A stretch of 64,000 nucleotides of DNA, taken from NCBI RefSeq assembly GCF_013344475.1, contig NZ_JABUOU010000010.1, positions 1 through 64,000 of the forward strand, read 5' to 3'. Positions 1 through 64,000 of the stretch are shown here, piece by piece (position 1 is the first letter of the stretch; the number at the start of each line of letters is the position of its first letter). This DNA comes from Martelella limonii (lineage in GTDB: Bacteria; Pseudomonadota; Alphaproteobacteria; Rhizobiales; Rhizobiaceae). Made by a program: the position numbers and the translations under genes. Below the pieces are notes generated by a model. It was not told where the DNA came from. It ran no database searches and saw only the letters and a list, made by a program, of their open reading frames with translations.

Positions 1-83
1 CCCATTCCGAACACGGCCGTGAAATACCCCAGCGCCAATGGTACTTTGTCTTAAGACACGGGAGAGTAGGTCGCTGCCAGGTC
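1..83 (+). rRNA. rrf: 5S ribosomal RNA, 3' part (5' end outside window)
   Basis: The first ~83 bases match the 3' two thirds of a bacterial 5S rRNA: the CCCATTCCGAACACGG loop region at the very start and the GGGAGAGTAGGTCGCTGCCAG 3' domain at 61-80. The 5' end lies before the window, so the rest of the rrn operon (23S, 16S) should be immediately to the left. The exact 3' end is approximate (82-84). The initiator tRNA that follows is the usual rhizobial rrn arrangement. Confidence 0.9.
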
Positions 84-136
84 TGCCAAATGCAACACAA
101 TCTTCTCAAATCATGCATCAGCGGCGACTGCCGATC

Positions 137-163
137 AAAAGCCGCCATCAAGGCGGCTTTCTT
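137..163 (+). terminator. hairpin terminator-like sequence after 5S rRNA
   Basis: GCCGCC (141-146), a 5-nt loop and GGCGGC (152-157) are followed by TTTCTT, with an A-run in front. It could attenuate or process the rrn transcript between 5S and the tRNA. The stem is short and the T-run is interrupted, so full termination is uncertain. Confidence 0.45.
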
Positions 164-189
164 CGTTCAGCCATAAAACGTCGCTCAGA

Positions 190-212
190 CATAACGCGGG
201 GTGGAGCAGCCC
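190..212 (+). repeat. partial 5' copy of the initiator tRNA gene and its leader
   Basis: The 23 bases at 190-212 are repeated exactly at 368-390, where they form the 5' end (acceptor strand and D-stem start) of the tRNA-fMet gene plus 4 leader bases. After 212 the copy diverges at once, so this is a truncated duplicate and not a second tRNA. It fits recombination or slippage within the rrn spacer. Confidence 0.8.
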
Positions 213-214
213 CC

Positions 215-302
215 GTCGAACCGCAGAAGGCGAAGCCTTCGAGGACCGACAAAACAAAGATGTCGAACCGCAGAAGGCCTAAGCCTTCGAGGACCGACAA
301 AA
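215..302 (+). repeat. tandem ~40-bp repeats with internal hairpins in the rrn distal spacer
   Basis: Two imperfect copies (215-254 and 262-302) begin GTCGAACCGCAGAAGGC and end GAGGACCGACAAAA. Each contains a self-complementary GAAGGC/GCCTTC stem with a 3-4 nt loop. Copy-to-copy spacing is 47 bp. They lie between the truncated tRNA copy and the real tRNA. No coding or RNA function is apparent. Confidence 0.75.
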
Positions 303-371
303 TACAAAATACCGGGCAACCCAATGGACAATCCGTCCAACGCAGGTCCCCCCCGGTCGCTCAAAGCATAA

Positions 372-448
<77 letters not shown>

Positions 449-462
449 AATCAAAAAATATA

Positions 463-491
463 GCCCCCTGACAAAGTCAGGGGGCTTTTTT
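463..491 (+). terminator. rho-independent terminator of the rrn/tRNA-fMet unit
   Basis: A perfect 10-bp stem GCCCCCTGAC (463-472) / GTCAGGGGGC (476-485) with a 3-nt loop is followed by TTTTTT (486-491). It ends the rrn transcript 14 nt after the tRNA. Confidence 0.92.
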
Positions 492-618
492 GTGCAAGGA
501 ATAGCGGCACATTGCACGAAAACCTATGCTTTGCCCCCTGAAAACTGCAGGGAAGTCGGGGTTCAGCTCAGAAGGGCTCCCTTGTAGCAGCGCGCGAGGT
601 CGTGTACTCCAATTTCGG

Positions 619-624
619 TATAAT
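619..624 (+). promoter_or_regulatory. candidate -10 box (TATAAT) for the rfb operon
   Basis: A consensus TATAAT lies 26 nt upstream of the chosen rfbC start codon. No convincing -35 box is found at 16-18 bp spacing. If real, transcription would start near 631, which excludes the longer reading frame start at 602 and supports the GTG at 650. Confidence 0.35.
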
Positions 625-649
625 TAACGCATCCGACGGAGACCAGCAC

Positions 650-1207
650 GTGGATATTAAAAACCCTGGAATCGAGGGCCTTCTCCTCATCACGCCGAAG
701 CGGTTCGGCGACGAGCGTGGGTTTTTCAGTGAGAGCTGGAGCCGGAAGGCGCTTGCCGGTCACGGCGTCGATATCGATTTCGTGCAGGACAATCATTCGC
801 TGTCGAAGACGGTTGGCACCGTGCGTGGCCTGCATTTCCAGGCGCCGCCGCATGCGCAGGCAAAGCTTGTCCGCTGTGGCCGCGGCCGGCTTTTCGATGT
901 GGCGGTCGATGCCCGCAAGGGATCGCCCACCTTCGGCAAATGGTACGGCGTCGAGCTCTCCTTCGAAAACGGCAAGCAGCTGCTGATCCCGGAAGGGTTC
1001 CTGCATGGCTTCATGACCCTCGAACCGGATACCGAGATCGTCTACAAGTGCTCGGATTATTATGCGCCCGAATGCGATGGCGGCGTGCGTTTCGATGATG
1101 CCGATATCGGCATCGACTGGCCGCTCAAGGATATCGATCCGGTGGTCTCGGCAAAAGACAGGGATGCGCCGTCCTTCGCGGCCTTCTCGAACCCCTTTAC
1201 CTACTGA
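650..1207 (+). CDS. rfbC: dTDP-4-dehydrorhamnose 3,5-epimerase
   Basis: RmlC/RfbC family, cupin fold, third step of dTDP-L-rhamnose synthesis (epimerises C3 and C5 of dTDP-4-keto-6-deoxyglucose) for surface polysaccharide. The 185 residues fit the family. Visible are RFGDERGFF (18-26), the catalytic His62 in RGLHFQ, and PEGFLHGF. The frame is open from 602 (GTG), but GTG at 650 is preferred: GGAG lies 8 nt upstream, the protein then starts in register with family members, and a TATAAT box lies inside the longer version. First gene of rfbC-rfbB-rfbD-rfbA, with a 9-bp gap to rfbB. Confidence 0.93.
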   Translation: MDIKNPGIEGLLLITPKRFGDERGFFSESWSRKALAGHGVDIDFVQDNHSLSKTVGTVRGLHFQAPPHAQAKLVRCGRGRLFDVAVDARKGSPTFGKWYGVELSFENGKQLLIPEGFLHGFMTLEPDTEIVYKCSDYYAPECDGGVRFDDADIGIDWPLKDIDPVVSAKDRDAPSFAAFSNPFTY

Positions 1208-1216
1208 GGATCACAC

Positions 1217-2260
1217 ATGAAACTTCTGGTCACGGGTGGCGCAGGCTTCATTGGTTCGGCCGTCGTTCGTCTTGCGGTTCAGCGCGGTTTCGACGTCGTC
1301 AATGTCGATGCGCTCACCTATGCAGCCTGCCTCGACAACGTCGCAAGCGTAGCAGACAGCCCCCTCTACAGCTTTGAACAGGCCGATATCCGGAACCGCG
1401 CCGCGCTCGATGCGGTGTTCTCAAAGCACCAGCCCGACGCGGTCATGCATCTGGCCGCGGAAAGCCATGTCGACCGCTCGATCGACGGGCCGGGTGATTT
1501 CATCGAGACCAATATCAACGGCACCTACAACATGCTGGAGGCTGCGCGCGCCTACTGGGTCGCCCGCGGCCGGCCGGAGAGCTTCCGCTTCCACCATATC
1601 TCGACGGACGAGGTGTTCGGCTCGCTCGGGCCGGAGGGGATGTTCACCGAGGACACGCCCTACGATCCGCGTTCGCCCTATTCCTCGTCCAAGGCTGCCT
1701 CGGACCATCTGGTGCGCGCCTGGCACGAGACCTACGGCCTGCCGGTTCTGGTCACCAATTGCTCGAACAATTACGGGCCCTATCATTTCCCGGAAAAGCT
1801 CATTCCGGTGGTGATCCTGAACGCGCTCGCGGGCAAGGCCATCCCGGTCTATGGCAAGGGCGAGAATATTCGGGACTGGCTTTATGTCGAAGACCATGCC
1901 GAAGCGCTCCTGACCGTCATTACAAAGGGCGAGGTCGGCCGCAGCTACAATGTCGGCGGCGAAAACGAGCGCACCAATCTGGAGCTGGTGAAGACCATCT
2001 GCGCGATCCTCGACGAGAAGCGCCCGCGCGAAAGCGGCAGCTATGGCGACCTCATCACCTTCGTCACCGATCGGCCCGGCCATGACCTGCGCTATGCGAT
2101 CGATCCGTCGCGCATCAGCGCGGAGCTTGGCTGGCGGCCTTCCGTGAGCGTCGAGGAGGGGCTTGCCAAGACCGTGCAGTGGTATCTCGACAATGAGGCC
2201 TGGTGGCAGGCGCTGCAGAACCGCAAGGGCGTCGGCGAGCGGCTTGGGGTGAAGGCATGA
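1217..2260 (+). CDS. rfbB: dTDP-glucose 4,6-dehydratase
   Basis: Second step of dTDP-L-rhamnose synthesis, NAD-dependent removal of water from dTDP-glucose. The 347 residues are typical. It is an extended SDR: the NAD-binding GGAGFIGS spans residues 7-14, the catalytic Thr-Asp-Glu triad is at 130-132 (STDEVFG), and Tyr155-x3-Lys159 lies in YSSSK. GAGG precedes the ATG. Its stop overlaps the next start (ATGA at 2257-2260), so rfbD is translationally coupled. Confidence 0.96.
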
Positions 2261-3105
2261 TCCTGGTTTTCGGCCGTTCCGGCCAGGTGGCGACGGAGCT
2301 TCAACGGATATTGCCCGACGCGGTCTTCCTGTCGCGCGAAGAGGTGGATCTTTCCGATCCGCAAGCCTGCGCATCAGCCATTGCCGTGCACGCGCCCGAT
2401 GCCGTCATCAATGCGGCCGCATATACGGCGGTCGACAAGGCGGAGAGTGACGAGGAGGCGGCGTTCAGGGTCAACGCCGCCGCGCCAGGTGCGATCGCGC
2501 AAGCTGCGGCAGAGCGCGGCGTGCCGTTTGTGCATATCTCTACCGATTACGTGTTTTCCGGCGATGGCGAAACGCCGTTCTCGCCGGGCGATGACACCGC
2601 TCCGCTGGGTGCCTACGGCCGCACCAAGCTCGAAGGCGAGAAGCGTGTGGCGGGCGCCGGCGGCGCCTATGCCATTCTCAGGACAAGCTGGGTGTTTTCC
2701 GCCCATGGCGGAAACTTCGTCAAGACCATGTTGCGGCTTTCCGAAAGCCGGGACAGCCTCAATGTCGTTGCCGATCAGATCGGCGGACCGACATCGGCGC
2801 GCGCCATTGCGCTTGCCTGTTATGTGATTTCAGGCCAGCTACGGGCTCATCCGGAAAAATCGGGCATTTATCATTTCTCCGGCGGGCCGGACACGAGCTG
2901 GGCGGATTTTGCCCGCACGATCTTCGATCTTGCCGGGAAGTCGGTCAGGGTCGAGGATATACCGACGTCCGCCTATCCGACACCGGCATCGCGACCGCTG
3001 AATTCGCGGCTCGACTGTTCATCGCTTGCCAATTTCGGTCTCGCGCGACCGGACTGGCGGGCAGATCTACTGGACGTATTGAAGGAATTGGGGGCGCAAT
3101 CGTGA
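2257..3105 (+). CDS. rfbD: dTDP-4-dehydrorhamnose reductase
   Basis: Final step: NAD(P)H reduction of the 4-keto group to dTDP-L-rhamnose. The 282 residues match the family. Motifs: GRSGQVA (6-12) for the dinucleotide, STDYVF (95-100), and Tyr120-x3-Lys124 in YGRTK. The start is the ATG in the ATGA overlap with rfbB; the upstream extension would lie wholly inside rfbB. Its stop overlaps the GTG of rfbA (GTGA at 3102-3105). Confidence 0.95.
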
Positions 3106-3995
3106 AGGCACGCAAGGGTATCATTCTGGCCGGCGGCTCCGGCACGCGGCTTTATCCGCTGACGATGGCGATCTCCAAGCAGCTGATGCCGATCTATGAC
3201 AAGCCGATGATCTATTATCCGCTTTCGGTGCTGATGCTGACGGGGATCCGCGAAATCGCGATCATCACCACGCCGACCGATCAGGATCAGTTCAAGCGGC
3301 TTCTGGGCGATGGCAGCCAGTGGGGGATCGAACTCACCTTCATCACCCAGCCTTCGCCGGATGGGCTGGCCCAGGCCTATATTCTCGCAGAGGATTTCCT
3401 CGACGGGGCGCCGTCCGCGATGACCCTCGGCGACAACATCTTCTTCGGCCATGGCCTGCCGGAACTGCTGGCGGCCGCCGACGCGAAGACAAAGGGAGGC
3501 ACCGTGTTCGGCTATCATGTTGCTGACCCGGAGCGCTACGGGGTTGTGGCGTTCGACAAGGATGGCAAGGCCAAGCAGATCATCGAAAAGCCCGAGGTTC
3601 CGCCGTCGCACTACGCTGTCACAGGTCTCTATTTTCTCGACAGCGAGGCGCCGCAGCGCGCGCGCGCGGTCAAACCATCGCATCGCGGCGAGCTTGAAAT
3701 CGTGACCCTACTTGAAACCTATCTCGACGAAGGCAAGCTTGCGGTGGAGCGGATGGGGCGCGGTTATGCCTGGCTCGACACCGGAACCCATTCAAGCCTG
3801 CTCGACGCCGGCAATTTCGTGCGGACGTTGTCTGTCCGGCAAGGGATGCAGTCTGGTTGTCCGGAGGAGATCGCCTATCGTAGCGGCTGGATCGATGCTG
3901 CGATGCTGCGCCGGCATGCCGAAACCTTCCGGAAGACGGATTACGGCAGGTACCTCTCCGAACTTCTGGTCTCCACGCCCGAACACCCGGCTTAA
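3102..3995 (+). CDS. rfbA: glucose-1-phosphate thymidylyltransferase
   Basis: Makes dTDP-glucose from glucose-1-phosphate and dTTP, the first step of the pathway, although it is the last gene here. It has 297 residues. The nucleotidyltransferase signature GGSGTRLYPLT is at 11-21, with DKPMIYYPLSVLM, the metal-binding LGDNIFFG region and EKPEVPPS further on. It starts with GTG overlapping the rfbD stop. A strong terminator follows after 35 bp, closing the operon. All four rml enzymes are present and intact. Confidence 0.96.
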   Translation: MKARKGIILAGGSGTRLYPLTMAISKQLMPIYDKPMIYYPLSVLMLTGIREIAIITTPTDQDQFKRLLGDGSQWGIELTFITQPSPDGLAQAYILAEDFLDGAPSAMTLGDNIFFGHGLPELLAAADAKTKGGTVFGYHVADPERYGVVAFDKDGKAKQIIEKPEVPPSHYAVTGLYFLDSEAPQRARAVKPSHRGELEIVTLLETYLDEGKLAVERMGRGYAWLDTGTHSSLLDAGNFVRTLSVRQGMQSGCPEEIAYRSGWIDAAMLRRHAETFRKTDYGRYLSELLVSTPEHPA

Positions 3996-4032
3996 ACCCG
4001 ACCCTGACCGGTCCCGCTCAATATCAGACTAA

Positions 4033-4056
4033 AAACCCGGGCATTGCCCGGGTTTT
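4033..4056 (+). terminator. rho-independent terminator of rfbCBDA
   Basis: AACCCGGGCA, short loop, TGCCCGGGTT, then TTG, with an A-run on the 5' side. It lies between rfbA and the convergent PfpI gene and can serve both strands. Confidence 0.85.
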
Positions 4057-4109
4057 GCGTCAAGCGCTCACGCTTGCGCTTGTTCAGGAGCTCTGATCAT
4101 GCGTCCAGA

Positions 4110-4670
4110 TCAGGCAGCCTTGCGCGGATGGCGGCCCTCCTCGACTTCCTCGACGATCTTGTCGACGAAGGCCGGCAGATCGTTGGGGTTGCGCGAGGTG
4201 ATGATGCCATTGTCGGTGACGACTTCCTGATCGACCCATTTAGCGCCGGCATTCTTCATGTCGGTGCTGATCGAAGGATAGGACGTCGCCTCGCGCCCCT
4301 TCAGAACGTCGGCTTCGACAAGCATCCACGGACCGTGGCAGATGGCTGCAACGATGCGGCCCGAGCTCACGAATTCCTTGACGATCGAGACAGCCTTCTT
4401 GTTGGTGCGCAGAATGTCCGGGTTGATCTGGCCGCCCGGAAGCACGATCGCATCGTAATCGGATACGGTCACGTCATCGACGGAAAGCTCCGCTTCGACG
4501 CTGTCACCCCAGTCCTTGTCGTCCCAGCTCTTGATCGGGCCCTTTTCGATCGAAGCGATCGTGACGGCCGCACCCTTTTCCTTGAGCTTGTCGAGCGGCA
4601 CGCGCAGTTCGGAACGTTCGTAGCCATTGGTGGCGAGAATCAGAATCTTGGATTGAGCGATACCTGGCAT
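4110..4670 (-). CDS. DJ-1/PfpI family protein (general stress protein 18-like)
   Basis: A 186-residue member of the class I glutamine-amidotransferase-like DJ-1/PfpI superfamily (YhbO/PfpI branch), often annotated as intracellular protease and more recently as deglycase or stress chaperone. The nucleophile elbow AICHGPW places Cys111 next to His112, and the conserved Glu18 is in GYERSE. The start has GGAGGA on the minus strand. It is monocistronic, convergent with rfbA. The exact biochemical activity cannot be told from sequence. Confidence 0.9.
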   Translation of the reverse strand: MPGIAQSKILILATNGYERSELRVPLDKLKEKGAAVTIASIEKGPIKSWDDKDWGDSVEAELSVDDVTVSDYDAIVLPGGQINPDILRTNKKAVSIVKEFVSSGRIVAAICHGPWMLVEADVLKGREATSYPSISTDMKNAGAKWVDQEVVTDNGIITSRNPNDLPAFVDKIVEEVEEGRHPRKAA

Positions 4671-5349
4671 GGTGTCCTCCTGTTCAATCTGTTTCGGCGG
4701 CGCGAGAAGCGCGCCGCCATTCCCCCGAATAACGCTCGGCCGGGATCAGCGTTCCCAAAAAAACGAACGATAGGAGCTGGCGCGCTAACGCGGGCTTTTC
4801 CTCTCGCGAAACCAGGCGACGGTCATCCTTTCCGTTTTGACCGGGGTCAGCGGTAGAGATCACGCAGCCCATTTTAGGTCTCAGAGCGGGTAAGATACCG
4901 CCAATGCAATGCTGGACTTTCGTGATTGTCAAAAGACACGCGGTAGTGATTTCCTGCATCTCCGTCTGTCAGCACAGGGCGCAAACCCACGTCTTCTGCA
5001 CCATCATAAGCCCAAGCAACAGATCGGCGATGCTGCCGTTGTAGCCGCTGCGATGAGGCTCATCCCGATAAAAATTCTGGCTGACGCCAAACGCCTTGCA
5101 TCAAAGCGCGATTTGCAGACTGGTCGCAGCGTTAGTGCTCTGACAGAACGATGAGCAAGCCATTGAACGATCTAGGGTCGTCGATGTCATTCCGCGACAA
5201 GACTTCATCCGAGCCTCGGCTCTCAAGCGCAAGCCTATGCATTATCGGTTCCGCGCGGAGGCCAGACCAACGCCGGCAAGGCAACCATCCCCAAGTGGCT
5301 GATATATCACGGATCTCCCACCAGAACGCGTTATTTTCCTGCTCGCCTC
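4671..5349 (+). other. ~680 bp without a supported gene
   Basis: Reading frames here are short, contradictory between strands, and show no domain I recognise. Base composition drops below that of the neighbours and stop codons are frequent. The stretch looks like intergenic DNA, possibly with remains of a lost gene. The last ~50 bp lead into the promoter and operators of the ABC transporter operon. Confidence 0.5.
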
Positions 5350-5378
5350 TTGACGGATAAGAAGAATTGCCGTGTTAT
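5350..5378 (+). promoter_or_regulatory. sigma-70-type promoter of the CUT2 ABC transporter operon
   Basis: TTGACG (5350-5355), exactly 17 bp, TGTTAT (5373-5378). The -10 matches 4 of 6 consensus bases. The two operator palindromes begin at the last base of the -10 box and cover the likely transcription start, the expected geometry for repression. Confidence 0.6.
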
Positions 5379-5403
5379 GAGAACGTTCTCAGAGAACGTT
5401 CTC
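5378..5403 (+). promoter_or_regulatory. two adjacent LacI-type operators
   Basis: Two copies of the palindrome GAGAACGTTCTC lie side by side at 5379-5390 and 5392-5403, 13 bp centre to centre. The central CG dinucleotide with A/T-rich flanks is typical of LacI/GalR-family operators. A LacI-family gene sits at 10406 in the same locus, so it is the natural candidate repressor (inference). Confidence 0.75.
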
Positions 5404-5431
5404 ACTAAAGTTTTCTGGGCGGGAGGAGACT

Positions 5432-6976
5432 GTGCAGATTTCGAATATACAAACGGCGCCTGCAAGGGCGCTGGTGGCTGAGTCTGTCCGCAAGGCATAT
5501 GGCGCAACGGTTGCGCTGGAGCATGCGGACATTGCGCTCGAGGGCGGTGAAGTTCATGCCGTGCTCGGCGAGAACGGTGCAGGCAAGTCGACGCTGGTGC
5601 GGATTCTCACCGGTGCGGTCGCGCCGGACGCGGGCACCATCCATGTCCACGGAAAGCCCTGCCGGGCGCAATCCATCGAGGATGCGCGGATGCAGGGCAT
5701 CGCGACCGCCTTTCAGGAACTGAGCCTCGTTCCGAACCTGACCGTGGCACAGAACCTTCTGCTGCCGCATCTCAGCCGTGGCTTTGCCGGCATGGTCTCG
5801 GGTCGCCGCAATGTCGAGCGTGCCGCCCAGATCCTCGCCGAGCACGGGCTCGGCCGGCTCGATCCTCGCGTCGACGTCTCCACCTTGCCGCTCGCTGACC
5901 GCCAACGGCTGGAGATCGTGCGGGCGCTCAGCTACGCCGGCAGCGTGCTCATCCTTGACGAGCCGACCGCATCGCTTGCGGAGACGGACTGGCTCTTCGA
6001 GCAGATCGATCGGGCGACCGGGCGGAATGTGGCTGTGCTCTATATCTCCCATCGCCTTTCCGAAGTGCGCGAGATTTGCCGCTCGGCGACGGTGCTGCGC
6101 AACGGCGCGACGATCGCAAGCGTCAGCCTGGCAGAGGCGACCGATGGCGACATCTTCGAATTGATGGTCGGCAAGAAAGTGCGCGACGGCATCACCGGCG
6201 AGGGGCGGACGCCCACCGCCGGCGCTACAAGGCTGAAGGTGCGCAATCTCTCCGGCGGCGCGGTGAAGAAGGTCAGTTTCGAGCTGAATGCCGGTGAAGT
6301 GGTCGGCATTGCCGCGCTGGAAGGGCAGGGGCAGCGGGATGTCTTCCGCATGCTCGCCGGGCTGGAACAGGTCGCGGAAGGTTCGGTCGAACTCGACGGC
6401 AAACCCTACACCGCGCGCTCGCCGCGCGCCGCGCTGAAGGCCGGAAGCGGCGTCGCCTATCTTCCGGAGGAGCGCAAGACGGAGGGCATTCTTTCTGGCA
6501 TGACGGCGGCATCCAACGTCGCCTTGCCGATCCTCGGCACCGTCGGCTTCCCGGCTTTCGTCAACGACCGCGTCGAGTTCGGGATGGCGAAGGCGGCCGG
6601 CGAACGCGTCGACATGGCGCCGCGCTATCTCGGTTTTGCAATCGGCGACCTGTCCGGCGGCAATCAGCAAAAGGCGCTCATCGCACGGGTGCTTGCCACC
6701 GGCGCGCGCACGCTCCTGCTCTTCGATCCGACGCGCGGGGTGGATGTCGGCACCAAAGCCTCGATCTATGCCGCGATCCGCGCCTTTACCGACGAAGGAG
6801 GCTCCGTGCTCTTCTATTCCTCGGAACTTCCCGAACTCGTTCAACTCGTTGACCGGTGCATGGTGCTCTACGGCGGAGAAATCGCAAAGACCTATTCGCG
6901 CCAAGAGATCGACGAGCGGCGTCTGGTGGCCGCGATGACGGGGCATGTCGATGCCCTGGAAGGGGCTGCCTCATGA
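5432..6976 (+). CDS. CUT2-family sugar ABC transporter, ATP-binding protein (RbsA/XylG-like)
   Basis: A 514-residue protein with two ABC domains in tandem, the mark of CUT2 importers for sugars and polyols. The first domain has Walker A GENGAGKST (46-54) and Walker B LILDEPT, but its signature is degenerate (LADRQ). The second has a degraded P-loop (EGQGQRD) but an intact LSGGNQQ signature and LLLFDPTRGVD, the usual asymmetric RbsA pattern. It starts at GTG with GGGAGGAG 5 nt upstream. It overlaps the first permease by 4 bp (ATGA). Substrate unknown. Confidence 0.93.
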   Translation: MQISNIQTAPARALVAESVRKAYGATVALEHADIALEGGEVHAVLGENGAGKSTLVRILTGAVAPDAGTIHVHGKPCRAQSIEDARMQGIATAFQELSLVPNLTVAQNLLLPHLSRGFAGMVSGRRNVERAAQILAEHGLGRLDPRVDVSTLPLADRQRLEIVRALSYAGSVLILDEPTASLAETDWLFEQIDRATGRNVAVLYISHRLSEVREICRSATVLRNGATIASVSLAEATDGDIFELMVGKKVRDGITGEGRTPTAGATRLKVRNLSGGAVKKVSFELNAGEVVGIAALEGQGQRDVFRMLAGLEQVAEGSVELDGKPYTARSPRAALKAGSGVAYLPEERKTEGILSGMTAASNVALPILGTVGFPAFVNDRVEFGMAKAAGERVDMAPRYLGFAIGDLSGGNQQKALIARVLATGARTLLLFDPTRGVDVGTKASIYAAIRAFTDEGGSVLFYSSELPELVQLVDRCMVLYGGEIAKTYSRQEIDERRLVAAMTGHVDALEGAAS

Positions 6977-7992
6977 CCGGACTGAACCAGATCGCCACAC
7001 GAACCGAGGTCGATCCGCCTCAGGGACGGCTTGCCGGACAGATGTTCGCGCGTCTGCTCCAGGGCGGCCTCATCATCGTCATTCTCTATTTCGCGCTCTA
7101 CGCGCTCTATTTCTACCTGCAGCCGCGGGCATTGTCGTCATCATCGATCGCGGCGCTGATGAACAACACCGTGCCTCTGGCATTGGCAGCGGCCGGACAA
7201 ACCTTCGTCATCATCAGCCGCGGGTTCGATCTGTCGGTCGCCGGCGTCATCTCGGTCTGCAACGTGGTCATGGCGGTCTATCCGCTCGATGGTCCCGGCG
7301 GCGCCGTGATGTCGATCCTCATTTGCGTGGCAATCGGCGGTTCTGTCGGCGCGATCAACGGGTTCCTCGTCGCCTATCTCCGGCTTCAGTCCATCGCCGC
7401 AACCCTTGCGACCATGATCATCTGCCAGGGGGTGGCGCTCGTCATTCTCAACGCGCCGGGCGGACGCGTCGCCGACTGGCTGTCCTACGAACTCACGGAC
7501 CGCCTGTTCAAGACGATCCCGATCTCCGGGCTCTTCGTGCTCGCCGTGGTTCTCGCCTGGCTCTACATCCGGCGGACATCGTTCGGCATTTCAATCTACG
7601 CGATCGGCGCAGACGAGCATGCGTCGGGCCTGTCGGGCATCAACGTCAGGAAGGTGCGCTTCTTCACCTTCGTCAGCGCGGGCGTTTTATACGGGCTGGC
7701 CGGCTTCATGCTCTCGGCCCAAACCGCCACCGGCAATCCGACCTCCGGCACCCCCTTGCTGCTTCTCTCCTTCGCCGCCGTGGCGCTGGGCGGCACCTCC
7801 CTGTCGGGCGGCAAGGGCAGTCTCTTTGGCTCGGTGATGGGCGCCGCCACGCTGATGCTCCTCCAGAAGGTGCTGTTTTCGAGCGGTGTCTCGTCCTTTT
7901 ACACCGGCGTTTTCCAGGGCTCGGTGCTCGTGATCGCCGTCGTCTTCAGCGGACTGATCGAAAAACTGGGTGAAAGGGCCGCAAAGCTATGA
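6973..7992 (+). CDS. CUT2-family ABC transporter permease 1
   Basis: A 339-residue polytopic inner-membrane protein of the RbsC/BPD_transp_2 family. It carries the family hallmark SRGFDLSVAGVISVC after the second hydrophobic segment and GGTSLSGGKGSLFG near the end. The start is the ATG in the ATGA overlap with the ATPase gene; its stop overlaps permease 2 in the same way. Two different permeases suggest a heterodimeric channel, whereas RbsC acts as a homodimer. Confidence 0.92.
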   Translation: MTGLNQIATRTEVDPPQGRLAGQMFARLLQGGLIIVILYFALYALYFYLQPRALSSSSIAALMNNTVPLALAAAGQTFVIISRGFDLSVAGVISVCNVVMAVYPLDGPGGAVMSILICVAIGGSVGAINGFLVAYLRLQSIAATLATMIICQGVALVILNAPGGRVADWLSYELTDRLFKTIPISGLFVLAVVLAWLYIRRTSFGISIYAIGADEHASGLSGINVRKVRFFTFVSAGVLYGLAGFMLSAQTATGNPTSGTPLLLLSFAAVALGGTSLSGGKGSLFGSVMGAATLMLLQKVLFSSGVSSFYTGVFQGSVLVIAVVFSGLIEKLGERAAKL

Positions 7993-9002
7993 GCAACGAA
8001 AACGCCACCCTGTCGCAGACCGCCGACACACGCAAGGCCGCGCGCATCAGGCGCGAGACGGTTTCGACGATCGCCATCGCCATCATCTGCGTCGTCCTGT
8101 TGTTCCTGTCGCGCTTCATTTCGCCCGCGCTCGGTTCGTGGTCGCAGGTCGAAACGGTGCTGATCCTCGGCTCGTTCCTGGTCGTGGTTGCCTTCGGTCA
8201 GGGGCTGGTCATCCTCACCGGCGGTCTCGATCTTTCGATCCCCGCGCTCATCACGCTCGGCGGGGTGCTTTCCACGGCAATGGTGGGCGCCGGAAACCCC
8301 GACGCCTGGTTCCTGCTGCCTGCGGCACTTCTGGCCTGCGGCCTTGTCGGCCTGCTCTCGGCCGTCGGTGTCGTCTGGATGCGGGTGCCGCCCTTCATCA
8401 TGACGATGGCAACATCGATCATCGTGACCTCGGCCGCGCTCGGCATCACCAAGGGCACGCCGCGCGGCTATGCGCCCGAGATTGCTGTGGCGCTGATGAA
8501 GTCTCACATCCTGGGGCTGCCGTCGCCGATCGTCTTTGTCATCGGGTTCGTCCTTCTGGGCTGGCTGCTGCAGGAGCGTTCGCCGCTCGGGCGCTACCTC
8601 TATGCGATCGGCACCAATCCGGAAGCCTCGCGGATCGCCGGCGTGCCGGTGGTCGCCATGCAGATCTTTCCCTATGTGATCAGCGCCATGTGCGCGGGCT
8701 TCGCCGGCTTCATGCTGGTGGGCTATTCCAGCGGCGCGACCCTTCGCATGGGCGACGACTATCTCCTGCCCTCCATTGCTGCCGTGGTCATCGGCGGATC
8801 CTCGATCCTTGGCGGGCAGGGCAGCTTTCTCGGCACCGTCGGCGGCGCGTTCCTGCTGACCATCCTGGGCACCATCATCTCCGCGATCGGCCTGGAGTTC
8901 GGTCTTCGGACCATCATCGAAGGCACCATCATCCTGATCGCGCTGCTGCTGCTTCGGGAGGAACTTTTCAACCGCATTCGCTCGATTCGGCGCAAGGCCT
9001 AG
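7989..9002 (+). CDS. CUT2-family ABC transporter permease 2
   Basis: The 337-residue partner of permease 1 in the same family: TGGLDLSIPALITLGG in the position of the conserved family motif and GGSSILGGQGSFLG near the C-terminus. Start ATG overlaps the previous stop (ATGA). It is followed after 46 bp by the binding-protein gene, which has its own strong ribosome-binding site. Confidence 0.92.
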   Translation: MSNENATLSQTADTRKAARIRRETVSTIAIAIICVVLLFLSRFISPALGSWSQVETVLILGSFLVVVAFGQGLVILTGGLDLSIPALITLGGVLSTAMVGAGNPDAWFLLPAALLACGLVGLLSAVGVVWMRVPPFIMTMATSIIVTSAALGITKGTPRGYAPEIAVALMKSHILGLPSPIVFVIGFVLLGWLLQERSPLGRYLYAIGTNPEASRIAGVPVVAMQIFPYVISAMCAGFAGFMLVGYSSGATLRMGDDYLLPSIAAVVIGGSSILGGQGSFLGTVGGAFLLTILGTIISAIGLEFGLRTIIEGTIILIALLLLREELFNRIRSIRRKA

Positions 9003-9048
9003 CGTCCCGAATGGAAATAATCTGGCCAATCTTGGAGGAGAAACGACA

Positions 9049-10269
9049 ATGCTGAAACACAGACTGAAACTCGCAGCTTCGGCGATGGTCCTGGCCGCTG
9101 CCGCGCTTGGGGCAACGGCTCCGGCAAAGGCGCAGGGCGAAGACGGCAAGTACAAGATCTATCTGAGCCTGTCCTATTCCGGCAACGCCTGGCAGTCGGA
9201 AGCCGCAAATATCGTCAAGGCGCTGGCCGCGACACCGCCCTATGACGAAATGGTCGATCTCGTCGAGGTCATCTCCGGCACCGACCCGCAGGCCCAGATC
9301 TCGGCCTATGAAAGCATGATCGAGGACGGCGCCGATGGCATCGTCAGCTTCCCGATCTCTTCGTCCGCGCTCAACCGCACCATCCGTCGCGGCTGCGACG
9401 ATGGCGTTCTGTTCTTCATGTACGATGCGACAGTGACAGAAAGCTGCGCCTATAATGTCAGCTACCTGTCATCGGGCTTCGGCGAGAACAGCGCCCAGGC
9501 GCTCGTCAACGAACTGGGCGGCAAGGGCAAGATCTTCCTGTCGCGCGGCGTGCCGGGCAACTCGGTCGACCAGCGTCATACCGACGGCGCCATGCACATC
9601 TTCAACCAGTATCCGGGCATCGAAATTGCTGGCGAGTATTATTCCTACTGGGATGATCGTACCACGCAGCAGGAAACCGCAAAGGCGCTCGCTGCGCATC
9701 CGGATGTCGACGGCATCTGGGCACAGGCTGGCGAATACGGCGCCGTCCAGGCCCTTCTCGACGCGGGCGACCGTCTCGTGCCGATGACGGGTGAGAACTC
9801 CGCCGGCTTCCGCCTCGCGCTCGCCGATCCCGCCATGCAGGAAAAAGGCCTGCGCGGTGTGTCTTCCGGTTCGCCGCCCGCCCAGGCCGGCTATGCGTTC
9901 AAGCTGATGATGGAAATCCTCACCGGCAAACGCGAACTCGAGCCGATGAACATCGAGTACCCGCTTCCATGGGTTCCCGCCGCCGACGTCAAGGTCTGCG
10001 AAGGCGACAGCTACGAAAACGGTTGCAACGTGTTCCCGGCAAGCCGGGTGCCGTCTTCCTTCGTCTCGGAAGTGCTGAATCCGGAACTGCTGCCGGAGAT
10101 CAACGTCGATTCTGCCCTGGACGGCACACCGGTTGCCGGCGCAACCATCCAGCCGCTGCCGGAGGCCGTGCCGGAAGCCTCCAATCTTCCGGGCATCAAC
10201 TGCGATGACTGCGAAGCGCCTGCAACGCTCTACAAGCTGACCAAGGTGGAAGCGACCGTTCAGCCTTAA
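9049..10269 (+). CDS. periplasmic sugar-binding protein of the CUT2 transporter
   Basis: A 406-residue protein with a signal peptide (charged start, hydrophobic AASAMVLAAAALGATA, cleavage near AKAQ at 25-28) and a Peripl_BP_4 / RbsB-like fold. Visible are a YSGNAWQSEAANI start, an ISAYESMIEDGADGIV half-lobe and GSPPAQAGYAFKLMMEIL near the hinge. It is longer than RbsB (~295 aa), with a C-terminal extension holding CEGDSYENGC and CDDCEAP Cys pairs that may form disulphides. GGAGGAG precedes the ATG. It delivers the unknown ligand to the two permeases. Confidence 0.9.
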   Translation: MLKHRLKLAASAMVLAAAALGATAPAKAQGEDGKYKIYLSLSYSGNAWQSEAANIVKALAATPPYDEMVDLVEVISGTDPQAQISAYESMIEDGADGIVSFPISSSALNRTIRRGCDDGVLFFMYDATVTESCAYNVSYLSSGFGENSAQALVNELGGKGKIFLSRGVPGNSVDQRHTDGAMHIFNQYPGIEIAGEYYSYWDDRTTQQETAKALAAHPDVDGIWAQAGEYGAVQALLDAGDRLVPMTGENSAGFRLALADPAMQEKGLRGVSSGSPPAQAGYAFKLMMEILTGKRELEPMNIEYPLPWVPAADVKVCEGDSYENGCNVFPASRVPSSFVSEVLNPELLPEINVDSALDGTPVAGATIQPLPEAVPEASNLPGINCDDCEAPATLYKLTKVEATVQP

Positions 10270-10282
10270 GTGAGATCGAACC

Positions 10283-10317
10283 GGGACGCCGCGGTAAAAT
10301 GTGGACTGCGGCGTTCC
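10283..10317 (+). promoter_or_regulatory. stable intercistronic hairpin after the binding-protein gene
   Basis: A ~10-bp stem (10283-10292 with 10308-10317, core ACGCCGC/GCGGCGT) has no T-run after it. Such hairpins behind binding-protein genes often protect the upstream mRNA and lower expression of downstream genes (known for sugar ABC operons; inferred here). Confidence 0.5.
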
Positions 10318-10338
10318 AAATCTGCGTTGTCTGTTGCG

Positions 10339-10363
10339 CAATGGACATTAGGATTGTCCATTG
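10339..10363 (+). promoter_or_regulatory. inverted repeat upstream of the LacI-family gene
   Basis: A perfect 8-bp inverted repeat CAATGGAC (10339-10346) / GTCCATTG (10356-10363) with a 9-bp spacer. It differs from the GAGAACGTTCTC operators at 5379-5403, so another regulator may bind it, or it may be an RNA hairpin. It lies 43-67 bp before the preferred ATG of the regulator. Confidence 0.45.
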
Positions 10364-10405
10364 GCTTTGATCGAGCAAGTAACGCGAACAGTGGAATACG
10401 GGAAC

Positions 10406-11455
10406 ATGTCCTCGAAAACCAAGATACAAGCCGGCCGTAACCGAGTGACAGTCAAGGATCTCGCACGCGATCTCGGCATGTCCGTTTCGACGGTATCGAG
10501 GGCCTTCTATCCGGATGCGGTGATCGCTTCGGAAACCCGGCGCACAGTGCTCAAGCGCGCGGAGGAAATCGGCTACAGGGCCAATCCATTTGCCAAGAGC
10601 CTGGTGACCAAGAAGACGCAGATCGTGGGCATGGTCGTCTCCGATCTCGCCAACCCCTATTATCCCGAAGTGATGACGAACCTGACGGGCCTGCTGCAGG
10701 GCCACGGCATGAACACCATGCTCGTCGCGCCCGGACGGCCCGAGGAAATCGACCCGGCCGTCGACCTGTTGCTGACCTATCAGCCCGACCTCGTGATCAT
10801 CCTGGCGACCAATTTCAAATCCTCGGCGCGCGAGAAATGCGAGGCCGCCGGCGCGCCCTGCATCTTCTTCAACCGGCTTTCTGCCGATGGTCTCGGCTTC
10901 GGGGTGACGTGCGACAATATCGAAGGGGGACGGAAGGCCGCCGATTTCCTGATCGACAGCGGCCATACCAAACTCGCCTATGTCTCGGCCTTTCCCGGCG
11001 CCTCGACTAATGTCGAGCGAGGCAAGGGCTTTTGCGACCGCGCCGTCGAGCGCGGCCTTTCGCCGCCTCGCATATTCGAGGCGGGCACCTTCAGCTACAC
11101 GGATGGCTACAAAGCCTGGCGGCAGGTCTCGGAGGGAGAGGCGCCTGACGGGGTCTTTTGCGCCAACGACATCGTCGCAATCGGCTTCATCGAGGGCATT
11201 CAGGAAAACCTTGGCCTGAAGGTGCCGGACGATGTCTCTGTCGTGGGATATGACGACATCGCCATGGCCGGCTGGCCCTCGCATCGTCTGACGACGGTCG
11301 CCCAGCCGACCAGGGAGATGATGGAGACAACCGTCGAACTCGCCCGTGAGCTTGCCGGCCATCATAACCATTCAGACCATGAACCCCGCATCGTGCGCAT
11401 ACCGCCCGGCCCGATGGTGGAGCGTCAGACAACAATGAGGAGGAGTAAGCAATGA
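10406..11455 (+). CDS. LacI/GalR-family transcriptional regulator
   Basis: A 349-residue regulator. The N-terminal helix-turn-helix spans about residues 13-60 (VTVKDLARDLGMSVSTVSRAF, hinge GYRANPFAKSL) and is followed by a periplasmic-binding-protein-like ligand domain (IVGMVVSDLANPYY to VSVVGYDDIAMAGWP). ATG 10406 is chosen; an in-frame TTG at 10361 overlaps the inverted repeat and is less likely. It sits between transporter and enzymes and overlaps the next gene (ATGA). It probably binds the paired palindromes at 5379-5403 and responds to the imported compound or a catabolite. Confidence 0.9.
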   Translation: MSSKTKIQAGRNRVTVKDLARDLGMSVSTVSRAFYPDAVIASETRRTVLKRAEEIGYRANPFAKSLVTKKTQIVGMVVSDLANPYYPEVMTNLTGLLQGHGMNTMLVAPGRPEEIDPAVDLLLTYQPDLVIILATNFKSSAREKCEAAGAPCIFFNRLSADGLGFGVTCDNIEGGRKAADFLIDSGHTKLAYVSAFPGASTNVERGKGFCDRAVERGLSPPRIFEAGTFSYTDGYKAWRQVSEGEAPDGVFCANDIVAIGFIEGIQENLGLKVPDDVSVVGYDDIAMAGWPSHRLTTVAQPTREMMETTVELARELAGHHNHSDHEPRIVRIPPGPMVERQTTMRRSKQ

Positions 11456-12015
11456 GCGCCCATGCCGAAAGCCAGACCTTCAACCGCATCGTCGGCATCC
11501 ACAAGCCCGATTGCGCGATGCTGATGCGATGCGATCCGGTGCCGGAAGCCCTTCCGCCCGGCGAAGCCGAGCTCGTTGCCGCTCTCGGTTCGGAGCAGAC
11601 CGGCGATTATGCGATGGCCTGCCGTGGCATCTACGAGGATCTGCGCCGGGTGATCGGCCAGCTTGCGGGTCTCATGATCCTGGCGCGCGTCACGCGCAAG
11701 ATCGAGTTTGTCGAACTCGAGCAGGTCGACAACTGCACCAAGCGGTGGACGGATGCCGCTGACCGCATCGCGGCGCTAAAGGCGCCTGGGCCGCTCGCGC
11801 GGCACAAGCAGCAGATCCAGGCTGCGCATGATTTTTGCGGCAAGATTCTGAGAACGTTCCCACAGCTGAACGCTCGGACAGATCTCGACGTCACCTTCGA
11901 TGAAATGGGGGAACATCTCGAACAGGCCTACCGCAGCCTTTCGCAGGCGAGTTCCCACGAGGCCGGACTGGTCATGGTCGACTTTTCAAACGCGTGCTGC
12001 AGCTGCGGCCGGTAA
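11452..12015 (+). CDS. hypothetical protein of the LacI catabolic operon
   Basis: I do not recognise this 187-residue protein. It is soluble, without signal peptide or membrane segments, mostly predicted helical (long stretches such as GDYAMACRGIYEDLRRVIGQ and RTDLDVTFDEMGEHLEQAY), and ends in a Cys-rich tail NACCSCGR. Seven Cys in total suggest metal binding or redox sensitivity but prove nothing. It is coupled to the LacI gene by a 4-bp overlap and followed after 42 bp by the hydrolase gene, so it should serve the same pathway. Possible roles are a small accessory or regulatory protein. Confidence 0.75.
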   Translation: MSAHAESQTFNRIVGIHKPDCAMLMRCDPVPEALPPGEAELVAALGSEQTGDYAMACRGIYEDLRRVIGQLAGLMILARVTRKIEFVELEQVDNCTKRWTDAADRIAALKAPGPLARHKQQIQAAHDFCGKILRTFPQLNARTDLDVTFDEMGEHLEQAYRSLSQASSHEAGLVMVDFSNACCSCGR

Positions 12016-12057
12016 TTCCGGTCATCACATTCAATCCGAACGGGAGGAGAAAGAAAG

Positions 12058-12948
12058 ATGTCAGACTATTCGATCTGGGTTTGCGAATATTCCTATGTGA
12101 AGGACTATCACAAGAGCGGCGTGCTGTATGGCGCACACAACCAGGGCCATGTGAAGCTTCCCTATTGCTACGTCGTCATCAAGGGCCGCGATCATATCGC
12201 CATGGTCGATGTCGGTTACAACGACAAGGAGTACGGCAAGCATCTCGGCGACAAGTTCGGCGTGGAGAACTGGCGCAGCCCCAAGACGGTGCTCGGCGCG
12301 ATCGGGATCACGCCGGAAGAGGTCGATACCTGCTTCATCACCCATGCGCATTTCGATCATTTCGGCAATGTCGAGGACTTTCCGAATGCGAAGTTCTACA
12401 TCCAGGAACGCGAGATTGCGAAATGGGTCTGGGCCATGTCGCTGCCCGACCGCATGCGGTGGATGATGATCGCCGTTGATCCGGGCGACATCGTTCGCGG
12501 GGTCGGTCTGGCGCGCGACAAGCGTCTCGTCACCGTCGACGGCTCGGTGGAAAACGTTCTTCCGGGCATCGATCTGCATGCCGCCTTCGACAGCCACACC
12601 TACGGTTCGATGTGGGTCACGGTGCGCAACGACGGCAAGGAACAGTCCGACGACACATGGGTGCTGGCTGGCGACCTCGTCTACGTCTTCGAAAACATCT
12701 CCGGCCCGGGCGGGGCGGTCGATCTCGACAAGATCTACACGCCGGTCGGTCTGGCGGTCGGCAGCCAGACCAATCTCGTCATGGCCACGGAGGAGATGAT
12801 GAAGCAGGCAAACTATGAAGCCAAGCGCGTCATTCCGGTCCATGAGGAGCGCATCAAGGACGTATTTCCGTCGTGCACCACGAGCGAGGGGCTGCGGATC
12901 ACGGAAATCTGCCTCGCCGATGGCGAAACCTCGAAGGTGTCGGGCTGA
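12058..12948 (+). CDS. metallo-beta-lactamase-fold hydrolase (lactonase-like)
   Basis: A 296-residue metallohydrolase with the dinuclear zinc motif THAHFDHFGN (His96, His98, Asp100, His101), further ligand candidates in FDSHTYGS and AGDLVY, and a C-terminal VIPVHEE. It resembles the AHL-lactonase/AttM branch, often annotated 'N-acyl homoserine lactonase family'. In this operon a sugar lactone is the more plausible substrate than a quorum signal (inference). GGGAGGAG precedes the ATG. It overlaps the next gene by one base (TGATG). Confidence 0.82.
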   Translation: MSDYSIWVCEYSYVKDYHKSGVLYGAHNQGHVKLPYCYVVIKGRDHIAMVDVGYNDKEYGKHLGDKFGVENWRSPKTVLGAIGITPEEVDTCFITHAHFDHFGNVEDFPNAKFYIQEREIAKWVWAMSLPDRMRWMMIAVDPGDIVRGVGLARDKRLVTVDGSVENVLPGIDLHAAFDSHTYGSMWVTVRNDGKEQSDDTWVLAGDLVYVFENISGPGGAVDLDKIYTPVGLAVGSQTNLVMATEEMMKQANYEAKRVIPVHEERIKDVFPSCTTSEGLRITEICLADGETSKVSG

Positions 12949-13898
12949 TGAGCACACGCGTCGTAGCCATTGTCGGAGCCGGTCTGGTCGGCTCGGGATG
13001 GGCGATCGTCTTTGCACGGGCCGGTCTGACGGTGCGCGTCTACGATCCCCAGCCGAAGATCCGTGACGGCTTTCATGCCTGGGCAGAGACCTCGCTGAAG
13101 GAACTGGAGGTCGCCTCCCTGGTCGTCAACGCCGCCGATACGCTCGCCCGCCTCAAGGTCTTCGACACGCTGGAAGAAGCGCTCGAAGGCGCGACCTACA
13201 TCCAGGAATCGGTCTTCGAGCGCGTCGACGTGAAGACGGAGGCGTGTCTCGCCATCGACAAGGCGATGGATCCGTCGGCAATGGTCGGCTCGTCCTCGTC
13301 CGGCATTCCGGCCTCCGCCTTCACGCAGGCATGCGTCAACCGTGCGCGCTTCATGATCAACCATCCGGTCAATCCGCCTCATCTGGTGCCGGTGGTGGAG
13401 CTCGTGCCCGCCCCCTGGACCGATCCCGACTGTGTGGCAACAGTCCGCGAGCTGATGAAGGAAGTCGGTCAGGTGCCGGTTTCGCTCACCCGCGAGGTGG
13501 ATGGTTTCGTGCTGAACCGGCTCCAGGGCGCGCTCCTCAATGAGGCCTGGGCGCTCTACGAGGAGGGCTACGCCTCGATCAAGGACATCGATGCGACCGT
13601 CCGCGAGGGGCTCGGTCTGCGCTGGTCCTTCATGGGACCTTTCGAGACGATCGATCTCAATGCCCCCGGCGGGATCGCCGACTATGCCGAACGGCTTGGC
13701 CCGCTCTATTTCGGGATGGGCAACGGCCGGATGGACCATCCCTGGCCGCACGACGTCATTGCCCGCGCGGAGGCCGAGCGCCGTTTGGAACTTCCCGCCG
13801 GATCGCTCGCCGACCGCCGAGCCTGGCGCGACGGCCAGCTGATGAAGCTCGCGGCATTCCGGCAGACCCATAAACCCAAACGTAGCCCGTCTTCCTGA
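12948..13898 (+). CDS. 3-hydroxyacyl-CoA dehydrogenase-family oxidoreductase (L-gulonate 3-dehydrogenase-like)
   Basis: A 316-residue NAD-dependent enzyme of the 3-hydroxyacyl-CoA dehydrogenase / lambda-crystallin family, whose characterised members include L-gulonate 3-dehydrogenase and carnitine dehydrogenase. The Rossmann motif GAGLVGSGW starts at residue 10. The catalytic His139 is in NHPVNPPH and Glu151 is 12 residues later, as in the family. No CoA ligase or thioesterase is nearby, so oxidation of a sugar acid at C3 is the likelier job (inference). The start is the ATG overlapping the preceding stop. Confidence 0.82.
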   Translation: MSTRVVAIVGAGLVGSGWAIVFARAGLTVRVYDPQPKIRDGFHAWAETSLKELEVASLVVNAADTLARLKVFDTLEEALEGATYIQESVFERVDVKTEACLAIDKAMDPSAMVGSSSSGIPASAFTQACVNRARFMINHPVNPPHLVPVVELVPAPWTDPDCVATVRELMKEVGQVPVSLTREVDGFVLNRLQGALLNEAWALYEEGYASIKDIDATVREGLGLRWSFMGPFETIDLNAPGGIADYAERLGPLYFGMGNGRMDHPWPHDVIARAEAERRLELPAGSLADRRAWRDGQLMKLAAFRQTHKPKRSPSS

Positions 13899-13988
13899 GG
13901 CCGGGCTGATCCAGAAAGCTTCCGGCGCGCGGCCGCCAGACATGTCGCCACGGTGCCGGAACGAACCTGCAATGATCGGAGAAATATC

Positions 13989-15299
13989 GTGTCCATTACC
14001 CACCTCAAGCGCGGCAAGCCCGCAGATGAACGTTCTGAAGACGACGTGAAGGTCCGCACCATCGTCGAGGGCATTCTCGACGACATCCAGAAGGGCGGCG
14101 ACACGGCTGTGCGTAGCCTGTCCGAGAAGTTCGACAAGTACTCGCCCCCTTCCTTCAAGCTGTCTAAGGGCGATATCGAAGGCCTGATGTCGCGGGTCTC
14201 CGATCGTGACATGGAAGACATCAAGTTTGCGCAGGCGCAGGTGCGCAACTTCGCCCGCGAACAGCGCAAGTCCATGCTCGACATCGAGGTCGAACCGATT
14301 CCCGGCGTGATCCTGGGCCACAAGAACATTCCGGTCCAGTCGGTGGGCTGCTACGTGCCCGCCGGCAAGTTCCCGATGGTGGCATCCGCGCACATGTCGG
14401 TGGCGACTGCCTCGGTTGCAGAAGTGCCGCGGATCATCGCCGCGACCCCGCCATTCAAGGGTGAACCCAACCCGGCTGTCGTCGCTGCCATGCATCTGGG
14501 CGGCGCCCATGACATCTACGTGCTGGGCGGGGTCCAGGCGATCGGCGCCATGGCGCTCGGGACGGAGACGATCAAGCCCGTCGACATGCTGGTGGGTCCG
14601 GGCAATGCCTATGTCGCGGAAGCCAAGCGCCAGCTCTATGGCCGCGTCGGCATCGATCTCTTCGCCGGCCCCACCGAAACCATGGTGATCGCCGATGATA
14701 CGGTGGATGCGGAGATGTGCGCGACCGACCTGCTTGGCCAGGCCGAGCACGGCTACAACTCACCGGCGGTTCTGGTGACCAACAGCCGCAAGCTGGCCGA
14801 GGATACGCTTTCAGAGATCGCGAGGATCCTCGAAATCCTGCCGACGGCCGAGACGGCTTCCGTGTCGTGGCGCGACTATGGCGAGGTGATCCTGTGTGAC
14901 ACCCATGAGGAGATGCTTGCGGTTGCAAACGACATCGCCTCCGAGCATGTTCAGGTGATGACCGACCGTGACGACTGGTACCTCGAAAACATGCACAGCT
15001 ACGGGGCCCTGTTCCTGGGGCCGCGCACGAATGTGGCCAATGGCGACAAGGTGATCGGCACCAACCATACGCTGCCGACCAAAAAGGCCGGCCGCTATAC
15101 CGGCGGTCTCTGGGTGGGCAAATTCCTCAAGACCCACAGCTACCAGAAGGTCTTGACCGACGAGGCGGCCGCAATGATCGGCGCCTATGGTTCGCGGCTC
15201 TGCATGCTGGAAGGCTTCGTCGGCCATGCCGAGCAGTGCAACCTGCGTGTGCGCCGCTACGGCGGCAGAAATGTCGCCTACGGAGCGGCCGCAGAATGA
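13989..15299 (+). CDS. histidinol-dehydrogenase-like zinc alcohol dehydrogenase (catabolic HisD paralogue)
   Basis: A 436-residue HisD-family protein. Residues matching the E. coli HisD active site are present: QAEHG for zinc-binding Gln and His, SEHVQ for the catalytic Glu-His pair, the Asp before GTNHTLPT, and the last His in [10 protein letters not shown]. No histidine genes are adjacent; it lies inside a sugar-type catabolic operon. Known catabolic relatives include HpsN, which oxidises 2,3-dihydroxypropane-1-sulfonate to sulfolactate in four-electron fashion. It probably oxidises a primary alcohol to an acid, substrate unknown. Start GTG with GGAGA upstream; ATGA overlap with the SDR. 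Confidence 0.85.
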
Positions 15300-16054
15300 G
15301 CGTGCTCGACCGTTTCTCGCTTGCCGGCAAGCGGGCCCTGGTCACGGGAGCGGGGCGCGGCATCGGCCGCGCCATCGCGATCGCCTTCGCCGAGGCCGGC
15401 GCGGACCTCGTCCTGTGTGCCCGCACCGCGGCCGATCTCAAAGCCGTTGCTTCCGACATTGAAGCCCTCGGCCGCAGGGCCGAGATCATGGTCTGCGACG
15501 TCACGGACATTGCCGATTTCGAGGCGAAGGTCCAGCACCTGCCGGATATCGACATCTTTTGCAACAATGCCGGTATCAACCGCCCCAAGCCGATCTTCGA
15601 TGTGACGCCCGACGATTACGATGCCGTCATGGGGATCAATCTGCGCGCCGCCTTCTTCGCCGCGCGGGCAATGGCGATGCATATGCGGGATCGCAAGATC
15701 AAGGGATCGATCATCAACATGTCCTCCCAGATGGGGCATACGGGGGCGGCCAACAGAACGCTCTACTGCGCTTCCAAATGGGGTATCGAGGGATTGACCA
15801 AGTCGCTTTCGATCGAACTCGGCAGCTACGGAATAAGGATCAACACGATCTGCCCGACGTTTATCGAGACACCGATGACCGAACCCTATTTCAGGGATCC
15901 GGGTTTCAAGGACTATGCGTTGAGCAAGATCCAGCTCGGCCGCATCGGAAAGGTCGATGATCTCACCGGCGCCGCCGTCTATCTCGCCTCGGAAGCCTCG
16001 TCGCTGGTGACCGGAAGCGCCGTGATGATCGACGGCGGCTGGACCGCAAGCTGA
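15296..16054 (+). CDS. SDR-family oxidoreductase
   Basis: A 252-residue classical short-chain dehydrogenase: TGAGRGIG (17-24), NNAG, and the catalytic Ser with YCASK, ending in [12 protein letters not shown] as in gluconate 5-dehydrogenase and related polyol dehydrogenases. It is the last gene of the LacI operon, coupled to the HisD paralogue (ATGA). It could oxidise a secondary alcohol of the imported polyol or sugar acid. I see no clear terminator in the 225 bp before the convergent pdxY. Confidence 0.88.
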
Positions 16055-16279
16055 CGGGCTCGGAGAGGCCTGCACCTGCAGCATCCGGCGCACTGCGGAT
16101 GGCTGGGGTTCTTGAAAAACGATGCGCAGACTTCTTCGCCTACGGGCAGGTTCGAGCGCTTGGCGGACGATAGCCGGGATGGCAATTCCGGGTGAGGTGG
16201 CCCCCCGTTTCACCTTCCGGAATTGCCTCGGAAGACGAGGGGCTGAGCCGTTTCGTGGCTCACGGAAACCGGACTGCCC

Positions 16280-17125
16280 TCACTGCCCGAGCGTCAGAAG
16301 CGCGCGGCGGAACGCGGGCTCGCTCAATACCACTTCGCCTGCGCCAAGCGCGCCTGCGTGGCGGAGGGCGCGGAGCGTGAGCAGTTGCGCGTTTTCAACG
16401 GCTTCCTCCAGCGGCATGCCGCGGGCGAAGCCCGCGACCACGAGGCCTGCGAAGAGGTCGCCGGTGCCTGGCAGCGCGAACGGCAGGTGCTCCACCGGAT
16501 GGCGGCTCGTCTTGCCGGTGCCGAGAATGACGCTTTCGATGTGACCCGCAGGACTGTCGGAAAGCGCGCAGCCGGTGACGATCAGTCTTGCGTCCCCGGC
16601 CATCCGCAGCTCGGCCTTGGCCGCTTCCAGATCCTTGAGCGTCTCGATCTTGCTGCCGGTCAGCCAGCCGAGTTCGAAAGGGTTCGGCGTCGCGATGTCG
16701 GCCAGCGGCAGAAGACGGTCGCGCATGACATCGGCGATGGTCTCCGGCACGTAAAGGCCGGGACCGGCATCGCCCATGACCGGATCGCAGAGATAGACAA
16801 GGCGCGGATTGACGGCCTTCGCCTCGGCGACGAAATCGGCAACCATCAGCGCCACGTCGAGCGAGCCGATATAGCCGGTCATGATGACGTCCGCGCGTTC
16901 CGGCAGGCCGCGCTCGCGGGCGCCCTTCAGGAGATCGAGGAAGAAGTCCGGCGGCAGCGCCCGGCCGCGCAGGGTCGGATAGTCGGGCGTATTGGAAAAG
17001 ACAACAGTCGGGATCGCCGCCACTTCGAGCCCCGCCGCCTGCATCGGAAACAGCGCCGCGGAATTGCCGACATGGCCGAAAACCACCTGGCTCTGGATCG
17101 ATATCACGAAGGGAGGTCGGGTCAT
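16280..17125 (-). CDS. pdxY: pyridoxal kinase PdxY
   Basis: A ribokinase-like kinase phosphorylating pyridoxal for PLP salvage. The 281 residues fit PdxY. Visible are SQVVFGHVGNSAA near the N-terminus, the metal/substrate region DPVMGD, and the anion-hole GTGDLFAG with catalytic Asp. It is downstream of, and overlaps by 4 bp, the MOSC gene on the minus strand, so the two form an operon. Confidence 0.92.
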   Translation of the reverse strand: MTRPPFVISIQSQVVFGHVGNSAALFPMQAAGLEVAAIPTVVFSNTPDYPTLRGRALPPDFFLDLLKGARERGLPERADVIMTGYIGSLDVALMVADFVAEAKAVNPRLVYLCDPVMGDAGPGLYVPETIADVMRDRLLPLADIATPNPFELGWLTGSKIETLKDLEAAKAELRMAGDARLIVTGCALSDSPAGHIESVILGTGKTSRHPVEHLPFALPGTGDLFAGLVVAGFARGMPLEEAVENAQLLTLRALRHAGALGAGEVVLSEPAFRRALLTLGQ

Positions 17126-17802
17126 GTCTTGCCATCCAGTCTGTTGCGCCAGTCTTCCACGCGTCCGCTCTCAAGCCGCCGGACCGCATATTTGCGCCAG
17201 CCTTCGGCGAGAACGTCAAGCGCCGCCATGGCCCCAAGTTCATCGCGGTTCATCCGGTCGACATAAAGCGCATGCCACAGCCGGTGGAGCGTCCATGACG
17301 GCTGAAGGCGGTCGACAAGTTCAAGCCCGTCGCCGGCGTTGACGATGCCGGGCTCCAGCACGCGATAGTACCAGCCGGTCCGCCCTGTCGTTTGAACCTG
17401 CCGGGCCATGTCTTTCACGCCGAAGCGGTGGTTGAGCTTCCAGCAGGGCTGACGGCCCTGCGAGACCTGAAGGAGCGCGGTGCCAAGGCGAAAGATGTCG
17501 CCAACGGCGACGGTCTTCTCGGTAAGCCCGGATGCGGAGATGTTCTCGCCGAAGCCGCCCGGCGCCCGAAGCGCCTCGAGATTGCCGAGTTCGCTCAGCC
17601 AGATCGGGTAATGGTCAAAAGGGTAGTGATGCACTGCCTTTTCGGCGCCGCCATGGACGCGGCGATCGGCCTGTTCGTCGCCCGCCAAGCTTTCCGTGCC
17701 AAGCGCGATGGGCAGAGTGGCGGGGGTCTTGGCGATCCCGCTCAGGGCATCGCTTCCCGCAAGCGTGCAGGCTCGGCCGGTCAGAAGCGCGATCGCGGTC
17801 AT
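17122..17802 (-). CDS. MOSC domain-containing protein (YiiM-like)
   Basis: A 226-residue MOSC protein followed by a C-terminal helical segment, the YiiM arrangement. The conserved Cys is in GRQPCWKLNHRFG, preceded by GGFGENISASGLTE, and VHGGAEKAVHHYPFDHY marks the N-terminal half. MOSC proteins handle sulfur or reduce N-hydroxylated compounds with Moco; YiiM reduces 6-N-hydroxylaminopurine in E. coli. The ATG at 17802 begins the conserved sequence MTAIALLTGRA; the longer open frame upstream is not supported. The gene overlaps pdxY (ATGA). Confidence 0.86.
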   Translation of the reverse strand: MTAIALLTGRACTLAGSDALSGIAKTPATLPIALGTESLAGDEQADRRVHGGAEKAVHHYPFDHYPIWLSELGNLEALRAPGGFGENISASGLTEKTVAVGDIFRLGTALLQVSQGRQPCWKLNHRFGVKDMARQVQTTGRTGWYYRVLEPGIVNAGDGLELVDRLQPSWTLHRLWHALYVDRMNRDELGAMAALDVLAEGWRKYAVRRLESGRVEDWRNRLDGKT

Positions 17803-18046
17803 TGCGGTCTGACCTGCAGCCCGCCGGTCGGGCGGTCGCGGGGGGTGCAGGCGCCGTATGCCGGGGGAATGGAAAATGTCGGCATTGGTGGTCTCTCCTC
17901 CCGTCCCCTGCCGATGCGTGCACTGCGAGCGATATGGCGAAACAGGGACAAACGTGCTTGCCAGTGCTGCCCGCGCGCCCCGCCTTCGGGAAAGGTTCGG
18001 CTTCACCTCGTCCCTACAGCCATTCGCGGCGCAAGGCAACGGAGGC

Positions 18047-18595
18047 TCAGGAGGGCTCGCGCCTCAAGGTGAACATGAAGGGCTGTTCCATGCCGCGCAT
18101 ATCCATGGCTCCGATCAGCGTGTCCGGCCCGACGGAGCGGAACACATCAATGATCGGAAGGCCGTCGTAGATCATCGAGGCCGAGACCACGCCGCGATAT
18201 TCGGTCATCCGAAGGCGCGCCTGCGGCTTGCTGGTCGAGAGCACGGACGAGGAAGCCCGGAAAAGCGCGGCGGATATCGTGGAGCGGGCAAGGGCCGCAT
18301 GGTCGAGAACCATGCCGATCGGCAGCCGCGACGGATTGACGCAAAACAGCGTACCGTCCTGTTGTTCGAAGACCAGGGGATGGCCGTCTTCCGCGCTCTC
18401 GAAGCGTTTGCCGTGCCAGCCGATCTGCTCCAGCATCCCGTCAAGCGCGTGACCCGTTGGAACGCCCGCTCCCCGCCAGGCGCCGATCATCTGGGCGATG
18501 GTTGCCGGCGGAAGGCCATCATAGAAGGCCAGTACCTCGGTGATCGGGGCGCCCGCTTCGAGCGTCCTCAGCCGCATTTCCTGATCGTCGGTCAT
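18047..18595 (-). CDS. GXWXG/DUF4334 domain protein
   Basis: A 182-residue protein with an N-terminal GXWXG motif (IGAWRGAGVPTGH, the G-x-W-x-G being GAWRG) and a DUF4334 C-terminal part (YRGVVSASMIYDGLPIIDVFRSVG and MDMRGM). The family's function is unknown. The start at 18595 has GGAG upstream on the minus strand. It is the only gene of its unit and diverges from transaldolase. The frame is open further upstream, but that part has no family similarity I can see. Confidence 0.8.
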   Translation of the reverse strand: MTDDQEMRLRTLEAGAPITEVLAFYDGLPPATIAQMIGAWRGAGVPTGHALDGMLEQIGWHGKRFESAEDGHPLVFEQQDGTLFCVNPSRLPIGMVLDHAALARSTISAALFRASSSVLSTSKPQARLRMTEYRGVVSASMIYDGLPIIDVFRSVGPDTLIGAMDMRGMEQPFMFTLRREPS

Positions 18596-18917
18596 TCTGA
18601 TCTCCGTGGGTGTCCATCGGTGGCTGTCTTTGTAAACGCAGCAACCGTGCGAAAGGCGCGTCGCCGCGCGGAAAAAATCGGCTATGTTCAAAATGCGATC
18701 GGTGGCGACCAGAAACGGCATATCCTTCCTTGACTTTGAAAAACCGGTCTTGCGATAGTCACCGGAAAGCTGCCGCCCTTGCGCGGCGGGGCGATGTCTG
18801 CGAACAGTCGTCAACGCATGAGAGCGACCCGCAATCAGCGGTGAGCGCCCGCATGACATCGGCGGAACGGAATTGGGCGGGCCTTATGGCTGCGCCACAG
18901 AAGGAAGGATGAGGATA
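18596..18917 (+). other. 322-bp divergent intergenic region
   Basis: It separates the DUF4334 gene (minus) and tal (plus). It must hold both promoters, but I could not assign boxes with confidence. No small gene is supported. Confidence 0.4.
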
Positions 18918-19874
18918 ATGGCTTCCAAGCTGGATCAACTGCGCGAAATGACCACGGTCGTGGCCGACACCGGCGACATTCACGCGGTCGAAAAACTGAA
19001 ACCGGTGGACTGCACGACCAACCCCTCGATCGTGCTGAAGGCGCTTTCGACGGACATGTTCGACGCGCAATTCGAAGAAGCGATCAAGTGGGGCAAGGAA
19101 CAGGGCGGCGCCACGGACGAGGTGGTCGCAAAGATCGCCAGCCGTCTTGCCATCGATGTCGGCGCAGCGCTGGTGAACCTCGTGCCGGGCCGGGTCTCGA
19201 CCGAAGTCGATGCCGACCTCTCCTTCGATACCGAGGCATCGGTTGCCAAGGCGCATGAAATCATCAAGGCGTATGAGGAGCGCGGCATCGGCCGGGATCG
19301 TATCCTGATCAAGCTCGCCTCCACCTGGGAAGGCATCCGCGCCTGCGAGATCCTGCAGAAGGAAGGCATTGACTGCAATCTGACGCTGCTGTTTGCCAAG
19401 TGCCAGGCCATCGCCTGCGCCGATGCCGGCGCTTTCCTGATCTCGCCCTTCGTCGGTCGCATTCTCGACTGGTACAAGAACGACACCGGCGAGACCTACA
19501 CGTCCGAAACCGATCCGGGCGTTCTGTCCGTGCGCTCGATCTACAATTACTACAAGGCCAATGGCATCAAGACGGTGGTCATGGGCGCTTCGTTCCGCAA
19601 CATCGGCGAAATCGAAGGCCTTGCCGGCTGCGACCGTCTGACGATCGCGCCGAACCTTCTCGAAGAGCTCGATGCCGATCAGGGCACGCTCGAGCGCAAG
19701 CTGACGCCCGACAGCTTCGAGGCCGAAGACAAGATCGAGATGGACGAAAAGACGTTCCGCTGGATGATGAACGAAGACCCGATGGCGACCGAAAAGCTTG
19801 CCGAAGGCATCCGCAATTTCGCCAAGGACCTCGGAAAACTGCGTAGCCTGATCGCGAAAAAGCTCGAAGCATAA
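18918..19874 (+). CDS. tal: transaldolase
   Basis: Moves a dihydroxyacetone unit between sedoheptulose-7-phosphate and glyceraldehyde-3-phosphate in the non-oxidative pentose phosphate pathway. The 318 residues are equivalent to E. coli Tal[10 protein letters not shown] at 12-20, TTNPS at 33-37, and the Schiff-base Lys132 in [11 protein letters not shown], the same number as in E. coli. The ATG at 18918 is chosen over 18909 because it puts the N-terminus in register with TalB; AGGAAGGA lies upstream. A strong terminator follows. Confidence 0.95.
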
Positions 19875-19902
19875 TTTTTTTTCGTCACGAATGAAAAAAA
19901 TG

Positions 19903-19927
19903 ACCCGGCCTTCTGGCCGGGTTTTTT
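19903..19927 (+). terminator. rho-independent terminator of tal
   Basis: ACCCGGCC (19903-19910), loop TTCT, GGCCGGGT (19915-19922), followed by a T-run. An A-run precedes the stem. Confidence 0.9.
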
Positions 19928-20189
19928 GTTGCAATTCACGCCCCCGGCGGGTGTTGGAGCGATACTCCCTTCCTGTTTTAATCACTTGATTTATAATTGA
20001 AATTTGCTTCTTTTCTGCTGGTTTCGGCCATAAAAAATAAGTCGGATCAAAGGCTTCTGGAAATGGTTCCAGTATTGCCGTCAACGGATTCGCAACGCTG
20101 CGGGTCCAAAATGGATACTTGTTAATCATTCGATTAAACTCCATTTCCAGGTCATCGAACGACACTGTGATGACCAAAGGAGTTTCATC

Positions 20190-20426
20190 ATGACCAAGTT
20201 TGCAGCAATGACCGCGCTGGTAGCAGCGCTTGCAACCGCACCTGCCGCTTTTGCAATCCAGCCCTCCGCTCTTCCGGACACCGGCACGCTGACCAAGGCT
20301 CCGGCCGGCAGCACCGTACAGATCGAGAGCACGGACAATTTCGGCGATCGCTACGTCAACTTCTACCGCGTTTCAAACGACGGTTCGCTGACATTCGTCG
20401 ACCAGGTTCGCCAGAGCGACGACTAA
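20190..20426 (+). CDS. small secreted protein, array member 1
   Basis: A 78-residue protein with a Sec signal peptide (MTKFAAMTALVAALATAPAAFA) and a mature part of ~56 residues. The core shared with the next three genes is IQPSA-P-TG-L-KAPAGSTV-I, VN-YRV, GSL, VDQVRQS. Mature part hydrophilic; no Cys. AAAGGAG precedes the ATG. It is the most divergent of the four well-kept copies and heads the array. I do not know the function; the shape fits a periplasmic or exported stress or envelope protein. Confidence 0.8.
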   Translation: MTKFAAMTALVAALATAPAAFAIQPSALPDTGTLTKAPAGSTVQIESTDNFGDRYVNFYRVSNDGSLTFVDQVRQSDD

Positions 20427-20490
20427 GAAACACAAACAAGATGAAGCGCTTTCAAACAGCGCCAACGGAAACACCCCAGGAGTATTTGAA

Positions 20491-20721
20491 ATGACCAAGA
20501 TTGCAGTAACCGCAGCCCTCGCAGCCATCCTCGCCGCCCCGGCCGCCTTCGCCATCCAGCCGTCCGCCATCCCGGAAACCGGCTCGCTTTCCAAGGCACC
20601 CGCCGGCAGCACGGTCGAGATCCGCACCTCCGACAAAGGCGACAGCTTCGTGAACTATTACCGTGTTGGCGAAAATGGATCGCTCAACTTCGTCGATCAG
20701 GTTCGCCAGAGCAACGACTAA
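20491..20721 (+). CDS. small secreted protein, array member 2
   Basis: A 76-residue paralogue. The signal peptide ends at AFA (residue 21) and the mature 55 residues are identical to member 3. CAGGAG precedes the ATG. The gene lies 64 bp after member 1. From 20491 onward the DNA is repeated with a period of 348 bp, including the intergenic hairpin. Function unknown. Confidence 0.8.
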   Translation: MTKIAVTAALAAILAAPAAFAIQPSAIPETGSLSKAPAGSTVEIRTSDKGDSFVNYYRVGENGSLNFVDQVRQSND

Positions 20722-20766
20722 CGATTTCCGGTCCGGACGAGACCGTCCGGACGCCGCCGGAGGCGG
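20722..20766 (+). repeat. intergenic hairpin of the array (copy 1)
   Basis: Two copies of the self-palindromic GTCCGGAC separated by GAGACC, then GCCGCC-GGAG-GGCGGC. The same structure recurs at 21070-21114 behind member 3. It may be a partial terminator or processing site between tandem genes; there is no T-run. Confidence 0.6.
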
Positions 20767-20838
20767 CAGCGAAATCAGACAAATAACAATATGCGCGCCC
20801 CAGACCGGCGCTGCACCCCAAGGAAGAGAGAAACCAAA

Positions 20839-21069
20839 ATGAACAAGATCGCAGCAACCGCAGCCCTCGCAGCCATCCTCGCCGCCCCGGCCGCCTTCGC
20901 CATCCAGCCGTCCGCCATCCCGGAAACCGGCTCGCTCTCCAAGGCACCCGCCGGAAGCACGGTTGAAATCCGCACCTCCGACAAGGGCGACAGCTTCGTG
21001 AACTATTACCGTGTTGGCGAAAATGGATCGCTCAACTTCGTCGATCAGGTTCGCCAGAGCAACGACTAA
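20839..21069 (+). CDS. small secreted protein, array member 3
   Basis: A 76-residue paralogue differing from member 2 at only two signal-peptide positions (Asn2, Ala6). AAGGAAGAGAG lies upstream of the ATG. The frame stays open 48 bp upstream, but the family start is the ATG at 20839. It begins exactly 348 bp after member 2 and 348 bp before member 4. Confidence 0.8.
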   Translation: MNKIAATAALAAILAAPAAFAIQPSAIPETGSLSKAPAGSTVEIRTSDKGDSFVNYYRVGENGSLNFVDQVRQSND

Positions 21070-21114
21070 CGATTTCCGGTCCGGACGAGACCGTCCGGAC
21101 GCCGCCGAAGGCGG
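21070..21114 (+). repeat. intergenic hairpin of the array (copy 2)
   Basis: Nearly identical to the segment behind member 2: paired GTCCGGAC palindromes followed by GCCGCC-GAAG-GGCGGC. It is part of the 348-bp duplicated unit. Confidence 0.6.
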
Positions 21115-21186
21115 CAGGGAAATCAGACAATCAATCATATGCGCGCCCCAGACCGGCGCTGCACCCCAAGGAAGAGAGAAACCAAA

Positions 21187-21417
21187 ATGAACAAGATCGC
21201 AGCAACCGCAGCCCTCGCCGCCATCCTCGCCGCCCCGGCCGCCTTCGCCATCCAGCCGTCCGCTGTTCCGGAAACCGGCAAGCTCACCAAGGCCCCGGCC
21301 GGCAGCACGGTTGAAATCCGCACCTCCGACAAGGGCGACAGCTTCGTGAACTACTACCGCGTCGGCAATGACGGTTCGCTGAACCTCGTCGACCAGGTCC
21401 GCCAGAGCAACAACTGA
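21187..21417 (+). CDS. small secreted protein, array member 4
   Basis: A 76-residue paralogue. Signal peptide identical to member 3. The mature part differs at a few positions (Val for Ile in PSAVPETG, Lys and Thr in GKLTK, Asn-Asp before GSL, NLVDQ, final Asn), partly back towards member 1. Upstream leader DNA is nearly the same as for member 3. Function unknown. Confidence 0.8.
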   Translation: MNKIAATAALAAILAAPAAFAIQPSAVPETGKLTKAPAGSTVEIRTSDKGDSFVNYYRVGNDGSLNLVDQVRQSNN

Positions 21418-21472
21418 TTTCGGATTCGCGCTGCGGGCGCCGGCCTCCGGCGCCACACAGGGAGTGTTTGAT

Positions 21473-21691
21473 ATGACCCGGATTGCATCCTTCTCTGCCC
21501 TGCTGCTTTTCTTGGCGGCAGCACCCGCAGCGCTTGCGCTGCAGCCGTCGACAGTGATGGCAACCGGGCTCAAGGCAAGCCTTTCGCTGTACAGTCAGCT
21601 CGGAAACGGCGCCGGGTTCAATGCGGCGACCGACAGCAGCGCTGCCGGTGAAAACCGGGATGGCGCTGATGCGGGTGACCGCACCGATTGA
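21473..21691 (+). CDS. degenerate fifth array member
   Basis: A 72-residue protein with a signal peptide (LLLFLAAAPAALA) followed by LQPST, recalling IQPSA of members 1-4. The KAPAGSTV and VDQVRQS parts are gone and the tail is Ala/Gly/Asp-rich. It starts 55 bp after member 4, with a GGGAG site. It could be a decayed paralogue or one that has diverged to a new role. A terminator lies 63 bp after its stop. Confidence 0.55.
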   Translation: MTRIASFSALLLFLAAAPAALALQPSTVMATGLKASLSLYSQLGNGAGFNAATDSSAAGENRDGADAGDRTD

Positions 21692-21754
21692 TCTTCCCGG
21701 GCGAATGCGGCGCATGATCGCTTGACGCAAGATACGTCGCTCCCATCGTCAAAG

Positions 21755-21779
21755 GCCCCGGCTCGTCCGGGGCTTTTTT
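21755..21779 (+). terminator. rho-independent terminator of the small-protein array
   Basis: GCCCCGG (21755-21761), loop CTCGT, CCGGGGC (21767-21773), then TTTTTT. Confidence 0.9.
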
Positions 21780-22004
21780 GTGTGCACCATCCCATATTGC
21801 CTGGTTTGTCGGTGACGTGCCTTCAGCGGTCCAGGCTGCCGGGCCGCGACGACTGTCCCGCCGGTTTCGGATGCCGGTCTGAGGTCAACGTCGCGCCAAC
21901 TGTAATACGCCTGTCACCAGCGGCATTGATGCTTCCCATGTCTGCCGGATCTGGCGCCGCCTCGATCCTCATGGAAGCGCTGCCGGTTTTCCCAGGCTTT
22001 GCAA

Positions 22005-22043
22005 TTGACCATCCCGGAATGTTGATTTAGAATAATTCTAAAT
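22005..22043 (+). promoter_or_regulatory. promoter with overlapping ICE (Irr) box for mbfA
   Basis: TTGACC (22005-22010), 17 bp, TAGAAT (22028-22033) make a good sigma-70 promoter. The -10 is embedded in a perfect 19-bp palindrome ATTTAGAAT-A-ATTCTAAAT (22025-22043), the iron control element bound by Irr in Rhizobiales (core TTTAGAA-N3-TTCTAAA). Irr binding here would block transcription under low iron, as known for mbfA in Bradyrhizobium and Agrobacterium. Confidence 0.85.
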
Positions 22044-22063
22044 TAAATTTCGGAAATCGGGTC

Positions 22064-23047
22064 ATGGTGCTGAAACTCTTTGGCCGCTCCAAGCGTGCCT
22101 TTTCCTCATTGAGCGAGCCGGAAATGCTCGCCCTCGCCATCTCTTCGGAAGAGGATGATGCGCGTATTTACAAGGCTTATGCCGCGCATCTGCGCGCCGA
22201 CTATCCGGCGAGCGCGAAGATATTCGACGATATGGCCGAGATCGAGGACGGGCACAGGCGCGTGCTGATCGACATGTTCAAGCGCCGCTTCGGAGATGAC
22301 ATCCCGCTGATCCGGCGCGAGCATGTGCGCGAATTCATCGAGCGCCGGCCGGACTGGCTGATGCAGTCGCTGTCGCTCGACAGGATCCGCGAGCAGACCG
22401 TTCTGATGGAGGAGCAGGCGCAGCGCTTCTACCGGGCGGCGATGGCTGAAGTCTCCGATGCCGATACCCGCAAGCTTCTGGGCGATCTCGCCATGGCCGA
22501 AGAGGCGCATGAGGAGATGGCCGAAACGCTCGGGGAAAAGCACGCGCCCGAAGATGTGCGCTCCGAAGAGGCGCAGAAGGAGCATCGCCAGTTCATCCTG
22601 ACATGGGTGCAGCCGGGTCTTGCCGGGCTGATGGACGGCTCGGTCTCGACGCTTGCGCCGATCTTTGCCGCGGCCTTTGCCACCCAGGACACCTGGCAGA
22701 CCTTTCTGATCGGCCTGTCCGCTGCCGTCGGCGCCGGCATCTCGATGGGCTTCACCGAGGCCGCCCATGACGACGGCAAGCTGTCAGGCCGCGGCTCGCC
22801 AATCAAGCGCGGCATTGCATCGGGCGTCATGACCATGCTTGGTGGCCTTGGCCACGCGCTGCCCTATCTGATCCCCGAATTCTGGACCGCCACGGTGATT
22901 GCCATCATCGTTGTGTTCTTCGAACTCTGGGCGATCGCCTTCATCCAGAACAAATACATGGAAACGCCGTTCATGCGCGCCGCCTTCCAGGTCGTGCTCG
23001 GCGGCGGCCTTGTTCTGGCGGCTGGCATGATCATCGGCAGCGGCTGA
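22064..23047 (+). CDS. mbfA: membrane-bound ferritin-like iron exporter MbfA
   Basis: A 327-residue protein with an N-terminal ferritin-like/rubrerythrin domain (residues ~15-165, with EExxA and ExxHEE iron-ligand patterns such as AMAEEAHEEM) and a C-terminal VIT1/CCC1-type membrane domain (PGLAGLMDGSVSTLAPIFAAAF and several hydrophobic spans). MbfA exports iron across the inner membrane and protects against iron and peroxide stress. The ICE palindrome ends 20 bp before the ATG. The ribosome-binding site is weak. Monocistronic, convergent with arginase. Confidence 0.92.
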   Translation: MVLKLFGRSKRAFSSLSEPEMLALAISSEEDDARIYKAYAAHLRADYPASAKIFDDMAEIEDGHRRVLIDMFKRRFGDDIPLIRREHVREFIERRPDWLMQSLSLDRIREQTVLMEEQAQRFYRAAMAEVSDADTRKLLGDLAMAEEAHEEMAETLGEKHAPEDVRSEEAQKEHRQFILTWVQPGLAGLMDGSVSTLAPIFAAAFATQDTWQTFLIGLSAAVGAGISMGFTEAAHDDGKLSGRGSPIKRGIASGVMTMLGGLGHALPYLIPEFWTATVIAIIVVFFELWAIAFIQNKYMETPFMRAAFQVVLGGGLVLAAGMIIGSG

Positions 23048-23049
23048 TG

Positions 23050-23973
23050 TCAGCCATAGCTGCGGGTCGGGCGGTCCATCACCCGCCTGCCGAACAGGCT
23101 TGCCGTCAGATCCGTCATCAAGGTCGCGGCCTTGCCGCGCTCATCGAGAAACGGATTGAGCTCGACGAGGTCGAGACTGGTCACGCGCCCGCTGTCATGC
23201 AGCATTTCCATGACGAGATGCGCCTCCCGGAATGTTGCGCCGCCGGGAACCGTGGTGCCGACGCCGGGGGCGACGGAAGGGTCTAGAAAGTCGACGTCGA
23301 AGCTGACATGCAGCATGCCGTCTGCCGCCTCCACCCGCTCCAGAAAGGCCTTCAGCAGCACCGCGATCCCGTTCTCGTCGATCGCGCGCATATCGTGAAC
23401 CGTGACGCCGGTGGCGCCGATCGTCTCGCGCTCGGCGGGGTCGACGCTGCGGATGCCGATCATGCAGACATTTGCCGGGTCCACCGGTGCCTGAAGCGGC
23501 GGGAACACGCCCTCAAAACCCGGCTGGCCGGTAAAATAGGCGGCGGGCGTTCCGTGCAGATTGCCGCTTTCGGTGCTGTCGAGCGTATGAAAGTCGGTAT
23601 GGGCATCGAGCCAGAGCACGAATAGCGGCCGCCCGTCTTCCCGAGAGCGCCGCGAAACGCCCGCCACGCTTGCCGCCGCCATCACATGGTCGCCGCCCAT
23701 GAAGATCGGCAGGCCCTTTCCGGCGATGTCGTAGGCGGCATCCACCAGCGCATCGAGCCAGGAGACGGTTTCGCCGAGCGCTTTCAGCTTGGCATTGGGA
23801 TGCGACACCGACCGCTGCGGAGCGGGGCTGAGGTCTCCGAGATCCAGCACCCTATGGCCAAGGCCCGTCAGCGCCTCGGCAAGGCCCGCTGCCCTCAGAC
23901 CGTTCGGCCCCATGTTGCAGCCCCGGCGCCCCGAGCCGCACTCGACCGGAACACCCAGCAATACACAATCCAT
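23050..23973 (-). CDS. rocF: arginase
   Basis: Hydrolyses arginine to ornithine and urea with a two-manganese centre. The 307 residues fit the family. Metal motifs: GGDHVMA, DAHTDFH and SFDVDFLDP; the substrate loop SGNLHGTP is present. The ATG at 23973 is chosen because GGAG lies 6 nt upstream; an ATG 12 nt earlier is possible. No arginine-transport or ornithine genes adjoin. The agmatinase or ureohydrolase alternatives are less likely given the N-terminal GSGRRGCNMGP typical of arginases. Confidence 0.9.
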   Translation of the reverse strand: MDCVLLGVPVECGSGRRGCNMGPNGLRAAGLAEALTGLGHRVLDLGDLSPAPQRSVSHPNAKLKALGETVSWLDALVDAAYDIAGKGLPIFMGGDHVMAAASVAGVSRRSREDGRPLFVLWLDAHTDFHTLDSTESGNLHGTPAAYFTGQPGFEGVFPPLQAPVDPANVCMIGIRSVDPAERETIGATGVTVHDMRAIDENGIAVLLKAFLERVEAADGMLHVSFDVDFLDPSVAPGVGTTVPGGATFREAHLVMEMLHDSGRVTSLDLVELNPFLDERGKAATLMTDLTASLFGRRVMDRPTRSYG

Positions 23974-24338
23974 CTTCGTCTCCATAAGGCGGCTTGATCA
24001 AAGCATCGGGCGAAAACGGAGATCCCGCTTATCGACCACCCAATGCGGCAAAACGAGACGCCCGGGCGGGCGCGGCAACCATGCAAGCACGAATAGCGGC
24101 AAAAGAGAACCTGCGTCTGCGCATGATTTCTGGCGGACGCTGTTTGCAGAGCGCAGATTTTTCGCCGATCGACAAGCAAAGGGTGTTTTTTACGTCCATG
24201 GAATGCAAGAAAGACTGGTCACAACTTGATCTCTTGCTATGGGCTTGGGAAGCTGGAACGATACAAGAAAGATGGACAGGCAGAATGGCCGAGGCGCAAC
24301 AGGCTGTCATATGCATTCCGGCAGGGCTGACCGGCACC

Positions 24339-27254
24339 ATGCGCAAGGTGACGGCTCTGCTGGTCGGCTTGATGTTGCTGCTGGCTCTCGCAGCACCGCT
24401 CAGGGCGAAGCCGCTTGAGCTGACCGAGGAAGAGCGCGCCTTCATCGCCGCGCATCCCGCTGTTACCATCGGACTTGTCTCCGATAACGAGCCCTACTCC
24501 TTCTTCCTCAATGGCAGGATCATGGGCTGGTCCGTGGATGTCATGAAAGCGCTATCCTCGCTGACAGGCCTGGACTTCGATATCCGTCTCGGCTCGTGGC
24601 CTGAGATCTATGGACGGTTCAGGGCAGGCGGTCTCGATGCGATCGGCGACATTTCCTATACCGAGGAACGGGCGCGCTTCATCGATTTCAGCGAACCCTA
24701 TCATCTGCGCCGGACCATGCTGTTTGAAAACATCGATCATCCGGCAAATGACCCCGAGGATCTCGCGGCGTTGAAAGCGCGGCGGATCGGCGTTATCCGC
24801 GACATCTATTACGCCAATGCGCTAAGTGCGCAGGGTTTTGAACTTCAGGACTATGCGACCTATCGCGATCTGATGGCCGCGGTGGCGTTCGGCTGGGTCG
24901 ATGCGGCGCTCGCCGCCGAACTGACCGGCAATTTCTTCATTCGCGAAAATGGTTTCACCAATGTAGTCTCGACCGGCGCATTGCCGCTTTCGGCGGTGCC
25001 GCTCGAAGATTTCCGGCTGGGCGTACTCAAGGCCCCGGACGGCGATGCGGATGCGGCTCTTCTTGCCTCTATCCTGGAAAAGGGCGTGGAGGCCCTTCCC
25101 GAGGCGACGCTCGACGAGATCACCGGGCGCTGGCTTGCCTATCGCACCGGACGCGCCGTGAATGCCGGGCCGCTGAGGCTGTCACCGGAAGAGCAGCTGT
25201 TCGTCGAGGAGGCGCCGCCGCTTTCGATCGGCTTCATCATCGACTACCAACCCTTCAGCTCCCTCGAAAACGGGCGCGGGCAGGGGCTTGCGGTCGATCT
25301 CACCCAATATGTCGCCTCCAGCACCGGCCTCGTGTTCGAGCCGGTCTACGACAATTGGGCAAGGCTCCTGCAGCGCTTCAGAGCGGGCGAACTCGACGTC
25401 ATCACCAATATCTCCCGCACCGATGAACGCGCCGATTTCACGCTGTTTTCCGAGGAATACCACCGCATCCCGAATGCGGTCTTCATGCGCTCCGGTTTCG
25501 GGCCTTACCGCGAGCTTGCCGATCTCGATGGCAAACGCATAGGGATCGGGCGTGATATCTATTATGCCGATGCGGTATCGGCGCGGTTTGACGATGTGCG
25601 TCAGTATGATGGGCAGGAGGCGCTGATCCATGCGCTTGCCGATGGCGAGATCGACGCCGCCATCGCCTCGCTCAGCAACGGCAATGCCATTATCCGCCGG
25701 GACGGGCTGATCAATATCGAGATCGGCGGCGAATTCCTGATGGATGGCGTCGAGCGCGAGGACCTGCGCTTCGGGGTCTCGCCGCGCTATCCCTATCTTG
25801 CAAAGATCATCGACCACGCGCTGGAATCGATCCCGGTTTCGCGCTGGCAGGAAATGGAAAGCCGCTGGCTCGGTCCGCCGGTCGCCGATATCAGCCGCCA
25901 ACGGCTGGTTCTGGATGCGGCCGAGCGCGCCTATCTGCGTGATCGTGGACCACTTCGTGTGTGCGTGGACCCGATGTCGCCCCCCTATACCGTGATCGGG
26001 CGGGATGGCGATTTTTCCGGCGCGGTCGCCGATCTGATCGGGCTCTTGAGCCGGAACGGAAAGTTTTCCTGGCAGATCCAGCCCGTGCCGCTCACCGGCG
26101 ACAGCGAACAGGATGCAGCCAGCGCGGACTGCGACGTGCTTCCCTTCGTGGTCGAAAGCGAATTTACAGAAAACCTGTTCGAGTTCGCGCCCTCCTATCT
26201 CGAAATGGCGCTTGCCGTGGCAAGCCCGCTGCAGGCACCCTTCGTGGAGAGCATGCGGTCGCTTTCCGGCCAGCGGGTCGGCGTGGTGGCGAGCCATGTG
26301 CCTTTTCAGCTTTTGCAGACGCGCTACCGCGATGTGACGCTCATTCCCATCGAAGGCGAAAAGCAGGGGCTGGAGGCCGTGCTGGACGGCACGCTGGATG
26401 CCGTGGTCGGACCGCTCGACACGCTTGCCTATCTGATTGCCGTCATGGATACCAATGACGTCAAGATATCGGGCCGTATCGCGGAGAACGTGCAGGTTGT
26501 TGCCGCCACGGCAGCCGATGAACCGGCGCTCGGCGACATATTCGAGAAGCTGATCGCCACGCTCGATCCCGCCGAGATCCAGACGATCCTCAGCCGTCAG
26601 AAACTCGCTCCCTTCAAGCGGACCATCGACTACCGGGTGCTGATTGTCACGGCCGTCGTGATTGTGGTCGTGCTGCTGATCTTTCTTTACTGGGTGCGCA
26701 AGCTCCGCCTGCTCAATCTGGCGCTCAACCGGGCCAACGAACTTCTGCACGAATCATCGATTACCGACGGCCTGACGGGGCTCTACAACCGCACCCATTT
26801 CATCGCGCTTGCGGAAACCGCCTTCGAGACGTGCCGGCACAGCGGCGAACGCTTCACGCTTTCGATGCTGGATGTCGATCATTTCAAGCCGATCAATGAC
26901 GAGATGGGCCATGTCTTCGGCGATGCCTGCCTGAAGCAGCTGGCCGCCATCCTGCAGGCTCATTTCACCCGTGCCACAGATGTCGTGGCGCGGTATGGCG
27001 GGGAGGAGTTCATCGCCTTCCACGTGGCCGGAACGCCTCAGGATGCGCGCGCCTTCAACGATGCGCTCAGGGAAAAGGTCGCGAACGCGCCGGTGCCGCA
27101 TGCCAATGGCAAGAAGCCGGTCACGGTGAGCATAGGATTTTATTCCGCCGTGCCGGGCCCGGGCGATACGCTCGACCGCTTCATAGCCGAGGCCGATGCG
27201 CGCCTCTATGCGGCCAAGGACAGCGGCCGGAACCGCGTGGTCGGCAATGATTGA
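24339..27254 (+). CDS. diguanylate cyclase with three periplasmic substrate-binding-like sensor domains
   Basis: About 971 residues: signal peptide or N-terminal anchor (VTALLVGLMLLLALAAPLRA), then three SBP_bac_3-type modules at about 30-270, 285-510 and 530-755, each beginning with a ligand-lobe motif (VTIGLVSDNEPYSF, LSIGFIIDYQPFSS, LRVCVDPMSPPY), a transmembrane helix at ~767-786, and a GGDEF domain from DGLTGLYNR (~809) with active-site YGGEEF (~885). It should make cyclic di-GMP in response to small periplasmic ligands, by analogy with BvgS-type sensors. The start is uncertain: the frame is open from 23994; ATG 24339 gives a clean signal peptide, ATG 24285 is an alternative. Confidence 0.88.
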   Translation: MRKVTALLVGLMLLLALAAPLRAKPLELTEEERAFIAAHPAVTIGLVSDNEPYSFFLNGRIMGWSVDVMKALSSLTGLDFDIRLGSWPEIYGRFRAGGLDAIGDISYTEERARFIDFSEPYHLRRTMLFENIDHPANDPEDLAALKARRIGVIRDIYYANALSAQGFELQDYATYRDLMAAVAFGWVDAALAAELTGNFFIRENGFTNVVSTGALPLSAVPLEDFRLGVLKAPDGDADAALLASILEKGVEALPEATLDEITGRWLAYRTGRAVNAGPLRLSPEEQLFVEEAPPLSIGFIIDYQPFSSLENGRGQGLAVDLTQYVASSTGLVFEPVYDNWARLLQRFRAGELDVITNISRTDERADFTLFSEEYHRIPNAVFMRSGFGPYRELADLDGKRIGIGRDIYYADAVSARFDDVRQYDGQEALIHALADGEIDAAIASLSNGNAIIRRDGLINIEIGGEFLMDGVEREDLRFGVSPRYPYLAKIIDHALESIPVSRWQEMESRWLGPPVADISRQRLVLDAAERAYLRDRGPLRVCVDPMSPPYTVIGRDGDFSGAVADLIGLLSRNGKFSWQIQPVPLTGDSEQDAASADCDVLPFVVESEFTENLFEFAPSYLEMALAVASPLQAPFVESMRSLSGQRVGVVASHVPFQLLQTRYRDVTLIPIEGEKQGLEAVLDGTLDAVVGPLDTLAYLIAVMDTNDVKISGRIAENVQVVAATAADEPALGDIFEKLIATLDPAEIQTILSRQKLAPFKRTIDYRVLIVTAVVIVVVLLIFLYWVRKLRLLNLALNRANELLHESSITDGLTGLYNRTHFIALAETAFETCRHSGERFTLSMLDVDHFKPINDEMGHVFGDACLKQLAAILQAHFTRATDVVARYGGEEFIAFHVAGTPQDARAFNDALREKVANAPVPHANGKKPVTVSIGFYSAVPGPGDTLDRFIAEADARLYAAKDSGRNRVVGND

Positions 27255-27261
27255 GGTCCGT

Positions 27262-28170
27262 TCAGCTGTCGCGCGAGGCGACGAAGCGGGCGGCGGCGAT
27301 CAGCGTTTCCGCCCTTCCGGCGAAGGGCGCCAGCAGGGTCTCCGCTTCCGATACAAGGTCTGACAGGCGTCTTTCCGCCCACGCCTCGCCGTGAAGCGAA
27401 ACCAGCGTGCCCTTGCCGCGGCCCGCATCCTTGCCGGTGGCCTTGCCCATCGTTTCTGCATCCGCTCTCAGGTCCAGCAGGTCGTCTGCAAGCTGGAAGG
27501 CAAGCCCGATCACCGCGCCGAAGCGTGAAAGGCGTGCGCGTTCCTCGTTGCCGGCGCCTGCGATGATCGGACCCGCCTCGCAGGCGAACCGGATCAGCGC
27601 GCCGGTCTTCATGGCCTGAAGCGTGACGATCCCGCCCTCGTCGGGGGGCGTTTTTTCGGCTGCAAGATCAAGCGCCTGTCCGCCCGCCATGCCGCCAAGG
27701 CCGGCCGCGCGCGCCAAGGTGCTGATGAGGGTGAGCCGGGCGGTTGCATCAAGCGGGGTGGCATCGTCGGCGATGATGTCGAAGGCAAGCGTCAGCAGGC
27801 TGTCCCCGGCCAGAATGGCGGCCGCCTCGTCGAAGGCCTTGTGCACCGTCGGCCGTCCGCGGCGCAGATCGTCGTCATCCATGGCCGGCAGGTCGTCATG
27901 GATCAGCGAGTAGCAATGGATGCATTCAAGCGCTGCGCCGACCCTTTGCGCGGCCTTGTCCGAGCCGTCGAAAAGCCTTGTGCTCTCGATCACGAGAAAC
28001 GGGCGGAACCGCTTGCCACCGTTCAGCACGCCGTGGCGGATCGCCGCCATCAGCGCGTCGGGGCGTGCAGTCTCGCCTGGAAGCGGTTCGGGACCGAGAA
28101 GCCCGTCAAGGCAGGCCTCGACGTCCTGTCTGGCGTTTGAAAGGCGTGTGGAGAATTCGGCATCTGACAT
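27262..28170 (-). CDS. ispA: polyprenyl synthetase (farnesyl/geranylgeranyl diphosphate synthase)
   Basis: Condenses isopentenyl diphosphate with allylic diphosphates. The 302 residues match bacterial IspA. The first Asp-rich motif is DDLPAMDDDD, the second DDLLD, and GGKRFRP binds diphosphate. It lies tail to tail with the GGDEF gene (7 bp between stops) and starts 92 bp before the divergent mtgA. Product chain length cannot be fixed by sight; farnesyl diphosphate is the default. Confidence 0.92.
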   Translation of the reverse strand: MSDAEFSTRLSNARQDVEACLDGLLGPEPLPGETARPDALMAAIRHGVLNGGKRFRPFLVIESTRLFDGSDKAAQRVGAALECIHCYSLIHDDLPAMDDDDLRRGRPTVHKAFDEAAAILAGDSLLTLAFDIIADDATPLDATARLTLISTLARAAGLGGMAGGQALDLAAEKTPPDEGGIVTLQAMKTGALIRFACEAGPIIAGAGNEERARLSRFGAVIGLAFQLADDLLDLRADAETMGKATGKDAGRGKGTLVSLHGEAWAERRLSDLVSEAETLLAPFAGRAETLIAAARFVASRDS

Positions 28171-28261
28171 GGGCCTGTCTTGGCATGGGGGATGAGCCGG
28201 TTCAAGCTGATTTTATGCCCGGTGGCGGCCGGTATTCGGCGGCGGCGCTGGTGGCTTTCCA

Positions 28262-29041
28262 ATGAGGCCGCTTCAGGCTATGGATGGGGCCCGTTTCAAC
28301 AGAGCCTATGGATCGATGCGCGACGACGAACTGCCGGACGAGGATGAGGATGACACCCCGCGCCGGTCGCTGTTTCGCCGCCTCGTCCGCTACGGGCTCC
28401 TTGCGGTCGCGGTGATCGTCGTCCTGCCCTATGTGCTGCTGCCCTTCTACAGGCCATCCTTCGTCCATCCCGTCTCGGTGCCGATGATGGCGCGGTTCTT
28501 TACCGGCTATGAGCGCCAATGGGTGCCGTTCGAGGAGATCGCGCCGGTGCTGGTGCAGTCGGTGATGATGTCGGAAGACGGACAGTTCTGCCGCCATGAC
28601 GGCGTCGACTGGGGCGAGTACAAGGCGGTGGTCGAGGATGCGCTTGCCGGCAAGCCCGCGCGTGGGGCGAGCACGATCCCGATGCAGACGGTCAAGAACC
28701 TCTATCTCTGGAACAGCCGCTCCTATCTGCGCAAGGGGCTCGAACTGCCGCTTGCCATCAGCGCCGATGTCGTCTGGCCGAAGAAGCGGATCATGGAGAT
28801 CTATCTCAATATTGCCCAGTGGGGTCCCGAAACCTTCGGTATCGAGGCGGCGGCGCAGGAGCAGTTCGGCGTGTCGGCCGCAAAGCTCTCCGCGCGCCAG
28901 GCGGCGCTCCTTGCCGTCTCCCTGCCGGACCCGGTGGGCCGTCAGGCTGCGGCCCCCAGCCGCCACATGCAGAACCTCGCCGCACGGGTGGAGCGGCTTG
29001 CCGCGCGCTCCGGCGCTTACATCACCTGCCTTTATGAATGA
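28262..29041 (+). CDS. mtgA: monofunctional biosynthetic peptidoglycan transglycosylase
   Basis: Polymerises lipid II glycan strands, GT51 family. A short acidic cytoplasmic N-terminus (DDELPDEDEDD) precedes one membrane anchor (~LLAVAVIVVLPYVLLPFY). The catalytic Glu is in MMSEDGQFCRHDGVDW, and GASTIPMQTVKNLYLW, RSYLRKGLELPLA, KKRIMEIYLNIAQWG are the other GT51 motifs. No transpeptidase domain follows. The start could be 28262 (259 aa) or the in-frame ATG at 28316 (241 aa, close to E. coli MtgA); neither has a strong ribosome-binding site. Confidence 0.92.
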   Translation: MRPLQAMDGARFNRAYGSMRDDELPDEDEDDTPRRSLFRRLVRYGLLAVAVIVVLPYVLLPFYRPSFVHPVSVPMMARFFTGYERQWVPFEEIAPVLVQSVMMSEDGQFCRHDGVDWGEYKAVVEDALAGKPARGASTIPMQTVKNLYLWNSRSYLRKGLELPLAISADVVWPKKRIMEIYLNIAQWGPETFGIEAAAQEQFGVSAAKLSARQAALLAVSLPDPVGRQAAAPSRHMQNLAARVERLAARSGAYITCLYE

Positions 29042-29118
29042 CATTCGACAATTGTGTTGGTGCTCGCAGGCGAAATCGGGTTAAATCGCGCGCGGCAAAT
29101 GACCGGAAAGGATCGGGC

Positions 29119-29766
29119 ATGAGTGATCTGACGCTTTACATCGGCAACAAGAAATATTCCTCCTGGTCACTGCGGCCATGGCTTGCAATGGAAGCCGCGG
29201 GCATTCCGTTCAAGGAAGTTCTGATCCCGTTCGATTTTCCCGCCGGCAATCCGCGGTTCCGCGAAGTGTCGCCCGTCGGTCTTGTTCCGGTCCTGCATCA
29301 CGGCAAGTTCCGGGTCTGGGAATCGCTTGCGATCATCGAATATGTCGCAGAGCTTTACCCTGAAGCGAAGCTCTGGCCGGCCGACCGCATCGAGCGCGCC
29401 GAAGCCCGTGCGATTTCGGCGGAAATGCATGCCGGTTTCAGGGCGCTGCGGGCTGCCTGCCCGATGAATTTCGGACGCAAGCCTGCCCCGCTTGCCGTCG
29501 ATGATGCGGTCAGGGCCGATGTGCGGCGGATCGAAACGATCTGGGCCGAAGCGCTCGAAACCTCCGGCGGGCCGTTCCTGTTCGGCAGCTTTTCGGCGGC
29601 GGATGCGATGTATGCGCCGGTGGTCAACCGCTTCGAAATCTACCAGTTGACCGACAACGAACGGTCGCTTGCCTATATGAACGCGATCAGGAGCGTTCCG
29701 GCCTTCCAGCGCTGGCGCGATGGCGCGCTGGCTGAAAGCTGGGTGGTGCCGGAAGACGAAGTTTGA
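29119..29766 (+). CDS. glutathione S-transferase family protein
   Basis: A 215-residue GST: thioredoxin-like N-terminal domain with NKKYSSWSLRPW (a Ser-containing active-site region) and VPVLHHGKFRVWESLAIIEY for glutathione binding, then an all-helical C-terminal domain. The YSSWSLR pattern is typical of the GST subgroup related to maleylacetoacetate isomerase-like bacterial enzymes. The ATG at 29119 has GGAAAGGA upstream; the longer frame begins inside mtgA's stop region. Substrate unknown. Confidence 0.87.
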   Translation: MSDLTLYIGNKKYSSWSLRPWLAMEAAGIPFKEVLIPFDFPAGNPRFREVSPVGLVPVLHHGKFRVWESLAIIEYVAELYPEAKLWPADRIERAEARAISAEMHAGFRALRAACPMNFGRKPAPLAVDDAVRADVRRIETIWAEALETSGGPFLFGSFSAADAMYAPVVNRFEIYQLTDNERSLAYMNAIRSVPAFQRWRDGALAESWVVPEDEV

Positions 29767-29923
29767 GACGGAATCGCCGTATCGGACAAAAAAATGCCCG
29801 GGGGACTGGTCAAGTCCCGGTTTCCCCTGTATAAGCGCGCCAAATTTCAAGCATTCCAAGGGCAATCTTGCGGTGGTATCACCCGCCGATGATTGAGCCT
29901 TGCGCCCTAAGTGGAGTAGTCCA

Positions 29924-30109
29924 ATGGCTGTACCGAAAAGAAAAACGACCCCGTCCAAGCGCGGTATGCGCCGTGCTGCCGACGCTCTCAGCGCTCCGAC
30001 CTATGTCGAAGACAAGAACTCCGGCGAACTGCGCCGTCCGCACCATATCGATCTGAAGACCGGTATGTATCGCGGCCGCCAGGTTCTGACGCCGAAGGAA
30101 AACGCCTGA
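29924..30109 (+). CDS. rpmF: 50S ribosomal protein L32
   Basis: 61 residues, with the basic N-terminus [17 protein letters not shown] and [16 protein letters not shown] typical of alphaproteobacterial L32. No Cys zinc ribbon, so it is the zinc-independent form. GTGGAG precedes the ATG. A terminator follows 33 bp after the stop. Confidence 0.96.
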
Positions 30110-30137
30110 TCCTTCAGGCGCTTCTCCGCTGAACTTC

Positions 30138-30166
30138 AAAAAGCCGTCCCTCGGGGCGGTTTTTTG
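30138..30166 (+). terminator. rho-independent terminator of rpmF
   Basis: GCCGTCCC (30143-30150), loop TC, GGGGCGGT (30153-30160), followed by TTTTT, with an A-run before the stem. Confidence 0.85.
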
Positions 30167-30253
30167 TGTTTTGGTGGTGACAGGCGGCACCCACAGGATC
30201 ATCCTTTGAGGCGACTGAAGGGAACCGTCTGCTGCGATCAGGCTTTTCAGGCG

Positions 30254-30781
30254 ATGCTTCTTGCCCTTTACACATTTGGCCAGTTCATCAGGCCTGCGGA
30301 TGATCCCTCCAATGACGGTTTCCGGGCGCCGAACGATCCGGTCTTTTCGACGGCCGATGCCGCCGTGGGGCTGGTCGCGCGGTCCGGATATGCTTCGGAT
30401 CCCGGTCCGCTTCCCTGGGGAGCGGAAGTCTATCCGCGGTTTTACGATGAGCGCGGCGATGGCTGGTCGCCGGCGACGCTGTCTCTCTGGACGGATATCG
30501 AGGCGCTGTTTGCCTTCACCTATTCCGGACTGCACGCCGACGCTGTCCGGCGTGGCCGGGAGTGGTTCAGGCAGGGCGACTGGCCGCCGCTGGTGATGTG
30601 GTGGCATGCGGAGACCGCCCGCCGGCCGACCTGGGCGGAGGGCGTCGAACGATACGAGTTTCTCCATGATCACGGCCCGTCGCCATTCGGCTTCACCTTC
30701 AGGGATGCCTTCGATCATCACGGCGAACGCAAGACGCTGGACAGGTCAAGGATCACGCAGTTGCGCGCTGCGGCCACTTGA
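30254..30781 (+). CDS. DUF3291 family protein
   Basis: A 175-residue protein with the DUF3291 pattern: LALYTFGQF at the start, SLWTDIEALFAFTYSGLHADAVRRG in the middle, WPPLVMWW, then RYEFLHDHGPSPFGFTF near the end. The family is related to dimeric alpha-beta barrel (ABM-like) proteins and has no assigned function. The frame opens at 30164, but conserved sequence begins at the ATG at 30254. Not obviously linked to the following operon (gap ~200 bp). Confidence 0.78.
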   Translation: MLLALYTFGQFIRPADDPSNDGFRAPNDPVFSTADAAVGLVARSGYASDPGPLPWGAEVYPRFYDERGDGWSPATLSLWTDIEALFAFTYSGLHADAVRRGREWFRQGDWPPLVMWWHAETARRPTWAEGVERYEFLHDHGPSPFGFTFRDAFDHHGERKTLDRSRITQLRAAAT

Positions 30782-30978
30782 AAAGGCAAAGGCGGGTCGC
30801 CCGCTTTAGTGCCGCGTGCATCTGCGAAACCGTGCTTTCTCCATCAAATTTTCATTTCGGGAATTTTTTCGGGCAGTATCGCCGCCGGAGACGCCATTGA
30901 TGGTGGGAGAGAGGCTGGCCGTTGCGAAGAGGATCGCGGCGGCGGCTCAAGAAAGATTCGGCTATGGAGGAGGCCACC

Positions 30979-32367
30979 ATGTCACGCAAGATCATCAGGA
31001 ATGCCCATATCATCTCGATCGACCCCAGGATCGGCGTGATTCCGCGCGGCGATATCCTGATCGAGGGTTCGAAGATTGCCGCGATCGGCCCGGCGCTCGA
31101 TGCAGGCGACGCAGAGGTGATCGAGGGCGAAGGCCGGATCGCGATTCCCGGTTTCGTCGATACCCACCGCCATACCTGGCAGGCGCTGTTGCGCGCGACC
31201 GGCGCCGACTGGACGCTCGCCCAGTATTTTGCCGGCGTGCGCGGCGTCATGGGTGACCTCTACACGCCCGACGACATGAAGATCGGCAATCATCTTGGCG
31301 CGATTGCAGCGCTCGATGCCGGCATCACCACGCTTTACGACTGGTCGCACAACAACAATACGCCCGATCATGCCTCCGCCGCCGTCGAGGGCCTGATGGC
31401 TGCCGGCATGCGCGCCGTGTTCGGCTATGGCAACTCAAACGCCGAATGGGTGCCGGTCAGCGACAAGCCGAGTGATTTCGAAGATGTCGCGCGCATCCGC
31501 CGCGAATATTTCTCCTCCGAAGACCAGCTCGTCACCATGGGCTTTGCTGCGCGCGGCAACCAGTTTGCCACCATGCGGGTCACGCGGGAGGACTTCATCA
31601 AGGCCCGCGATCTGGGCCTCAGGATCAGCGTCCACATGGGCGATGGGCTGTGGGGCATGAACAAGCCGGTGGTCGAACTCCACGGCGAGGGGCTTGCCGG
31701 TCCCGACGTTACCTATGTCCATTGCAACTCGCTGCATCCGGAAGATTTCCGCATCATCGGCGATACCGGCGGAACGGCGTCGATCGCGCCGGAACTCGAG
31801 CTCCACATGGGCCACGGCTTCCCGCCGACGCTCGCGCTCCTTGCCGTCGGCGTCCGCCCGTCGATCTCGATCGATGTGGTGACGACCGTGCCGGACGACA
31901 TGTTCTCCGCCATGCGCGCGCTGCTTTCGGGCACGCGCGCCGTCGTCAACAACCAGGCGCTGATCGACAAGGTGATCGTCGACCCGCTGCCGCTGATGGC
32001 GACCGATGTCTTGGAATTCGCAACGCTCCAGGGGGCGATTGCCTGTGGGCTCGGCGATCGGACCGGCTCGCTCACCGTCGGCAAGGAAGCCGATATCGTG
32101 CTGGTCAACTGCAATGCGCTCAACACCATGCCGATGAACAATGCCTATGGCATCGTCGTCGAGGCCGCCCATGCCGGCAATGTCGAAACCGTGCTGGTCG
32201 GCGGCAAGGTCAGAAAGCGCGATTTCAAGCTGGTCGATTTCGACCACGCGGCGTTCAAGACCAAGGTTGAAGCTGCCCGCGACCGCCTGTTCGAGCGCGC
32301 CGGCATTCCCGCAGACGGCTCCTGGCTGCCGCGCCCGTTCGAGGCTTCAACCGACAGCGAGTTCTAG
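30979..32367 (+). CDS. amidohydrolase (COG0402, atrazine chlorohydrolase / cytosine deaminase-like)
   Basis: A 462-residue metal-dependent hydrolase of the amidohydrolase superfamily. The metal site is DTHRHTWQ (His63, His65); further candidate ligands are the His in RISVHMGD and in YVHCNSLHPED, and the Asp in SIDVVTTVPDD. The family deaminates or dechlorinates heterocycles such as cytosine, guanine, 8-oxoguanine or triazines. It has a strong GGAGGAGG site and heads a four-gene operon. The adjacent COG0523 GTPase suggests metal supply to it (inference). Substrate unknown. Confidence 0.87.
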   Translation: MSRKIIRNAHIISIDPRIGVIPRGDILIEGSKIAAIGPALDAGDAEVIEGEGRIAIPGFVDTHRHTWQALLRATGADWTLAQYFAGVRGVMGDLYTPDDMKIGNHLGAIAALDAGITTLYDWSHNNNTPDHASAAVEGLMAAGMRAVFGYGNSNAEWVPVSDKPSDFEDVARIRREYFSSEDQLVTMGFAARGNQFATMRVTREDFIKARDLGLRISVHMGDGLWGMNKPVVELHGEGLAGPDVTYVHCNSLHPEDFRIIGDTGGTASIAPELELHMGHGFPPTLALLAVGVRPSISIDVVTTVPDDMFSAMRALLSGTRAVVNNQALIDKVIVDPLPLMATDVLEFATLQGAIACGLGDRTGSLTVGKEADIVLVNCNALNTMPMNNAYGIVVEAAHAGNVETVLVGGKVRKRDFKLVDFDHAAFKTKVEAARDRLFERAGIPADGSWLPRPFEASTDSEF

Positions 32368-32369
32368 CC

Positions 32370-33344
32370 GTGACGCGCGATCGTCCCGCGCTCTCCGTCA
32401 TCGGCGGCGGGCTCGGCGCCGGCAAGACCACACTGATCGCCGGTCTCGTTTCCCGCCCCGACATGGCGGGAACGGGCGTGGTGGTGAACGAGTTCGGCGC
32501 GCTCGGCATCGATGATCTGCTGATCTCGGAGGCAGCGCCCGGCGCCCGTGTGGCACTCCTCAAGAATGGCTGCGTCTGCTGCCGGCCGGGCAATGATCTT
32601 TCGGAGGCCGTCAGGGCGATGATCGCGGCGCAGTCGACACCGCTGCAGCGCATCCTGGTGGAGACCTCCGGCGTTGCCGATCTCTCCGCCGTCATCGCCC
32701 GGATCGGCGCCGATCACGTGTTGCGCGCGCTGGTGCGCCTTGATGCGGCGATTGCCGTGGTGGATGCCACCGCGCCCGGCGAAGCGCGCCCGGAACATAT
32801 CGCCTGCGCCGACCGGATCGTGATCTCCAAGGCCGATCTCGTCGGCCAGGCGGCGGCAGAACGCATCCGCCGCCAGCTTGCCGACATGAACCCGACCGCC
32901 CCGATCTTCGACGCGCAGGCCTTGCCGGACCCCGACGCGCTCTTCAATGCCGGCCTGATTGATTCCAGGAGCGGTGCCGCCCAGCCGAACCGCTGGCTGC
33001 GCGCCACCGGCACGCTGCATGTCAGCGACGATGAAGCGATCCGTTCCTTCGTGATCGCCTTCGGCCCACAGCGCTGGACGGCGCTCAGCGAGCAGATCGC
33101 CCGCATGAGCCGCTCCGCCGGCAGCGCGCTTCTGCGCCTCAAGGGGATTGTCGAGGATATCGACGATCCGCGCCCGCTCGCCATCCAGATGGTGCGCGAC
33201 CAGATCTACCGGCCCGTTCGGCTCGCGCCGGCGGCCAGCGGCGGAAAGAGCCGCATCGTCGTCATCGCCCGCGCGACCGCTGCACCGGCGGTCGAAGCCT
33301 TTGCCGCCCGTCTCGGCGCGGCCGATCTTCATGAAAGGGAGTGA
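32370..33344 (+). CDS. COG0523 (CobW-like) GTP-binding metallochaperone
   Basis: A 324-residue G3E GTPase. Walker A GGGLGAGKTT is at 12-21, the metal-binding CxCC motif NGCVCC holds Cys68, Cys70 and Cys71, and the base-recognition SKAD replaces the usual NKxD. The C-terminal CobW domain covers the last ~90 residues. Characterised relatives insert zinc, cobalt or iron into partner enzymes (ZNG1, YeiR, NhaX). It starts with GTG two bases after the amidohydrolase stop, so a partner role for that enzyme is likely. The metal cannot be told. Confidence 0.88.
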   Translation: MTRDRPALSVIGGGLGAGKTTLIAGLVSRPDMAGTGVVVNEFGALGIDDLLISEAAPGARVALLKNGCVCCRPGNDLSEAVRAMIAAQSTPLQRILVETSGVADLSAVIARIGADHVLRALVRLDAAIAVVDATAPGEARPEHIACADRIVISKADLVGQAAAERIRRQLADMNPTAPIFDAQALPDPDALFNAGLIDSRSGAAQPNRWLRATGTLHVSDDEAIRSFVIAFGPQRWTALSEQIARMSRSAGSALLRLKGIVEDIDDPRPLAIQMVRDQIYRPVRLAPAASGGKSRIVVIARATAAPAVEAFAARLGAADLHERE

Positions 33345-33349
33345 TCTAC

Positions 33350-33637
33350 ATGCACTACATCGTCCATTGTCTCGATTATGAGGGCAAGGTCCAGGACCGG
33401 CTGGATCATTACGAAGCCCACAAGGCCTATCTCTCCAGCAATCCGATCAAGATGGTGATCTCCGGTCCGCTTCTCGCCGAAGACGAGACCACCATGATCG
33501 GCTCCTGTTTCCTGGTGGAAGCCGACAGTATCGAAGAGGTGGTGAAGTACCACGAGAACGACCCGTTCTACCGGGCCGGCATCTGGGAAAAGGTCTCGAT
33601 CCATCCCTTCAACAAGCGTGTGGACAACCGCTCATGA
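33350..33637 (+). CDS. YCII-domain protein
   Basis: A 95-residue YciI-like protein with a dimeric alpha-beta barrel fold. The conserved Asp-His pattern appears as RLDHYEAHKAYL, followed by SGPLLAED and the DPFYRAGIWEKVSIHPF end typical of the family. YCII domains occur in pathways for aromatics and chlorinated rings, and some members hydrolyse or isomerise lactones. GGGAG precedes the ATG. It overlaps the next gene by 4 bp (ATGA). Confidence 0.86.
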   Translation: MHYIVHCLDYEGKVQDRLDHYEAHKAYLSSNPIKMVISGPLLAEDETTMIGSCFLVEADSIEEVVKYHENDPFYRAGIWEKVSIHPFNKRVDNRS

Positions 33638-34638
33638 GTGGCCCTGTCCGCGTTGCACTTGTCGGGCTCGGCTGGTGGGGACAGAAGATCGCGGCAGTGC
33701 TGAAGGCCGCGCCCGAAGACGTTACCATCGTCCGCGCTGTCGAGCCGAACGGCGAAATCGCGCGCAGCTTTGCCGACGCCAACGGCGTGCCGGTGACCGC
33801 CGATCTCGAGACGGCGCTTGCCGATCCGGATGTCGAGGCGGTGCTGCTGGTCACCCCGCACAAGCTCCATGCCCGCCAGATCGAAGCGGCTGCTGGCGCC
33901 GGCAAACATGTGTTCTGCGAAAAGCCCGTGGCGATGACCCGCGCCGGTGCGGAGGCCGCCGTCAAGGCGGTGACATCTGCAGGGCTGATCCTCGCCACCG
34001 GTCACGAACGGCGTTACGAGCCGCCGATCGCGGAGATGATCGCCGCGGCCGATTCCGGCGCGCTCGGGCGATTGATGCAGTTCGATGCCACGTTCAGCCA
34101 TGACAAGTTCCTGAGCCTTGATCCGACCAATTGGCGGCTCGGTGCAGAGGACGCGCCGGCGGCCGGCATGACGGCGACGGGCATCCATCTCCTCGATCTT
34201 GCCGTGCGCCTGATGGGGCCTGCGAAAAGCGTGGTTTCCGCCTGCGAGACGCTCGCCTCGAACCTGCCGCAGGGCGATACGATCGCAAGCTTCGTCTGCT
34301 TCGAAGGCGGCGGCACGGCGACGATTTCCGCCAATCTCGCCATGCCCTTCGTGTCGCGCGCCTCGCTGTTCGGATCGGCCGGCTGGGTGGATGTCCGCGA
34401 CAAGGCCCATGTCGAGGCGCCGGATGGCTGGATCGTCACCCGTGCCAGCACCGGCAGCAAGATCTCGGTCGAGGAAGTGGCGCCCGCCGAACCGGTGCGC
34501 GACAATATCGTCGCCTTTGCCCGCGCCATTCGCGGAGAGGCCGCCTATCCGATCACGCCGACCGAGATGATCCACACCGCAGCCCTGCTGGAGGCGGTGA
34601 TCGAGAGCAGCCGAACCGGCGAACGGGTGATGCTGTAA
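33634..34638 (+). CDS. Gfo/Idh/MocA family oxidoreductase
   Basis: A 334-residue NAD(P)-dependent sugar or cyclitol dehydrogenase-type protein. The dinucleotide motif GLGWWG is at 11-16, the conserved EKP at 96-98 supplies the catalytic Lys, and GIHLLDLAVRL contains the usual His and Asp. Last gene of the amidohydrolase-COG0523-YCII operon, coupled by ATGA. The mix of an amidohydrolase and a sugar-type oxidoreductase suggests catabolism of a nitrogen-containing or cyclic compound, but no substrate can be named. Confidence 0.87.
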   Translation: MSGPVRVALVGLGWWGQKIAAVLKAAPEDVTIVRAVEPNGEIARSFADANGVPVTADLETALADPDVEAVLLVTPHKLHARQIEAAAGAGKHVFCEKPVAMTRAGAEAAVKAVTSAGLILATGHERRYEPPIAEMIAAADSGALGRLMQFDATFSHDKFLSLDPTNWRLGAEDAPAAGMTATGIHLLDLAVRLMGPAKSVVSACETLASNLPQGDTIASFVCFEGGGTATISANLAMPFVSRASLFGSAGWVDVRDKAHVEAPDGWIVTRASTGSKISVEEVAPAEPVRDNIVAFARAIRGEAAYPITPTEMIHTAALLEAVIESSRTGERVML

Positions 34639-34957
34639 GGGCAAGCCTGCAAAGCTTCGAGACGATGAAAGGGGCGCCACGAGCGCCCCTTTGGCTTGGG
34701 AGAGCCCCGGCTTCAGAGCCCTTCTTGCGCGCCAAGCTCACCCACAGGTGTCAGACTTGGACGTAATCAGGGCATCGAGGCGCGCGATCGCATTTTCCGG
34801 GTCCTATTGCGGGCCTTTCCATGTTGCCTGGATCCTCGGATCAAGTCCGAGGATGACACCGAATTGAAGGACAGGGTTTTCAACAAACCAAGGGGCGCTC
34901 ACGGCGCCCCTTTCCACTTTGCTGGTATTGACCGGGTGCCGGTAGGACCGCGCTACC
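34639..34957 (+). other. 319-bp intergenic region with two GC hairpins
   Basis: Between two convergent operons. Two related stem-loops, AAAGGGGCGCcacgaGCGCCCCTTT (34668-34692) and a similar GGGGCGC/GCGCCCC hairpin (about 34888-34915), could each terminate one or both strands although T-runs are short. A dispersed repeat lies between them (34826-34857). No gene is supported. Confidence 0.55.
34826..34857 (+). repeat. dispersed palindromic repeat, copy 1
   Basis: GCCTGGATCCTCGGATCAAG continues into TCCGAGGATGAC. The arms TCCTCGGA and TCCGAGGA form a hairpin. Further copies are at 48471-48503 and, inverted, at 62481-62514. Such elements are scattered through intergenic regions of many rhizobial genomes. 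Confidence 0.8.
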
Positions 34958-36007
34958 TCAACCGCCCCGGCGCTTTCTGCTCTGGACTTCCGAGAGGAAC
35001 ATGCCGAGCGCGATGGCGACGCCCTGGAACATCATCTGCCACGAGGTTTCGAGCCCCAGCACCTTCAGCGCCTGGCCGAGCTGGGTCAGGAACAGGGCCG
35101 CCCCCGCCACGGCAATCATCGAGCCGATGCCGCCGGAGATCGCCGTGCCGCCCAGAACGGCGGCGGCGATTGGTGCCAGCAGATAGGGGTTGCCGACATC
35201 GAGCGTCGGGTTGCGGATGAAGGCTGAGAGCAGCACGCCGACAATGCCGTAAAGCAGCGAGGCGGCGACAAAGGCGCCCGCCTGGTAGCGGCGGATCTCG
35301 ACGCCGGTCGCATAGGCCGCGCGCGGATTGGCGCCCACCGCTTCGAACCGCCGGCCGAGCTGGGTGCGCCGCAGCAGCACAGTCAGCACGATGGTCAGCG
35401 CGATGGTGATCCAGACCGTGGTGTTGAGGCCGAGGAAGCGGGCTTCGCCGAATTCCGCAAGCACGGTCGGCACGCCGGATTCGGCCGGCAGCGAGCCGCG
35501 ATACCAGAGCGTGAGGCCGGCAACGATGGCGCCGGTTGCAAGCGTCACGATCAGCGCGTTGAGCTTCAGCCAGGCAACCAGTATGCCATTGACGAGGCCG
35601 ACGGACATGGCAAAGGCGAGCGCCATCGCCGTGCCGATGACGGCAGAGCCGTCCGCGCCGCCGGAAGTGCCGAGCAGCACCGTGCTCGAGAGCGTCACGA
35701 TTGCCGGTACCGACAGGTCGATGCCGCGCGCCATCAGCACCAGCGCCTGCCCCATGGCCGCAATTGCGAGGAAGCTTGCGAAGGGCAGTATGCTGGTGAT
35801 CGAGGTGCCGGAAATGCTGCGGGGCAGGAACAGCGCGCACAGTGCCACGAGCACGCCAAGCGCAATCCAGATGGCCGCGAACTGCATCTGGATCACCGGC
35901 ACGCGGCCCTTGCCGCCCCGGCCCTTCCGCGAGGTGGGGGTGTAGGTTGCGATGGCGCTTGTCTCGGTCATGTTGCCCTCGTCGCTGTTGGAGATACGGG
36001 CCGGCAT
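34958..36007 (-). CDS. CUT2-family ABC transporter permease (second importer)
   Basis: A 349-residue RbsC-like membrane protein. Hallmarks are MARGIDLSVPAIVTLSS and GGTAISGGIGSMIAVAG near the end, with ~9-10 hydrophobic segments. The ATG at 36007 overlaps the TGA of the upstream fused ATPase-permease gene (GTGATG; a GTG codon directly in front would add one residue). It is the second permease half for that importer, the first being the C-terminal part of the fusion. Last gene of the minus-strand transporter operon. Confidence 0.91.
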   Translation of the reverse strand: MPARISNSDEGNMTETSAIATYTPTSRKGRGGKGRVPVIQMQFAAIWIALGVLVALCALFLPRSISGTSITSILPFASFLAIAAMGQALVLMARGIDLSVPAIVTLSSTVLLGTSGGADGSAVIGTAMALAFAMSVGLVNGILVAWLKLNALIVTLATGAIVAGLTLWYRGSLPAESGVPTVLAEFGEARFLGLNTTVWITIALTIVLTVLLRRTQLGRRFEAVGANPRAAYATGVEIRRYQAGAFVAASLLYGIVGVLLSAFIRNPTLDVGNPYLLAPIAAAVLGGTAISGGIGSMIAVAGAALFLTQLGQALKVLGLETSWQMMFQGVAIALGMFLSEVQSRKRRGG

Positions 36008-38553
36008 CACGCCGCCCTCCTGGCGCCCGGCGTCATCACCCGGCGCCGGCGCATGGCGGAAAGAAGCAGAGCCTCAAGCTCGCCGAGACCCGAATAAAGG
36101 AAGATCGCAAGCAGCGTCATGACCCCGCCGGCGATGATGCCGAAAGCGGTCGAGAGCCCGAGCAGGGTGATCACATTGACCATCAGCGCGAAGAACAGCG
36201 CGCCGCAGAGTGCGCCGACGAACGAGCCGCGCCCGCCCGAAAGGGCCGCACCGCCGAGCACGGCCGCCGCGATCGAGGTGAGGGCATAATTGGCGCCAAC
36301 TGTCGGCGCGCCGACGCCCACTTCCGAACCGAGGAAGAAGCCCGCCACCGTCGCCATCAGCGCCGCAAACACATAGGCGCGGATATGCACGAGATTGACC
36401 CGCACGCCGTTCCTCTGGGCCGCCACCTCGCGGAAGCCCACGGCCTTGGCCTCGAGCCCCGAGCGGGTGCGGTGCAGCCAGTAGTCGAGCGCGATGGCAA
36501 CGGCGACCAGCACGAAGATCGAGGCCGGCAGGACGCCGATGCGTTCCTTCATCAGCCCGGTGAACTCCTGCGAGATCATGCCGCCGGGGATCGGACGCGC
36601 CAGAAGGGCAGCGCCCTGCAGCACGGAGAGCATGGCGATGGTGGTGATCACCGCGTTGATATTGGCAAAGCGGATCAGGCTGCCATTCACGAGCCCGACA
36701 ACGACGCCGATGGCAAGGCAGGCGCCTACGCCGATGATCTGCGTCGAGATCGGCATCTGGAATGCGATCATGTAGGAGGCGGCGACCACGGTGACGCTCA
36801 TCATCGAGCCCACCGAAACATCGAGCCCGCGCACCAGCAGGACGTGGAGCTGCGCCATCGCAGCCAGGGCGGCCGGTGCGGTGGCAAGCAGGATGTATCG
36901 GATATTGACGCTGCGCAGGAAGACCTTGCTTTCCATCGCCGCGTAGGTGCCGACGATCAGGGTGAGGGCGGCGAGAAAGAGAAGCGGCACCCACCAGATG
37001 TTCGAGCCGGAAATCAGCGTGCGGAAGACCTGCGCGATCGCGCCCGGGGCTTCCTCGCTCGCCTGCTTGGCATCGCGCGCGCGCAGGAAGCCGGAGACGA
37101 TGTTTTCCTCGGTCACGTCGGCGCCCGAAAGCTCGGCGACGATCCGCCCGCGTGAAAAGACCAGCACCCGGTCGCAAATGCCGGCCAGTTCCTGCGCATC
37201 GGAGGAGTTGACGACGAGCGTGCCGCTGTTCTTCAGATTGGAGCGGATGGCCTGATAGATGTCATGGCGCGCGCCGGCATCCACCCCTTGGGTCGGCTCG
37301 TCGATCAGCACGGCGTCGGCCTCGGCGCTGAATGAGCGCGCCAGCACCGCCTTCTGCTGGTTGCCGCCGGAAAGGCCGCTGATGGGGGTCTCGAGCGTTG
37401 CCGCGACGACGCCGAAGCCATCGCGCATGTCTTCCGCCCGGCGCTGTTCCTCGGCTTTCGACACCAGCCCGTTGCGGACGAAATCCTTGAGGCGCGGCAG
37501 CGTCATGTTCTTGCGCACGCCGAGATCGGGGAAGATGGATTCGCCGGCGCGGTCGGCCGACAGGCAGAGCACGCCGGATTTCAATGCATGGCGGGGTTCG
37601 GTCACATCCACGGGCCGCCCGAGACAGGTCACGGTTCCGGCATGGCTTGCGTTGAGGCCGGCAATGGCGCGCAGCGCCTCGCGCTGGCCGTTGCCCTCGG
37701 CACCCGCAAAGCCGATGATTTCGCCGCGATGGGCGGTGAAGGAAATGTCGTCGAAACCGGCGCCGCTCAGCCCTTCAACGACCAGTACCGGTTCATGCAC
37801 GTTTGCGCCTGTTTTCGCCGGATATTCGCTTTCGACATCGCGGCCGATCATCCGCGAAACCAGCTCGTGCTCGGAGGTTTCGGGGGTTACTTCGAAGGTG
37901 CCCTCATGCACGCCGTCGCGCAGGATGGTGACCCGGTCGGCGAGATCGAGGATTTCCGGCAGGCGATGGCTGACATAGACGATCCCGGTGCCCTGGCTTG
38001 CGAGGTCGCGCACGATGCGGCTGAGATGCACGACGCCGTCATGGTCGAGCGTGGAGGTCGGCTCGTCGAGGAGCAGCACCCGCGGGCGCGACAGCAGCGC
38101 CTTGACGATCTCTACGAACTGGCGATGGGCGGGCGTGAGATCGCCGACCAGGCTTTTCGGGGAAATGGAAAGGCCGAAGGGCGCAAGCTTTTCCTCCGCC
38201 CAGCGGGTCATGTCGCCATAGGCGACCGTTCCTGGGGCAGTTGCGAGATAAAGGTTCTGGGCAACCGTCAGTTCGCGCACAAGGCTGTCGTCCTGGTAGA
38301 CGGTGGCAAGGCCGAAGGTCAGCGCCTTGCGGGGATCGGCGCGGTCGAGCTTCTGACCCGCGATCTCGACAGTGCCCTCGTTCTGGGCGATCGCGCCGGA
38401 GGCGATCTTCATCAGGGTGGACTTGCCTGAACCGTTTTCCCCGAGAATGGCGTGAACCTCGCCCGCGCGGCAATCAAAGCTGAACCGATCCAGCGCCTTG
38501 ACGCCCGGATAGGTCTTGGAGACGTCGCGCATCGCCAGAACGATTTCGGACAT
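36007..38553 (-). CDS. fused CUT2 ABC transporter ATPase-permease
   Basis: An 848-residue fusion of an RbsA-type double ATPase with an RbsC-type permease. Domain 1: Walker A GENGSGKST (38-46), degenerate signature LTPAHRQ, Walker B LLLDEPTSTLD. Domain 2: degraded P-loop EGNGQR, intact LSGGNQQ and LIDEPTQGVD. The permease part begins near residue 515 with NIWWVPLLFLAALTLIV, carries LVRGLDVSVGSMMSVT, and ends with GGAALSGGRGSFVGA. ATG 38553 has GGGAGGAGG upstream. There is no stop or frameshift at the junction, so the fusion looks real. Confidence 0.9.
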   Translation of the reverse strand: MSEIVLAMRDVSKTYPGVKALDRFSFDCRAGEVHAILGENGSGKSTLMKIASGAIAQNEGTVEIAGQKLDRADPRKALTFGLATVYQDDSLVRELTVAQNLYLATAPGTVAYGDMTRWAEEKLAPFGLSISPKSLVGDLTPAHRQFVEIVKALLSRPRVLLLDEPTSTLDHDGVVHLSRIVRDLASQGTGIVYVSHRLPEILDLADRVTILRDGVHEGTFEVTPETSEHELVSRMIGRDVESEYPAKTGANVHEPVLVVEGLSGAGFDDISFTAHRGEIIGFAGAEGNGQREALRAIAGLNASHAGTVTCLGRPVDVTEPRHALKSGVLCLSADRAGESIFPDLGVRKNMTLPRLKDFVRNGLVSKAEEQRRAEDMRDGFGVVAATLETPISGLSGGNQQKAVLARSFSAEADAVLIDEPTQGVDAGARHDIYQAIRSNLKNSGTLVVNSSDAQELAGICDRVLVFSRGRIVAELSGADVTEENIVSGFLRARDAKQASEEAPGAIAQVFRTLISGSNIWWVPLLFLAALTLIVGTYAAMESKVFLRSVNIRYILLATAPAALAAMAQLHVLLVRGLDVSVGSMMSVTVVAASYMIAFQMPISTQIIGVGACLAIGVVVGLVNGSLIRFANINAVITTIAMLSVLQGAALLARPIPGGMISQEFTGLMKERIGVLPASIFVLVAVAIALDYWLHRTRSGLEAKAVGFREVAAQRNGVRVNLVHIRAYVFAALMATVAGFFLGSEVGVGAPTVGANYALTSIAAAVLGGAALSGGRGSFVGALCGALFFALMVNVITLLGLSTAFGIIAGGVMTLLAIFLYSGLGELEALLLSAMRRRRVMTPGARRAA

Positions 38554-38615
38554 GAATTTCCCTCCTCCCGATAAAAGAGGCATGGCGGACGCGCCGCCAT
38601 GCCGGTAGCGCGAAA

Positions 38616-39794
38616 TCAGTTGAACATTGCGCGCAGCGTGTCAGGATCGACCATGGTCGAGACCGAAACCTCGTCCGGCAGGGTCGGGTCGCACTGGTCG
38701 ACGGAGGCCTGCTTCATCGAGAACGGCACGTCGAGATTGGCGGGGATGTCCTCGCCCGCAAGCGACATCATCGCCGCCGTCAGCGCCAGGCGTGCCTGGT
38801 AGTTCTGGCCGGAGGAGTAGAAGATCTTGAAGTTCGGATTGTTGGCCGCCTTCATGTCGCAGAACAGACCCTGTTCGTCGGTGCGTAGCGCCACGACGAT
38901 GTCGAGCGGCTTGTTTGCCGACTGATAGGCACGCACGCCGCCGCGGAAGCCGTCGGCATAATCGTAGATGTAGCCGTCGATATTGTCGAAGCGCGACAGG
39001 ATCGCGGAAACGGCCGAGAACGTGCCTTCCTGGGTCCAGTTTGTGTCTTCCGTCGCAACGATGTCGAGACCGCCGATTGCGGCGGCTTCTTCCTTGGCGC
39101 AGCCCTGCCAGGTGGAAGACAGCGGGTTGCCGGGCGTGCCGCCGAGCGCTGCGATATTGGCAGCATCGGGATTGCCGGTGCGGATCGCCTTGACGAATTC
39201 CTTGCCCAGCTCGCAGATGTTTTCCGAGATATTGGTGACGTAGTCCTCGCCCGGCGTGCCGGCGACGGTGCCGTTATGGAGCACGACGGTGATGCCGGAT
39301 TCGGTGGCTTCGCGGATCGACGGCGCGAGCGCCTCGCCATGGTCGGCAAAGGTCACGATCACGTCGACGCCCTGGGCGATATAGGCGCGGAAATCCGAGA
39401 GTGCCTTGGCGGCGTCACCGCGCGCCGAGGTGTAGGAAATCTTGCCGATTTCCGGATAGGTGAGCGCCTGCATGATGAATTCCATCTTGGTGACTTCACG
39501 CCAGACATTCTCGCCGAAGCCATCGGCATAGGCGACCGTCAGTTCGCCGCCGGTGCCGGTGTCGCACTGGTTGTTCTTCCAGCATTCGATCGCCTTGGCG
39601 CGCATCTCGTCGCTGACGGGAAGCGCTGCCCGGTCGAAGGTCTCGATGAAGACCGGACCGACATCGGTGGTGCCGAGGCGCGATTGCAGCAGCTCTTCCG
39701 CCGTCTGGGCGCTTGCCGCCATCGGTGCGCCAAATGAAAGCAGAGCGAGCGCCGTTGCGCAGGCAGGCCCCTTCAGGCCGTTGAAAATGGTCAT
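38616..39794 (-). CDS. periplasmic substrate-binding protein of the fused CUT2 importer
   Basis: A 392-residue RbsB-like protein with signal peptide (ALALLSFGAPMAASA, cleavage near residue 29). Motifs: VAYADGFGENVWREV, IAQGVDVIVTFADHGEAL, GGTPGNPLSSTWQGC. GGGAGAGG precedes the ATG. First gene of the importer operon, 62 bp before the fused ATPase-permease. A GTAWTAC-type operator lies about 140 bp upstream. The ligand is unknown; CUT2 binding proteins usually take sugars, polyols or cyclitols, but the neighbouring enzymes point to a ring compound. Confidence 0.9.
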   Translation of the reverse strand: MTIFNGLKGPACATALALLSFGAPMAASAQTAEELLQSRLGTTDVGPVFIETFDRAALPVSDEMRAKAIECWKNNQCDTGTGGELTVAYADGFGENVWREVTKMEFIMQALTYPEIGKISYTSARGDAAKALSDFRAYIAQGVDVIVTFADHGEALAPSIREATESGITVVLHNGTVAGTPGEDYVTNISENICELGKEFVKAIRTGNPDAANIAALGGTPGNPLSSTWQGCAKEEAAAIGGLDIVATEDTNWTQEGTFSAVSAILSRFDNIDGYIYDYADGFRGGVRAYQSANKPLDIVVALRTDEQGLFCDMKAANNPNFKIFYSSGQNYQARLALTAAMMSLAGEDIPANLDVPFSMKQASVDQCDPTLPDEVSVSTMVDPDTLRAMFN

Positions 39795-39932
39795 TGCAGT
39801 TCCTCTCCCTTGTTTGCAGGCCGGCTCGAACCGGCCGGACGGATCGCCACCCGCTTTGCCTGTCTGGCATCAGCGGACAATCGATCCCGCGGCCGCGTTC
39901 CTCCGTCGGCCGCTCGTGATCACGAATACTAT

Positions 39933-39951
39933 ATTATGGTATTACGGTCAT
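39933..39951 (+). promoter_or_regulatory. GTAWTAC operator, site 1
   Basis: Centre GTATTAC at 39939-39945 with A/T-rich arms (ATTATG on the left, GTCAT on the right). Upstream of the binding-protein gene of the fused importer. One of six related palindromes in this locus; the GT-A/T-AC centre is of the type bound by GntR/FCD regulators. Confidence 0.65.
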
Positions 39952-40061
39952 ACGTCAATATGATTCAGATCCTCCCGCCCATGGCGATGGTCTGAATGTG
40001 CCAACGCCGCCGGCATTGCGGCGGCGTAAGATTCCCATTCCGGAAATTTTTGCCTCCGGCG

Positions 40062-40781
40062 CTACTGCGCCAGATAGCCGCCATCGATCACGAGTTCGGA
40101 ACCGGTGATGAAACTCGCCTCGTCGGATGCCAGGAACAGGCAGCCATTGGCGATCTCGCGTGGCGTGCCGGCCCGGCCCATCGGCGTCAAGCCGATCACA
40201 TAGGCATTGATTTCCGGGGCCTGCGCCTGGGTCAGCGGGGTATCGATGAAGCCCGGATGCACCGAATTGACGCGGATGCCGTCACCGACATAGGTGATCG
40301 CGGCATTCTTGGTCATCATGATCACGGCACCCTTGGAGGCGTGATAGGCGTGCGCCCCCGGCACGGCGCCCTTGCCCCAGATCGAGGAGATATTGATGAT
40401 CGAGCCGGATTTCTTCTCCTGCATGTGCGGAATGACCGCCCGCATGCCGAAGAACACGCCGTCCTGGTTGACGCCCAGCACCTTGCGCCAGTTCTCGGTC
40501 GAGCCGTCCGCGACCCCGTCATAAACGGCAATCCCGGCATTGTTCACCAGGCAGTCGATCCTGCCGTGCTCGGCGATGATCTGCCCCACCACCGACGTCC
40601 AGTCGTCTTCGTTCGCCACATCGAGCTTCACGCCGGAAACGCCTTCAGGATAAACCCCCTCAGGATTGCTGGTGCTCCCGGCATAGACGATGGCGCCTTC
40701 CTCGTGGAACCGCTCGACAATGCCGAGCCCGATCCCGCGTGAGGCGCCGGTCACCAGCGCAACTTTTCCTTCAAGCCTCAT
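40062..40781 (-). CDS. SDR-family oxidoreductase
   Basis: A 239-residue classical SDR. NAD(P) motif TGASRGIG lies at 12-19, NNAG follows, the catalytic Tyr-x3-Lys is in YHASK, and the C-terminus is ITGSELVIDGGYLAQ. ATG 40781 has GGGAGGAAAAGAT upstream, the same leader style as the hydrolase gene at 47349. It is divergent from the dehydrogenase-dioxygenase operon across a region holding operator site 2. Probably oxidises a ring alcohol or diol in the locus pathway (inference). Confidence 0.88.
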   Translation of the reverse strand: MRLEGKVALVTGASRGIGLGIVERFHEEGAIVYAGSTSNPEGVYPEGVSGVKLDVANEDDWTSVVGQIIAEHGRIDCLVNNAGIAVYDGVADGSTENWRKVLGVNQDGVFFGMRAVIPHMQEKKSGSIINISSIWGKGAVPGAHAYHASKGAVIMMTKNAAITYVGDGIRVNSVHPGFIDTPLTQAQAPEINAYVIGLTPMGRAGTPREIANGCLFLASDEASFITGSELVIDGGYLAQ

Positions 40782-40820
40782 ATCTTTTCCTCCCAATGAA
40801 ATAATCCGCGCCCTCCGCGC

Positions 40821-40845
40821 CATAATCCGGTATTACAGTATTATG
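40821..40845 (+). promoter_or_regulatory. GTAWTAC operator, site 2
   Basis: A 25-bp palindrome, CATAAT at 40821-40826 and ATTATG at 40840-40845, centred on GTATTAC (40830-40836). It lies in the divergent region between the SDR (minus) and the hydroxyquinol operon (plus), 40 bp from the SDR start, so it can control both. Confidence 0.72.
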
Positions 40846-40992
40846 ATCGCATGCGAAAGCCCTGCCCGTGAGGAGTTCAGCCGAAGTTTGGAAGCTGCTG
40901 TGACGAAAATTTTCCAGAATGGTCGAAACTGCTTGCCCCGCGATTTCGGCAAGGTCCTAGGGTCTGAGAAAATCAATCCTGGGAGGAAAGCC

Positions 40993-41868
40993 ATGTCTGC
41001 CAAAATCGGCTGGATCGGTGTGGGGAAAATGGGCGCGCCGATGGCGGGCCATCTGCTTGCGGCCGGCCACGACCTCACCGTCTTCGATACCAATGCCGTC
41101 AATGTCGCCGTCATGGAACACGCGGGTGCGCAGGTCGGCGATACGATCGAGGCGGTCGGACAAGCCTCTGAACTGGTGTTTACCTCAATCCCGGACGACA
41201 ACGCCCTTCAGGGCGTGATCAAGGCACTGGCCCCGGCGATGGCAAGTGGCACGATCCTGATCGATACCAGCACCGTCAGCCCGGACGCCTCGCGCAGCGC
41301 GGCGGAGGTGTTATCGGCACATGGCATTCGTTATCTGCGCGCGCCGGTTTCAGGCAGCACCACCATTGCCGCCGCAGCAGGCCTGACCGTGCTGGCCTCG
41401 GGCGACCGCAGCGCCTGGGAGGAAGCGGAGCCGCTGATCGCCCGCTTCTCCGGCGAGCGCTTCTATCTCGGTCCCGCCGATGAGGCGCGGTTCATGAAGC
41501 TGGTGCTGAACACGCTGGTGGGCGGAGCTGCGTCGCTGCTGGGCGAGGCGATCCTGCTCGGCGAGCGCGGCGGGCTTGACCGCGCCGCCATGATGGACGT
41601 CATACTGAAAAGCGCCGTTGCCTCGCCTTTGCTCGGCTACAAGCGCGAGACCGTGGTGGTGGATGCGACCGTGCCTGCCTTCAGGCTCGACCAGATGGTC
41701 AAGGACTTCTCGCTGATCCTCGATGCGGCGCATACCGAGAAGATTGATATGGACGTGAGCGCCCTTATCCTGAAACAGTACCGGGCGGCGGTGGAAGCAG
41801 GCTGGCAGGGGCGCGATTTCTTCGCGCTGGTCGACTGGATCAGGGATACGTCGTCGCAACCCGGCTGA
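40993..41868 (+). CDS. NAD(P)-dependent 3-hydroxyisobutyrate-dehydrogenase-family oxidoreductase
   Basis: A 291-residue beta-hydroxyacid dehydrogenase (HIBADH/GarR-type): IGWIGVGKMGAPMAGHLLAAG at the N-terminus binds the dinucleotide, DTSTVSPD and APVSGS bind substrate, and the catalytic Lys is in RFMKLVLNTLVGG. GGGAGGAAAG precedes the ATG; the open frame upstream is non-coding and contains the operator. First gene of an operon with the winged-helix/SBP protein, maleylacetate reductase and hydroxyquinol dioxygenase. Tartronate semialdehyde reductase-type activity is possible, substrate unproven. Confidence 0.87.
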   Translation: MSAKIGWIGVGKMGAPMAGHLLAAGHDLTVFDTNAVNVAVMEHAGAQVGDTIEAVGQASELVFTSIPDDNALQGVIKALAPAMASGTILIDTSTVSPDASRSAAEVLSAHGIRYLRAPVSGSTTIAAAAGLTVLASGDRSAWEEAEPLIARFSGERFYLGPADEARFMKLVLNTLVGGAASLLGEAILLGERGGLDRAAMMDVILKSAVASPLLGYKRETVVVDATVPAFRLDQMVKDFSLILDAAHTEKIDMDVSALILKQYRAAVEAGWQGRDFFALVDWIRDTSSQPG

Positions 41869-41897
41869 TACGCCGGTCTTTGGGAGGAGACCGCGGA

Positions 41898-43616
41898 ATG
41901 ACCGAATATGAGATGCTGCGCATCATCGATTTCCTGAACAGCCTCACCAGGCCGTTCGGAACGGTCGTGGCCGACAGCAGGGGCGACCCGGTCTTCCAGC
42001 TGACGCTTTCCCTGATGCAGGCGCATCTGACCGGCCGCGACATCACCAAGAGCGCGCTTGCCGAAAGCGGCGGCGTGCCGTTCGTCACCGCCATGCGCCA
42101 TGTCACCCAGATGATCGAGGACGGAAACATCGTGCTCGATCCGCGCACGGCCACGGGCCGCAGCTTCTATGTCCGTCCGAGCGAGCAGTTGCAGCAGCGC
42201 TTCATGGATTACTGCCGCAGCGTCAAGGCCACGATCGGGCGTACCTTCGGCACCATCACCTCGGATGAGGACGTCGACGAGTTCTATTTCGGCGGCTCCA
42301 ACTTCTCGCGCGTGGTGATCCCGCCGCCGCGGCTGCAGAGCCACCACGCCTCCGGCGCCAAGGAATTGCGGTTCCTGTTCCGGAAGGACAATTATTTCGA
42401 GGCGCTGCGCAACACCTGGGCGGATCTGCGCGCCAATATCGGCTCGATCCAGAATGTCGACCTGTTGCCGCTGCCGCAACTTTACGACCGGATCATCGAA
42501 AACGGCGCCCGCAAGAGCTCCGAATTCGATGTCATCTGCGTCAACAAGCCATGGGTCGGCGATCTGGTCGATCGCGGTCTGGTGCGCCCACTCGATCCGC
42601 TGATTGCCGAAAGCCGGATCCAGCCGCTCGATTTCTCGCCGATGGTGTGGGATTCGGGCGCCTGGCAGGGCACGCAATATGGCGTGCCGATCTACACCAC
42701 GGTCGAGCTGTTCCTGGCGCGACAGGACATTTTCGAACGCGCCGGCCATGCCTATCCGCGCACCTTCGACCAGGTCATCGATGCGGCGAAGGCGCTGCAG
42801 CGCCCGTCCGAGGGGCTTTATGGCGTCGCCTGGAATGCGGCGAAGGGGATGCCGATCGCCAGCACCTTCATGGTTCTGCTCGGCTCCTGCAACACCGCCT
42901 GCCTCAACCTGCCGCGCCGGCGCATCCACATGCCGATGCATGATCTGGTCTCCGACAGGCTGCGCGGCCAGGTGCTGACCGATCAGGCCTTCGAGGTGCT
43001 GGACTACATGCACCGCCTCGTCGGCGTGTCGGAGCCGAACATTCTGACCATGGACTGGGACCGCCGCGTGGACGCGCTTCTGACCGGCAAGGCGGTCATG
43101 GGCTATTGCTGGTCGATGCATGCAGCCCTGATGGAATATCACGTCAAATCCGTGGTGTCCCGGCGCATGCGCTATCTCGAACAGCCGAAGGGCAGGGCCG
43201 GCATGCACGCGAACCCCGTTGGCGGCTTCCATCTGATGATCCCGTCCAATCTCGATGAAGAGCGCGTGGCGCTCGCCTTCGATGCGATCAGCTGGATGTG
43301 TTCTCCGGAAGTGATGAAGGAGCATGTCTCGGAAGGCTTTCCGGTGGCGCCGCGCTTTTCGGTCGCAGCCGACCCGGAAGCGGCGGCAAGCTCGCCGGTC
43401 ATGGGCGTCGTCGCAAGGCTGCTCAAATCCAACTCGGTCTGCACCTGGTCGCGCCCGGCCGTGCCCGAATATCACGGGATCGAGGCCGTGCTCGGCCGCG
43501 AGATCCATGCCGCATTGCGCGGCGACATATCCGACCGCGAGGCGCTGGAGCGCGCCCAGCGCGCGATCGATGGCCTGCTTTCGACCCGTCAGCTCGCCGC
43601 CGAAAACTATGCCTGA
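41898..43616 (+). CDS. cytoplasmic winged-helix/substrate-binding-protein fusion, probable ligand-responsive regulator
   Basis: A 572-residue protein without signal peptide. Residues ~34-93 look like a winged helix: helix around FQLTLSLMQAHL, turn and recognition region GRDITKSALAESGGVPFV-TAMRHVTQMIEDG, then a wing ending in GRSFYVRPS. From ~156 to ~560 the sequence reads as an SBP_bac_1 (MalE-like) fold (YDRIIENGARKSSEFDVICVNKPWV, YGVPIYTTVELFLARQDIFERAG, GFHLMIPSN, MKEHVSEGFPVAPRF). I infer a transcription factor using a solute-binding fold as ligand sensor, not a transporter component. It lies 29 bp after the dehydrogenase and 21 bp before maleylacetate reductase. Confidence 0.72.
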   Translation: MTEYEMLRIIDFLNSLTRPFGTVVADSRGDPVFQLTLSLMQAHLTGRDITKSALAESGGVPFVTAMRHVTQMIEDGNIVLDPRTATGRSFYVRPSEQLQQRFMDYCRSVKATIGRTFGTITSDEDVDEFYFGGSNFSRVVIPPPRLQSHHASGAKELRFLFRKDNYFEALRNTWADLRANIGSIQNVDLLPLPQLYDRIIENGARKSSEFDVICVNKPWVGDLVDRGLVRPLDPLIAESRIQPLDFSPMVWDSGAWQGTQYGVPIYTTVELFLARQDIFERAGHAYPRTFDQVIDAAKALQRPSEGLYGVAWNAAKGMPIASTFMVLLGSCNTACLNLPRRRIHMPMHDLVSDRLRGQVLTDQAFEVLDYMHRLVGVSEPNILTMDWDRRVDALLTGKAVMGYCWSMHAALMEYHVKSVVSRRMRYLEQPKGRAGMHANPVGGFHLMIPSNLDEERVALAFDAISWMCSPEVMKEHVSEGFPVAPRFSVAADPEAAASSPVMGVVARLLKSNSVCTWSRPAVPEYHGIEAVLGREIHAALRGDISDREALERAQRAIDGLLSTRQLAAENYA

Positions 43617-43637
43617 TCACCTGCTGAAAGAGATACA

Positions 43638-44708
43638 ATGACCATCAATGATGACTTCGTCTTCAAGGGAATTCCGACCCGCGTGCTGTTCGGCGCCGGC
43701 ACGCTCGCCCGCGCCCGCGACGAGGTGGAAAAGCTCGGCGGCAAGGCCGCGCTCGTGCTCTCCACGGAACATCAGAGTGCCGAAGCCGAACGCATGGTGG
43801 ACGATCTCGGCGCTCTTGCCGCCGGCCGTTTCTGCGAGGCGGCGATGCACACGCCGACGGATGTGACGGAAAAGGCGCTCGGCGTCGCCACATCGGTTGG
43901 CGCCGATTGCGTGGTCTCGATCGGCGGCGGCTCCACGATTGGTCTCGGCAAGGCGATCGCGATCCGCACCGGCATGCCGCATCTTGCGATCCCCACCACC
44001 TATGCCGGATCGGAAATGACCGACATTCTCGGCGAGACCAAGGATGGCAGAAAGACGACGCGGCGCGATCCGGCGATCCGGCCGAACACCGTGATCTATG
44101 ACGTGTCGCTGACGCTTTCGCTGCCGAAGGCGCTCACCGTCACCTCGGCGCTGAATGCCGCCGCCCATGCGGTGGAAGCCCTTTATGCGCCGGATGGCAA
44201 TCCGATCGTCTCCCAGATGGCGGCTTCGGCACTGGAGGCCCTCAATCGCGGCCTGCCGCTGATCATGAAGGACGGAGCTGACCTCGAGGGCCGGCGCCAG
44301 ACATTCTACGGCGCCTGGCTCTCGGCGATCGTGCTGGGTCAGGCGGCCATGGGCCTTCACCACAAGCTCTGCCATGTGCTCGGCGGCTCGTTCAACCTGC
44401 CCCATTCCGAAACCCATGCAATCCTGCTGCCGCATACGGCCGGCTTCAATGCCGGCGCGGCGCGCGCGGCGCTCGCTCCCGCAACCGATCTCTTTGGCGA
44501 TGATCTCGGCGGCGGTCTCTGGGATTTCGCGCAATCTGTCGGCGCGCCACTCCGGCTGGCCGATTACGGCTTTACCGAGGCCGATATTCCCCGCGCTGCC
44601 GAGATCGCCGGAACCGACCGCTACGACAATCCCCGCGATTTCGATGCCGCCGACATGACACGCATCCTGACGGCGGCGCTCAATGGCGACCGCCCCGAGA
44701 CATTCTGA
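43638..44708 (+). CDS. maleylacetate reductase
   Basis: A 356-residue iron-containing-alcohol-dehydrogenase-family enzyme of the maleylacetate reductase branch, reducing maleylacetate to 3-oxoadipate. NAD motif GGGSTIGLGKAIA, then PTTYAGSEMTDI, and His-rich metal-site regions HAVEALY, GLHHKLCHVLGG and HSETHAI. Placed 11 bp before hydroxyquinol dioxygenase, whose product is its substrate; the pair is diagnostic of the hydroxyquinol route in resorcinol, chlorophenol and resorcylate degraders. Confidence 0.92.
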   Translation: MTINDDFVFKGIPTRVLFGAGTLARARDEVEKLGGKAALVLSTEHQSAEAERMVDDLGALAAGRFCEAAMHTPTDVTEKALGVATSVGADCVVSIGGGSTIGLGKAIAIRTGMPHLAIPTTYAGSEMTDILGETKDGRKTTRRDPAIRPNTVIYDVSLTLSLPKALTVTSALNAAAHAVEALYAPDGNPIVSQMAASALEALNRGLPLIMKDGADLEGRRQTFYGAWLSAIVLGQAAMGLHHKLCHVLGGSFNLPHSETHAILLPHTAGFNAGAARAALAPATDLFGDDLGGGLWDFAQSVGAPLRLADYGFTEADIPRAAEIAGTDRYDNPRDFDAADMTRILTAALNGDRPETF

Positions 44709-44719
44709 AAGGCCGAGAC

Positions 44720-45616
44720 ATGCACGACCAGACAAGCGAAAGCGGATATTTCACCGAGGCGGAATCCGCCGATGTGGTGATTGCCCGCAATCAGAAAGCC
44801 ACGGACCAGCGCCTTGCCGAGGTGATGGCGGTGATCACCCGCCACCTCCACGCGGCGGTCAAGGAGATCGAACCCACGGAAGAGGAGTGGATGAAGGCGA
44901 TCCAGTTCCTGACGGCGACGGGACAGATCTGCAATGAATGGCGACAGGAATATATTCTCCTGTCCGATATTCTCGGCGTCTCCATGCTCGTCGATGCCAT
45001 CAACAACCGCAAGCCATCGGGGGCGAGCGAATCGACCGTTCTCGGCCCCTTCCATGTCGACGATGCACCGCTGATGGAGATGGGCGCGGATATCTGCCTT
45101 GATGGCAAGGGCGAGCAGATGGAGGTGCGCGGCACGATCCGCGATCTCGACGGAAATCCGCTGCCGAACGTGCTGATCGATGTCTGGCAGGCCAATGACG
45201 AGGGGTTCTACGACGTCCAGCAGCAGGGCATACAGCCGGAATTCAACCTGCGCGGCCGGTTTCGCACCGGACCGGATGGCACCTACCGCTTCTGGGGCGT
45301 CCGGCCGAAATATTACGCGATCCCCGATGACGGGCCGGTGGGCAAGCTTCTCGGCGCGCTCGGCCGTCATCCCTATCGTCCGGCCCATCTCCACTACATT
45401 CTGTCGGCTGCGGGCTACAAGACGCTGACCACCCATATCTTCGATCCCGATGATCCCTACATCCATTCCGATGCGGTGTTCGGGGTGAAGGAAAGTCTGA
45501 TGGCAGCCTTTCAGAAGGTCGACAGTCCGGATGAGATGGCCGCATCAGAGCGCGAGGGCTGGTTCTGGCGCGTCGAGCACGATTTCATCCTCGAGGACGC
45601 AGGCCGGAACGGATAG
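44720..45616 (+). CDS. hydroxyquinol 1,2-dioxygenase (intradiol)
   Basis: A 298-residue intradiol dioxygenase cleaving 1,2,4-trihydroxybenzene to maleylacetate. The N-terminal helical dimerisation domain (to ~105) is followed by STVLGPFHVDDAP and the catalytic barrel. Fe(III) ligands by family alignment: Tyr164 in GFYDVQ, Tyr199 in KYYAIPDDGPVG, His223 and His225 in RPAHLHYIL. Last gene of the plus-strand operon. Catechol 1,2-dioxygenase is the alternative, but length, motif spacing and the reductase partner favour hydroxyquinol. Confidence 0.91.
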   Translation: MHDQTSESGYFTEAESADVVIARNQKATDQRLAEVMAVITRHLHAAVKEIEPTEEEWMKAIQFLTATGQICNEWRQEYILLSDILGVSMLVDAINNRKPSGASESTVLGPFHVDDAPLMEMGADICLDGKGEQMEVRGTIRDLDGNPLPNVLIDVWQANDEGFYDVQQQGIQPEFNLRGRFRTGPDGTYRFWGVRPKYYAIPDDGPVGKLLGALGRHPYRPAHLHYILSAAGYKTLTTHIFDPDDPYIHSDAVFGVKESLMAAFQKVDSPDEMAASEREGWFWRVEHDFILEDAGRNG

Positions 45617-45708
45617 CGAGAGCAGCGGTTCCGGCTTTCACGGAAAGGCGGAACCGCGCTCTGTTTACACGACATGCCGGGCGGCGGATCGCGTCGCCCG
45701 GAGCAGCA

Positions 45709-46437
45709 TCAGCCGACGGTGACGCCGCCGCAGACGAACAGCGTCTGGCCGGTGACGAAGCCCGCGCGGTCGTCGCAGAAGAAGCTCACCGCATTGGCGA
45801 CATCCTCCGGCGTGCCCATGCGGCCGACCGGTATGGCATCGGTGATCGCCTTGGTCTTCGGCGCGCCGGGCGGGTTGTTCTGCCAGAAGGCGGTGGTCGC
45901 GATCGGCCCCGGGGCGACGCAGTTGACGGTGATGCCTGCGCTGCCAAGCTCCAGCGCCCAGGTGCGCGCCATCGATTGCGCCGCGCCCTTGGTGGCGCTG
46001 TAGAGCGTGCGGTCGAGTTTGCCCTTGGTGACGCGGCTGGTGTTGAAGACGATCCGGCCGAAGCCGTGCTCGCGCATGCCGGGCGCAACCGCCTGGGCGC
46101 AGATGATCGATGTCCTGAGATTGAGGTTCATCAGCCGGTCGAAATCTTCGAGCCGGACCTCATCGAGCGGGGCCGGAGCGACGATGCCGACATTGTTGAC
46201 GAGGCAGGCAATCGGATGGCGACCGACGATGGCGTTGACCGCCGCCTTCGCTGCCTCGGCGTCGAGCAGATCAACCTCGGTCGCGTCGGCCTGAAGCGTT
46301 TCGGCCTCGGGGGCGGCGACATCGAGCACGAAAACGCGAAACCCGTCCTGCTGCAGTCTGAGCGCAATCGCCTGGCCGATATTGCGACCGCCGCCGGTGA
46401 CGATCGCGCATTTCTGTTCATGGGTGGACATGTTCAT
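45709..46437 (-). CDS. SDR-family oxidoreductase
   Basis: A 242-residue classical SDR: TGGGRNIG for the cofactor, NNVG (variant of NNAG), Ser in FNTSRVTKG and YSATK as catalytic Tyr-Lys, C-terminus VTGQTLFVCGGVTVG. It follows the lactonase-like gene by 3 bp on the minus strand, so the two are co-transcribed. An internal ATG two codons in is an alternative start. Likely oxidises or reduces a pathway intermediate. Confidence 0.87.
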   Translation of the reverse strand: MNMSTHEQKCAIVTGGGRNIGQAIALRLQQDGFRVFVLDVAAPEAETLQADATEVDLLDAEAAKAAVNAIVGRHPIACLVNNVGIVAPAPLDEVRLEDFDRLMNLNLRTSIICAQAVAPGMREHGFGRIVFNTSRVTKGKLDRTLYSATKGAAQSMARTWALELGSAGITVNCVAPGPIATTAFWQNNPPGAPKTKAITDAIPVGRMGTPEDVANAVSFFCDDRAGFVTGQTLFVCGGVTVG

Positions 46438-46440
46438 TTC

Positions 46441-47349
46441 TCAGGGAAGGAGGCGCGGATTGACCGGCTCGGCGTGGAAACGGAAGGTGCCGTCCTCGGC
46501 CCGCACCATGCGGCCAAGCCCCGGATAGGGAAAGTGATAGCCGTGATAGCGGATGTTCTCGTCGGCCACCCTGGCGAAGATCGCGGCCTTGGCATCGGCG
46601 CCCATTTGGGGGTCGCTGTCGTAATCCATGTGGAAGAACCATTCGGGATGGTAGGGGTCGTAGATCTGGTGATGGGCGAGATCGCCCGTGAAGATCACCT
46701 TCTCGCCCTCGCTTTCGAACAGGAAGGCGGTCTGGCCGGCGCTGTGGCCTGCGGCAGACAGCGTGGTTACCCCTGGCAGGATGGTGTCGCCGATCTCGAA
46801 CAGATGCAGCCTCTCCCTGTAAGGTTCGACCGCCTCGATCGTGCCTGCCGTCCAGTCCTTGCGGAAATCATTGCGGGAAAGGTTCTCCTTGTCGGTCCAT
46901 TCGTCCCAGTCGGTCTTCGAGACATAAAGCGCGGCATTGGGAAAGGCCGGTTTGCCATCCGGGAGAAGCAGGCCGAAGGAATGGTCGGGGTGAAGATGGG
47001 TCATCAGCACCACGTCGATATCCGCGGCATCGATGCCTGCGGCCTTCATGTTTTCCTGAAGCCGGCCCATCTTGTCACCGAACATCACCGATGTCTGGCC
47101 CATGCCGGCATCGATCAGGATCAGCTTTTCGCCGGTATTGACGACGACCGGGTTGAGGTCCATCGGAATGTGATCGGCAGGCAGGAGGTGTTCCCGCTGC
47201 AGCGCGGCCATGCGTTCGGGCGGCGCGTTCGGAAAGATGCCTTCATAGCCGTGATGGATGTAGCCATCCCAGAGGGCGGTGCATTCCAGTCCGCCGATAT
47301 TGAACCTGTGCCAACCCGCATTTTGGGTCTTTTGTTGCCTCGCAGCCAT
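46441..47349 (-). CDS. metallo-beta-lactamase-fold hydrolase (lactonase-like)
   Basis: A 302-residue zinc hydrolase with THLHPDHSFG (His-x-His-x-Asp-His), AGHSAGQT, and FTGDLAHHQ as further ligands. ATG 47349 has GGGAGGAAAAGA upstream; the longer open frame would run through the operator region. It belongs to the branch holding AHL lactonases and esterases. In a locus with a Baeyer-Villiger-type monooxygenase, an alcohol and an aldehyde dehydrogenase, opening of the lactone product is the obvious role (inference). Confidence 0.85.
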   Translation of the reverse strand: MAARQQKTQNAGWHRFNIGGLECTALWDGYIHHGYEGIFPNAPPERMAALQREHLLPADHIPMDLNPVVVNTGEKLILIDAGMGQTSVMFGDKMGRLQENMKAAGIDAADIDVVLMTHLHPDHSFGLLLPDGKPAFPNAALYVSKTDWDEWTDKENLSRNDFRKDWTAGTIEAVEPYRERLHLFEIGDTILPGVTTLSAAGHSAGQTAFLFESEGEKVIFTGDLAHHQIYDPYHPEWFFHMDYDSDPQMGADAKAAIFARVADENIRYHGYHFPYPGLGRMVRAEDGTFRFHAEPVNPRLLP

Positions 47350-47404
47350 TCTTTTCCTCCCGTATGCTTCACCGTTCCGACAGACGCCGGAGCTGTTAGG
47401 CGTC

Positions 47405-47421
47405 ATACCGTAATACGGTAT
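47405..47421 (+). promoter_or_regulatory. GTAWTAC operator, site 3 (perfect palindrome)
   Basis: A perfect 17-bp palindrome ATACCGTAATACGGTAT centred at 47413, 56 bp upstream of the lactonase-like gene. It is the best match among the six sites. Confidence 0.8.
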
Positions 47422-47482
47422 TAATGTACAGAGGTGGCGCCAATGAAAGGCAAGTCTGTCGGTCTGCAAGACCTTAGGCAAT

Positions 47483-47499
47483 TGACGGTATTACGGTCA
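47483..47499 (+). promoter_or_regulatory. GTAWTAC operator, site 4
   Basis: TGACGGTATTACGGTCA, centre GTATTAC at 47488-47494, with TGAC/GTCA arms. It lies 78 bp (centre to centre) from site 3 in the divergent region between the lactonase-like gene and the GntR gene, consistent with autoregulation of the regulator. Confidence 0.75.
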
Positions 47500-47668
47500 T
47501 ATCATATCAGTGATGGTAAGACGAAAGACGCCGGGCCGTCCCTCGCATCCCCGGCGAAATCTTGTTAGACCCGTTTTGGGCCTGCCTGCGGGGAGGCAGA
47601 TCATTTTCGGGCGGGGTGCGTCCCTTCCGGCAGCCGGACCCGGTCCGGAACCAGTATCGGAGAGTTTT

Positions 47669-48364
47669 ATGGCAGGTTCCACAGTCATCGCACGCCAGGC
47701 GGCGCCGCTTCGCCAGCAGGTCGTGCGGCTTGTCCGCGAGGATATTCTCGAAGGCGCGCTGGTGCCCGGCCAGCGGCTGATCGAAAGTGCGCTTTGCGAG
47801 GCTTATGGCGTGTCGCGCACCGTCATCCGCGAGGCGCTGCGCCAGCTCGAATCCGAGCACCTGATCAGCGTCGTGCCCAATCTCGGCCCGATCGTGACCG
47901 TGCTGACCGAGAAGGAAATCCGTTCGATCTATGTCGTCCGGGCAGCCCTCGAAGGCCTTGCCGGACGGCTTTTCGCGCAGAATGCCACGGACAGCCAGTG
48001 CGCCAAGCTCAAGAACCTCTCGAAGCGCCTCGACAAGGACTATCGCAAGGGCAATGTCGAAAGCCGCGAGCAGATCAAGGCCGAGTTCTACACGCTGTTG
48101 ACCGAGGGTACGGACAATCTCGTGCTCGCCGAAAACCTCGCCAGCATGCATGCCCGCATCGCGATGTTCCGCCGCTTCGCCTTTGTCGACGAAAGCCGCA
48201 TCGAACCGTCGATTGCCGAGCTTGAGGCAATCATCGAGGCCGCTGCCGTCACCCGCGACGGCGATGCCGCCGCTGCCGCCTGCGAGCATCACATCACCCT
48301 TGCAGGGGAACTCGCGATCGCCGAATACATGAAGCGCAACAAGGCGATCCTCGGCGAGGACTAA
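47669..48364 (+). CDS. GntR-family (FCD-domain) transcriptional regulator
   Basis: A 231-residue regulator: N-terminal GntR winged helix (QQVVRLVREDILEGALVPGQRLIESALCEAYGVSR... TVIREALRQLESEHLI) and a helical FCD ligand domain with metal-binding His residues (HARIAMFRRFAF, CEHHITLAGE). ATG 47669 has GGAGAG upstream; the open frame before it runs through operator site 4. Divergent from the lactonase-SDR pair. It is the natural candidate to bind the GTAWTAC palindromes, since FCD-type GntR proteins favour GT-(N)-AC centred operators. Confidence 0.88.
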   Translation: MAGSTVIARQAAPLRQQVVRLVREDILEGALVPGQRLIESALCEAYGVSRTVIREALRQLESEHLISVVPNLGPIVTVLTEKEIRSIYVVRAALEGLAGRLFAQNATDSQCAKLKNLSKRLDKDYRKGNVESREQIKAEFYTLLTEGTDNLVLAENLASMHARIAMFRRFAFVDESRIEPSIAELEAIIEAAAVTRDGDAAAAACEHHITLAGELAIAEYMKRNKAILGED

Positions 48365-48470
48365 GGCGGGCCGTTTGGTCCGTCGTCGGCCTCAGCCGAT
48401 CTGCGGGGCTGTGGGTGGGCATGCGCGCGCTTGTGAATTCAATGGATAATCTTCAAGCGCAGGGCGGTCT

Positions 48471-48503
48471 GCCTGGATCCTCGGGACAAGCCCGAGGATG
48501 ACC
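48471..48503 (+). repeat. dispersed palindromic repeat, copy 2
   Basis: GCCTGGATCCTCGGGACAAG continues into CCCGAGGATGACC, the same element as at 34826-34857. It lies between the convergent GntR and alcohol dehydrogenase genes. Confidence 0.82.
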
Positions 48504-48607
48504 CTTTGGGGGAAGCGGGGCCCGTCGGCGATACCGGTTGGGCCAGTTCACTGACCCACCCTTTCGCGGTGGGAGCCGTCACATGGCGTCTGCCGCCAGC
48601 GAGGCTT

Positions 48608-49840
48608 CTATTCCCAGAAGCTTCTGTCGCCGGCAACGCCGCGGGCGAGCACCTTGCGCACGGCCTCTTCCGTCAATGGCGCCGGATTGTTGAGCACGAG
48701 GCGGCTCGCCTTGATGGCCGATCCGGCGATCCTGTCGAAATGGCTCTCATCAATGCCGAGTGCCGTCAGCTCCAGCGGCGTTCCGGTGGCTTCGAGCAGC
48801 GCCTCGATGCGGATGATTGCGGCGCGGGCCTGTTCTTCCTGCGAACTGCCCGGTGCGGCAACATCGAGCGCCTGTGCAATGCCTGCAAATTCTGCCGTGG
48901 CATAGGGCAGGTTCAGCCGCATCACATAAGGCAGAAGCGCGCCGACGCCGAAGCCGTGCGGCGTGTGGCCGATCGCGGCCATCGGGCTCTGGATCGCATG
49001 GGCGGCCGCCGTGCCGGTGGTGTTGATCGCCATGCCGGCGCAATAGGCGGCAAACATCACATCGGCGCGCGCTTCAAGGTCGGACGGCGTTGCGACGACC
49101 CGTTCCAGCGAACGGTTCATCAGCTTCAGCCCGTTCTCGCAGAACATGTCGGTGATGCGGTTCTTGCCGACATAGATCTGGGTCGCGATCTGCTCCGGCG
49201 TCGGGTTCTTGGGGCGCGCGGTGTAGGCTTCGACCAGGTGCGACAGCGCATCGGCAGCGGTTGCCGCCGTCAATCCCTTCGGGCAGGTCAGCGTCAGTTC
49301 CGGATCGATGATGGCGATTGCCGGCTCGATATGGGCATCCGCCACGGCCATCTTCATGCCGGTCTCCTCGTCGAAGACGATGGCAAGGCTCGTCACTTCC
49401 GCGCCGGTGCCGCCGGTGGTCGGGATGGTGATCACCGGAATGCAGGGGCCGGGCACGGCGAATTCGCCGAAATAATCGCGCACATCGCCGCCATGGGCCA
49501 GCACGGCGGAAGAGGCCTTGGCGAGATCCATGCAGGAGCCGCCGCCGACGCCGATGATGACATCCACCGCCCCGGCCATCGACGCCACGTCCATGACATT
49601 GCGGCGCGGCAGGTCGGGCTCGGCCCGGTCGAAGACCGTGACGGCGAGCCCGCTGTCACGCAGGTCTTTTGCCAGCGCCTCGAACTCCGGCGTGGTTGCC
49701 ATGCGCGCATCGGTAACCACCAGCGCGCGCGTGCCGAAGCCCTTGGCATAGCGGCCAAGCTGGCGCCGCTGGCCGGGGCCGAACAGCACCGTTTTTGGCT
49801 GGCGCACGAGGCCCAGCCCAAGCGCATTCTCCATGCCCAT
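48608..49840 (-). CDS. iron-containing alcohol dehydrogenase
   Basis: A 410-residue group III alcohol dehydrogenase. NAD motif GVGGGSCMDLAKA, then PTTGGTGAEVTS; metal ligands expected at Asp and His in DALSHLVEAY and the His of GHTPHGFGVGALLPYV. GMAINTTGTAAAHAIQSP is typical of the family. The start overlaps the aldehyde dehydrogenase stop by one base (TGATG), making an ALDH-ADH operon. Probably oxidises an omega-hydroxy intermediate to the aldehyde that ALDH then oxidises (inference). Confidence 0.89.
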   Translation of the reverse strand: MGMENALGLGLVRQPKTVLFGPGQRRQLGRYAKGFGTRALVVTDARMATTPEFEALAKDLRDSGLAVTVFDRAEPDLPRRNVMDVASMAGAVDVIIGVGGGSCMDLAKASSAVLAHGGDVRDYFGEFAVPGPCIPVITIPTTGGTGAEVTSLAIVFDEETGMKMAVADAHIEPAIAIIDPELTLTCPKGLTAATAADALSHLVEAYTARPKNPTPEQIATQIYVGKNRITDMFCENGLKLMNRSLERVVATPSDLEARADVMFAAYCAGMAINTTGTAAAHAIQSPMAAIGHTPHGFGVGALLPYVMRLNLPYATAEFAGIAQALDVAAPGSSQEEQARAAIIRIEALLEATGTPLELTALGIDESHFDRIAGSAIKASRLVLNNPAPLTEEAVRKVLARGVAGDRSFWE

Positions 49841-51324
49841 CAGATCAGCGCCTCATCAACCGTTACCGCCATGTATTTCGCTTCCATGAACTCGTAGATG
49901 CCATCCTGTCCGGCCTCGCGTCCGACGCCCGATGCCTTGGTGCCGCCGAACGGCGCCTTGGGATCGGCCATGATGCCGCGATTGATGCCGACCATGCCGA
50001 ATTCGAGTTTCTCCCCGAAGGTGAGCGCACGCGAGAGGTTTTTCGTGAATACGTAGGATGCGAGCCCGAAATCGCTTTCATTGGCAAAGGCCAGCGCTGC
50101 TTCCGGTCCATCGATGGCGAAGATCGTCGCGATCGGCGCAAACAGCTCGTTCGAGCACATCACCGCGTTGCGGCCTTCATAGCGCACCACGGTCGGTTCG
50201 AAGAAGAAGCCGTCGCCTTCGACCGCATGCCCGCCGGCAAGAAGCGTGCCGCCGGCATCGGTCAACTGTTTCAGCGTCTCGCTCAGCCGGTCGCGCTGCT
50301 TTGCCGAGATCATCGGGCCGACATCGACGGCGCCCATGCCGTCGCCGACGGTCAGCGCCTTGACCTTGGCCACGAACTTCTCCGTGAATTCGGCCTCGAC
50401 CTTGCTGTCGACGATGATCCGGTTGGCGGCAACGCAGGCCTGGCCGGCATTGCGGAACTTGCAGATGATCGCCTGCTCGACCGCGAGATCGATATCGGCA
50501 TCGTCAAGCACGATGAACGGGCCGTCCCCGCCAAGCTCCATCGAACAGCTCAAGATGTTGCGCGCGCCCTGTTCCATCAAGAGGCTGCCGACGCGGGTCG
50601 AGCCGGTGAAGGATACCTTGCGAAGCCGCTTGTCCTTCAAGAGCGGCTCGGACACGCCGGATGAACTGGTGGTATGCAGCAGGTTGGCAACGCCTGCCGG
50701 GAAGCCTGCATCGTGCAGAACCTGGGTAAACAGCGCGCCGGTCAGCGGCGTTTCCTGCGCGGTCTTGGTGATCGTGGTGCAGCCGGCGGCAAGGGCGGCG
50801 CCCGCCTTGCGCACGATCATCAGCAGCGGGAAGTTCCACGGCGTGATCAGCAGGCAGGGGCCGATCGGCTGGTGCTTGACCACCACCCGGAAACCGCCAT
50901 TGGAACTGTCGGAATAGGAGCCGTGGATATGCGCGCTCTGTTCGGCAAACCACAGCAGGAAATCCGCTGAAAGCAGGAATTCGGCGCGCGATTCCGTCAG
51001 CGGCTTGCCGCTTTCAAGCGTCATGACCTTGGTGAAGGCTTCCTCGCGCTCGAGCATCAGCCGGTAGGCCGCGTGCATCAGCTTCGCGCGGGCGCGCGGC
51101 GCGACCGATGCCCATTGGGGCTGGGCCTTCGCCGCCGCATCGAGCGCTTTGATCGCGTCTTCGGAGCCTGCATGGGAGACGGTCGCAAACGGCTTGCCAT
51201 TGGCCGGGTTCGTCACTGAAAAGGTGGACGGCCCCTCGACCCAGGCGCCATTGATATAGAGCCTTGTATCCGGCATCAGGGCGGCGTCGGCCGCGTCGAT
51301 CCGGCCCGGACTTTGTGTGTTCAT
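49840..51324 (-). CDS. NAD(P)-dependent aldehyde dehydrogenase (succinate-semialdehyde dehydrogenase-like)
   Basis: A 494-residue aldehyde dehydrogenase. ITPWNFPLLMIVRKAGAALAAG carries the catalytic Asn, FTGSTRVG the cofactor loop, MELGGDGPFIVLDDAD the general-base Glu, and the nucleophilic Cys is in NAGQACVAANRI. C-terminal EFGMVGINRGIMADPKAPFGG resembles the SSADH/GabD branch. ATG 51324 has AAGGA upstream. First gene of the ALDH-ADH operon and divergent from the monooxygenase across a region with two operators. Confidence 0.91.
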   Translation of the reverse strand: MNTQSPGRIDAADAALMPDTRLYINGAWVEGPSTFSVTNPANGKPFATVSHAGSEDAIKALDAAAKAQPQWASVAPRARAKLMHAAYRLMLEREEAFTKVMTLESGKPLTESRAEFLLSADFLLWFAEQSAHIHGSYSDSSNGGFRVVVKHQPIGPCLLITPWNFPLLMIVRKAGAALAAGCTTITKTAQETPLTGALFTQVLHDAGFPAGVANLLHTTSSSGVSEPLLKDKRLRKVSFTGSTRVGSLLMEQGARNILSCSMELGGDGPFIVLDDADIDLAVEQAIICKFRNAGQACVAANRIIVDSKVEAEFTEKFVAKVKALTVGDGMGAVDVGPMISAKQRDRLSETLKQLTDAGGTLLAGGHAVEGDGFFFEPTVVRYEGRNAVMCSNELFAPIATIFAIDGPEAALAFANESDFGLASYVFTKNLSRALTFGEKLEFGMVGINRGIMADPKAPFGGTKASGVGREAGQDGIYEFMEAKYMAVTVDEALI

Positions 51325-51368
51325 GTCATGCGATCCTTCGTGCAAGCGCGCAACAGCGGCTACTCCTC

Positions 51369-51387
51369 AATATCGTAATACGGTATT
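51369..51387 (+). promoter_or_regulatory. GTAWTAC operator, site 5
   Basis: AATATCGTAATACGGTATT, centre GTAATAC at 51375-51381, near-perfect palindrome. It lies 45 bp upstream of the aldehyde dehydrogenase start. Confidence 0.75.
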
Positions 51388-51440
51388 ATAGGAATATGAT
51401 GATGACAAGGCCGATTTCGTCAAATGCCGCGATTGACGAT

Positions 51441-51459
51441 AATACCGTAATACCATATG
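51441..51459 (+). promoter_or_regulatory. GTAWTAC operator, site 6
   Basis: AATACCGTAATACCATATG, centre GTAATAC at 51447-51453, arms less symmetric. 72 bp from site 5 (centre to centre), 112 bp upstream of the monooxygenase start. Confidence 0.68.
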
Positions 51460-51570
51460 AGTGTCCCGACAAGATCGCCGGGACGGAGGCCGCGAGGGAG
51501 TGCGGACCCGACAATACGCCCCGGCGGCGGCCTTGCGCCGCAGGTTTTTACGAGAATGGGAGGTTCCATC

Positions 51571-53175
51571 ATGAACGCGGTATCGCACAATCATCACGAG
51601 CTCGATGTGGCCATCATCGGCACGGGCGTCGGAGGCCTTTACGCGCTCCACCGCATGCGCAATGTGCTCGGCATGAACGCCGAGGCCTTCGACGATGCGG
51701 ATGGCGTCGGCGGCACATGGTACTGGAACCGCTATCCCGGCTGCAGGGTCGATACCGAATCGACCGTCTATACCTATTCCTTCGACCTCGACATGTTCCA
51801 GAACTGGGAATGGTCGGAGCGCTATGCCAAGCAGCCGGAAGTGCTGAACTATCTCAACGCCGTTGCCGACAAGCACGATCTGAAGCGCTCGATCCATTTC
51901 CGCACCCGCATCACCCGGGCCGAATGGCAGGAAGACGAGAAGCGCTGGCTTCTGACCACCGCAAACGGCGATACCGTGAAGGCGAAATATGTGATCGAGG
52001 CCGTCGGCCTGCTGTCGTCTTCCTACGCGCCGCAATTTCCCGATCAGGACAAGTTCAAGGGCGAAGTGCTGCTCGCCTCCAAATGGCCGAAGGACGCGCC
52101 GGATCTTGCCGGAAAGCGCGTCGGCGTGGTCGGGACCGGGTCCACAGGCATTCAGATCATCACGGCGCTTGCCGACAAGGTCGGCCATCTCCACGTGCTG
52201 CAGCGCACCGCGCAATGGGTGGTTCCGCTCGGCATCGGCCCGTTTCCTGCCGAAACCCGCGAAAAGATCAAGTCCGATCCCCATGGCTTCCGCGACTGGG
52301 CGCTCAGCACCGCTGCGGTTTTCGGCTTCGATGAAAGCACGGTCTCGGCGTTGGAGGTCGACGAGGAAGAACGCAGGCGCGTCTATGAAAAGGCATGGCA
52401 GAAGGGCAATGGCTTCAGCTTCCTGCTCGAGACCTTCTCCGACATTCCGGTGACGGCGGAAGCCAACAAGACGGCCACGGACTTCATCAAGTCGAAGATC
52501 GACGCGATCGTCGATGACCCCGAGGTTGCCGACCGGCTGACGCCGCGCGACTATTACGCCAAGCGCCCGCTTGCGGCTGACAATTATTACGAGACCTATA
52601 ACCGCGACAATGTCACGCTCCACGACGTCAAGGCCCATCCGATCGAGCGCTTTACCGAAAACGGGCTGATGATCGACGGCAAGGAACTCGCCCTCGACGT
52701 GGTGATCATGGCGACCGGGTTCGACGCGATGACCGGCAATTACCTGAAGATCGACACGATCGGCCGCGATGGCGTGCGCCTCAAGGATGCCTGGAAGGAC
52801 GGTCCGCGCGCCTATGCCGGCATGTCGATTGCCGATTTCCCGAACCTCCTGATGGTCTTCGGCCCCTTCAGCCCGTTCACCAGCCAGCCGCTGGTCCATG
52901 AATGGCAGGTCGACTTCCTGAGCGACATGATCAGGCGGGCAGAAGACGGCAACGGCATCATCGAGACCAGCAAGGAGGCGCAGGATGGCTGGGTGCGCAT
53001 CTGCCAGGAGGGCATGGCCGGAACCCTGTTCCAGGTCACCGACAGCTGGATCAACGGCGCAAACATTCCCGGAAAGCCCCGCACCTCGATGTGGTACATG
53101 GGCGGCATGGGCAATTACATGAGCGAGATGAACGAGATCCGCGATGATGGCTATCGCGGCTTCCGGATCGGCTGA
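51571..53175 (+). CDS. flavin-containing Baeyer-Villiger-type monooxygenase with atypical fingerprint
   Basis: A 534-residue class B flavoprotein monooxygenase. FAD motif GTGVGG (17-22), the BVMO-type GGTWYWNRYPGCRVD (47-61), NADPH motif GTGSTG (188-193), and ATGFDAMTG near the C-terminus all fit the cyclohexanone-monooxygenase family. The type I BVMO fingerprint FxGxxxHxxxW(P/D) is present at 162-173 as FKGEVLLASKWP, with Leu168 where His is expected. ATG 51571 has GGGAGG upstream. It could insert oxygen into a cyclic ketone or act as a hydroxylase or oxidase; the missing His makes this uncertain. Confidence 0.85.
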   Translation: MNAVSHNHHELDVAIIGTGVGGLYALHRMRNVLGMNAEAFDDADGVGGTWYWNRYPGCRVDTESTVYTYSFDLDMFQNWEWSERYAKQPEVLNYLNAVADKHDLKRSIHFRTRITRAEWQEDEKRWLLTTANGDTVKAKYVIEAVGLLSSSYAPQFPDQDKFKGEVLLASKWPKDAPDLAGKRVGVVGTGSTGIQIITALADKVGHLHVLQRTAQWVVPLGIGPFPAETREKIKSDPHGFRDWALSTAAVFGFDESTVSALEVDEEERRRVYEKAWQKGNGFSFLLETFSDIPVTAEANKTATDFIKSKIDAIVDDPEVADRLTPRDYYAKRPLAADNYYETYNRDNVTLHDVKAHPIERFTENGLMIDGKELALDVVIMATGFDAMTGNYLKIDTIGRDGVRLKDAWKDGPRAYAGMSIADFPNLLMVFGPFSPFTSQPLVHEWQVDFLSDMIRRAEDGNGIIETSKEAQDGWVRICQEGMAGTLFQVTDSWINGANIPGKPRTSMWYMGGMGNYMSEMNEIRDDGYRGFRIG

Positions 53176-53193
53176 AACGCAGGCCACAAAACA

Positions 53194-53226
53194 ACACCGC
53201 CTCCCGAAAAGGAGGCGGTGTTTTGC
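53194..53226 (+). terminator. rho-independent terminator after the monooxygenase gene
   Basis: CACCGCCTCC (53195-53204), loop CGAAAA, GGAGGCGGTG (53211-53220), then TTTTGCG. AAAACAA before the stem lets it work for the convergent phaR side too. Confidence 0.88.
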
Positions 53227-53276
53227 GTTTTGCGCGGTGACCGGCCTTTAGCGCGAGGCCGGGCCGGTCGCCAGCG

Positions 53277-53819
53277 TCACATGTTGTCGATGCGGTCCTG
53301 CAGCAGGCGGAGCTGCTGCCTCAGATCGTCGAGATCGCCGGTGACGGTGTGGATCGCGGCCATCTCGTCGTCCTCATCTGGGGCGCGGTAGCTGGTGGCG
53401 CCGAGGGCGCGGGACGCCTCTTCCTTGCGGTAATATTCCCGCTTCAGCGGGTTGGCGTAGAGCGCCTTGTCCATCTGCTCGCGCATATGGGCCTGCTGCT
53501 CGGAGAACGCCTTCATGGCGTTGTCGAGAAAGCCCGGCAGCATCGCCTGCATCTGGTCGCCGTAATAGCCGATGATCTCGCGCAGGAACGACACTGGCAG
53601 GATCGCCTGGTCGGATTTCGCTTCCTGTTCGAAAATGATCTGCGTCAGCACGGTATGGGTGATGTCGTCGCCGGCCCTGGCGTCCTTGACGGTGAAATCC
53701 TCTCCCTTTTTCACCATGTCGGCCAGGTCCTCCAGCGTGACGTAGCTGCTGGTGCCGGTGTTGTAGAGCCGGCGGTTGGCATATTTCTTGATGATGGTCG
53801 GTCCGTCGCTTACGGGCAT
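53277..53819 (-). CDS. phaR: polyhydroxyalkanoate synthesis repressor PhaR
   Basis: A 180-residue regulator of PHB granule genes. The N-terminal DNA-binding PHB_acc_N domain reads IIKKYANRRLYNTGTSSYVTLEDLADMVKKGEDF, followed by ARAGDDITHTVLTQIIFEQE and a PHB_acc repeat (FLREIIGYYGDQMQAMLPGFL). GAGGAGG precedes the ATG at 53819. It is divergent from the thiolase gene phaA, the conserved rhizobial arrangement. Confidence 0.94.
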   Translation of the reverse strand: MPVSDGPTIIKKYANRRLYNTGTSSYVTLEDLADMVKKGEDFTVKDARAGDDITHTVLTQIIFEQEAKSDQAILPVSFLREIIGYYGDQMQAMLPGFLDNAMKAFSEQQAHMREQMDKALYANPLKREYYRKEEASRALGATSYRAPDEDDEMAAIHTVTGDLDDLRQQLRLLQDRIDNM

Positions 53820-54020
53820 AGTGCCTCCTCCCCGCGATCTGTTTCCTCTTCCCGTCCTGATGTAACTCCAAAAAAGCCCCCGATACAATGATTTTGTCGC
53901 ATTGCAGCGATGGCGGCGGGCCGGTCGGCCGCGGGGTGGCAATCGTGCCGCCGCACCGCGTTTGACTTCCCTTCCGCGCTTTTGCACAGTGCCGGAAAAC
54001 AACAACCGCGGGAGGGCGGC

Positions 54021-55202
54021 ATGGCCGGTTCAGGGATCGTTATTGCAGGTGCGGCGCGCACGCCGATCGGGGTCATGGGCGGGGCGCTTTCAGGTGTTCC
54101 GGCCCACGAACTGGGCGCGGTCGCCATCGCCGAAGCGCTTGCGCGTGCTGGAGTTTCGCCAAATGCGGTCGATGAGGTGATCCTCGGGCAGGTGCTGACG
54201 GCGGGCTGCGGGCAGAACCCGGCGCGCCAGGCGGCGATGGCGGTCGGCATGCCGCAGGAAAAGACCGCTTTCGTCATCAACCAGCTCTGCGGATCGGGCC
54301 TGCGCGCTGTGGCGCTCGGCATGCAGCAGATTGCAGCGGGCGATGCGGAGATCGTCGTTGCCGGCGGCCAGGAGTCGATGTCGCTGTCGCCACACTGCAC
54401 CCATCTTCGCAGCGCAACGCGCATGGGCAATGCCGAACTGGTCGACACCATGCTGAAGGACGGGCTGCTAGATGCGTTCTATGGCTATCACATGGGCATC
54501 ACCGCGGAAAACGTCGCCGAGCGTTGGGAGCTTTCGCGCCAAGCGCTGGATGAATATGCCGCGCGCTCGCAAAACCGCGCCGAGGCAGCGCGTACCGCAG
54601 GCCGATTTGAAGACGAGATCGTGCCGGTGACGGTCGCGAGCGGCAAATCGGAGACCGTGATTGCGCAGGATGAGGGCATTCGCGAGGGCATGACGCCGGA
54701 AGCGCTGGAGCGGCTTCGCCCCGCCTTCATGGATGGCGGCCGCGTGACCGCCGGCAATGCCTCCGGCATCAATGATGGTGCGGCGGCACTGGTGCTGATG
54801 GACGAGGCCAATGCGGAACGGCGCGGCGTCGCGCCGCTTGCACGGATCGCGTCCTGGGCAACGGCGGGTGTCGATCCGCAGATCATGGGCACTGGACCGA
54901 TCCCGGCATCGCGCAAGGCGCTCGCAAAGGCCGGCTGGCAGTTCGCCGATCTCGATCTCGTCGAAGCCAACGAGGCCTTCGCGGCGCAGGCGCTCGCCAT
55001 CACCCGCGATCTGGAGCTCGACCCGGACAAGGTCAATGTCAATGGCGGCGCGATTGCGCTCGGCCACCCGATCGGGGCGTCCGGTGCGCGTGTGCTGACA
55101 ACGCTGGTCTATGAAATGCAGCGCTGCGGCGCGAGAAAGGGCCTGGCAACGCTCTGCATCGGCGGCGGCATGGGGGTTGCGATGTGCGTGGAGCGCTTCT
55201 GA
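54021..55202 (+). CDS. phaA: acetyl-CoA acetyltransferase (beta-ketothiolase)
   Basis: A 393-residue thiolase condensing two acetyl-CoA to acetoacetyl-CoA. The nucleophilic Cys is in [14 protein letters not shown], the catalytic His in [16 protein letters not shown], and the second Cys in [15 protein letters not shown] lies before the ATG at 54021. Usually followed by phaB in rhizobia; here no acetoacetyl-CoA reductase follows. It could also serve degradation of 3-oxoadipyl-CoA from the nearby aromatic locus, although sequence favours the biosynthetic PhaA type. Confidence 0.92.
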
Positions 55203-55227
55203 GCGTTCTAAGAGCAAAAAAATAAAA

Positions 55228-55250
55228 GGCGTCGCGCGAGGGCGACGCCT
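55228..55250 (-). terminator. rho-independent terminator for the minus-strand small-protein genes
   Basis: GGCGTCGC, loop GCGAGG, GCGACGCC. On the plus strand an A-rich run precedes it, so on the minus strand the stem is followed by a T-rich stretch. It ends transcripts of the lipoprotein gene; it may also slow phaA read-through. A second hairpin (CCGGCAGA/TCTGCCGG, 55328-55349) lies closer to the lipoprotein gene. Confidence 0.75.
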
Positions 55251-55375
55251 GGATCGACGAGCGGGGTTGAACGCTTCGAGCCGATCTTGACGCGACATCC
55301 AGATGACGCGCGCCGCTTGAATGAGCACCGGCAGAATTCGCTCTGCCGGCGCAATCAGTTTTGAATCAGTCTCAA

Positions 55376-55558
55376 TTAGCGGACGGCAGCGCCAACGCCA
55401 GCGCCGATCAGGCCGCCGGCAACAGCGCCCGTCGCATTGCCGGTCACGGCAGCGCCGGTGGCGGCACCAAGACCACCGCCAATGGTGGCGTTGCGCTGCT
55501 GCGTGGTGCAGGCTGCAAGCGGAATGAGAAGGGCGAGGGCGAGTACAGTCTTTTTCAT
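55376..55558 (-). CDS. glycine-zipper small lipoprotein
   Basis: A 60-residue protein with a lipoprotein signal peptide (KKTVLALALLIPLAAC, lipobox LAAC) and a mature part made of a Gly/Ala zipper (ATIGGGLGAATGAAVTGN... AVAGGLIGAGVGAAVR). Such small outer-membrane lipoproteins are common in rhizobia and of unknown function. ATG 55558 is the family start; the open frame upstream is not conserved-looking. Probably co-transcribed with the DUF3309 gene 22 bp upstream. Confidence 0.85.
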   Translation of the reverse strand: MKKTVLALALLIPLAACTTQQRNATIGGGLGAATGAAVTGNATGAVAGGLIGAGVGAAVR

Positions 55559-55580
55559 ATTCTCAGATCTCCGTGATGTA

Positions 55581-55736
55581 TCAGATGTAGCCGACAAGCA
55601 GCAGGATGATGACGATCAGCAGCACGAGGCCAAGACCGCCCGACGGACCATAGCCCCAGTTGGCGGAATATCCCCAACGCGGCAATGCGCCGATCAGAAG
55701 CAATATCAGAATAATAAGAAGAATGGTGCCCAGCAT
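55581..55736 (-). CDS. DUF3309 family small membrane protein
   Basis: A 51-residue protein, MLGTILLIILILLLIGALP at the start, then RWGYSANWGYGPSGG and a second hydrophobic stretch LGLVLLIVIILLLVGYI. Two membrane segments around a Gly/Trp-rich loop are the DUF3309 pattern, common in Rhizobiales, function unknown. GAGAGGG lies 6 nt before the ATG on the minus strand. The gene sits upstream of the Gly-zipper lipoprotein. Confidence 0.88.
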   Translation of the reverse strand: MLGTILLIILILLLIGALPRWGYSANWGYGPSGGLGLVLLIVIILLLVGYI

Positions 55737-56401
55737 TGAATTCCCTCTCGATCAGAATGATTGGACGCTAAACGCGGCCTTTCGCCGGTTTGTTCCCCCG
55801 GTCTCCGCATTTAATTGGTGCGACAAATGGTTAACGGTCATCGCCGTTGAGGGCCGGCAAATACCTGAAAAATATGGTTAAAGAAGTCTTACTCCACCAG
55901 ATGTAGCGGTGAACAAAACGGGAAAACGGGCAGGTAAGCGATTCGTCGCCGATTCGTTCCGGCTTTGACCTGAAGGTTAACGCCAGCCCGACTCGGGGCC
56001 TTGTCCGGGGTATCCGCCCACTCAGAAAATGCGTGCGTCAAAGGTTAACGTCGCCGGGCGCAATTCGGCCTTTGCCGGCGATGACTGGAAATTGCGAATC
56101 CAGATATGGGCGCATGAACGCGCATCTGCGCAACATCTAGCCGTGAACAAAAAGGGAAGACGGGCGAGTCAGCGATTCGTCTGTGATTCGTTCGCATCTG
56201 TTCCAGATCTTAACGCAGCAGCGTTTTTTGACCTCTAAATCCTGCACGGGCCTTGCTTGTGGCCCGCGCACAGGCCATCTATAGAAAAAGCGGTCGCAGC
56301 CGGCACGATGAAGCCGACAGGCGCGACGATTGGAGACAGGCCGGGGGCGAGGATTTGGCCCTGACCACACGATTTGGGACCGGACATTGAATTCTGAAGC
56401 A
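55737..56401 (+). other. 665-bp intergenic region with a repeated ~85-bp segment
   Basis: No gene is supported. Two imperfect copies of a segment starting TAGC-GTGAACAAAA and continuing through GGGAA-ACGGGC and GCGATTCGT lie at about 55904-55985 and 56139-56220. GGTTAACG occurs three times (near 55828, 55975 and 56043). The promoters of the DUF3309 gene (minus) and the helicase (plus) must be here. Confidence 0.55.
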
Positions 56402-59400
56402 ATGATCTTGAGCGGACGCGGTGTCACCGCGATGCTCGGTCCGACCAATACCGGCAAGACCCATTTTGCAATCGAGCGCATGGTGGCGCATTCCTCCGGC
56501 GTGATCGGCCTGCCGTTGAGGCTGCTTGCGCGTGAGGTCTATACCCGCATCGTCGAGCGCGTCGGCGTCAACAATGTCGCTCTGATCACCGGCGAGGAGA
56601 AGATTGCGCCGCCGAAGGCGCGCTTCAGCGTCTGCACCGTGGAAGCGATGCCGCGCGAGACAGACGTTGCCTTCGTCGCCATCGACGAGGTCCAGCTTGC
56701 CGGCGATCTCGAGCGCGGCCACATCTTCACAGACCGGATCCTGCATCTGCGCGGGCGCGAGGAGACGCTGCTTCTGGGCTCCGCCACGATGCGGCCGATC
56801 CTGCAGAGCCTGCTGCCCGGCATTTCCGTGATCGAGCGGCCGCGTCTCTCCCAGCTTTTCTATGCCGGTCAGAAAAAGATAACGCGCCTTCCGCGCAGGT
56901 CCGCGGTCGTCGCGTTCTCCACCGATGAAGTCTATGCGATCGCCGAGCTGATCCGCCGTCAGCGGGGCGGGGCAGCCGTGGTGCTCGGCGCGCTCAGCCC
57001 GCGCACCCGCAATGCCCAGGTCGAACTCTACCAGAACGGCGATGTCGAATATCTCGTTGCCACCGACGCGATCGGCATGGGTCTCAATCTCGATGTCGAC
57101 CATGTCGCCTTTGCCCAGGACCACAAGTTCGACGGCCACCAGTACCGCAATCTCAATCCGGGCGAACTCGGCCAGATCGCCGGCCGCGCCGGCCGCCACA
57201 TGCGCGACGGCACCTTTGGGGTGACGAGCCGGGTGGCGCCGTTCGACGATGAACTGGTCGAGCGGCTGCAGTCGCATCACTTCGATCCGGTCCGCGTGCT
57301 GCAGTGGCGGTCCAAGTCGCTCGACTTCTCCTCGCTCGCCGGTCTGAAGGCGAGCCTCGACGATGTGCCCCGGGTCCAGGGGCTGACGCGGGCACTGCCT
57401 GCCGTCGACCAGCGCGCGCTCGAATTCCTGGCCCGCAACCCGGAGGTCGCCGGCAAGGCGGACCGCAGGCAGCGGATCGAACTTTTGTGGGAGGCCTGCG
57501 CGCTACCGGATTATCGCCGGATCACGCCCGCCCAGCATGCGGAGCTGATTGCCTCCCTCTATCTTGATCTGGTCAGAAATGGCACGGTGGACGAGGATTT
57601 CCTGGCAGCCCAGGTGCGTCATGCCGACCGTACCGATGGCGAAATCGATACGCTGTCGGCGAGAATCGCCCAGATCAGAACATGGACTTATGTGTCGAAC
57701 CGGCCCGGATGGCTTGCCGATCCGACACACTGGCAGGAAAAGACACGGAAAATCGAGGATCGGCTGTCGGATGCGCTGCATGAGAGGTTGACGAAACGCT
57801 TCGTTGACCGCAGGACATCTGTGCTGATGAAGCGCCTGAGAGAGAATGCGATGCTTGAAGCTGAAGTGAGCGTAAATGGTGATGTCTTCGTGGAAGGACA
57901 TCATGTGGGGGAACTGGCGGGCTTCCGTTTCAAAGCCGTGGCCGGGGCCGAGGGTCCCGATGCCAAGGCCATTGAAGCTGCCGCGCAAAAAGCGCTGGCG
58001 CTGGAGTTCGAGGCTCGCGCCGCGCGGCTGCACGCCTCCGGCAATGGCGACCTGGCGCTCGATGCCTCGGGCACCGTGCGCTGGCTCGGTGATCCCGTGG
58101 CCCGTCTGGTCGCAACCGACAATGTTTTGAAGCCGCGGGTGATCCTGCTGGCCGATGAACAGCTGACGGGGGCTGCGCGCGATCATGTTGCCGCCCGCAT
58201 CGAGCGTTACGTCAATCACCAGATCCAGACGGTGCTGAAGCCGCTCGACGATCTTGCCAATGCCGAGGATCTCGAAGGCATCGCCCGCGGTCTCGCCTTC
58301 CAGCTGGTCGAGGCTTACGGCGTGCTGTTCCGTCGCGACGTCGCCAATGAGGTGAAGACGCTGGATCAGGATGCGCGCGCATCGCTGCGCCGCTACGGCG
58401 TGCGTTTCGGCGCCTACCACGTTTTCATTCCCGCGCTGTTGAAGCCCGCACCTGCCGAAATGATCACGCTGCTCTGGGCGCTGAAGAATGACGGCATGGA
58501 CAAGCCGGGTTATGGCGATCTGATTTCCGTGCTCGCAGCCGGACGCACCTCGGTCGTGACCGAGCCGTCCTACGAGCGCGAATTCTACAAGCTCGCCGGC
58601 TTCCGTTTCCTCGGCAAGCGTGCCGTGCGCATCGATATTCTAGAGCGTCTCGCCGATCTGATCCGTCCGCTGACCCAGTGGAAGCCCGAAACCGGCACGC
58701 CGCGCCCGGAAGGCGCCTTTGACGGCCGCCGGTTCGTCACGACGCCCGCGATGATGTCCATCCTCGGCGCAACGGCCGATGACATGGAAGAGATCCTGAA
58801 GGGTCTCGGATATCGCGCCGATACGGCAACGGAAGCCGAGGTTGCCGAGATTTCGGACATCCAGGCCTCCCGTGATGCCGAAAAGGCTGCGCGTCAGGCG
58901 CCGAGCGGCGTGACGGTGGAGACGGTCGCCAAGAAAGCTGCAACAGAAAAGCCGGTCGATGCGGAAGGCGAAGCCGACGCTGCACCCGAGGCTGAGACCG
59001 GGGCGCCTGCAACGGACGCTTCCGCAGGCGCCGCCGAAACGTCCGCCGCGCCGGAGGAAAAGCCCGCCGAGGCCGCCGAGGAAGAGGCAAAGCCGGTTCT
59101 CCTGTGGCGTCAGGCCGGCCGCAACGAACGCAACGCGCCCCGCCCCCAGCAGGGCCGTGGCCAGCCGCGCGGCGAAGGCCGCGGGCGCGGTCAGCAGGGC
59201 GGCCGCAAGGGCGGCGATCGCAACAACGAAGCCAATGAGCGTTCCGGCAAGGGCGGTGGCAAAGGCCCGGGCAAGGGTCCGCGCCGCGAACGCAATGACG
59301 ATCAGGCCAATCAGCGTCCGCCGCGGCGCGAGAAGGACAAGCCGGTCGATCCCGATTCGCCCTTCGCCAAGCTCGCTGCGCTGAAGGCGCAGATGAAACG

Positions 59401-59404
59401 CTGA
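56402..59404 (+). CDS. Suv3-like DExH RNA helicase with disordered RNA-binding tail
   Basis: A 1000-residue helicase of the SUPV3L1/Suv3 family, mitochondrial-degradosome-type in eukaryotes and common in alphaproteobacteria. Motif I GPTNTGKT (13-20), motif II DEVQ in AIDEVQLAGD, motif III GSATM, and motif VI QIAGRAGRHMRDG. The last ~170 residues are low complexity: Ala/Glu-rich, then Arg/Gly/Asn-rich (NERNAPRPQQGRGQPRGEG), suited to RNA binding. ATG 56402 begins conserved sequence; a TTG at 56330 is in frame but unlikely. Next gene follows after 13 bp. Confidence 0.9.
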   Translation: MILSGRGVTAMLGPTNTGKTHFAIERMVAHSSGVIGLPLRLLAREVYTRIVERVGVNNVALITGEEKIAPPKARFSVCTVEAMPRETDVAFVAIDEVQLAGDLERGHIFTDRILHLRGREETLLLGSATMRPILQSLLPGISVIERPRLSQLFYAGQKKITRLPRRSAVVAFSTDEVYAIAELIRRQRGGAAVVLGALSPRTRNAQVELYQNGDVEYLVATDAIGMGLNLDVDHVAFAQDHKFDGHQYRNLNPGELGQIAGRAGRHMRDGTFGVTSRVAPFDDELVERLQSHHFDPVRVLQWRSKSLDFSSLAGLKASLDDVPRVQGLTRALPAVDQRALEFLARNPEVAGKADRRQRIELLWEACALPDYRRITPAQHAELIASLYLDLVRNGTVDEDFLAAQVRHADRTDGEIDTLSARIAQIRTWTYVSNRPGWLADPTHWQEKTRKIEDRLSDALHERLTKRFVDRRTSVLMKRLRENAMLEAEVSVNGDVFVEGHHVGELAGFRFKAVAGAEGPDAKAIEAAAQKALALEFEARAARLHASGNGDLALDASGTVRWLGDPVARLVATDNVLKPRVILLADEQLTGAARDHVAARIERYVNHQIQTVLKPLDDLANAEDLEGIARGLAFQLVEAYGVLFRRDVANEVKTLDQDARASLRRYGVRFGAYHVFIPALLKPAPAEMITLLWALKNDGMDKPGYGDLISVLAAGRTSVVTEPSYEREFYKLAGFRFLGKRAVRIDILERLADLIRPLTQWKPETGTPRPEGAFDGRRFVTTPAMMSILGATADDMEEILKGLGYRADTATEAEVAEISDIQASRDAEKAARQAPSGVTVETVAKKAATEKPVDAEGEADAAPEAETGAPATDASAGAAETSAAPEEKPAEAAEEEAKPVLLWRQAGRNERNAPRPQQGRGQPRGEGRGRGQQGGRKGGDRNNEANERSGKGGGKGPGKGPRRERNDDQANQRPPRREKDKPVDPDSPFAKLAALKAQMKR

Positions 59405-59417
59405 AGCTGCCGAAGCG

Positions 59418-59801
59418 ATGACGGATACCGCCGAAAGACAGCGCATCGACAAGTGGCTGTTCTTCGCGCGCATCGTGAAATCCCGCTCGCTCGCGCAGAA
59501 AATGGTGCGCGACGGGCAGGTCCGGCTCAACGGCGCGCGGGTGATCCGCCCGAGCGTCGACGTCGGCGACGGTGACCGTCTGGTGATTGCGCTCGAACGC
59601 CGCGACCTCCATCTGATCGTGCGCGCTGCGGGCGTAAGGCGCGGACCGTATGCGGAGGCGCAGACGCTTTACGAGGATGTCAGCCCCCCGCCTGAAGCGC
59701 GCGAGGCGCTGTCCGCCTTCGAGCAGGCCCAGCGCGTGCCGGGTTCCGGGCGGCCGACCAAGAAGGAACGCCGCGAGCTTTCGAAGTTGCGCGGGGACTG
59801 A
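59418..59801 (+). CDS. hslR: S4-domain RNA-binding protein (HslR/Hsp15-like)
   Basis: A 127-residue protein. The S4 domain covers ~9-70: RIDKWLFFARIVKSRSLAQKMV, then VRLNGARVIRPSVDVGDGDRL. The C-terminal ~50 residues are charged. E. coli Hsp15 rescues stalled 50S subunits carrying nascent chains. It is 13 bp after the helicase gene, so the two RNA proteins are co-expressed. Confidence 0.9.
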   Translation: MTDTAERQRIDKWLFFARIVKSRSLAQKMVRDGQVRLNGARVIRPSVDVGDGDRLVIALERRDLHLIVRAAGVRRGPYAEAQTLYEDVSPPPEAREALSAFEQAQRVPGSGRPTKKERRELSKLRGD

Positions 59802-59975
59802 AACCTTCGGGCGGTTTGGAAAGTTCTACCCGTCCGGGCCGGGTTTCGAGCATGAAATGGTCTTGCCGGGCCGTTTGAAAGCCGGTACTCCCCGATCAGA
59901 GTTTATGGACGCAAAGCCCCAAACGGGCCGGTTCACGGTTCTGACGGGTTGCGCCGCAGGTTTCTGGAGTTCTTC

Positions 59976-60314
59976 ATGACCTATGTCGTGACCGATAACT
60001 GCATCAAGTGCAAATACACCGACTGTGTCGAAGTCTGCCCTGTCGACTGCTTTTACGAGGGCGAGAACTTCCTCGTGATCCATCCCGACGAGTGCATCGA
60101 CTGCGGGGTTTGCGAGCCGGAATGTCCCGCCGAGGCGATCAAGCCCGACACCGAGCCGGGTCTCGACAAGTGGCTGAAGCTGAACGCCGATTTCTCCGAA
60201 TCCTGGCCGAACATCACCATCAAGAAGGAGCCGCTTCCCGAGGCGGAGGAGATGGATGGTGTCGAAAACAAGTTCGAGAAGTACTTCTCCGAAAAGCCTG
60301 GCGCAGGCGACTGA
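59976..60314 (+). CDS. fdxA: ferredoxin FdxA (3Fe-4S/4Fe-4S)
   Basis: A 112-residue two-cluster ferredoxin of the Azotobacter FdI-like type. Cys pattern: [20 protein letters not shown] near the N-terminus and [18 protein letters not shown] after it, giving one 4Fe-4S and one 3Fe-4S cluster by family. The C-terminal ~50 residues are the extension typical of alphaproteobacterial FdxA. GGAG precedes the ATG. The order S4 protein-fdxA-carD is conserved in rhizobia. Confidence 0.94.
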
Positions 60315-60736
60315 GTGGTCGGCTTCGGGCGTTGACGCCCCGTCAACAAAGCCTGAATTTTTCGGAGCCGACGGCAATTTTAGGCTTGGCGAATGGTGGC
60401 AATTCCGCTAGGTGTCGGCCATGGACCACGTTCCCGTCTGTGACAACGCGTCACGGGCGCACGGCTCATTGATTTCTGCTGCGCGTCGTGCTATATAATT
60501 GGCACTGACCCATAAAACGGCAGCATTGCCCGTAAAGCCGAAGAAAGAAATCAACCCAAGCGTCGGATAATCGGATTTTTTGAAGTGCTTCTGCCTTCAG
60601 ATCACGGTTTCGTGACGTTTTTCGTTGCCCGTTCGATGGATACAGTGGGTGGCAACCTCCGTTGCCCCACCCTCCGGAGCATGCATGTCCGGAACCGGCG
60701 CCCGCCGGATGCGTAACAGGGAGTTTTTGAAAGCCT
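60315..60736 (+). other. 422-bp upstream region of carD with long 5' UTR
   Basis: It contains a TATAAT box at 60494-60499 with TTGATT 19 bp upstream (60469-60474). Transcription from it would give a ~230-nt leader. The leader includes a stem-loop GGCAAC-CTCC-GTTGCC at 60651-60666. No small gene is supported here. Confidence 0.5.
60469..60499 (+). promoter_or_regulatory. candidate promoter of carD
   Basis: TTGATT (60469-60474), 19-bp spacer, perfect TATAAT (60494-60499). The spacer is longer than ideal, which CarD-type regulation of weak promoters could suit (inference). Confidence 0.45.
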
Positions 60737-61309
60737 ATGACAGTACAACAGAAAAAGCCTGCCGGCCGCCACGGTTTCAAGCCCGGTGAATCCATCGTCT
60801 ATCCTGCCCACGGCGTTGGCACGATCAGCGCGATCGAGGAGCAGGAAGTGGCCGGCATGAAGCTCGAGCTCTTCGTTATCGAATTCGACAAGGACAAGAT
60901 GCGCCTGAAGGTGCCGGTTGCCAAGGCCATGAGCATTGGCATGCGCAAGCTTTCGGAAACGGATTTCGTCGAGCGCGCGCTGAAGGTTGTGCAGGGCAAG
61001 GCCCGCGTGAAGCGCACCATGTGGTCGCGCCGCGCCCAGGAATACGACGCCAAGATCAATTCCGGCGACCTGATTTCGATTGCCGAAGTGGTTCGTGATC
61101 TCTATCGCGCCGAAAACCAGCCCGAGCAGTCCTATTCGGAACGCCAGCTTTATGAGGCAGCGCTCGACCGCATGGCCCGCGAAATCGCAGCCGTCAACAA
61201 GATGTCTGATACCGAGGCCGTTCGCCTGATCGAGACCAACCTTGCCAAGAGCCCCAAGCGCGGCAAGACGGCGGAAGAAGAAGACGACGCCCGCGAGGAA
61301 GCCGCCTGA
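60737..61309 (+). CDS. carD: CarD family transcriptional regulator
   Basis: A 190-residue CarD/CdnL protein that binds RNA polymerase beta and stabilises open complexes. The N-terminal RNAP-interacting domain reads FKPGESIVYPAHGVGTISAIEEQEVAGM; the helical C-terminal DNA-binding domain includes TMWSRRAQEYDAKINSGDLISIAEVVRDL. The acidic, low-complexity tail (EEEDDAREEAA) is typical of alphaproteobacteria. GGGAG lies 15 nt before the ATG. A terminator follows. Confidence 0.94.
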   Translation: MTVQQKKPAGRHGFKPGESIVYPAHGVGTISAIEEQEVAGMKLELFVIEFDKDKMRLKVPVAKAMSIGMRKLSETDFVERALKVVQGKARVKRTMWSRRAQEYDAKINSGDLISIAEVVRDLYRAENQPEQSYSERQLYEAALDRMAREIAAVNKMSDTEAVRLIETNLAKSPKRGKTAEEEDDAREEAA

Positions 61310-61341
61310 TCGGCGCTGCTTCTGCACGCATCATTGAAGAA

Positions 61342-61369
61342 AATCCGGTCTTTTAGGCCGGATTTTTTT
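61342..61369 (+). terminator. rho-independent terminator of carD
   Basis: AATCCGG (61342-61348), 9-nt loop, CCGGATT (61358-61364), then TTTTT. Confidence 0.85.
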
Positions 61370-61510
61370 ATGGACCAGACCTGTTCTTCAAAAAAATGAA
61401 TTCCATGTTGAACTAAATGGCCCCGAGCCGCGTTCATGATTGAGAGAATGGACGGGACGTAGTCCTGTCCTCTCGTCGACCCGATCACCGCGCCTAACGG
61501 GAGCTCTGCC

Positions 61511-62374
61511 ATGGATATCGACGTTCAGGATCACCGTATTGCCAGCGCCGCCATGGCGGCACCCTACCTCACCCGCGAACAGGAAACGGAACTGGCCACC
61601 CGCTGGCGGGTGCGCGAAGACAGCGATGCGCGCGACGATATCGCGATGGCCCATCTTCGTCTCGTTGTGTCGATGGCTGGCAAATTCCGCGGCTTCGGGC
61701 TTCCGAAATCCGATCTTGTCCAGGAAGGCTATGTCGGGCTTCTTGAAGCGGCCGCCCGGTTCGACCATGAACGCGGCGTCAGATTCTCCACCTATGCAAG
61801 CTGGTGGGTGCGTGCCTCGATGCAGGATTACGTGCTGCGCAACTGGTCGATCGTCAGAGGTGGCACAAGTTCTACCCAGAAAGCCCTGTTCTTCAAGCTT
61901 CGCCGCCTGCGCGCCAAGATCGCCGCACGCGACCAGAGCATGAGCGCTCAGGCCATCTATGAGGAAATAGCGGCCAGTCTCGGCGTTTCGGTCTCAGATG
62001 TTCAGGTGATGGACGCCCGGCTTTCCGGCAATGACGCCTCGCTTCAGGCGCCTGTCAGCGCGGATGGCGAGGATGGTGCGGAGCGGATCGATCTTCTGGT
62101 CTGCGATGCGCCGCTGCCCGAAGAGCAGGTTTCCGGCATCATCGATGGCGAGCGGCTGCATCTTCGTCTCAAACGCGCGCTTGGAAAGCTGTCCGCCCGC
62201 GAAAACCGCGTCATCCGCGCCCGCAAGCTTGCGGATGACGGCGCGACGCTGGCAGAGCTCGGCGCCGAGCTTGGCATCTCGAAGGAACGCGTGCGCCAGA
62301 TCGAGAACCGCGCGCTCGAGAAGCTGAAGATGGCCATGACCTCCGAAGGCTCCGTCGAACTCGCGATTGCCTGA
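61511..62374 (+). CDS. rpoH: RNA polymerase sigma-32-type factor (RpoH2-like)
   Basis: A 287-residue group 3 sigma factor. Region 2 reads AMAHLRLVVSMAGKF...SDLVQEGYVGLLEAAARFDHERGVRFSTYASWWVRASMQDYVL, the RpoH box QKALFFKLRRLR is at 123-134, and region 4 has the HTH ATLAELGAELGISKERVRQIENRAL. The RpoH box marks it as sigma-32 type. In rhizobia with two copies, RpoH2 serves general/oxidative stress; this one has the shorter, divergent N-terminus seen in RpoH2 (inference). Confidence 0.88.
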   Translation: MDIDVQDHRIASAAMAAPYLTREQETELATRWRVREDSDARDDIAMAHLRLVVSMAGKFRGFGLPKSDLVQEGYVGLLEAAARFDHERGVRFSTYASWWVRASMQDYVLRNWSIVRGGTSSTQKALFFKLRRLRAKIAARDQSMSAQAIYEEIAASLGVSVSDVQVMDARLSGNDASLQAPVSADGEDGAERIDLLVCDAPLPEEQVSGIIDGERLHLRLKRALGKLSARENRVIRARKLADDGATLAELGAELGISKERVRQIENRALEKLKMAMTSEGSVELAIA

Positions 62375-62480
62375 GCGCCCATGCAGCTTGCACCGAGCCA
62401 TCGATATCGGTGAAAGATTCGAGCCGTTCCACATAGCGTGGGACGGCTCGTTTTGTTGTCAAACTTTGCCCTTGAATGCA

Positions 62481-62514
62481 GGGTCATCCTCGTGCTCGAC
62501 ACGAGGATCCAGGC
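62481..62514 (-). repeat. dispersed palindromic repeat, copy 3 (inverted)
   Basis: On the minus strand it reads GCCTGGATCCTCGTGTCGAG and continues into CACGAGGATGACCC, the same element as at 34826 and 48471 with compensating changes in both arms (CCTCGTG/CACGAGG), so the hairpin is kept. Confidence 0.8.
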
Positions 62515-62668
62515 CATACGGCAAGCGTTCGCAATAATGCCCAGAAGGCACAATCGCTTGAGCTGCCCGGATCAAGTCCAAACATTTCTCCTGCGGGTTC
62601 ATTTGGCGGATGCATCCGAGCTGTGGCTTTATCGGTAGCCTGAGCCGTTCCGTCAAAGCGGGACGGCT

Positions 62669-64000
62669 TTACTGCGAAACGATCTTGACCTTGTCGCCAA
62701 CCGAGAGCGTTGCGCCGGGCGTGATCGCATTCAGCACCTGGAAAAGGGCAAGCTTGCGGTTGGTACCCATCATCTGGGCTGCAATGCTGGCCACCGTGTC
62801 GCCAGGTTGTACCGTCACGATCCGGATTCTCAGCGGTTTCAGATTGGCGACCTCGCTTGGCGACAGCTTGTGGAACGAGGAGCGTACCGAGGCGGCAACA
62901 TTTTGCACCGTGCCGCTGCCGCGCGGGGCGGCGGTCAACAGCCGGTAGATTTCGGCGCCGTCGCGGATGACGGTGACATCGAAGATCCATTCCCCCGCGA
63001 TCGCGGTGGCGGTGGCCGCCGGCATGCCGTTGACGGTGGTCGTTTCCACCGAGCCGTCCACCAGTCCCGTCACCCATCCGCTGCGCATATAGTCCGCCAG
63101 GTCGCGGCGGCCATTGGCCTTGACCCCGTCGAACCGGATCGCGACATCGCCCGGACCCGTCGCGACCACAGCATTTGCCTTGTCCGACATCGAAAAGCCC
63201 GGCGGAACCTGGAAGGCGATCTGCAGCTTCGGATGATAGAAATCGCGGTCGCGGATATAGCCCTGATCGGGATTGCTGCCATAGAGCAGGCCATCGATCC
63301 CGCTCAGGAAATAGTCGCGGCCGATCTCGGAAGAGCCGACATTGGCATAGAGGGAGGCCTGCTGCGCTGCAAGCTCGATCCGGCGCGGCGTATTGGGGTG
63401 GCTCGACAGAAAATCGAGGCTGCCATCCTCGGCACTCGCCGTTTCATACTGGGCATAGGCTGCCATCGAGCGCAGGAAGCGCGAGGCGGCATAGGGATCG
63501 TAACCGGCTTCGGCCAGCATGCGGATGCCGATCGCATCGGCCTCGAGCTCCTGCTGCCGCGAGAAGGCGGCAAGGCGCATCTTGCCGCGCGCGGCAATCT
63601 GGTCGACCTCCGGATTGCCCGGCAGCACTTCGGAGATCACCTCGTTCGAGATCGCCTCCGCCTCTTCGCGGCGCTGGCGTTCAATGCCGTGATTGGCGGT
63701 CACATGCGCCATTTCGTGCGATAGCACGGCGGCAATTTCGGATGCATCCGTTGCAAGCGCCAGAAGGCCGCGGGTCACGTAGAGATAGCCCCCCGGCAGC
63801 GCGAAGGCATTGATGCTCGGCGAGTTCAGGATCGTGATCCGGTAGGTCTGGCGCGGATTTTCCGATACGGCCGTGAGAGCGCCTGCCACGCGCGCCACCA
63901 GTTTCTCCACCTGCGGATCGCGGTACTGGCCGCCATAGGTCTCGAGAATGCGGGGATGTTCGCGCGCGCCCATCGCGGCATTCGGATCGTTGCGCGTCAG
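62669..64000 (-). CDS. M48-family metalloprotease with C-terminal LysM-like domain (5' end beyond window)
   Basis: A periplasmic Zn metalloprotease of the BepA/YggG type. The catalytic motif VLSHEMAHVTANH is HExxH, with the third ligand region QELEADAIGIRMLAEAGYDP downstream. The C-terminus (VTVQPGDTVASIAAQMMGTNRKL...LSVGDKVKIV) resembles a LysM domain. The reading frame is open through 64000, so the true start and signal peptide are to the right; the ATG at 63973 is internal. Probably degrades misfolded outer-membrane proteins. Confidence 0.88.
   Translation of the reverse strand: MTRNDPNAAMGAREHPRILETYGGQYRDPQVEKLVARVAGALTAVSENPRQTYRITILNSPSINAFALPGGYLYVTRGLLALATDASEIAAVLSHEMAHVTANHGIERQRREEAEAISNEVISEVLPGNPEVDQIAARGKMRLAAFSRQQELEADAIGIRMLAEAGYDPYAASRFLRSMAAYAQYETASAEDGSLDFLSSHPNTPRRIELAAQQASLYANVGSSEIGRDYFLSGIDGLLYGSNPDQGYIRDRDFYHPKLQIAFQVPPGFSMSDKANAVVATGPGDVAIRFDGVKANGRRDLADYMRSGWVTGLVDGSVETTTVNGMPAATATAIAGEWIFDVTVIRDGAEIYRLLTAAPRGSGTVQNVAASVRSSFHKLSPSEVANLKPLRIRIVTVQPGDTVASIAAQMMGTNRKLALFQVLNAITPGATLSVGDKVKIVSQ

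What the first reader, a model, noticed from the sequence alone, without database searches (positions are those of the whole stretch)
38616..53175. Composite locus combining hydroxyquinol cleavage with a Baeyer-Villiger/lactonase/ADH/ALDH module
One arm (dioxygenase, maleylacetate reductase) is the known hydroxyquinol route to 3-oxoadipate. The other (SDR, flavin monooxygenase, lactonase-like hydrolase, Fe-ADH, ALDH) parallels cyclohexanol-to-adipate degradation. No resorcinol or phenol hydroxylase that would make hydroxyquinol is present, and import is by a sugar-type CUT2 system. A cyclic polyol or hydroxylated alicyclic ketone converted through both arms would be a new pathway.
Basis: inference. 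Interest (0 to 1): 0.75.

Follow-up and report, generated by a model that had tools for sequence, protein, structure and literature searches.

The report
Two adjacent catabolic cassettes, not one
Two separate sets of genes for eating ring-shaped molecules happen to sit side by side in this Martelella-type bacterium; one of them is a recurrent, apparently undescribed set that may turn a sugar-like ring into an aromatic ring before breaking it open.

Summary
The genes are as described, but they do not form one composite pathway. In congener G688 both arms exist as syntenic DNA blocks 419-435 kb apart. In congener G683 the BVMO arm is itself split (164 kb) and no module-type dioxygenase (HQD) was found. 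G016, another genus, has the whole BVMO arm and no HQD at E<=1e-60. At the thresholds used, none of 24 other module rows, 65 other HQD loci or 8 sister operons shows BVMO-arm genes in the stretches held. Each arm has its own regulator, and a strong hairpin lies between them.

Arm A is larger than reported (30922-45616). Its core (CUT2, Gfo/Idh, YciI, beta-HAD, HTH-SBP regulator, MAR, HQD) recurs in Rhizobiales and Rhodobacterales, without matches to three resorcinol-type hydroxylase proteins (0 of 29 loci, against 42 of 65 for the FAD monooxygenase). A sister operon carries an inositol 2-dehydrogenase above its curated cut-off (8 of 8). Best reading: arm A imports a cyclitol-like polyol and dehydrates it to hydroxyquinol, as quinate goes to protocatechuate. 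Arm B is a cyclohexanol-type pathway with a metallo-beta-lactamase-fold lactonase. Substrates are inferred; two unlinked FAD hydroxylase-like genes leave an alternative open.

The parts
30922..32367 (+). Arm A: amidohydrolase (TRZ/ATZ-type, NF006056 541 bits over cut-off 391); likely start ATG 30964
   Evidence: Pfam Amidohydro_1, NCBIfam, start codon; 92% in the arm A region of G688; 69% in G117, 39% Bosea, 35% Salipiger
32370..33344 (+). Arm A: CobW-type metallochaperone GTPase
   Evidence: Pfam cobW; 80% in G688, 35% in G117
33341..33637 (+). Arm A: YciI-family small protein, overlapping the Gfo/Idh gene by 4 bases
   Evidence: Pfam YCII; in 22 of 25 module rows, 0 of 65 other HQD loci
33634..34638 (+). 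Arm A: Gfo/Idh/MocA oxidoreductase; best curated model IolG but under its cut-off
   Evidence: Pfam; TIGR04380 116.9 of 355 bits; in 21 of 25 module rows, 0 of 65 other HQD loci; Ala at the IolG Asp position in 21 of 21 aligned orthologs
34958..36010 (-). Arm A: CUT2 permease
   Evidence: Pfam BPD_transp_2
36007..38583 (-). Arm A: CUT2 ATPase fused to a permease (858 aa)
   Evidence: Pfam ABC_tran x2 plus BPD_transp_2; AraG/XylG/RbsA-like, under cut-offs
38616..39794 (-). Arm A: periplasmic sugar-type binding protein, divergent (21-26% to three other module binding proteins)
   Evidence: Pfam Peripla_BP_4; XylF 44 of 390 bits; alignment A5
40062..40823 (-). SDR1; travels with arm A in G688 (88%)
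   Evidence: Pfam adh_short_C2; inside the arm A block of G688; a 65% homologue lies in the arm B cluster of G016
40993..41868 (+). Arm A: beta-hydroxyacid-dehydrogenase-like oxidoreductase (open frame from 40690; likely start ATG 40993)
   Evidence: Pfam NAD_binding_2; start codon; in 19 of 25 module rows
41898..43616 (+). Arm A: one-component regulator, N-terminal winged HTH plus SBP_bac_1-type sensor
   Evidence: Pfam SBP_bac_1; residues 31-80 modelled at block pLDDT 85-92, whole model poor (48.8); Foldseek to sugar-binding SBPs at low TM-score; orthologs near HQD in relatives
43638..44708 (+). Arm A: maleylacetate reductase
   Evidence: PDB: 3jzd (named only iron-containing ADH) 365 bits, then two chains named maleylacetate reductase at 350 bits; Pfam Fe-ADH
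44720..45616 (+). Arm A: hydroxyquinol 1,2-dioxygenase
   Evidence: PDB 6-chlorohydroxyquinol dioxygenase 334 bits, HQD 1tmx 260, best catechol dioxygenase 135; Y164 Y199 H223 H225 present; tree
45617..45680 (.). Strong hairpin between the convergent ends of arm A and arm B; terminator-like shape, though the terminator scan did not list it
   Evidence: -32.9 kcal/mol, z -5.3; not in the list
45709..46437 (-). Arm B: SDR2 (cyclic-alcohol dehydrogenase candidate)
   Evidence: Pfam; 84-86% in two congeners, 67% in G016
46441..47349 (-). Arm B: metallo-beta-lactamase-fold lactonase-like hydrolase (open frame from 47481; likely start 47349)
   Evidence: Pfam Lactamase_B; PDB organophosphorus/dihydrocoumarin hydrolases 155-170 bits; AidB 142 of 360 bits; HLHPDH motif
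47669..48364 (+). Arm B: GntR-FCD regulator (open frame from 47510; likely start 47669)
   Evidence: Pfam FCD and GntR; 90-92% in congeners
48608..49840 (-). Arm B: Fe-dependent alcohol dehydrogenase
   Evidence: Pfam Fe-ADH
49840..51345 (-). Arm B: aldehyde dehydrogenase, succinate-semialdehyde-dehydrogenase-like
   Evidence: Pfam Aldedh; TIGR01780 468 of 646 bits
51568..53175 (+). Arm B: Baeyer-Villiger monooxygenase (open frame from 51457; likely start 51568)
   Evidence: PDB 8wkc 1045 bits, Thermocrispum CHMO 553 bits; 90-91% in two congeners, 74% in G016

Best explanation
Two independent catabolic cassettes lie side by side in a Martelella-type genome. Arm A (30922-45616) is a conserved hydroxyquinol module with no linked hydroxylase. 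A sugar-type CUT2 importer takes up a cyclitol-like (probably deoxy- or amino-deoxy-) polyol; Gfo/Idh, SDR1 and the beta-HAD oxidise it; water (or, in this variant with its amidohydrolase, possibly ammonia) is eliminated until the ring aromatises to hydroxyquinol, with YciI or, in relatives, Dabb as candidate elimination or tautomerisation enzymes. The dioxygenase then makes maleylacetate, the reductase makes 3-oxoadipate, and PcaF elsewhere in the genome finishes. Arm B (45709-53175) is a cyclic alcohol/ketone pathway (SDR, BVMO, lactonase, Fe-ADH, ALDH to a dicarboxylate) under its own GntR regulator. Shown: gene families, conservation, separability of the arms, absence of the tested hydroxylases from the module loci. 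Inferred: ring cleavage of hydroxyquinol itself, and every substrate.
For: Separability: in G688 window 34962-45595 (84% DNA identity) and 30848-34644 (83%) lie at C1:1826221-1836891 and 1809272-1813093, while 45713-53178 (79-83%) lies at C1:1383134-1390734. G683 has BVMO-ALDH-FeADH at about 870 kb, GntR-MBL-SDR2 at about 1038 kb, and only a 59% HQD elsewhere. G016 has all six arm B genes at 63-74% and no HQD at E<=1e-60. Arm B genes at the thresholds used: 1 of 25 module rows (the window), 0 of 65 other HQD loci, 0 of 8 sister operons, in stretches of up to about 10 kb each side. Module: YciI 22, Gfo/Idh 21, regulator 20, beta-HAD 19, CUT2 ATPase 23 of 25 rows against 0, 0, 0, 0 and 4 of 65. 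Hydroxylase queries: 0 of 29 and 0 of 8, against 42 of 65 for the FAD monooxygenase. Sister operon: IolG above cut-off in 8 of 8; in the one member tested (L059) permease above the GguB cut-off and binding protein 456.5 of 460 for ChvE. The HQD tree needs at least 8 label changes for module HQDs and nests the window HQD among HQDs mostly from loci with the FAD monooxygenase, so the ring-cleavage substrate is probably plain hydroxyquinol. PcaF is in the genome.
Against: The substrate is not identified. The window's Gfo/Idh scores only 116.9 of 355 against IolG and lacks the Asp (catalytic in IolG, recalled) that the sister IolG keeps. The window lacks the two zinc dehydrogenases and the PRISE-type SDR of many relatives. 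No enzyme of proven dehydratase function is in the arm. The genome has two FAD_binding_3 hydroxylase-like proteins on another contig (C35; one above the PRK08132 subfamily cut-off), which could in principle make hydroxyquinol from a phenol, and hydroxylases unlike my three queries would be missed in the module loci. Cassette adjacency in this one strain could still reflect selection for co-use.
Confidence: 0.52

Rival explanations
1. One reading: one composite pathway in which a cyclic polyol or hydroxylated alicyclic ketone is processed through both the BVMO arm and the hydroxyquinol arm.
For: The arms touch (92 bases between HQD and SDR2); both end in C6 dicarboxylates that could meet at 3-oxoadipyl-CoA (inference); in G688 both arms are kept.
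Against: Arms 419-435 kb apart in G688; arm B without the module HQD in G683 and G016; module genes without arm B nearby in 24 other rows; separate regulators and a hairpin between them. A ring opened through a BVMO lactone would not then become hydroxyquinol (inference).
Confidence: 0.06
2. Arm A degrades a phenolic glycoside: CUT2 imports it, Gfo/Idh makes the 3-keto-glycoside, the aglycone is eliminated, and a small ABM/Dabb/YciI-type protein or an unlinked flavin hydroxylase provides hydroxyquinol.
For: Gfo/Idh relatives include DgpA-type proteins; the Loktanella locus has a putative quinol monooxygenase beside the module; the sister operon pairs Gfo/Idh with a xylose-isomerase-like TIM barrel; two unlinked FAD_binding_3 proteins exist in the genome.
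Against: None of three hydroxylase queries matched in 29 module loci; the sister operon's Gfo A is an IolG equivalog and the one transporter tested is of the monosaccharide type.
Confidence: 0.24
3. Arm A takes up an aromatic that is already trihydroxylated (free hydroxyquinol or a near analogue), the oxidoreductases serving side reactions.
For: HQD and MAR alone would suffice for hydroxyquinol; module and resorcinol-type HQDs are intermixed in the tree.
Against: Does not explain the several conserved oxidoreductases and a CUT2 sugar importer; the resorcinol-type loci opened use branched-chain-type importers.
Confidence: 0.12

Closest known systems
Resorcinol / gamma-resorcylate-type hydroxyquinol clusters (e.g. 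Rhizobium sp. NZLR1 p2, Martelella sp. AD-3 plasmid; the substrate name is recalled)
   Same: HQD and maleylacetate reductase; window HQD nests among HQDs of such loci
   Different: They carry an FAD monooxygenase, LysR and a branched-chain-type ABC importer; arm A has none of these but CUT2, Gfo/Idh, YciI and an HTH-SBP regulator
Inositol catabolism (IolG; IolM scyllo-inosose 3-dehydrogenase)
   Same: CUT2 uptake and Gfo/Idh; the sister operon has an IolG equivalog, and Rhizobium sp. WL3's module has a Zn-ADH whose best model is IolM (148.7 of 450 bits)
   Different: Ends in aromatic ring cleavage; no IolD-type gene among the arm A genes scanned
Quinate/shikimate to protocatechuate route (recalled)
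   Same: Logic proposed for arm A: a hydroaromatic polyol is oxidised and dehydrated to an aromatic, then cleaved by an intradiol dioxygenase towards 3-oxoadipate
   Different: Different enzymes, no carboxylate on the ring, product hydroxyquinol
Cyclohexanol/cyclohexanone (chn-type, recalled) degradation; Roseibium aggregatum plasmid cluster
   Same: Arm B has BVMO, SDR, Fe-ADH and SSADH-like ALDH, as annotated in the Roseibium cluster
   Different: Lactonase is a metallo-beta-lactamase-fold protein instead of an alpha/beta hydrolase; GntR regulator; BVMO clade has Leu or Val where the recalled fingerprint has His

Membership tests
Hydroxyquinol lower pathway (HQD plus MAR) | Intradiol dioxygenase closer to hydroxyquinol than catechol enzymes, with Tyr-Tyr-His-His iron ligands (ligands recalled) | tested here: met
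   334/260 bits against 135; Y164 Y199 H223 H225
Hydroxyquinol lower pathway (HQD plus MAR) | Maleylacetate reductase beside it | tested here: met
   350 bits to PDB chains named maleylacetate reductase; the top chain (365 bits) is named only iron-containing ADH
Resorcinol-type hydroxyquinol cluster | Flavin hydroxylase making hydroxyquinol in the cluster | tested here: not met
   No match to three query proteins in the window or module loci; in the genome only weak matches, two of them FAD_binding_3 proteins on another contig
Inositol (iol) catabolism | IolG inositol 2-dehydrogenase above curated cut-off | tested here: not met
   Window Gfo/Idh 116.9 of 355 bits; met only in the sister operon, 8 of 8
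Inositol (iol) catabolism | IolE and IolD in the locus | tested here: not met
   No AP_endonuc_2 or thiamine-diphosphate protein among the arm A genes scanned
Cyclohexanone (chn-type) pathway | Type I BVMO with FxGxxxHxxxW(P/D) fingerprint (recalled) | tested here: inconclusive
   Overall BVMO/CHMO homology strong but the fingerprint His is Leu
Cyclohexanone (chn-type) pathway | Lactonase, alcohol and aldehyde dehydrogenases in the cluster | tested here: met
   MBL-fold lactonase-like, Fe-ADH, ALDH, together with the BVMO in G688 and G016 but split in G683
Cyclohexanone (chn-type) pathway | Activity on cyclohexanone or another cyclic ketone | not testable with these tools
   Needs enzyme assay
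Single composite pathway (finding) | Arms linked in relatives | tested here: not met

The most novel reading that the evidence does not exclude
Arm A and its sister operon define a recurrent, undescribed route in which cyclitols (deoxyinositols or aminodeoxyinositols) are imported by sugar transporters, oxidised and dehydrated to hydroxyquinol without any oxygenase, and then degraded by aromatic ring cleavage: a cyclitol counterpart of the quinate pathway. The invariant Asp-less Gfo/Idh would be an elimination or aromatising enzyme rather than an ordinary dehydrogenase.
Probability: 0.4. Interest if true: 0.8.

Novelty: new variant of a known kind. Interest (0 to 1): 0.55.

Why it matters
If arm A works as proposed, bacteria would make an aromatic ring from a sugar-like polyol in order to break it, which would link cyclitol metabolism to the 3-oxoadipate pathway and explain why HQD genes sit beside sugar importers in plant-associated, soil and marine bacteria. 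It gives a testable function to a conserved set of oxidoreductases without assigned roles and to an HTH-SBP regulator. The separability result stops a false composite pathway from being proposed.

Tried and rejected
Composite pathway: rejected on synteny. SBP_bac_1 protein as a second transporter binding protein: rejected, N-terminal winged HTH and no signal peptide by eye (no tool run for this). The structure model as a whole is poor (mean pLDDT 48.8, 4 sequences), so only the HTH part and the Pfam match are relied on; the Foldseek matches have TM-scores near 0.2-0.3. SDR1 as an arm B gene (first suggested by 65% identity in G016): dropped because it lies in the arm A block of G688. Plasmid search with the lactonase: no match at E<=1e-70. 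Plasmid search with the BVMO: 116 records, all under 60% identity. Class-wide BVMO search: only the own genome at E<=1e-170 among 385.

Literature: searches. No listed title or abstract start concerned HQD with CUT2, Gfo/Idh or cyclitols, PDB 8wkc, or a BVMO/MBL-lactonase cluster. The lists were capped: 15 of 19, 0, 2 of 2, 12 of 58, 10 of 19, 2 of 2, 1 of 1, 12 of 50 and 6 of 269 papers shown. Only PMC11467972 was looked into (passages).

Counts with limits. The table uses loci chosen partly because they held module genes, so it shows co-occurrence, not frequency; its 25 rows include the window, and 2 rows (G117, G275) have no HQD at the threshold. The less biased count is: of 11 other genomes (297 searched, own included) with the regulator at E<=1e-130, 6 have HQD within 14 kb on the same contig. 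G174 is split between contigs; G117, G160, G275 and G283 (where the match covers residues 170-563 only) are not linked. Of 9 plasmid records with the Gfo/Idh ortholog I examined 7 (6 opened for it, and R. tumorigenes NZ_CP117265 opened earlier); all 7 hold HQD and MAR nearby. In one search some of the 29 module loci come from one genome (G688 three, G174 two, R. rhizoryzae two), and two of the 65 other loci (L051, L052) are truncated sister operons. In the tree one row (L071) was dropped for a stop codon, and L004 is a long branch. Some queries began two residues inside the likely start (lactonase, beta-HAD, against 108 and 109); this should not affect the matches.
Full report
Observation. The window belongs to a genome of 4.54 Mb in 40 contigs. 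Two genomes of its genus have contigs with the lengths of Martelella plasmids (NZ_CP014276, 314776 bp; NZ_CP066788, 246197 bp) and 100% identity over the 10 kb compared, so the genus is Martelella. All genes named in the finding exist with the families stated. The dioxygenase scores 334 and 260 bits against solved chlorohydroxyquinol and hydroxyquinol dioxygenases, and 135 against the best catechol dioxygenase; the positions of the iron ligands (recalled) are Tyr164, Tyr199, His223 and His225. The Fe-ADH-family protein next to it matches 3jzd (named only iron-containing ADH, 365 bits) and then two chains named maleylacetate reductase (350 bits). The BVMO is closest to PDB 8wkc (1045 bits) and then to Thermocrispum cyclohexanone monooxygenase (553 bits).

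What the finding left out. Left of the CUT2 genes lies a tightly packed run, amidohydrolase (30922), CobW (32370), YciI (33341) and Gfo/Idh (33634). It is counted as arm A because the run is conserved in the same genomic region as the rest of arm A in a congener, 13 kb away, and because YciI and Gfo/Idh orthologs sit with HQD in most module rows. The SBP_bac_1 protein (41898-43616) begins with a winged helix-turn-helix (residues 31-80 at block pLDDT 85-92), shows no signal peptide by eye, and has a sensor part like sugar-binding proteins. I read it as a one-component regulator.

The arms are separable. Same-genus genome G688 carries both, as clean syntenic DNA blocks: window 34962-45595 maps to C1:1826221-1836891, 30848-34644 to C1:1809272-1813093, and 45713-53178 to C1:1383134-1390734. 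They are 419-435 kb apart, and block edges fall close to the HQD and SDR2 gene ends. Same-genus genome G683 has BVMO-ALDH-FeADH at C1:869864-874437 and GntR-MBL-SDR2 at C1:1038370-1041086, and its only HQD at E<=1e-60 is a 59% one in a locus with the FAD monooxygenase, at 387 kb. G016, of another genus in the family, has all six arm B genes together at 63-74% identity and no HQD at E<=1e-60. In the genus, the lactonase is in 3 of 13 genomes, the BVMO in 3 of 13, and arm A's HQD (at least 90%) in 2 of 13. Across 25 module rows (window included), 65 other HQD loci and 8 sister operons, arm B genes at the thresholds used occur only in the window (stretches of up to about 10 kb each side of HQD for the named loci). 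Each arm has its own regulator, and a hairpin of -32.9 kcal/mol (z -5.3) lies between the convergent ends (the consensus terminator scan did not list it). The adjacency is therefore, as far as seen, a feature of this strain, not of a pathway. Misassembly at the junction cannot be tested without reads.

Arm A is a recurrent module. Relatives often add two Zn-dependent dehydrogenases (18 and 19 of 25), a PRISE-type SDR (13), a ketopantoate-reductase-like protein (12) and Dabb (6). The window is a variant that lacks these and has the amidohydrolase and CobW instead, as does G688. G117 has amidohydrolase, CobW, YciI, beta-HAD and regulator together, but its only HQD is a distant one (45%) on another contig. 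Bosea and Salipiger have amidohydrolases at 39% and 35%. Seven of the nine plasmid records with the Gfo/Idh ortholog were examined, and all seven have HQD and MAR nearby.

No linked hydroxylase. Three proteins from a resorcinol-type locus (FAD monooxygenase, acyl-CoA-dehydrogenase-like monooxygenase, flavin reductase) gave 0 matches in 29 module loci and 0 in 8 sister operons, while the FAD monooxygenase matched 42 of 65 other HQD loci (36 strongly), the second 12 and the third 8. Hydroxylases unlike these three would be missed. Against this reading, the own genome has four weak matches to the FAD monooxygenase, two of which are FAD_binding_3 proteins on contig C35, one above the cut-off of the general PRK08132 subfamily. 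They are unlinked to arm A and far from the resorcinol-type enzyme, but an unlinked hydroxylase cannot be excluded.

Why a cyclitol. A second, collinear operon occurs in Burkholderia, Caballeronia, Paraburkholderia, Cupriavidus, Collimonas, Novosphingobium, Thioclava and Pseudomonas amygdali genomes (8 loci): HQD, xylose-isomerase-like TIM barrel, Gfo/Idh A, Gfo/Idh B, CUT2 genes (in Thioclava before HQD), Dabb (8 of 8) and MAR (7 of 8; none in the held part of the P. amygdali contig). Gfo A exceeds the curated cut-off of the inositol 2-dehydrogenase model in 8 of 8. In L059, the one member tested for each, the TIM barrel's only solved relatives at E<=0.001 are Lmo2234 and IolI, the permease exceeds the GguB cut-off and the binding protein just misses ChvE's (456.5 of 460). 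In the arm A module the best curated model of the window's Gfo/Idh is IolG (116.9 of 355 bits) and that of Rhizobium sp. WL3's Zn-ADH is IolM (148.7 of 450), both below cut-off. By stoichiometry (inference), a deoxyinositol C6H12O5 minus 2H minus 2H2O gives hydroxyquinol C6H6O3. Chemical precedent for inosose dehydration to a polyhydroxybenzene exists (myo-inosose to 1,2,3,4-tetrahydroxybenzene under acid; PMC11467972 section 19, passages seen).

Why hydroxyquinol is the ring-cleavage substrate. In a tree of 102 HQDs the module label needs 9 changes, at least 8 forced by starred branches, and the window and G688 HQDs sit in a supported set (100/99) of 45 rows of which 34 come from loci with the FAD monooxygenase. 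Module and resorcinol-type HQDs appear to have been exchanged, which is most simply explained by the same substrate (inference). PcaF above cut-off is elsewhere in the genome.

Open point on the Gfo/Idh. In 21 of 21 module orthologs aligned the stretch before the His (GMTATGIH) puts Ala four residues before it, where the sister IolG has Asp; that this Asp is catalytic in IolG is recalled. The Lys (EKP) and His are kept. The enzyme may therefore not be a plain alcohol dehydrogenase; an elimination or dihydrodiol-type aromatising role is possible but untested. Gfo/Idh relatives in the PDB list include 4,5-dihydroxyphthalate dehydrogenase and dihydrodiol dehydrogenase.

Arm B. SDR2, MBL-fold lactonase-like protein, GntR-FCD, Fe-ADH, SSADH-like ALDH and BVMO. 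The Roseibium aggregatum plasmid cluster has a 51% BVMO with SDR, Fe-ADH, SSADH-like ALDH, alpha/beta hydrolase and 3-oxoadipyl-CoA thiolase, which I read as a cyclohexanone route. Arm B differs in the lactonase and in the BVMO clade (window, G683, G016, 8wkc), where the recalled fingerprint His is Leu or Val. That in G683 the MBL/SDR2/GntR genes lie 164 kb from the BVMO means their functional tie is itself not certain. G688's BVMO matches in two frames.

Verdict. The genes are real; the composite pathway is not supported; arm A is a conserved hydroxyquinol module without a linked hydroxylase, whose best explanation is cyclitol aromatisation (probability about 0.40 for the strong form). I found no description of it in the listings of searches, which cover open-licence papers only and were partly capped.

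Noticed in passing
41898-43616: Regulator with N-terminal winged HTH and an SBP_bac_1-type sensor, apparently cytoplasmic; more distant relatives (about 30%) in other family genomes, several beside an SDR.
   Followed up: partly
L059:10001-19494 and seven further loci (L050, L053, L054, L056, L060, L062, L066): Collinear operon HQD-TIM-IolG-Gfo-CUT2-Dabb-MAR in Burkholderiales, Novosphingobium, Thioclava and Pseudomonas amygdali (MAR not seen in the last).
   Followed up: yes
33634-34638: All 21 module Gfo/Idh orthologs aligned have Ala in place of the Asp four residues before the catalytic-type His.
   Followed up: partly
51568-53175: BVMO clade with Leu/Val in place of the fingerprint His, shared with PDB 8wkc.
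   Followed up: partly
G688 C1:1383140-1384755: BVMO of the congener matches in two frames.
   Followed up: no
5432-15299: A second CUT2 sugar system (ATPase, two permease-like frames, Peripla_BP_4) with a LacI-type regulator, followed by MBL-fold, 3-hydroxyacyl-CoA dehydrogenase and histidinol-dehydrogenase-like genes.
   Followed up: no
23994-27254: 1086-aa protein with two SBP_bac_3 stretches and a GGDEF domain.
   Followed up: no
53277-55202: phaR-like regulator and phaA-like thiolase beside arm B; not beside either arm in the G688, G683 and G016 stretches, though 43-46% thiolases occur in L042 and L074.
   Followed up: partly
CP070278 (plasmids collection): A plasmid labelled Dysgonomonadaceae bacterium zrk40 matches a Martelella lutilitoris plasmid at 100% over the 10 kb searched; probably a mislabelled or mixed assembly.
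   Followed up: no
L140:22611-25002: In Loktanella the module lies beside annotated shikimate dehydrogenase and a sugar-isomerase/4-hydroxyphenylpyruvate-domain protein, a quinate-type pair by recall.
   Followed up: no
L184, L185 (own genome contig C35): Two FAD_binding_3 hydroxylase-like proteins about 30 kb apart on another contig; substrates unknown.
   Followed up: partly
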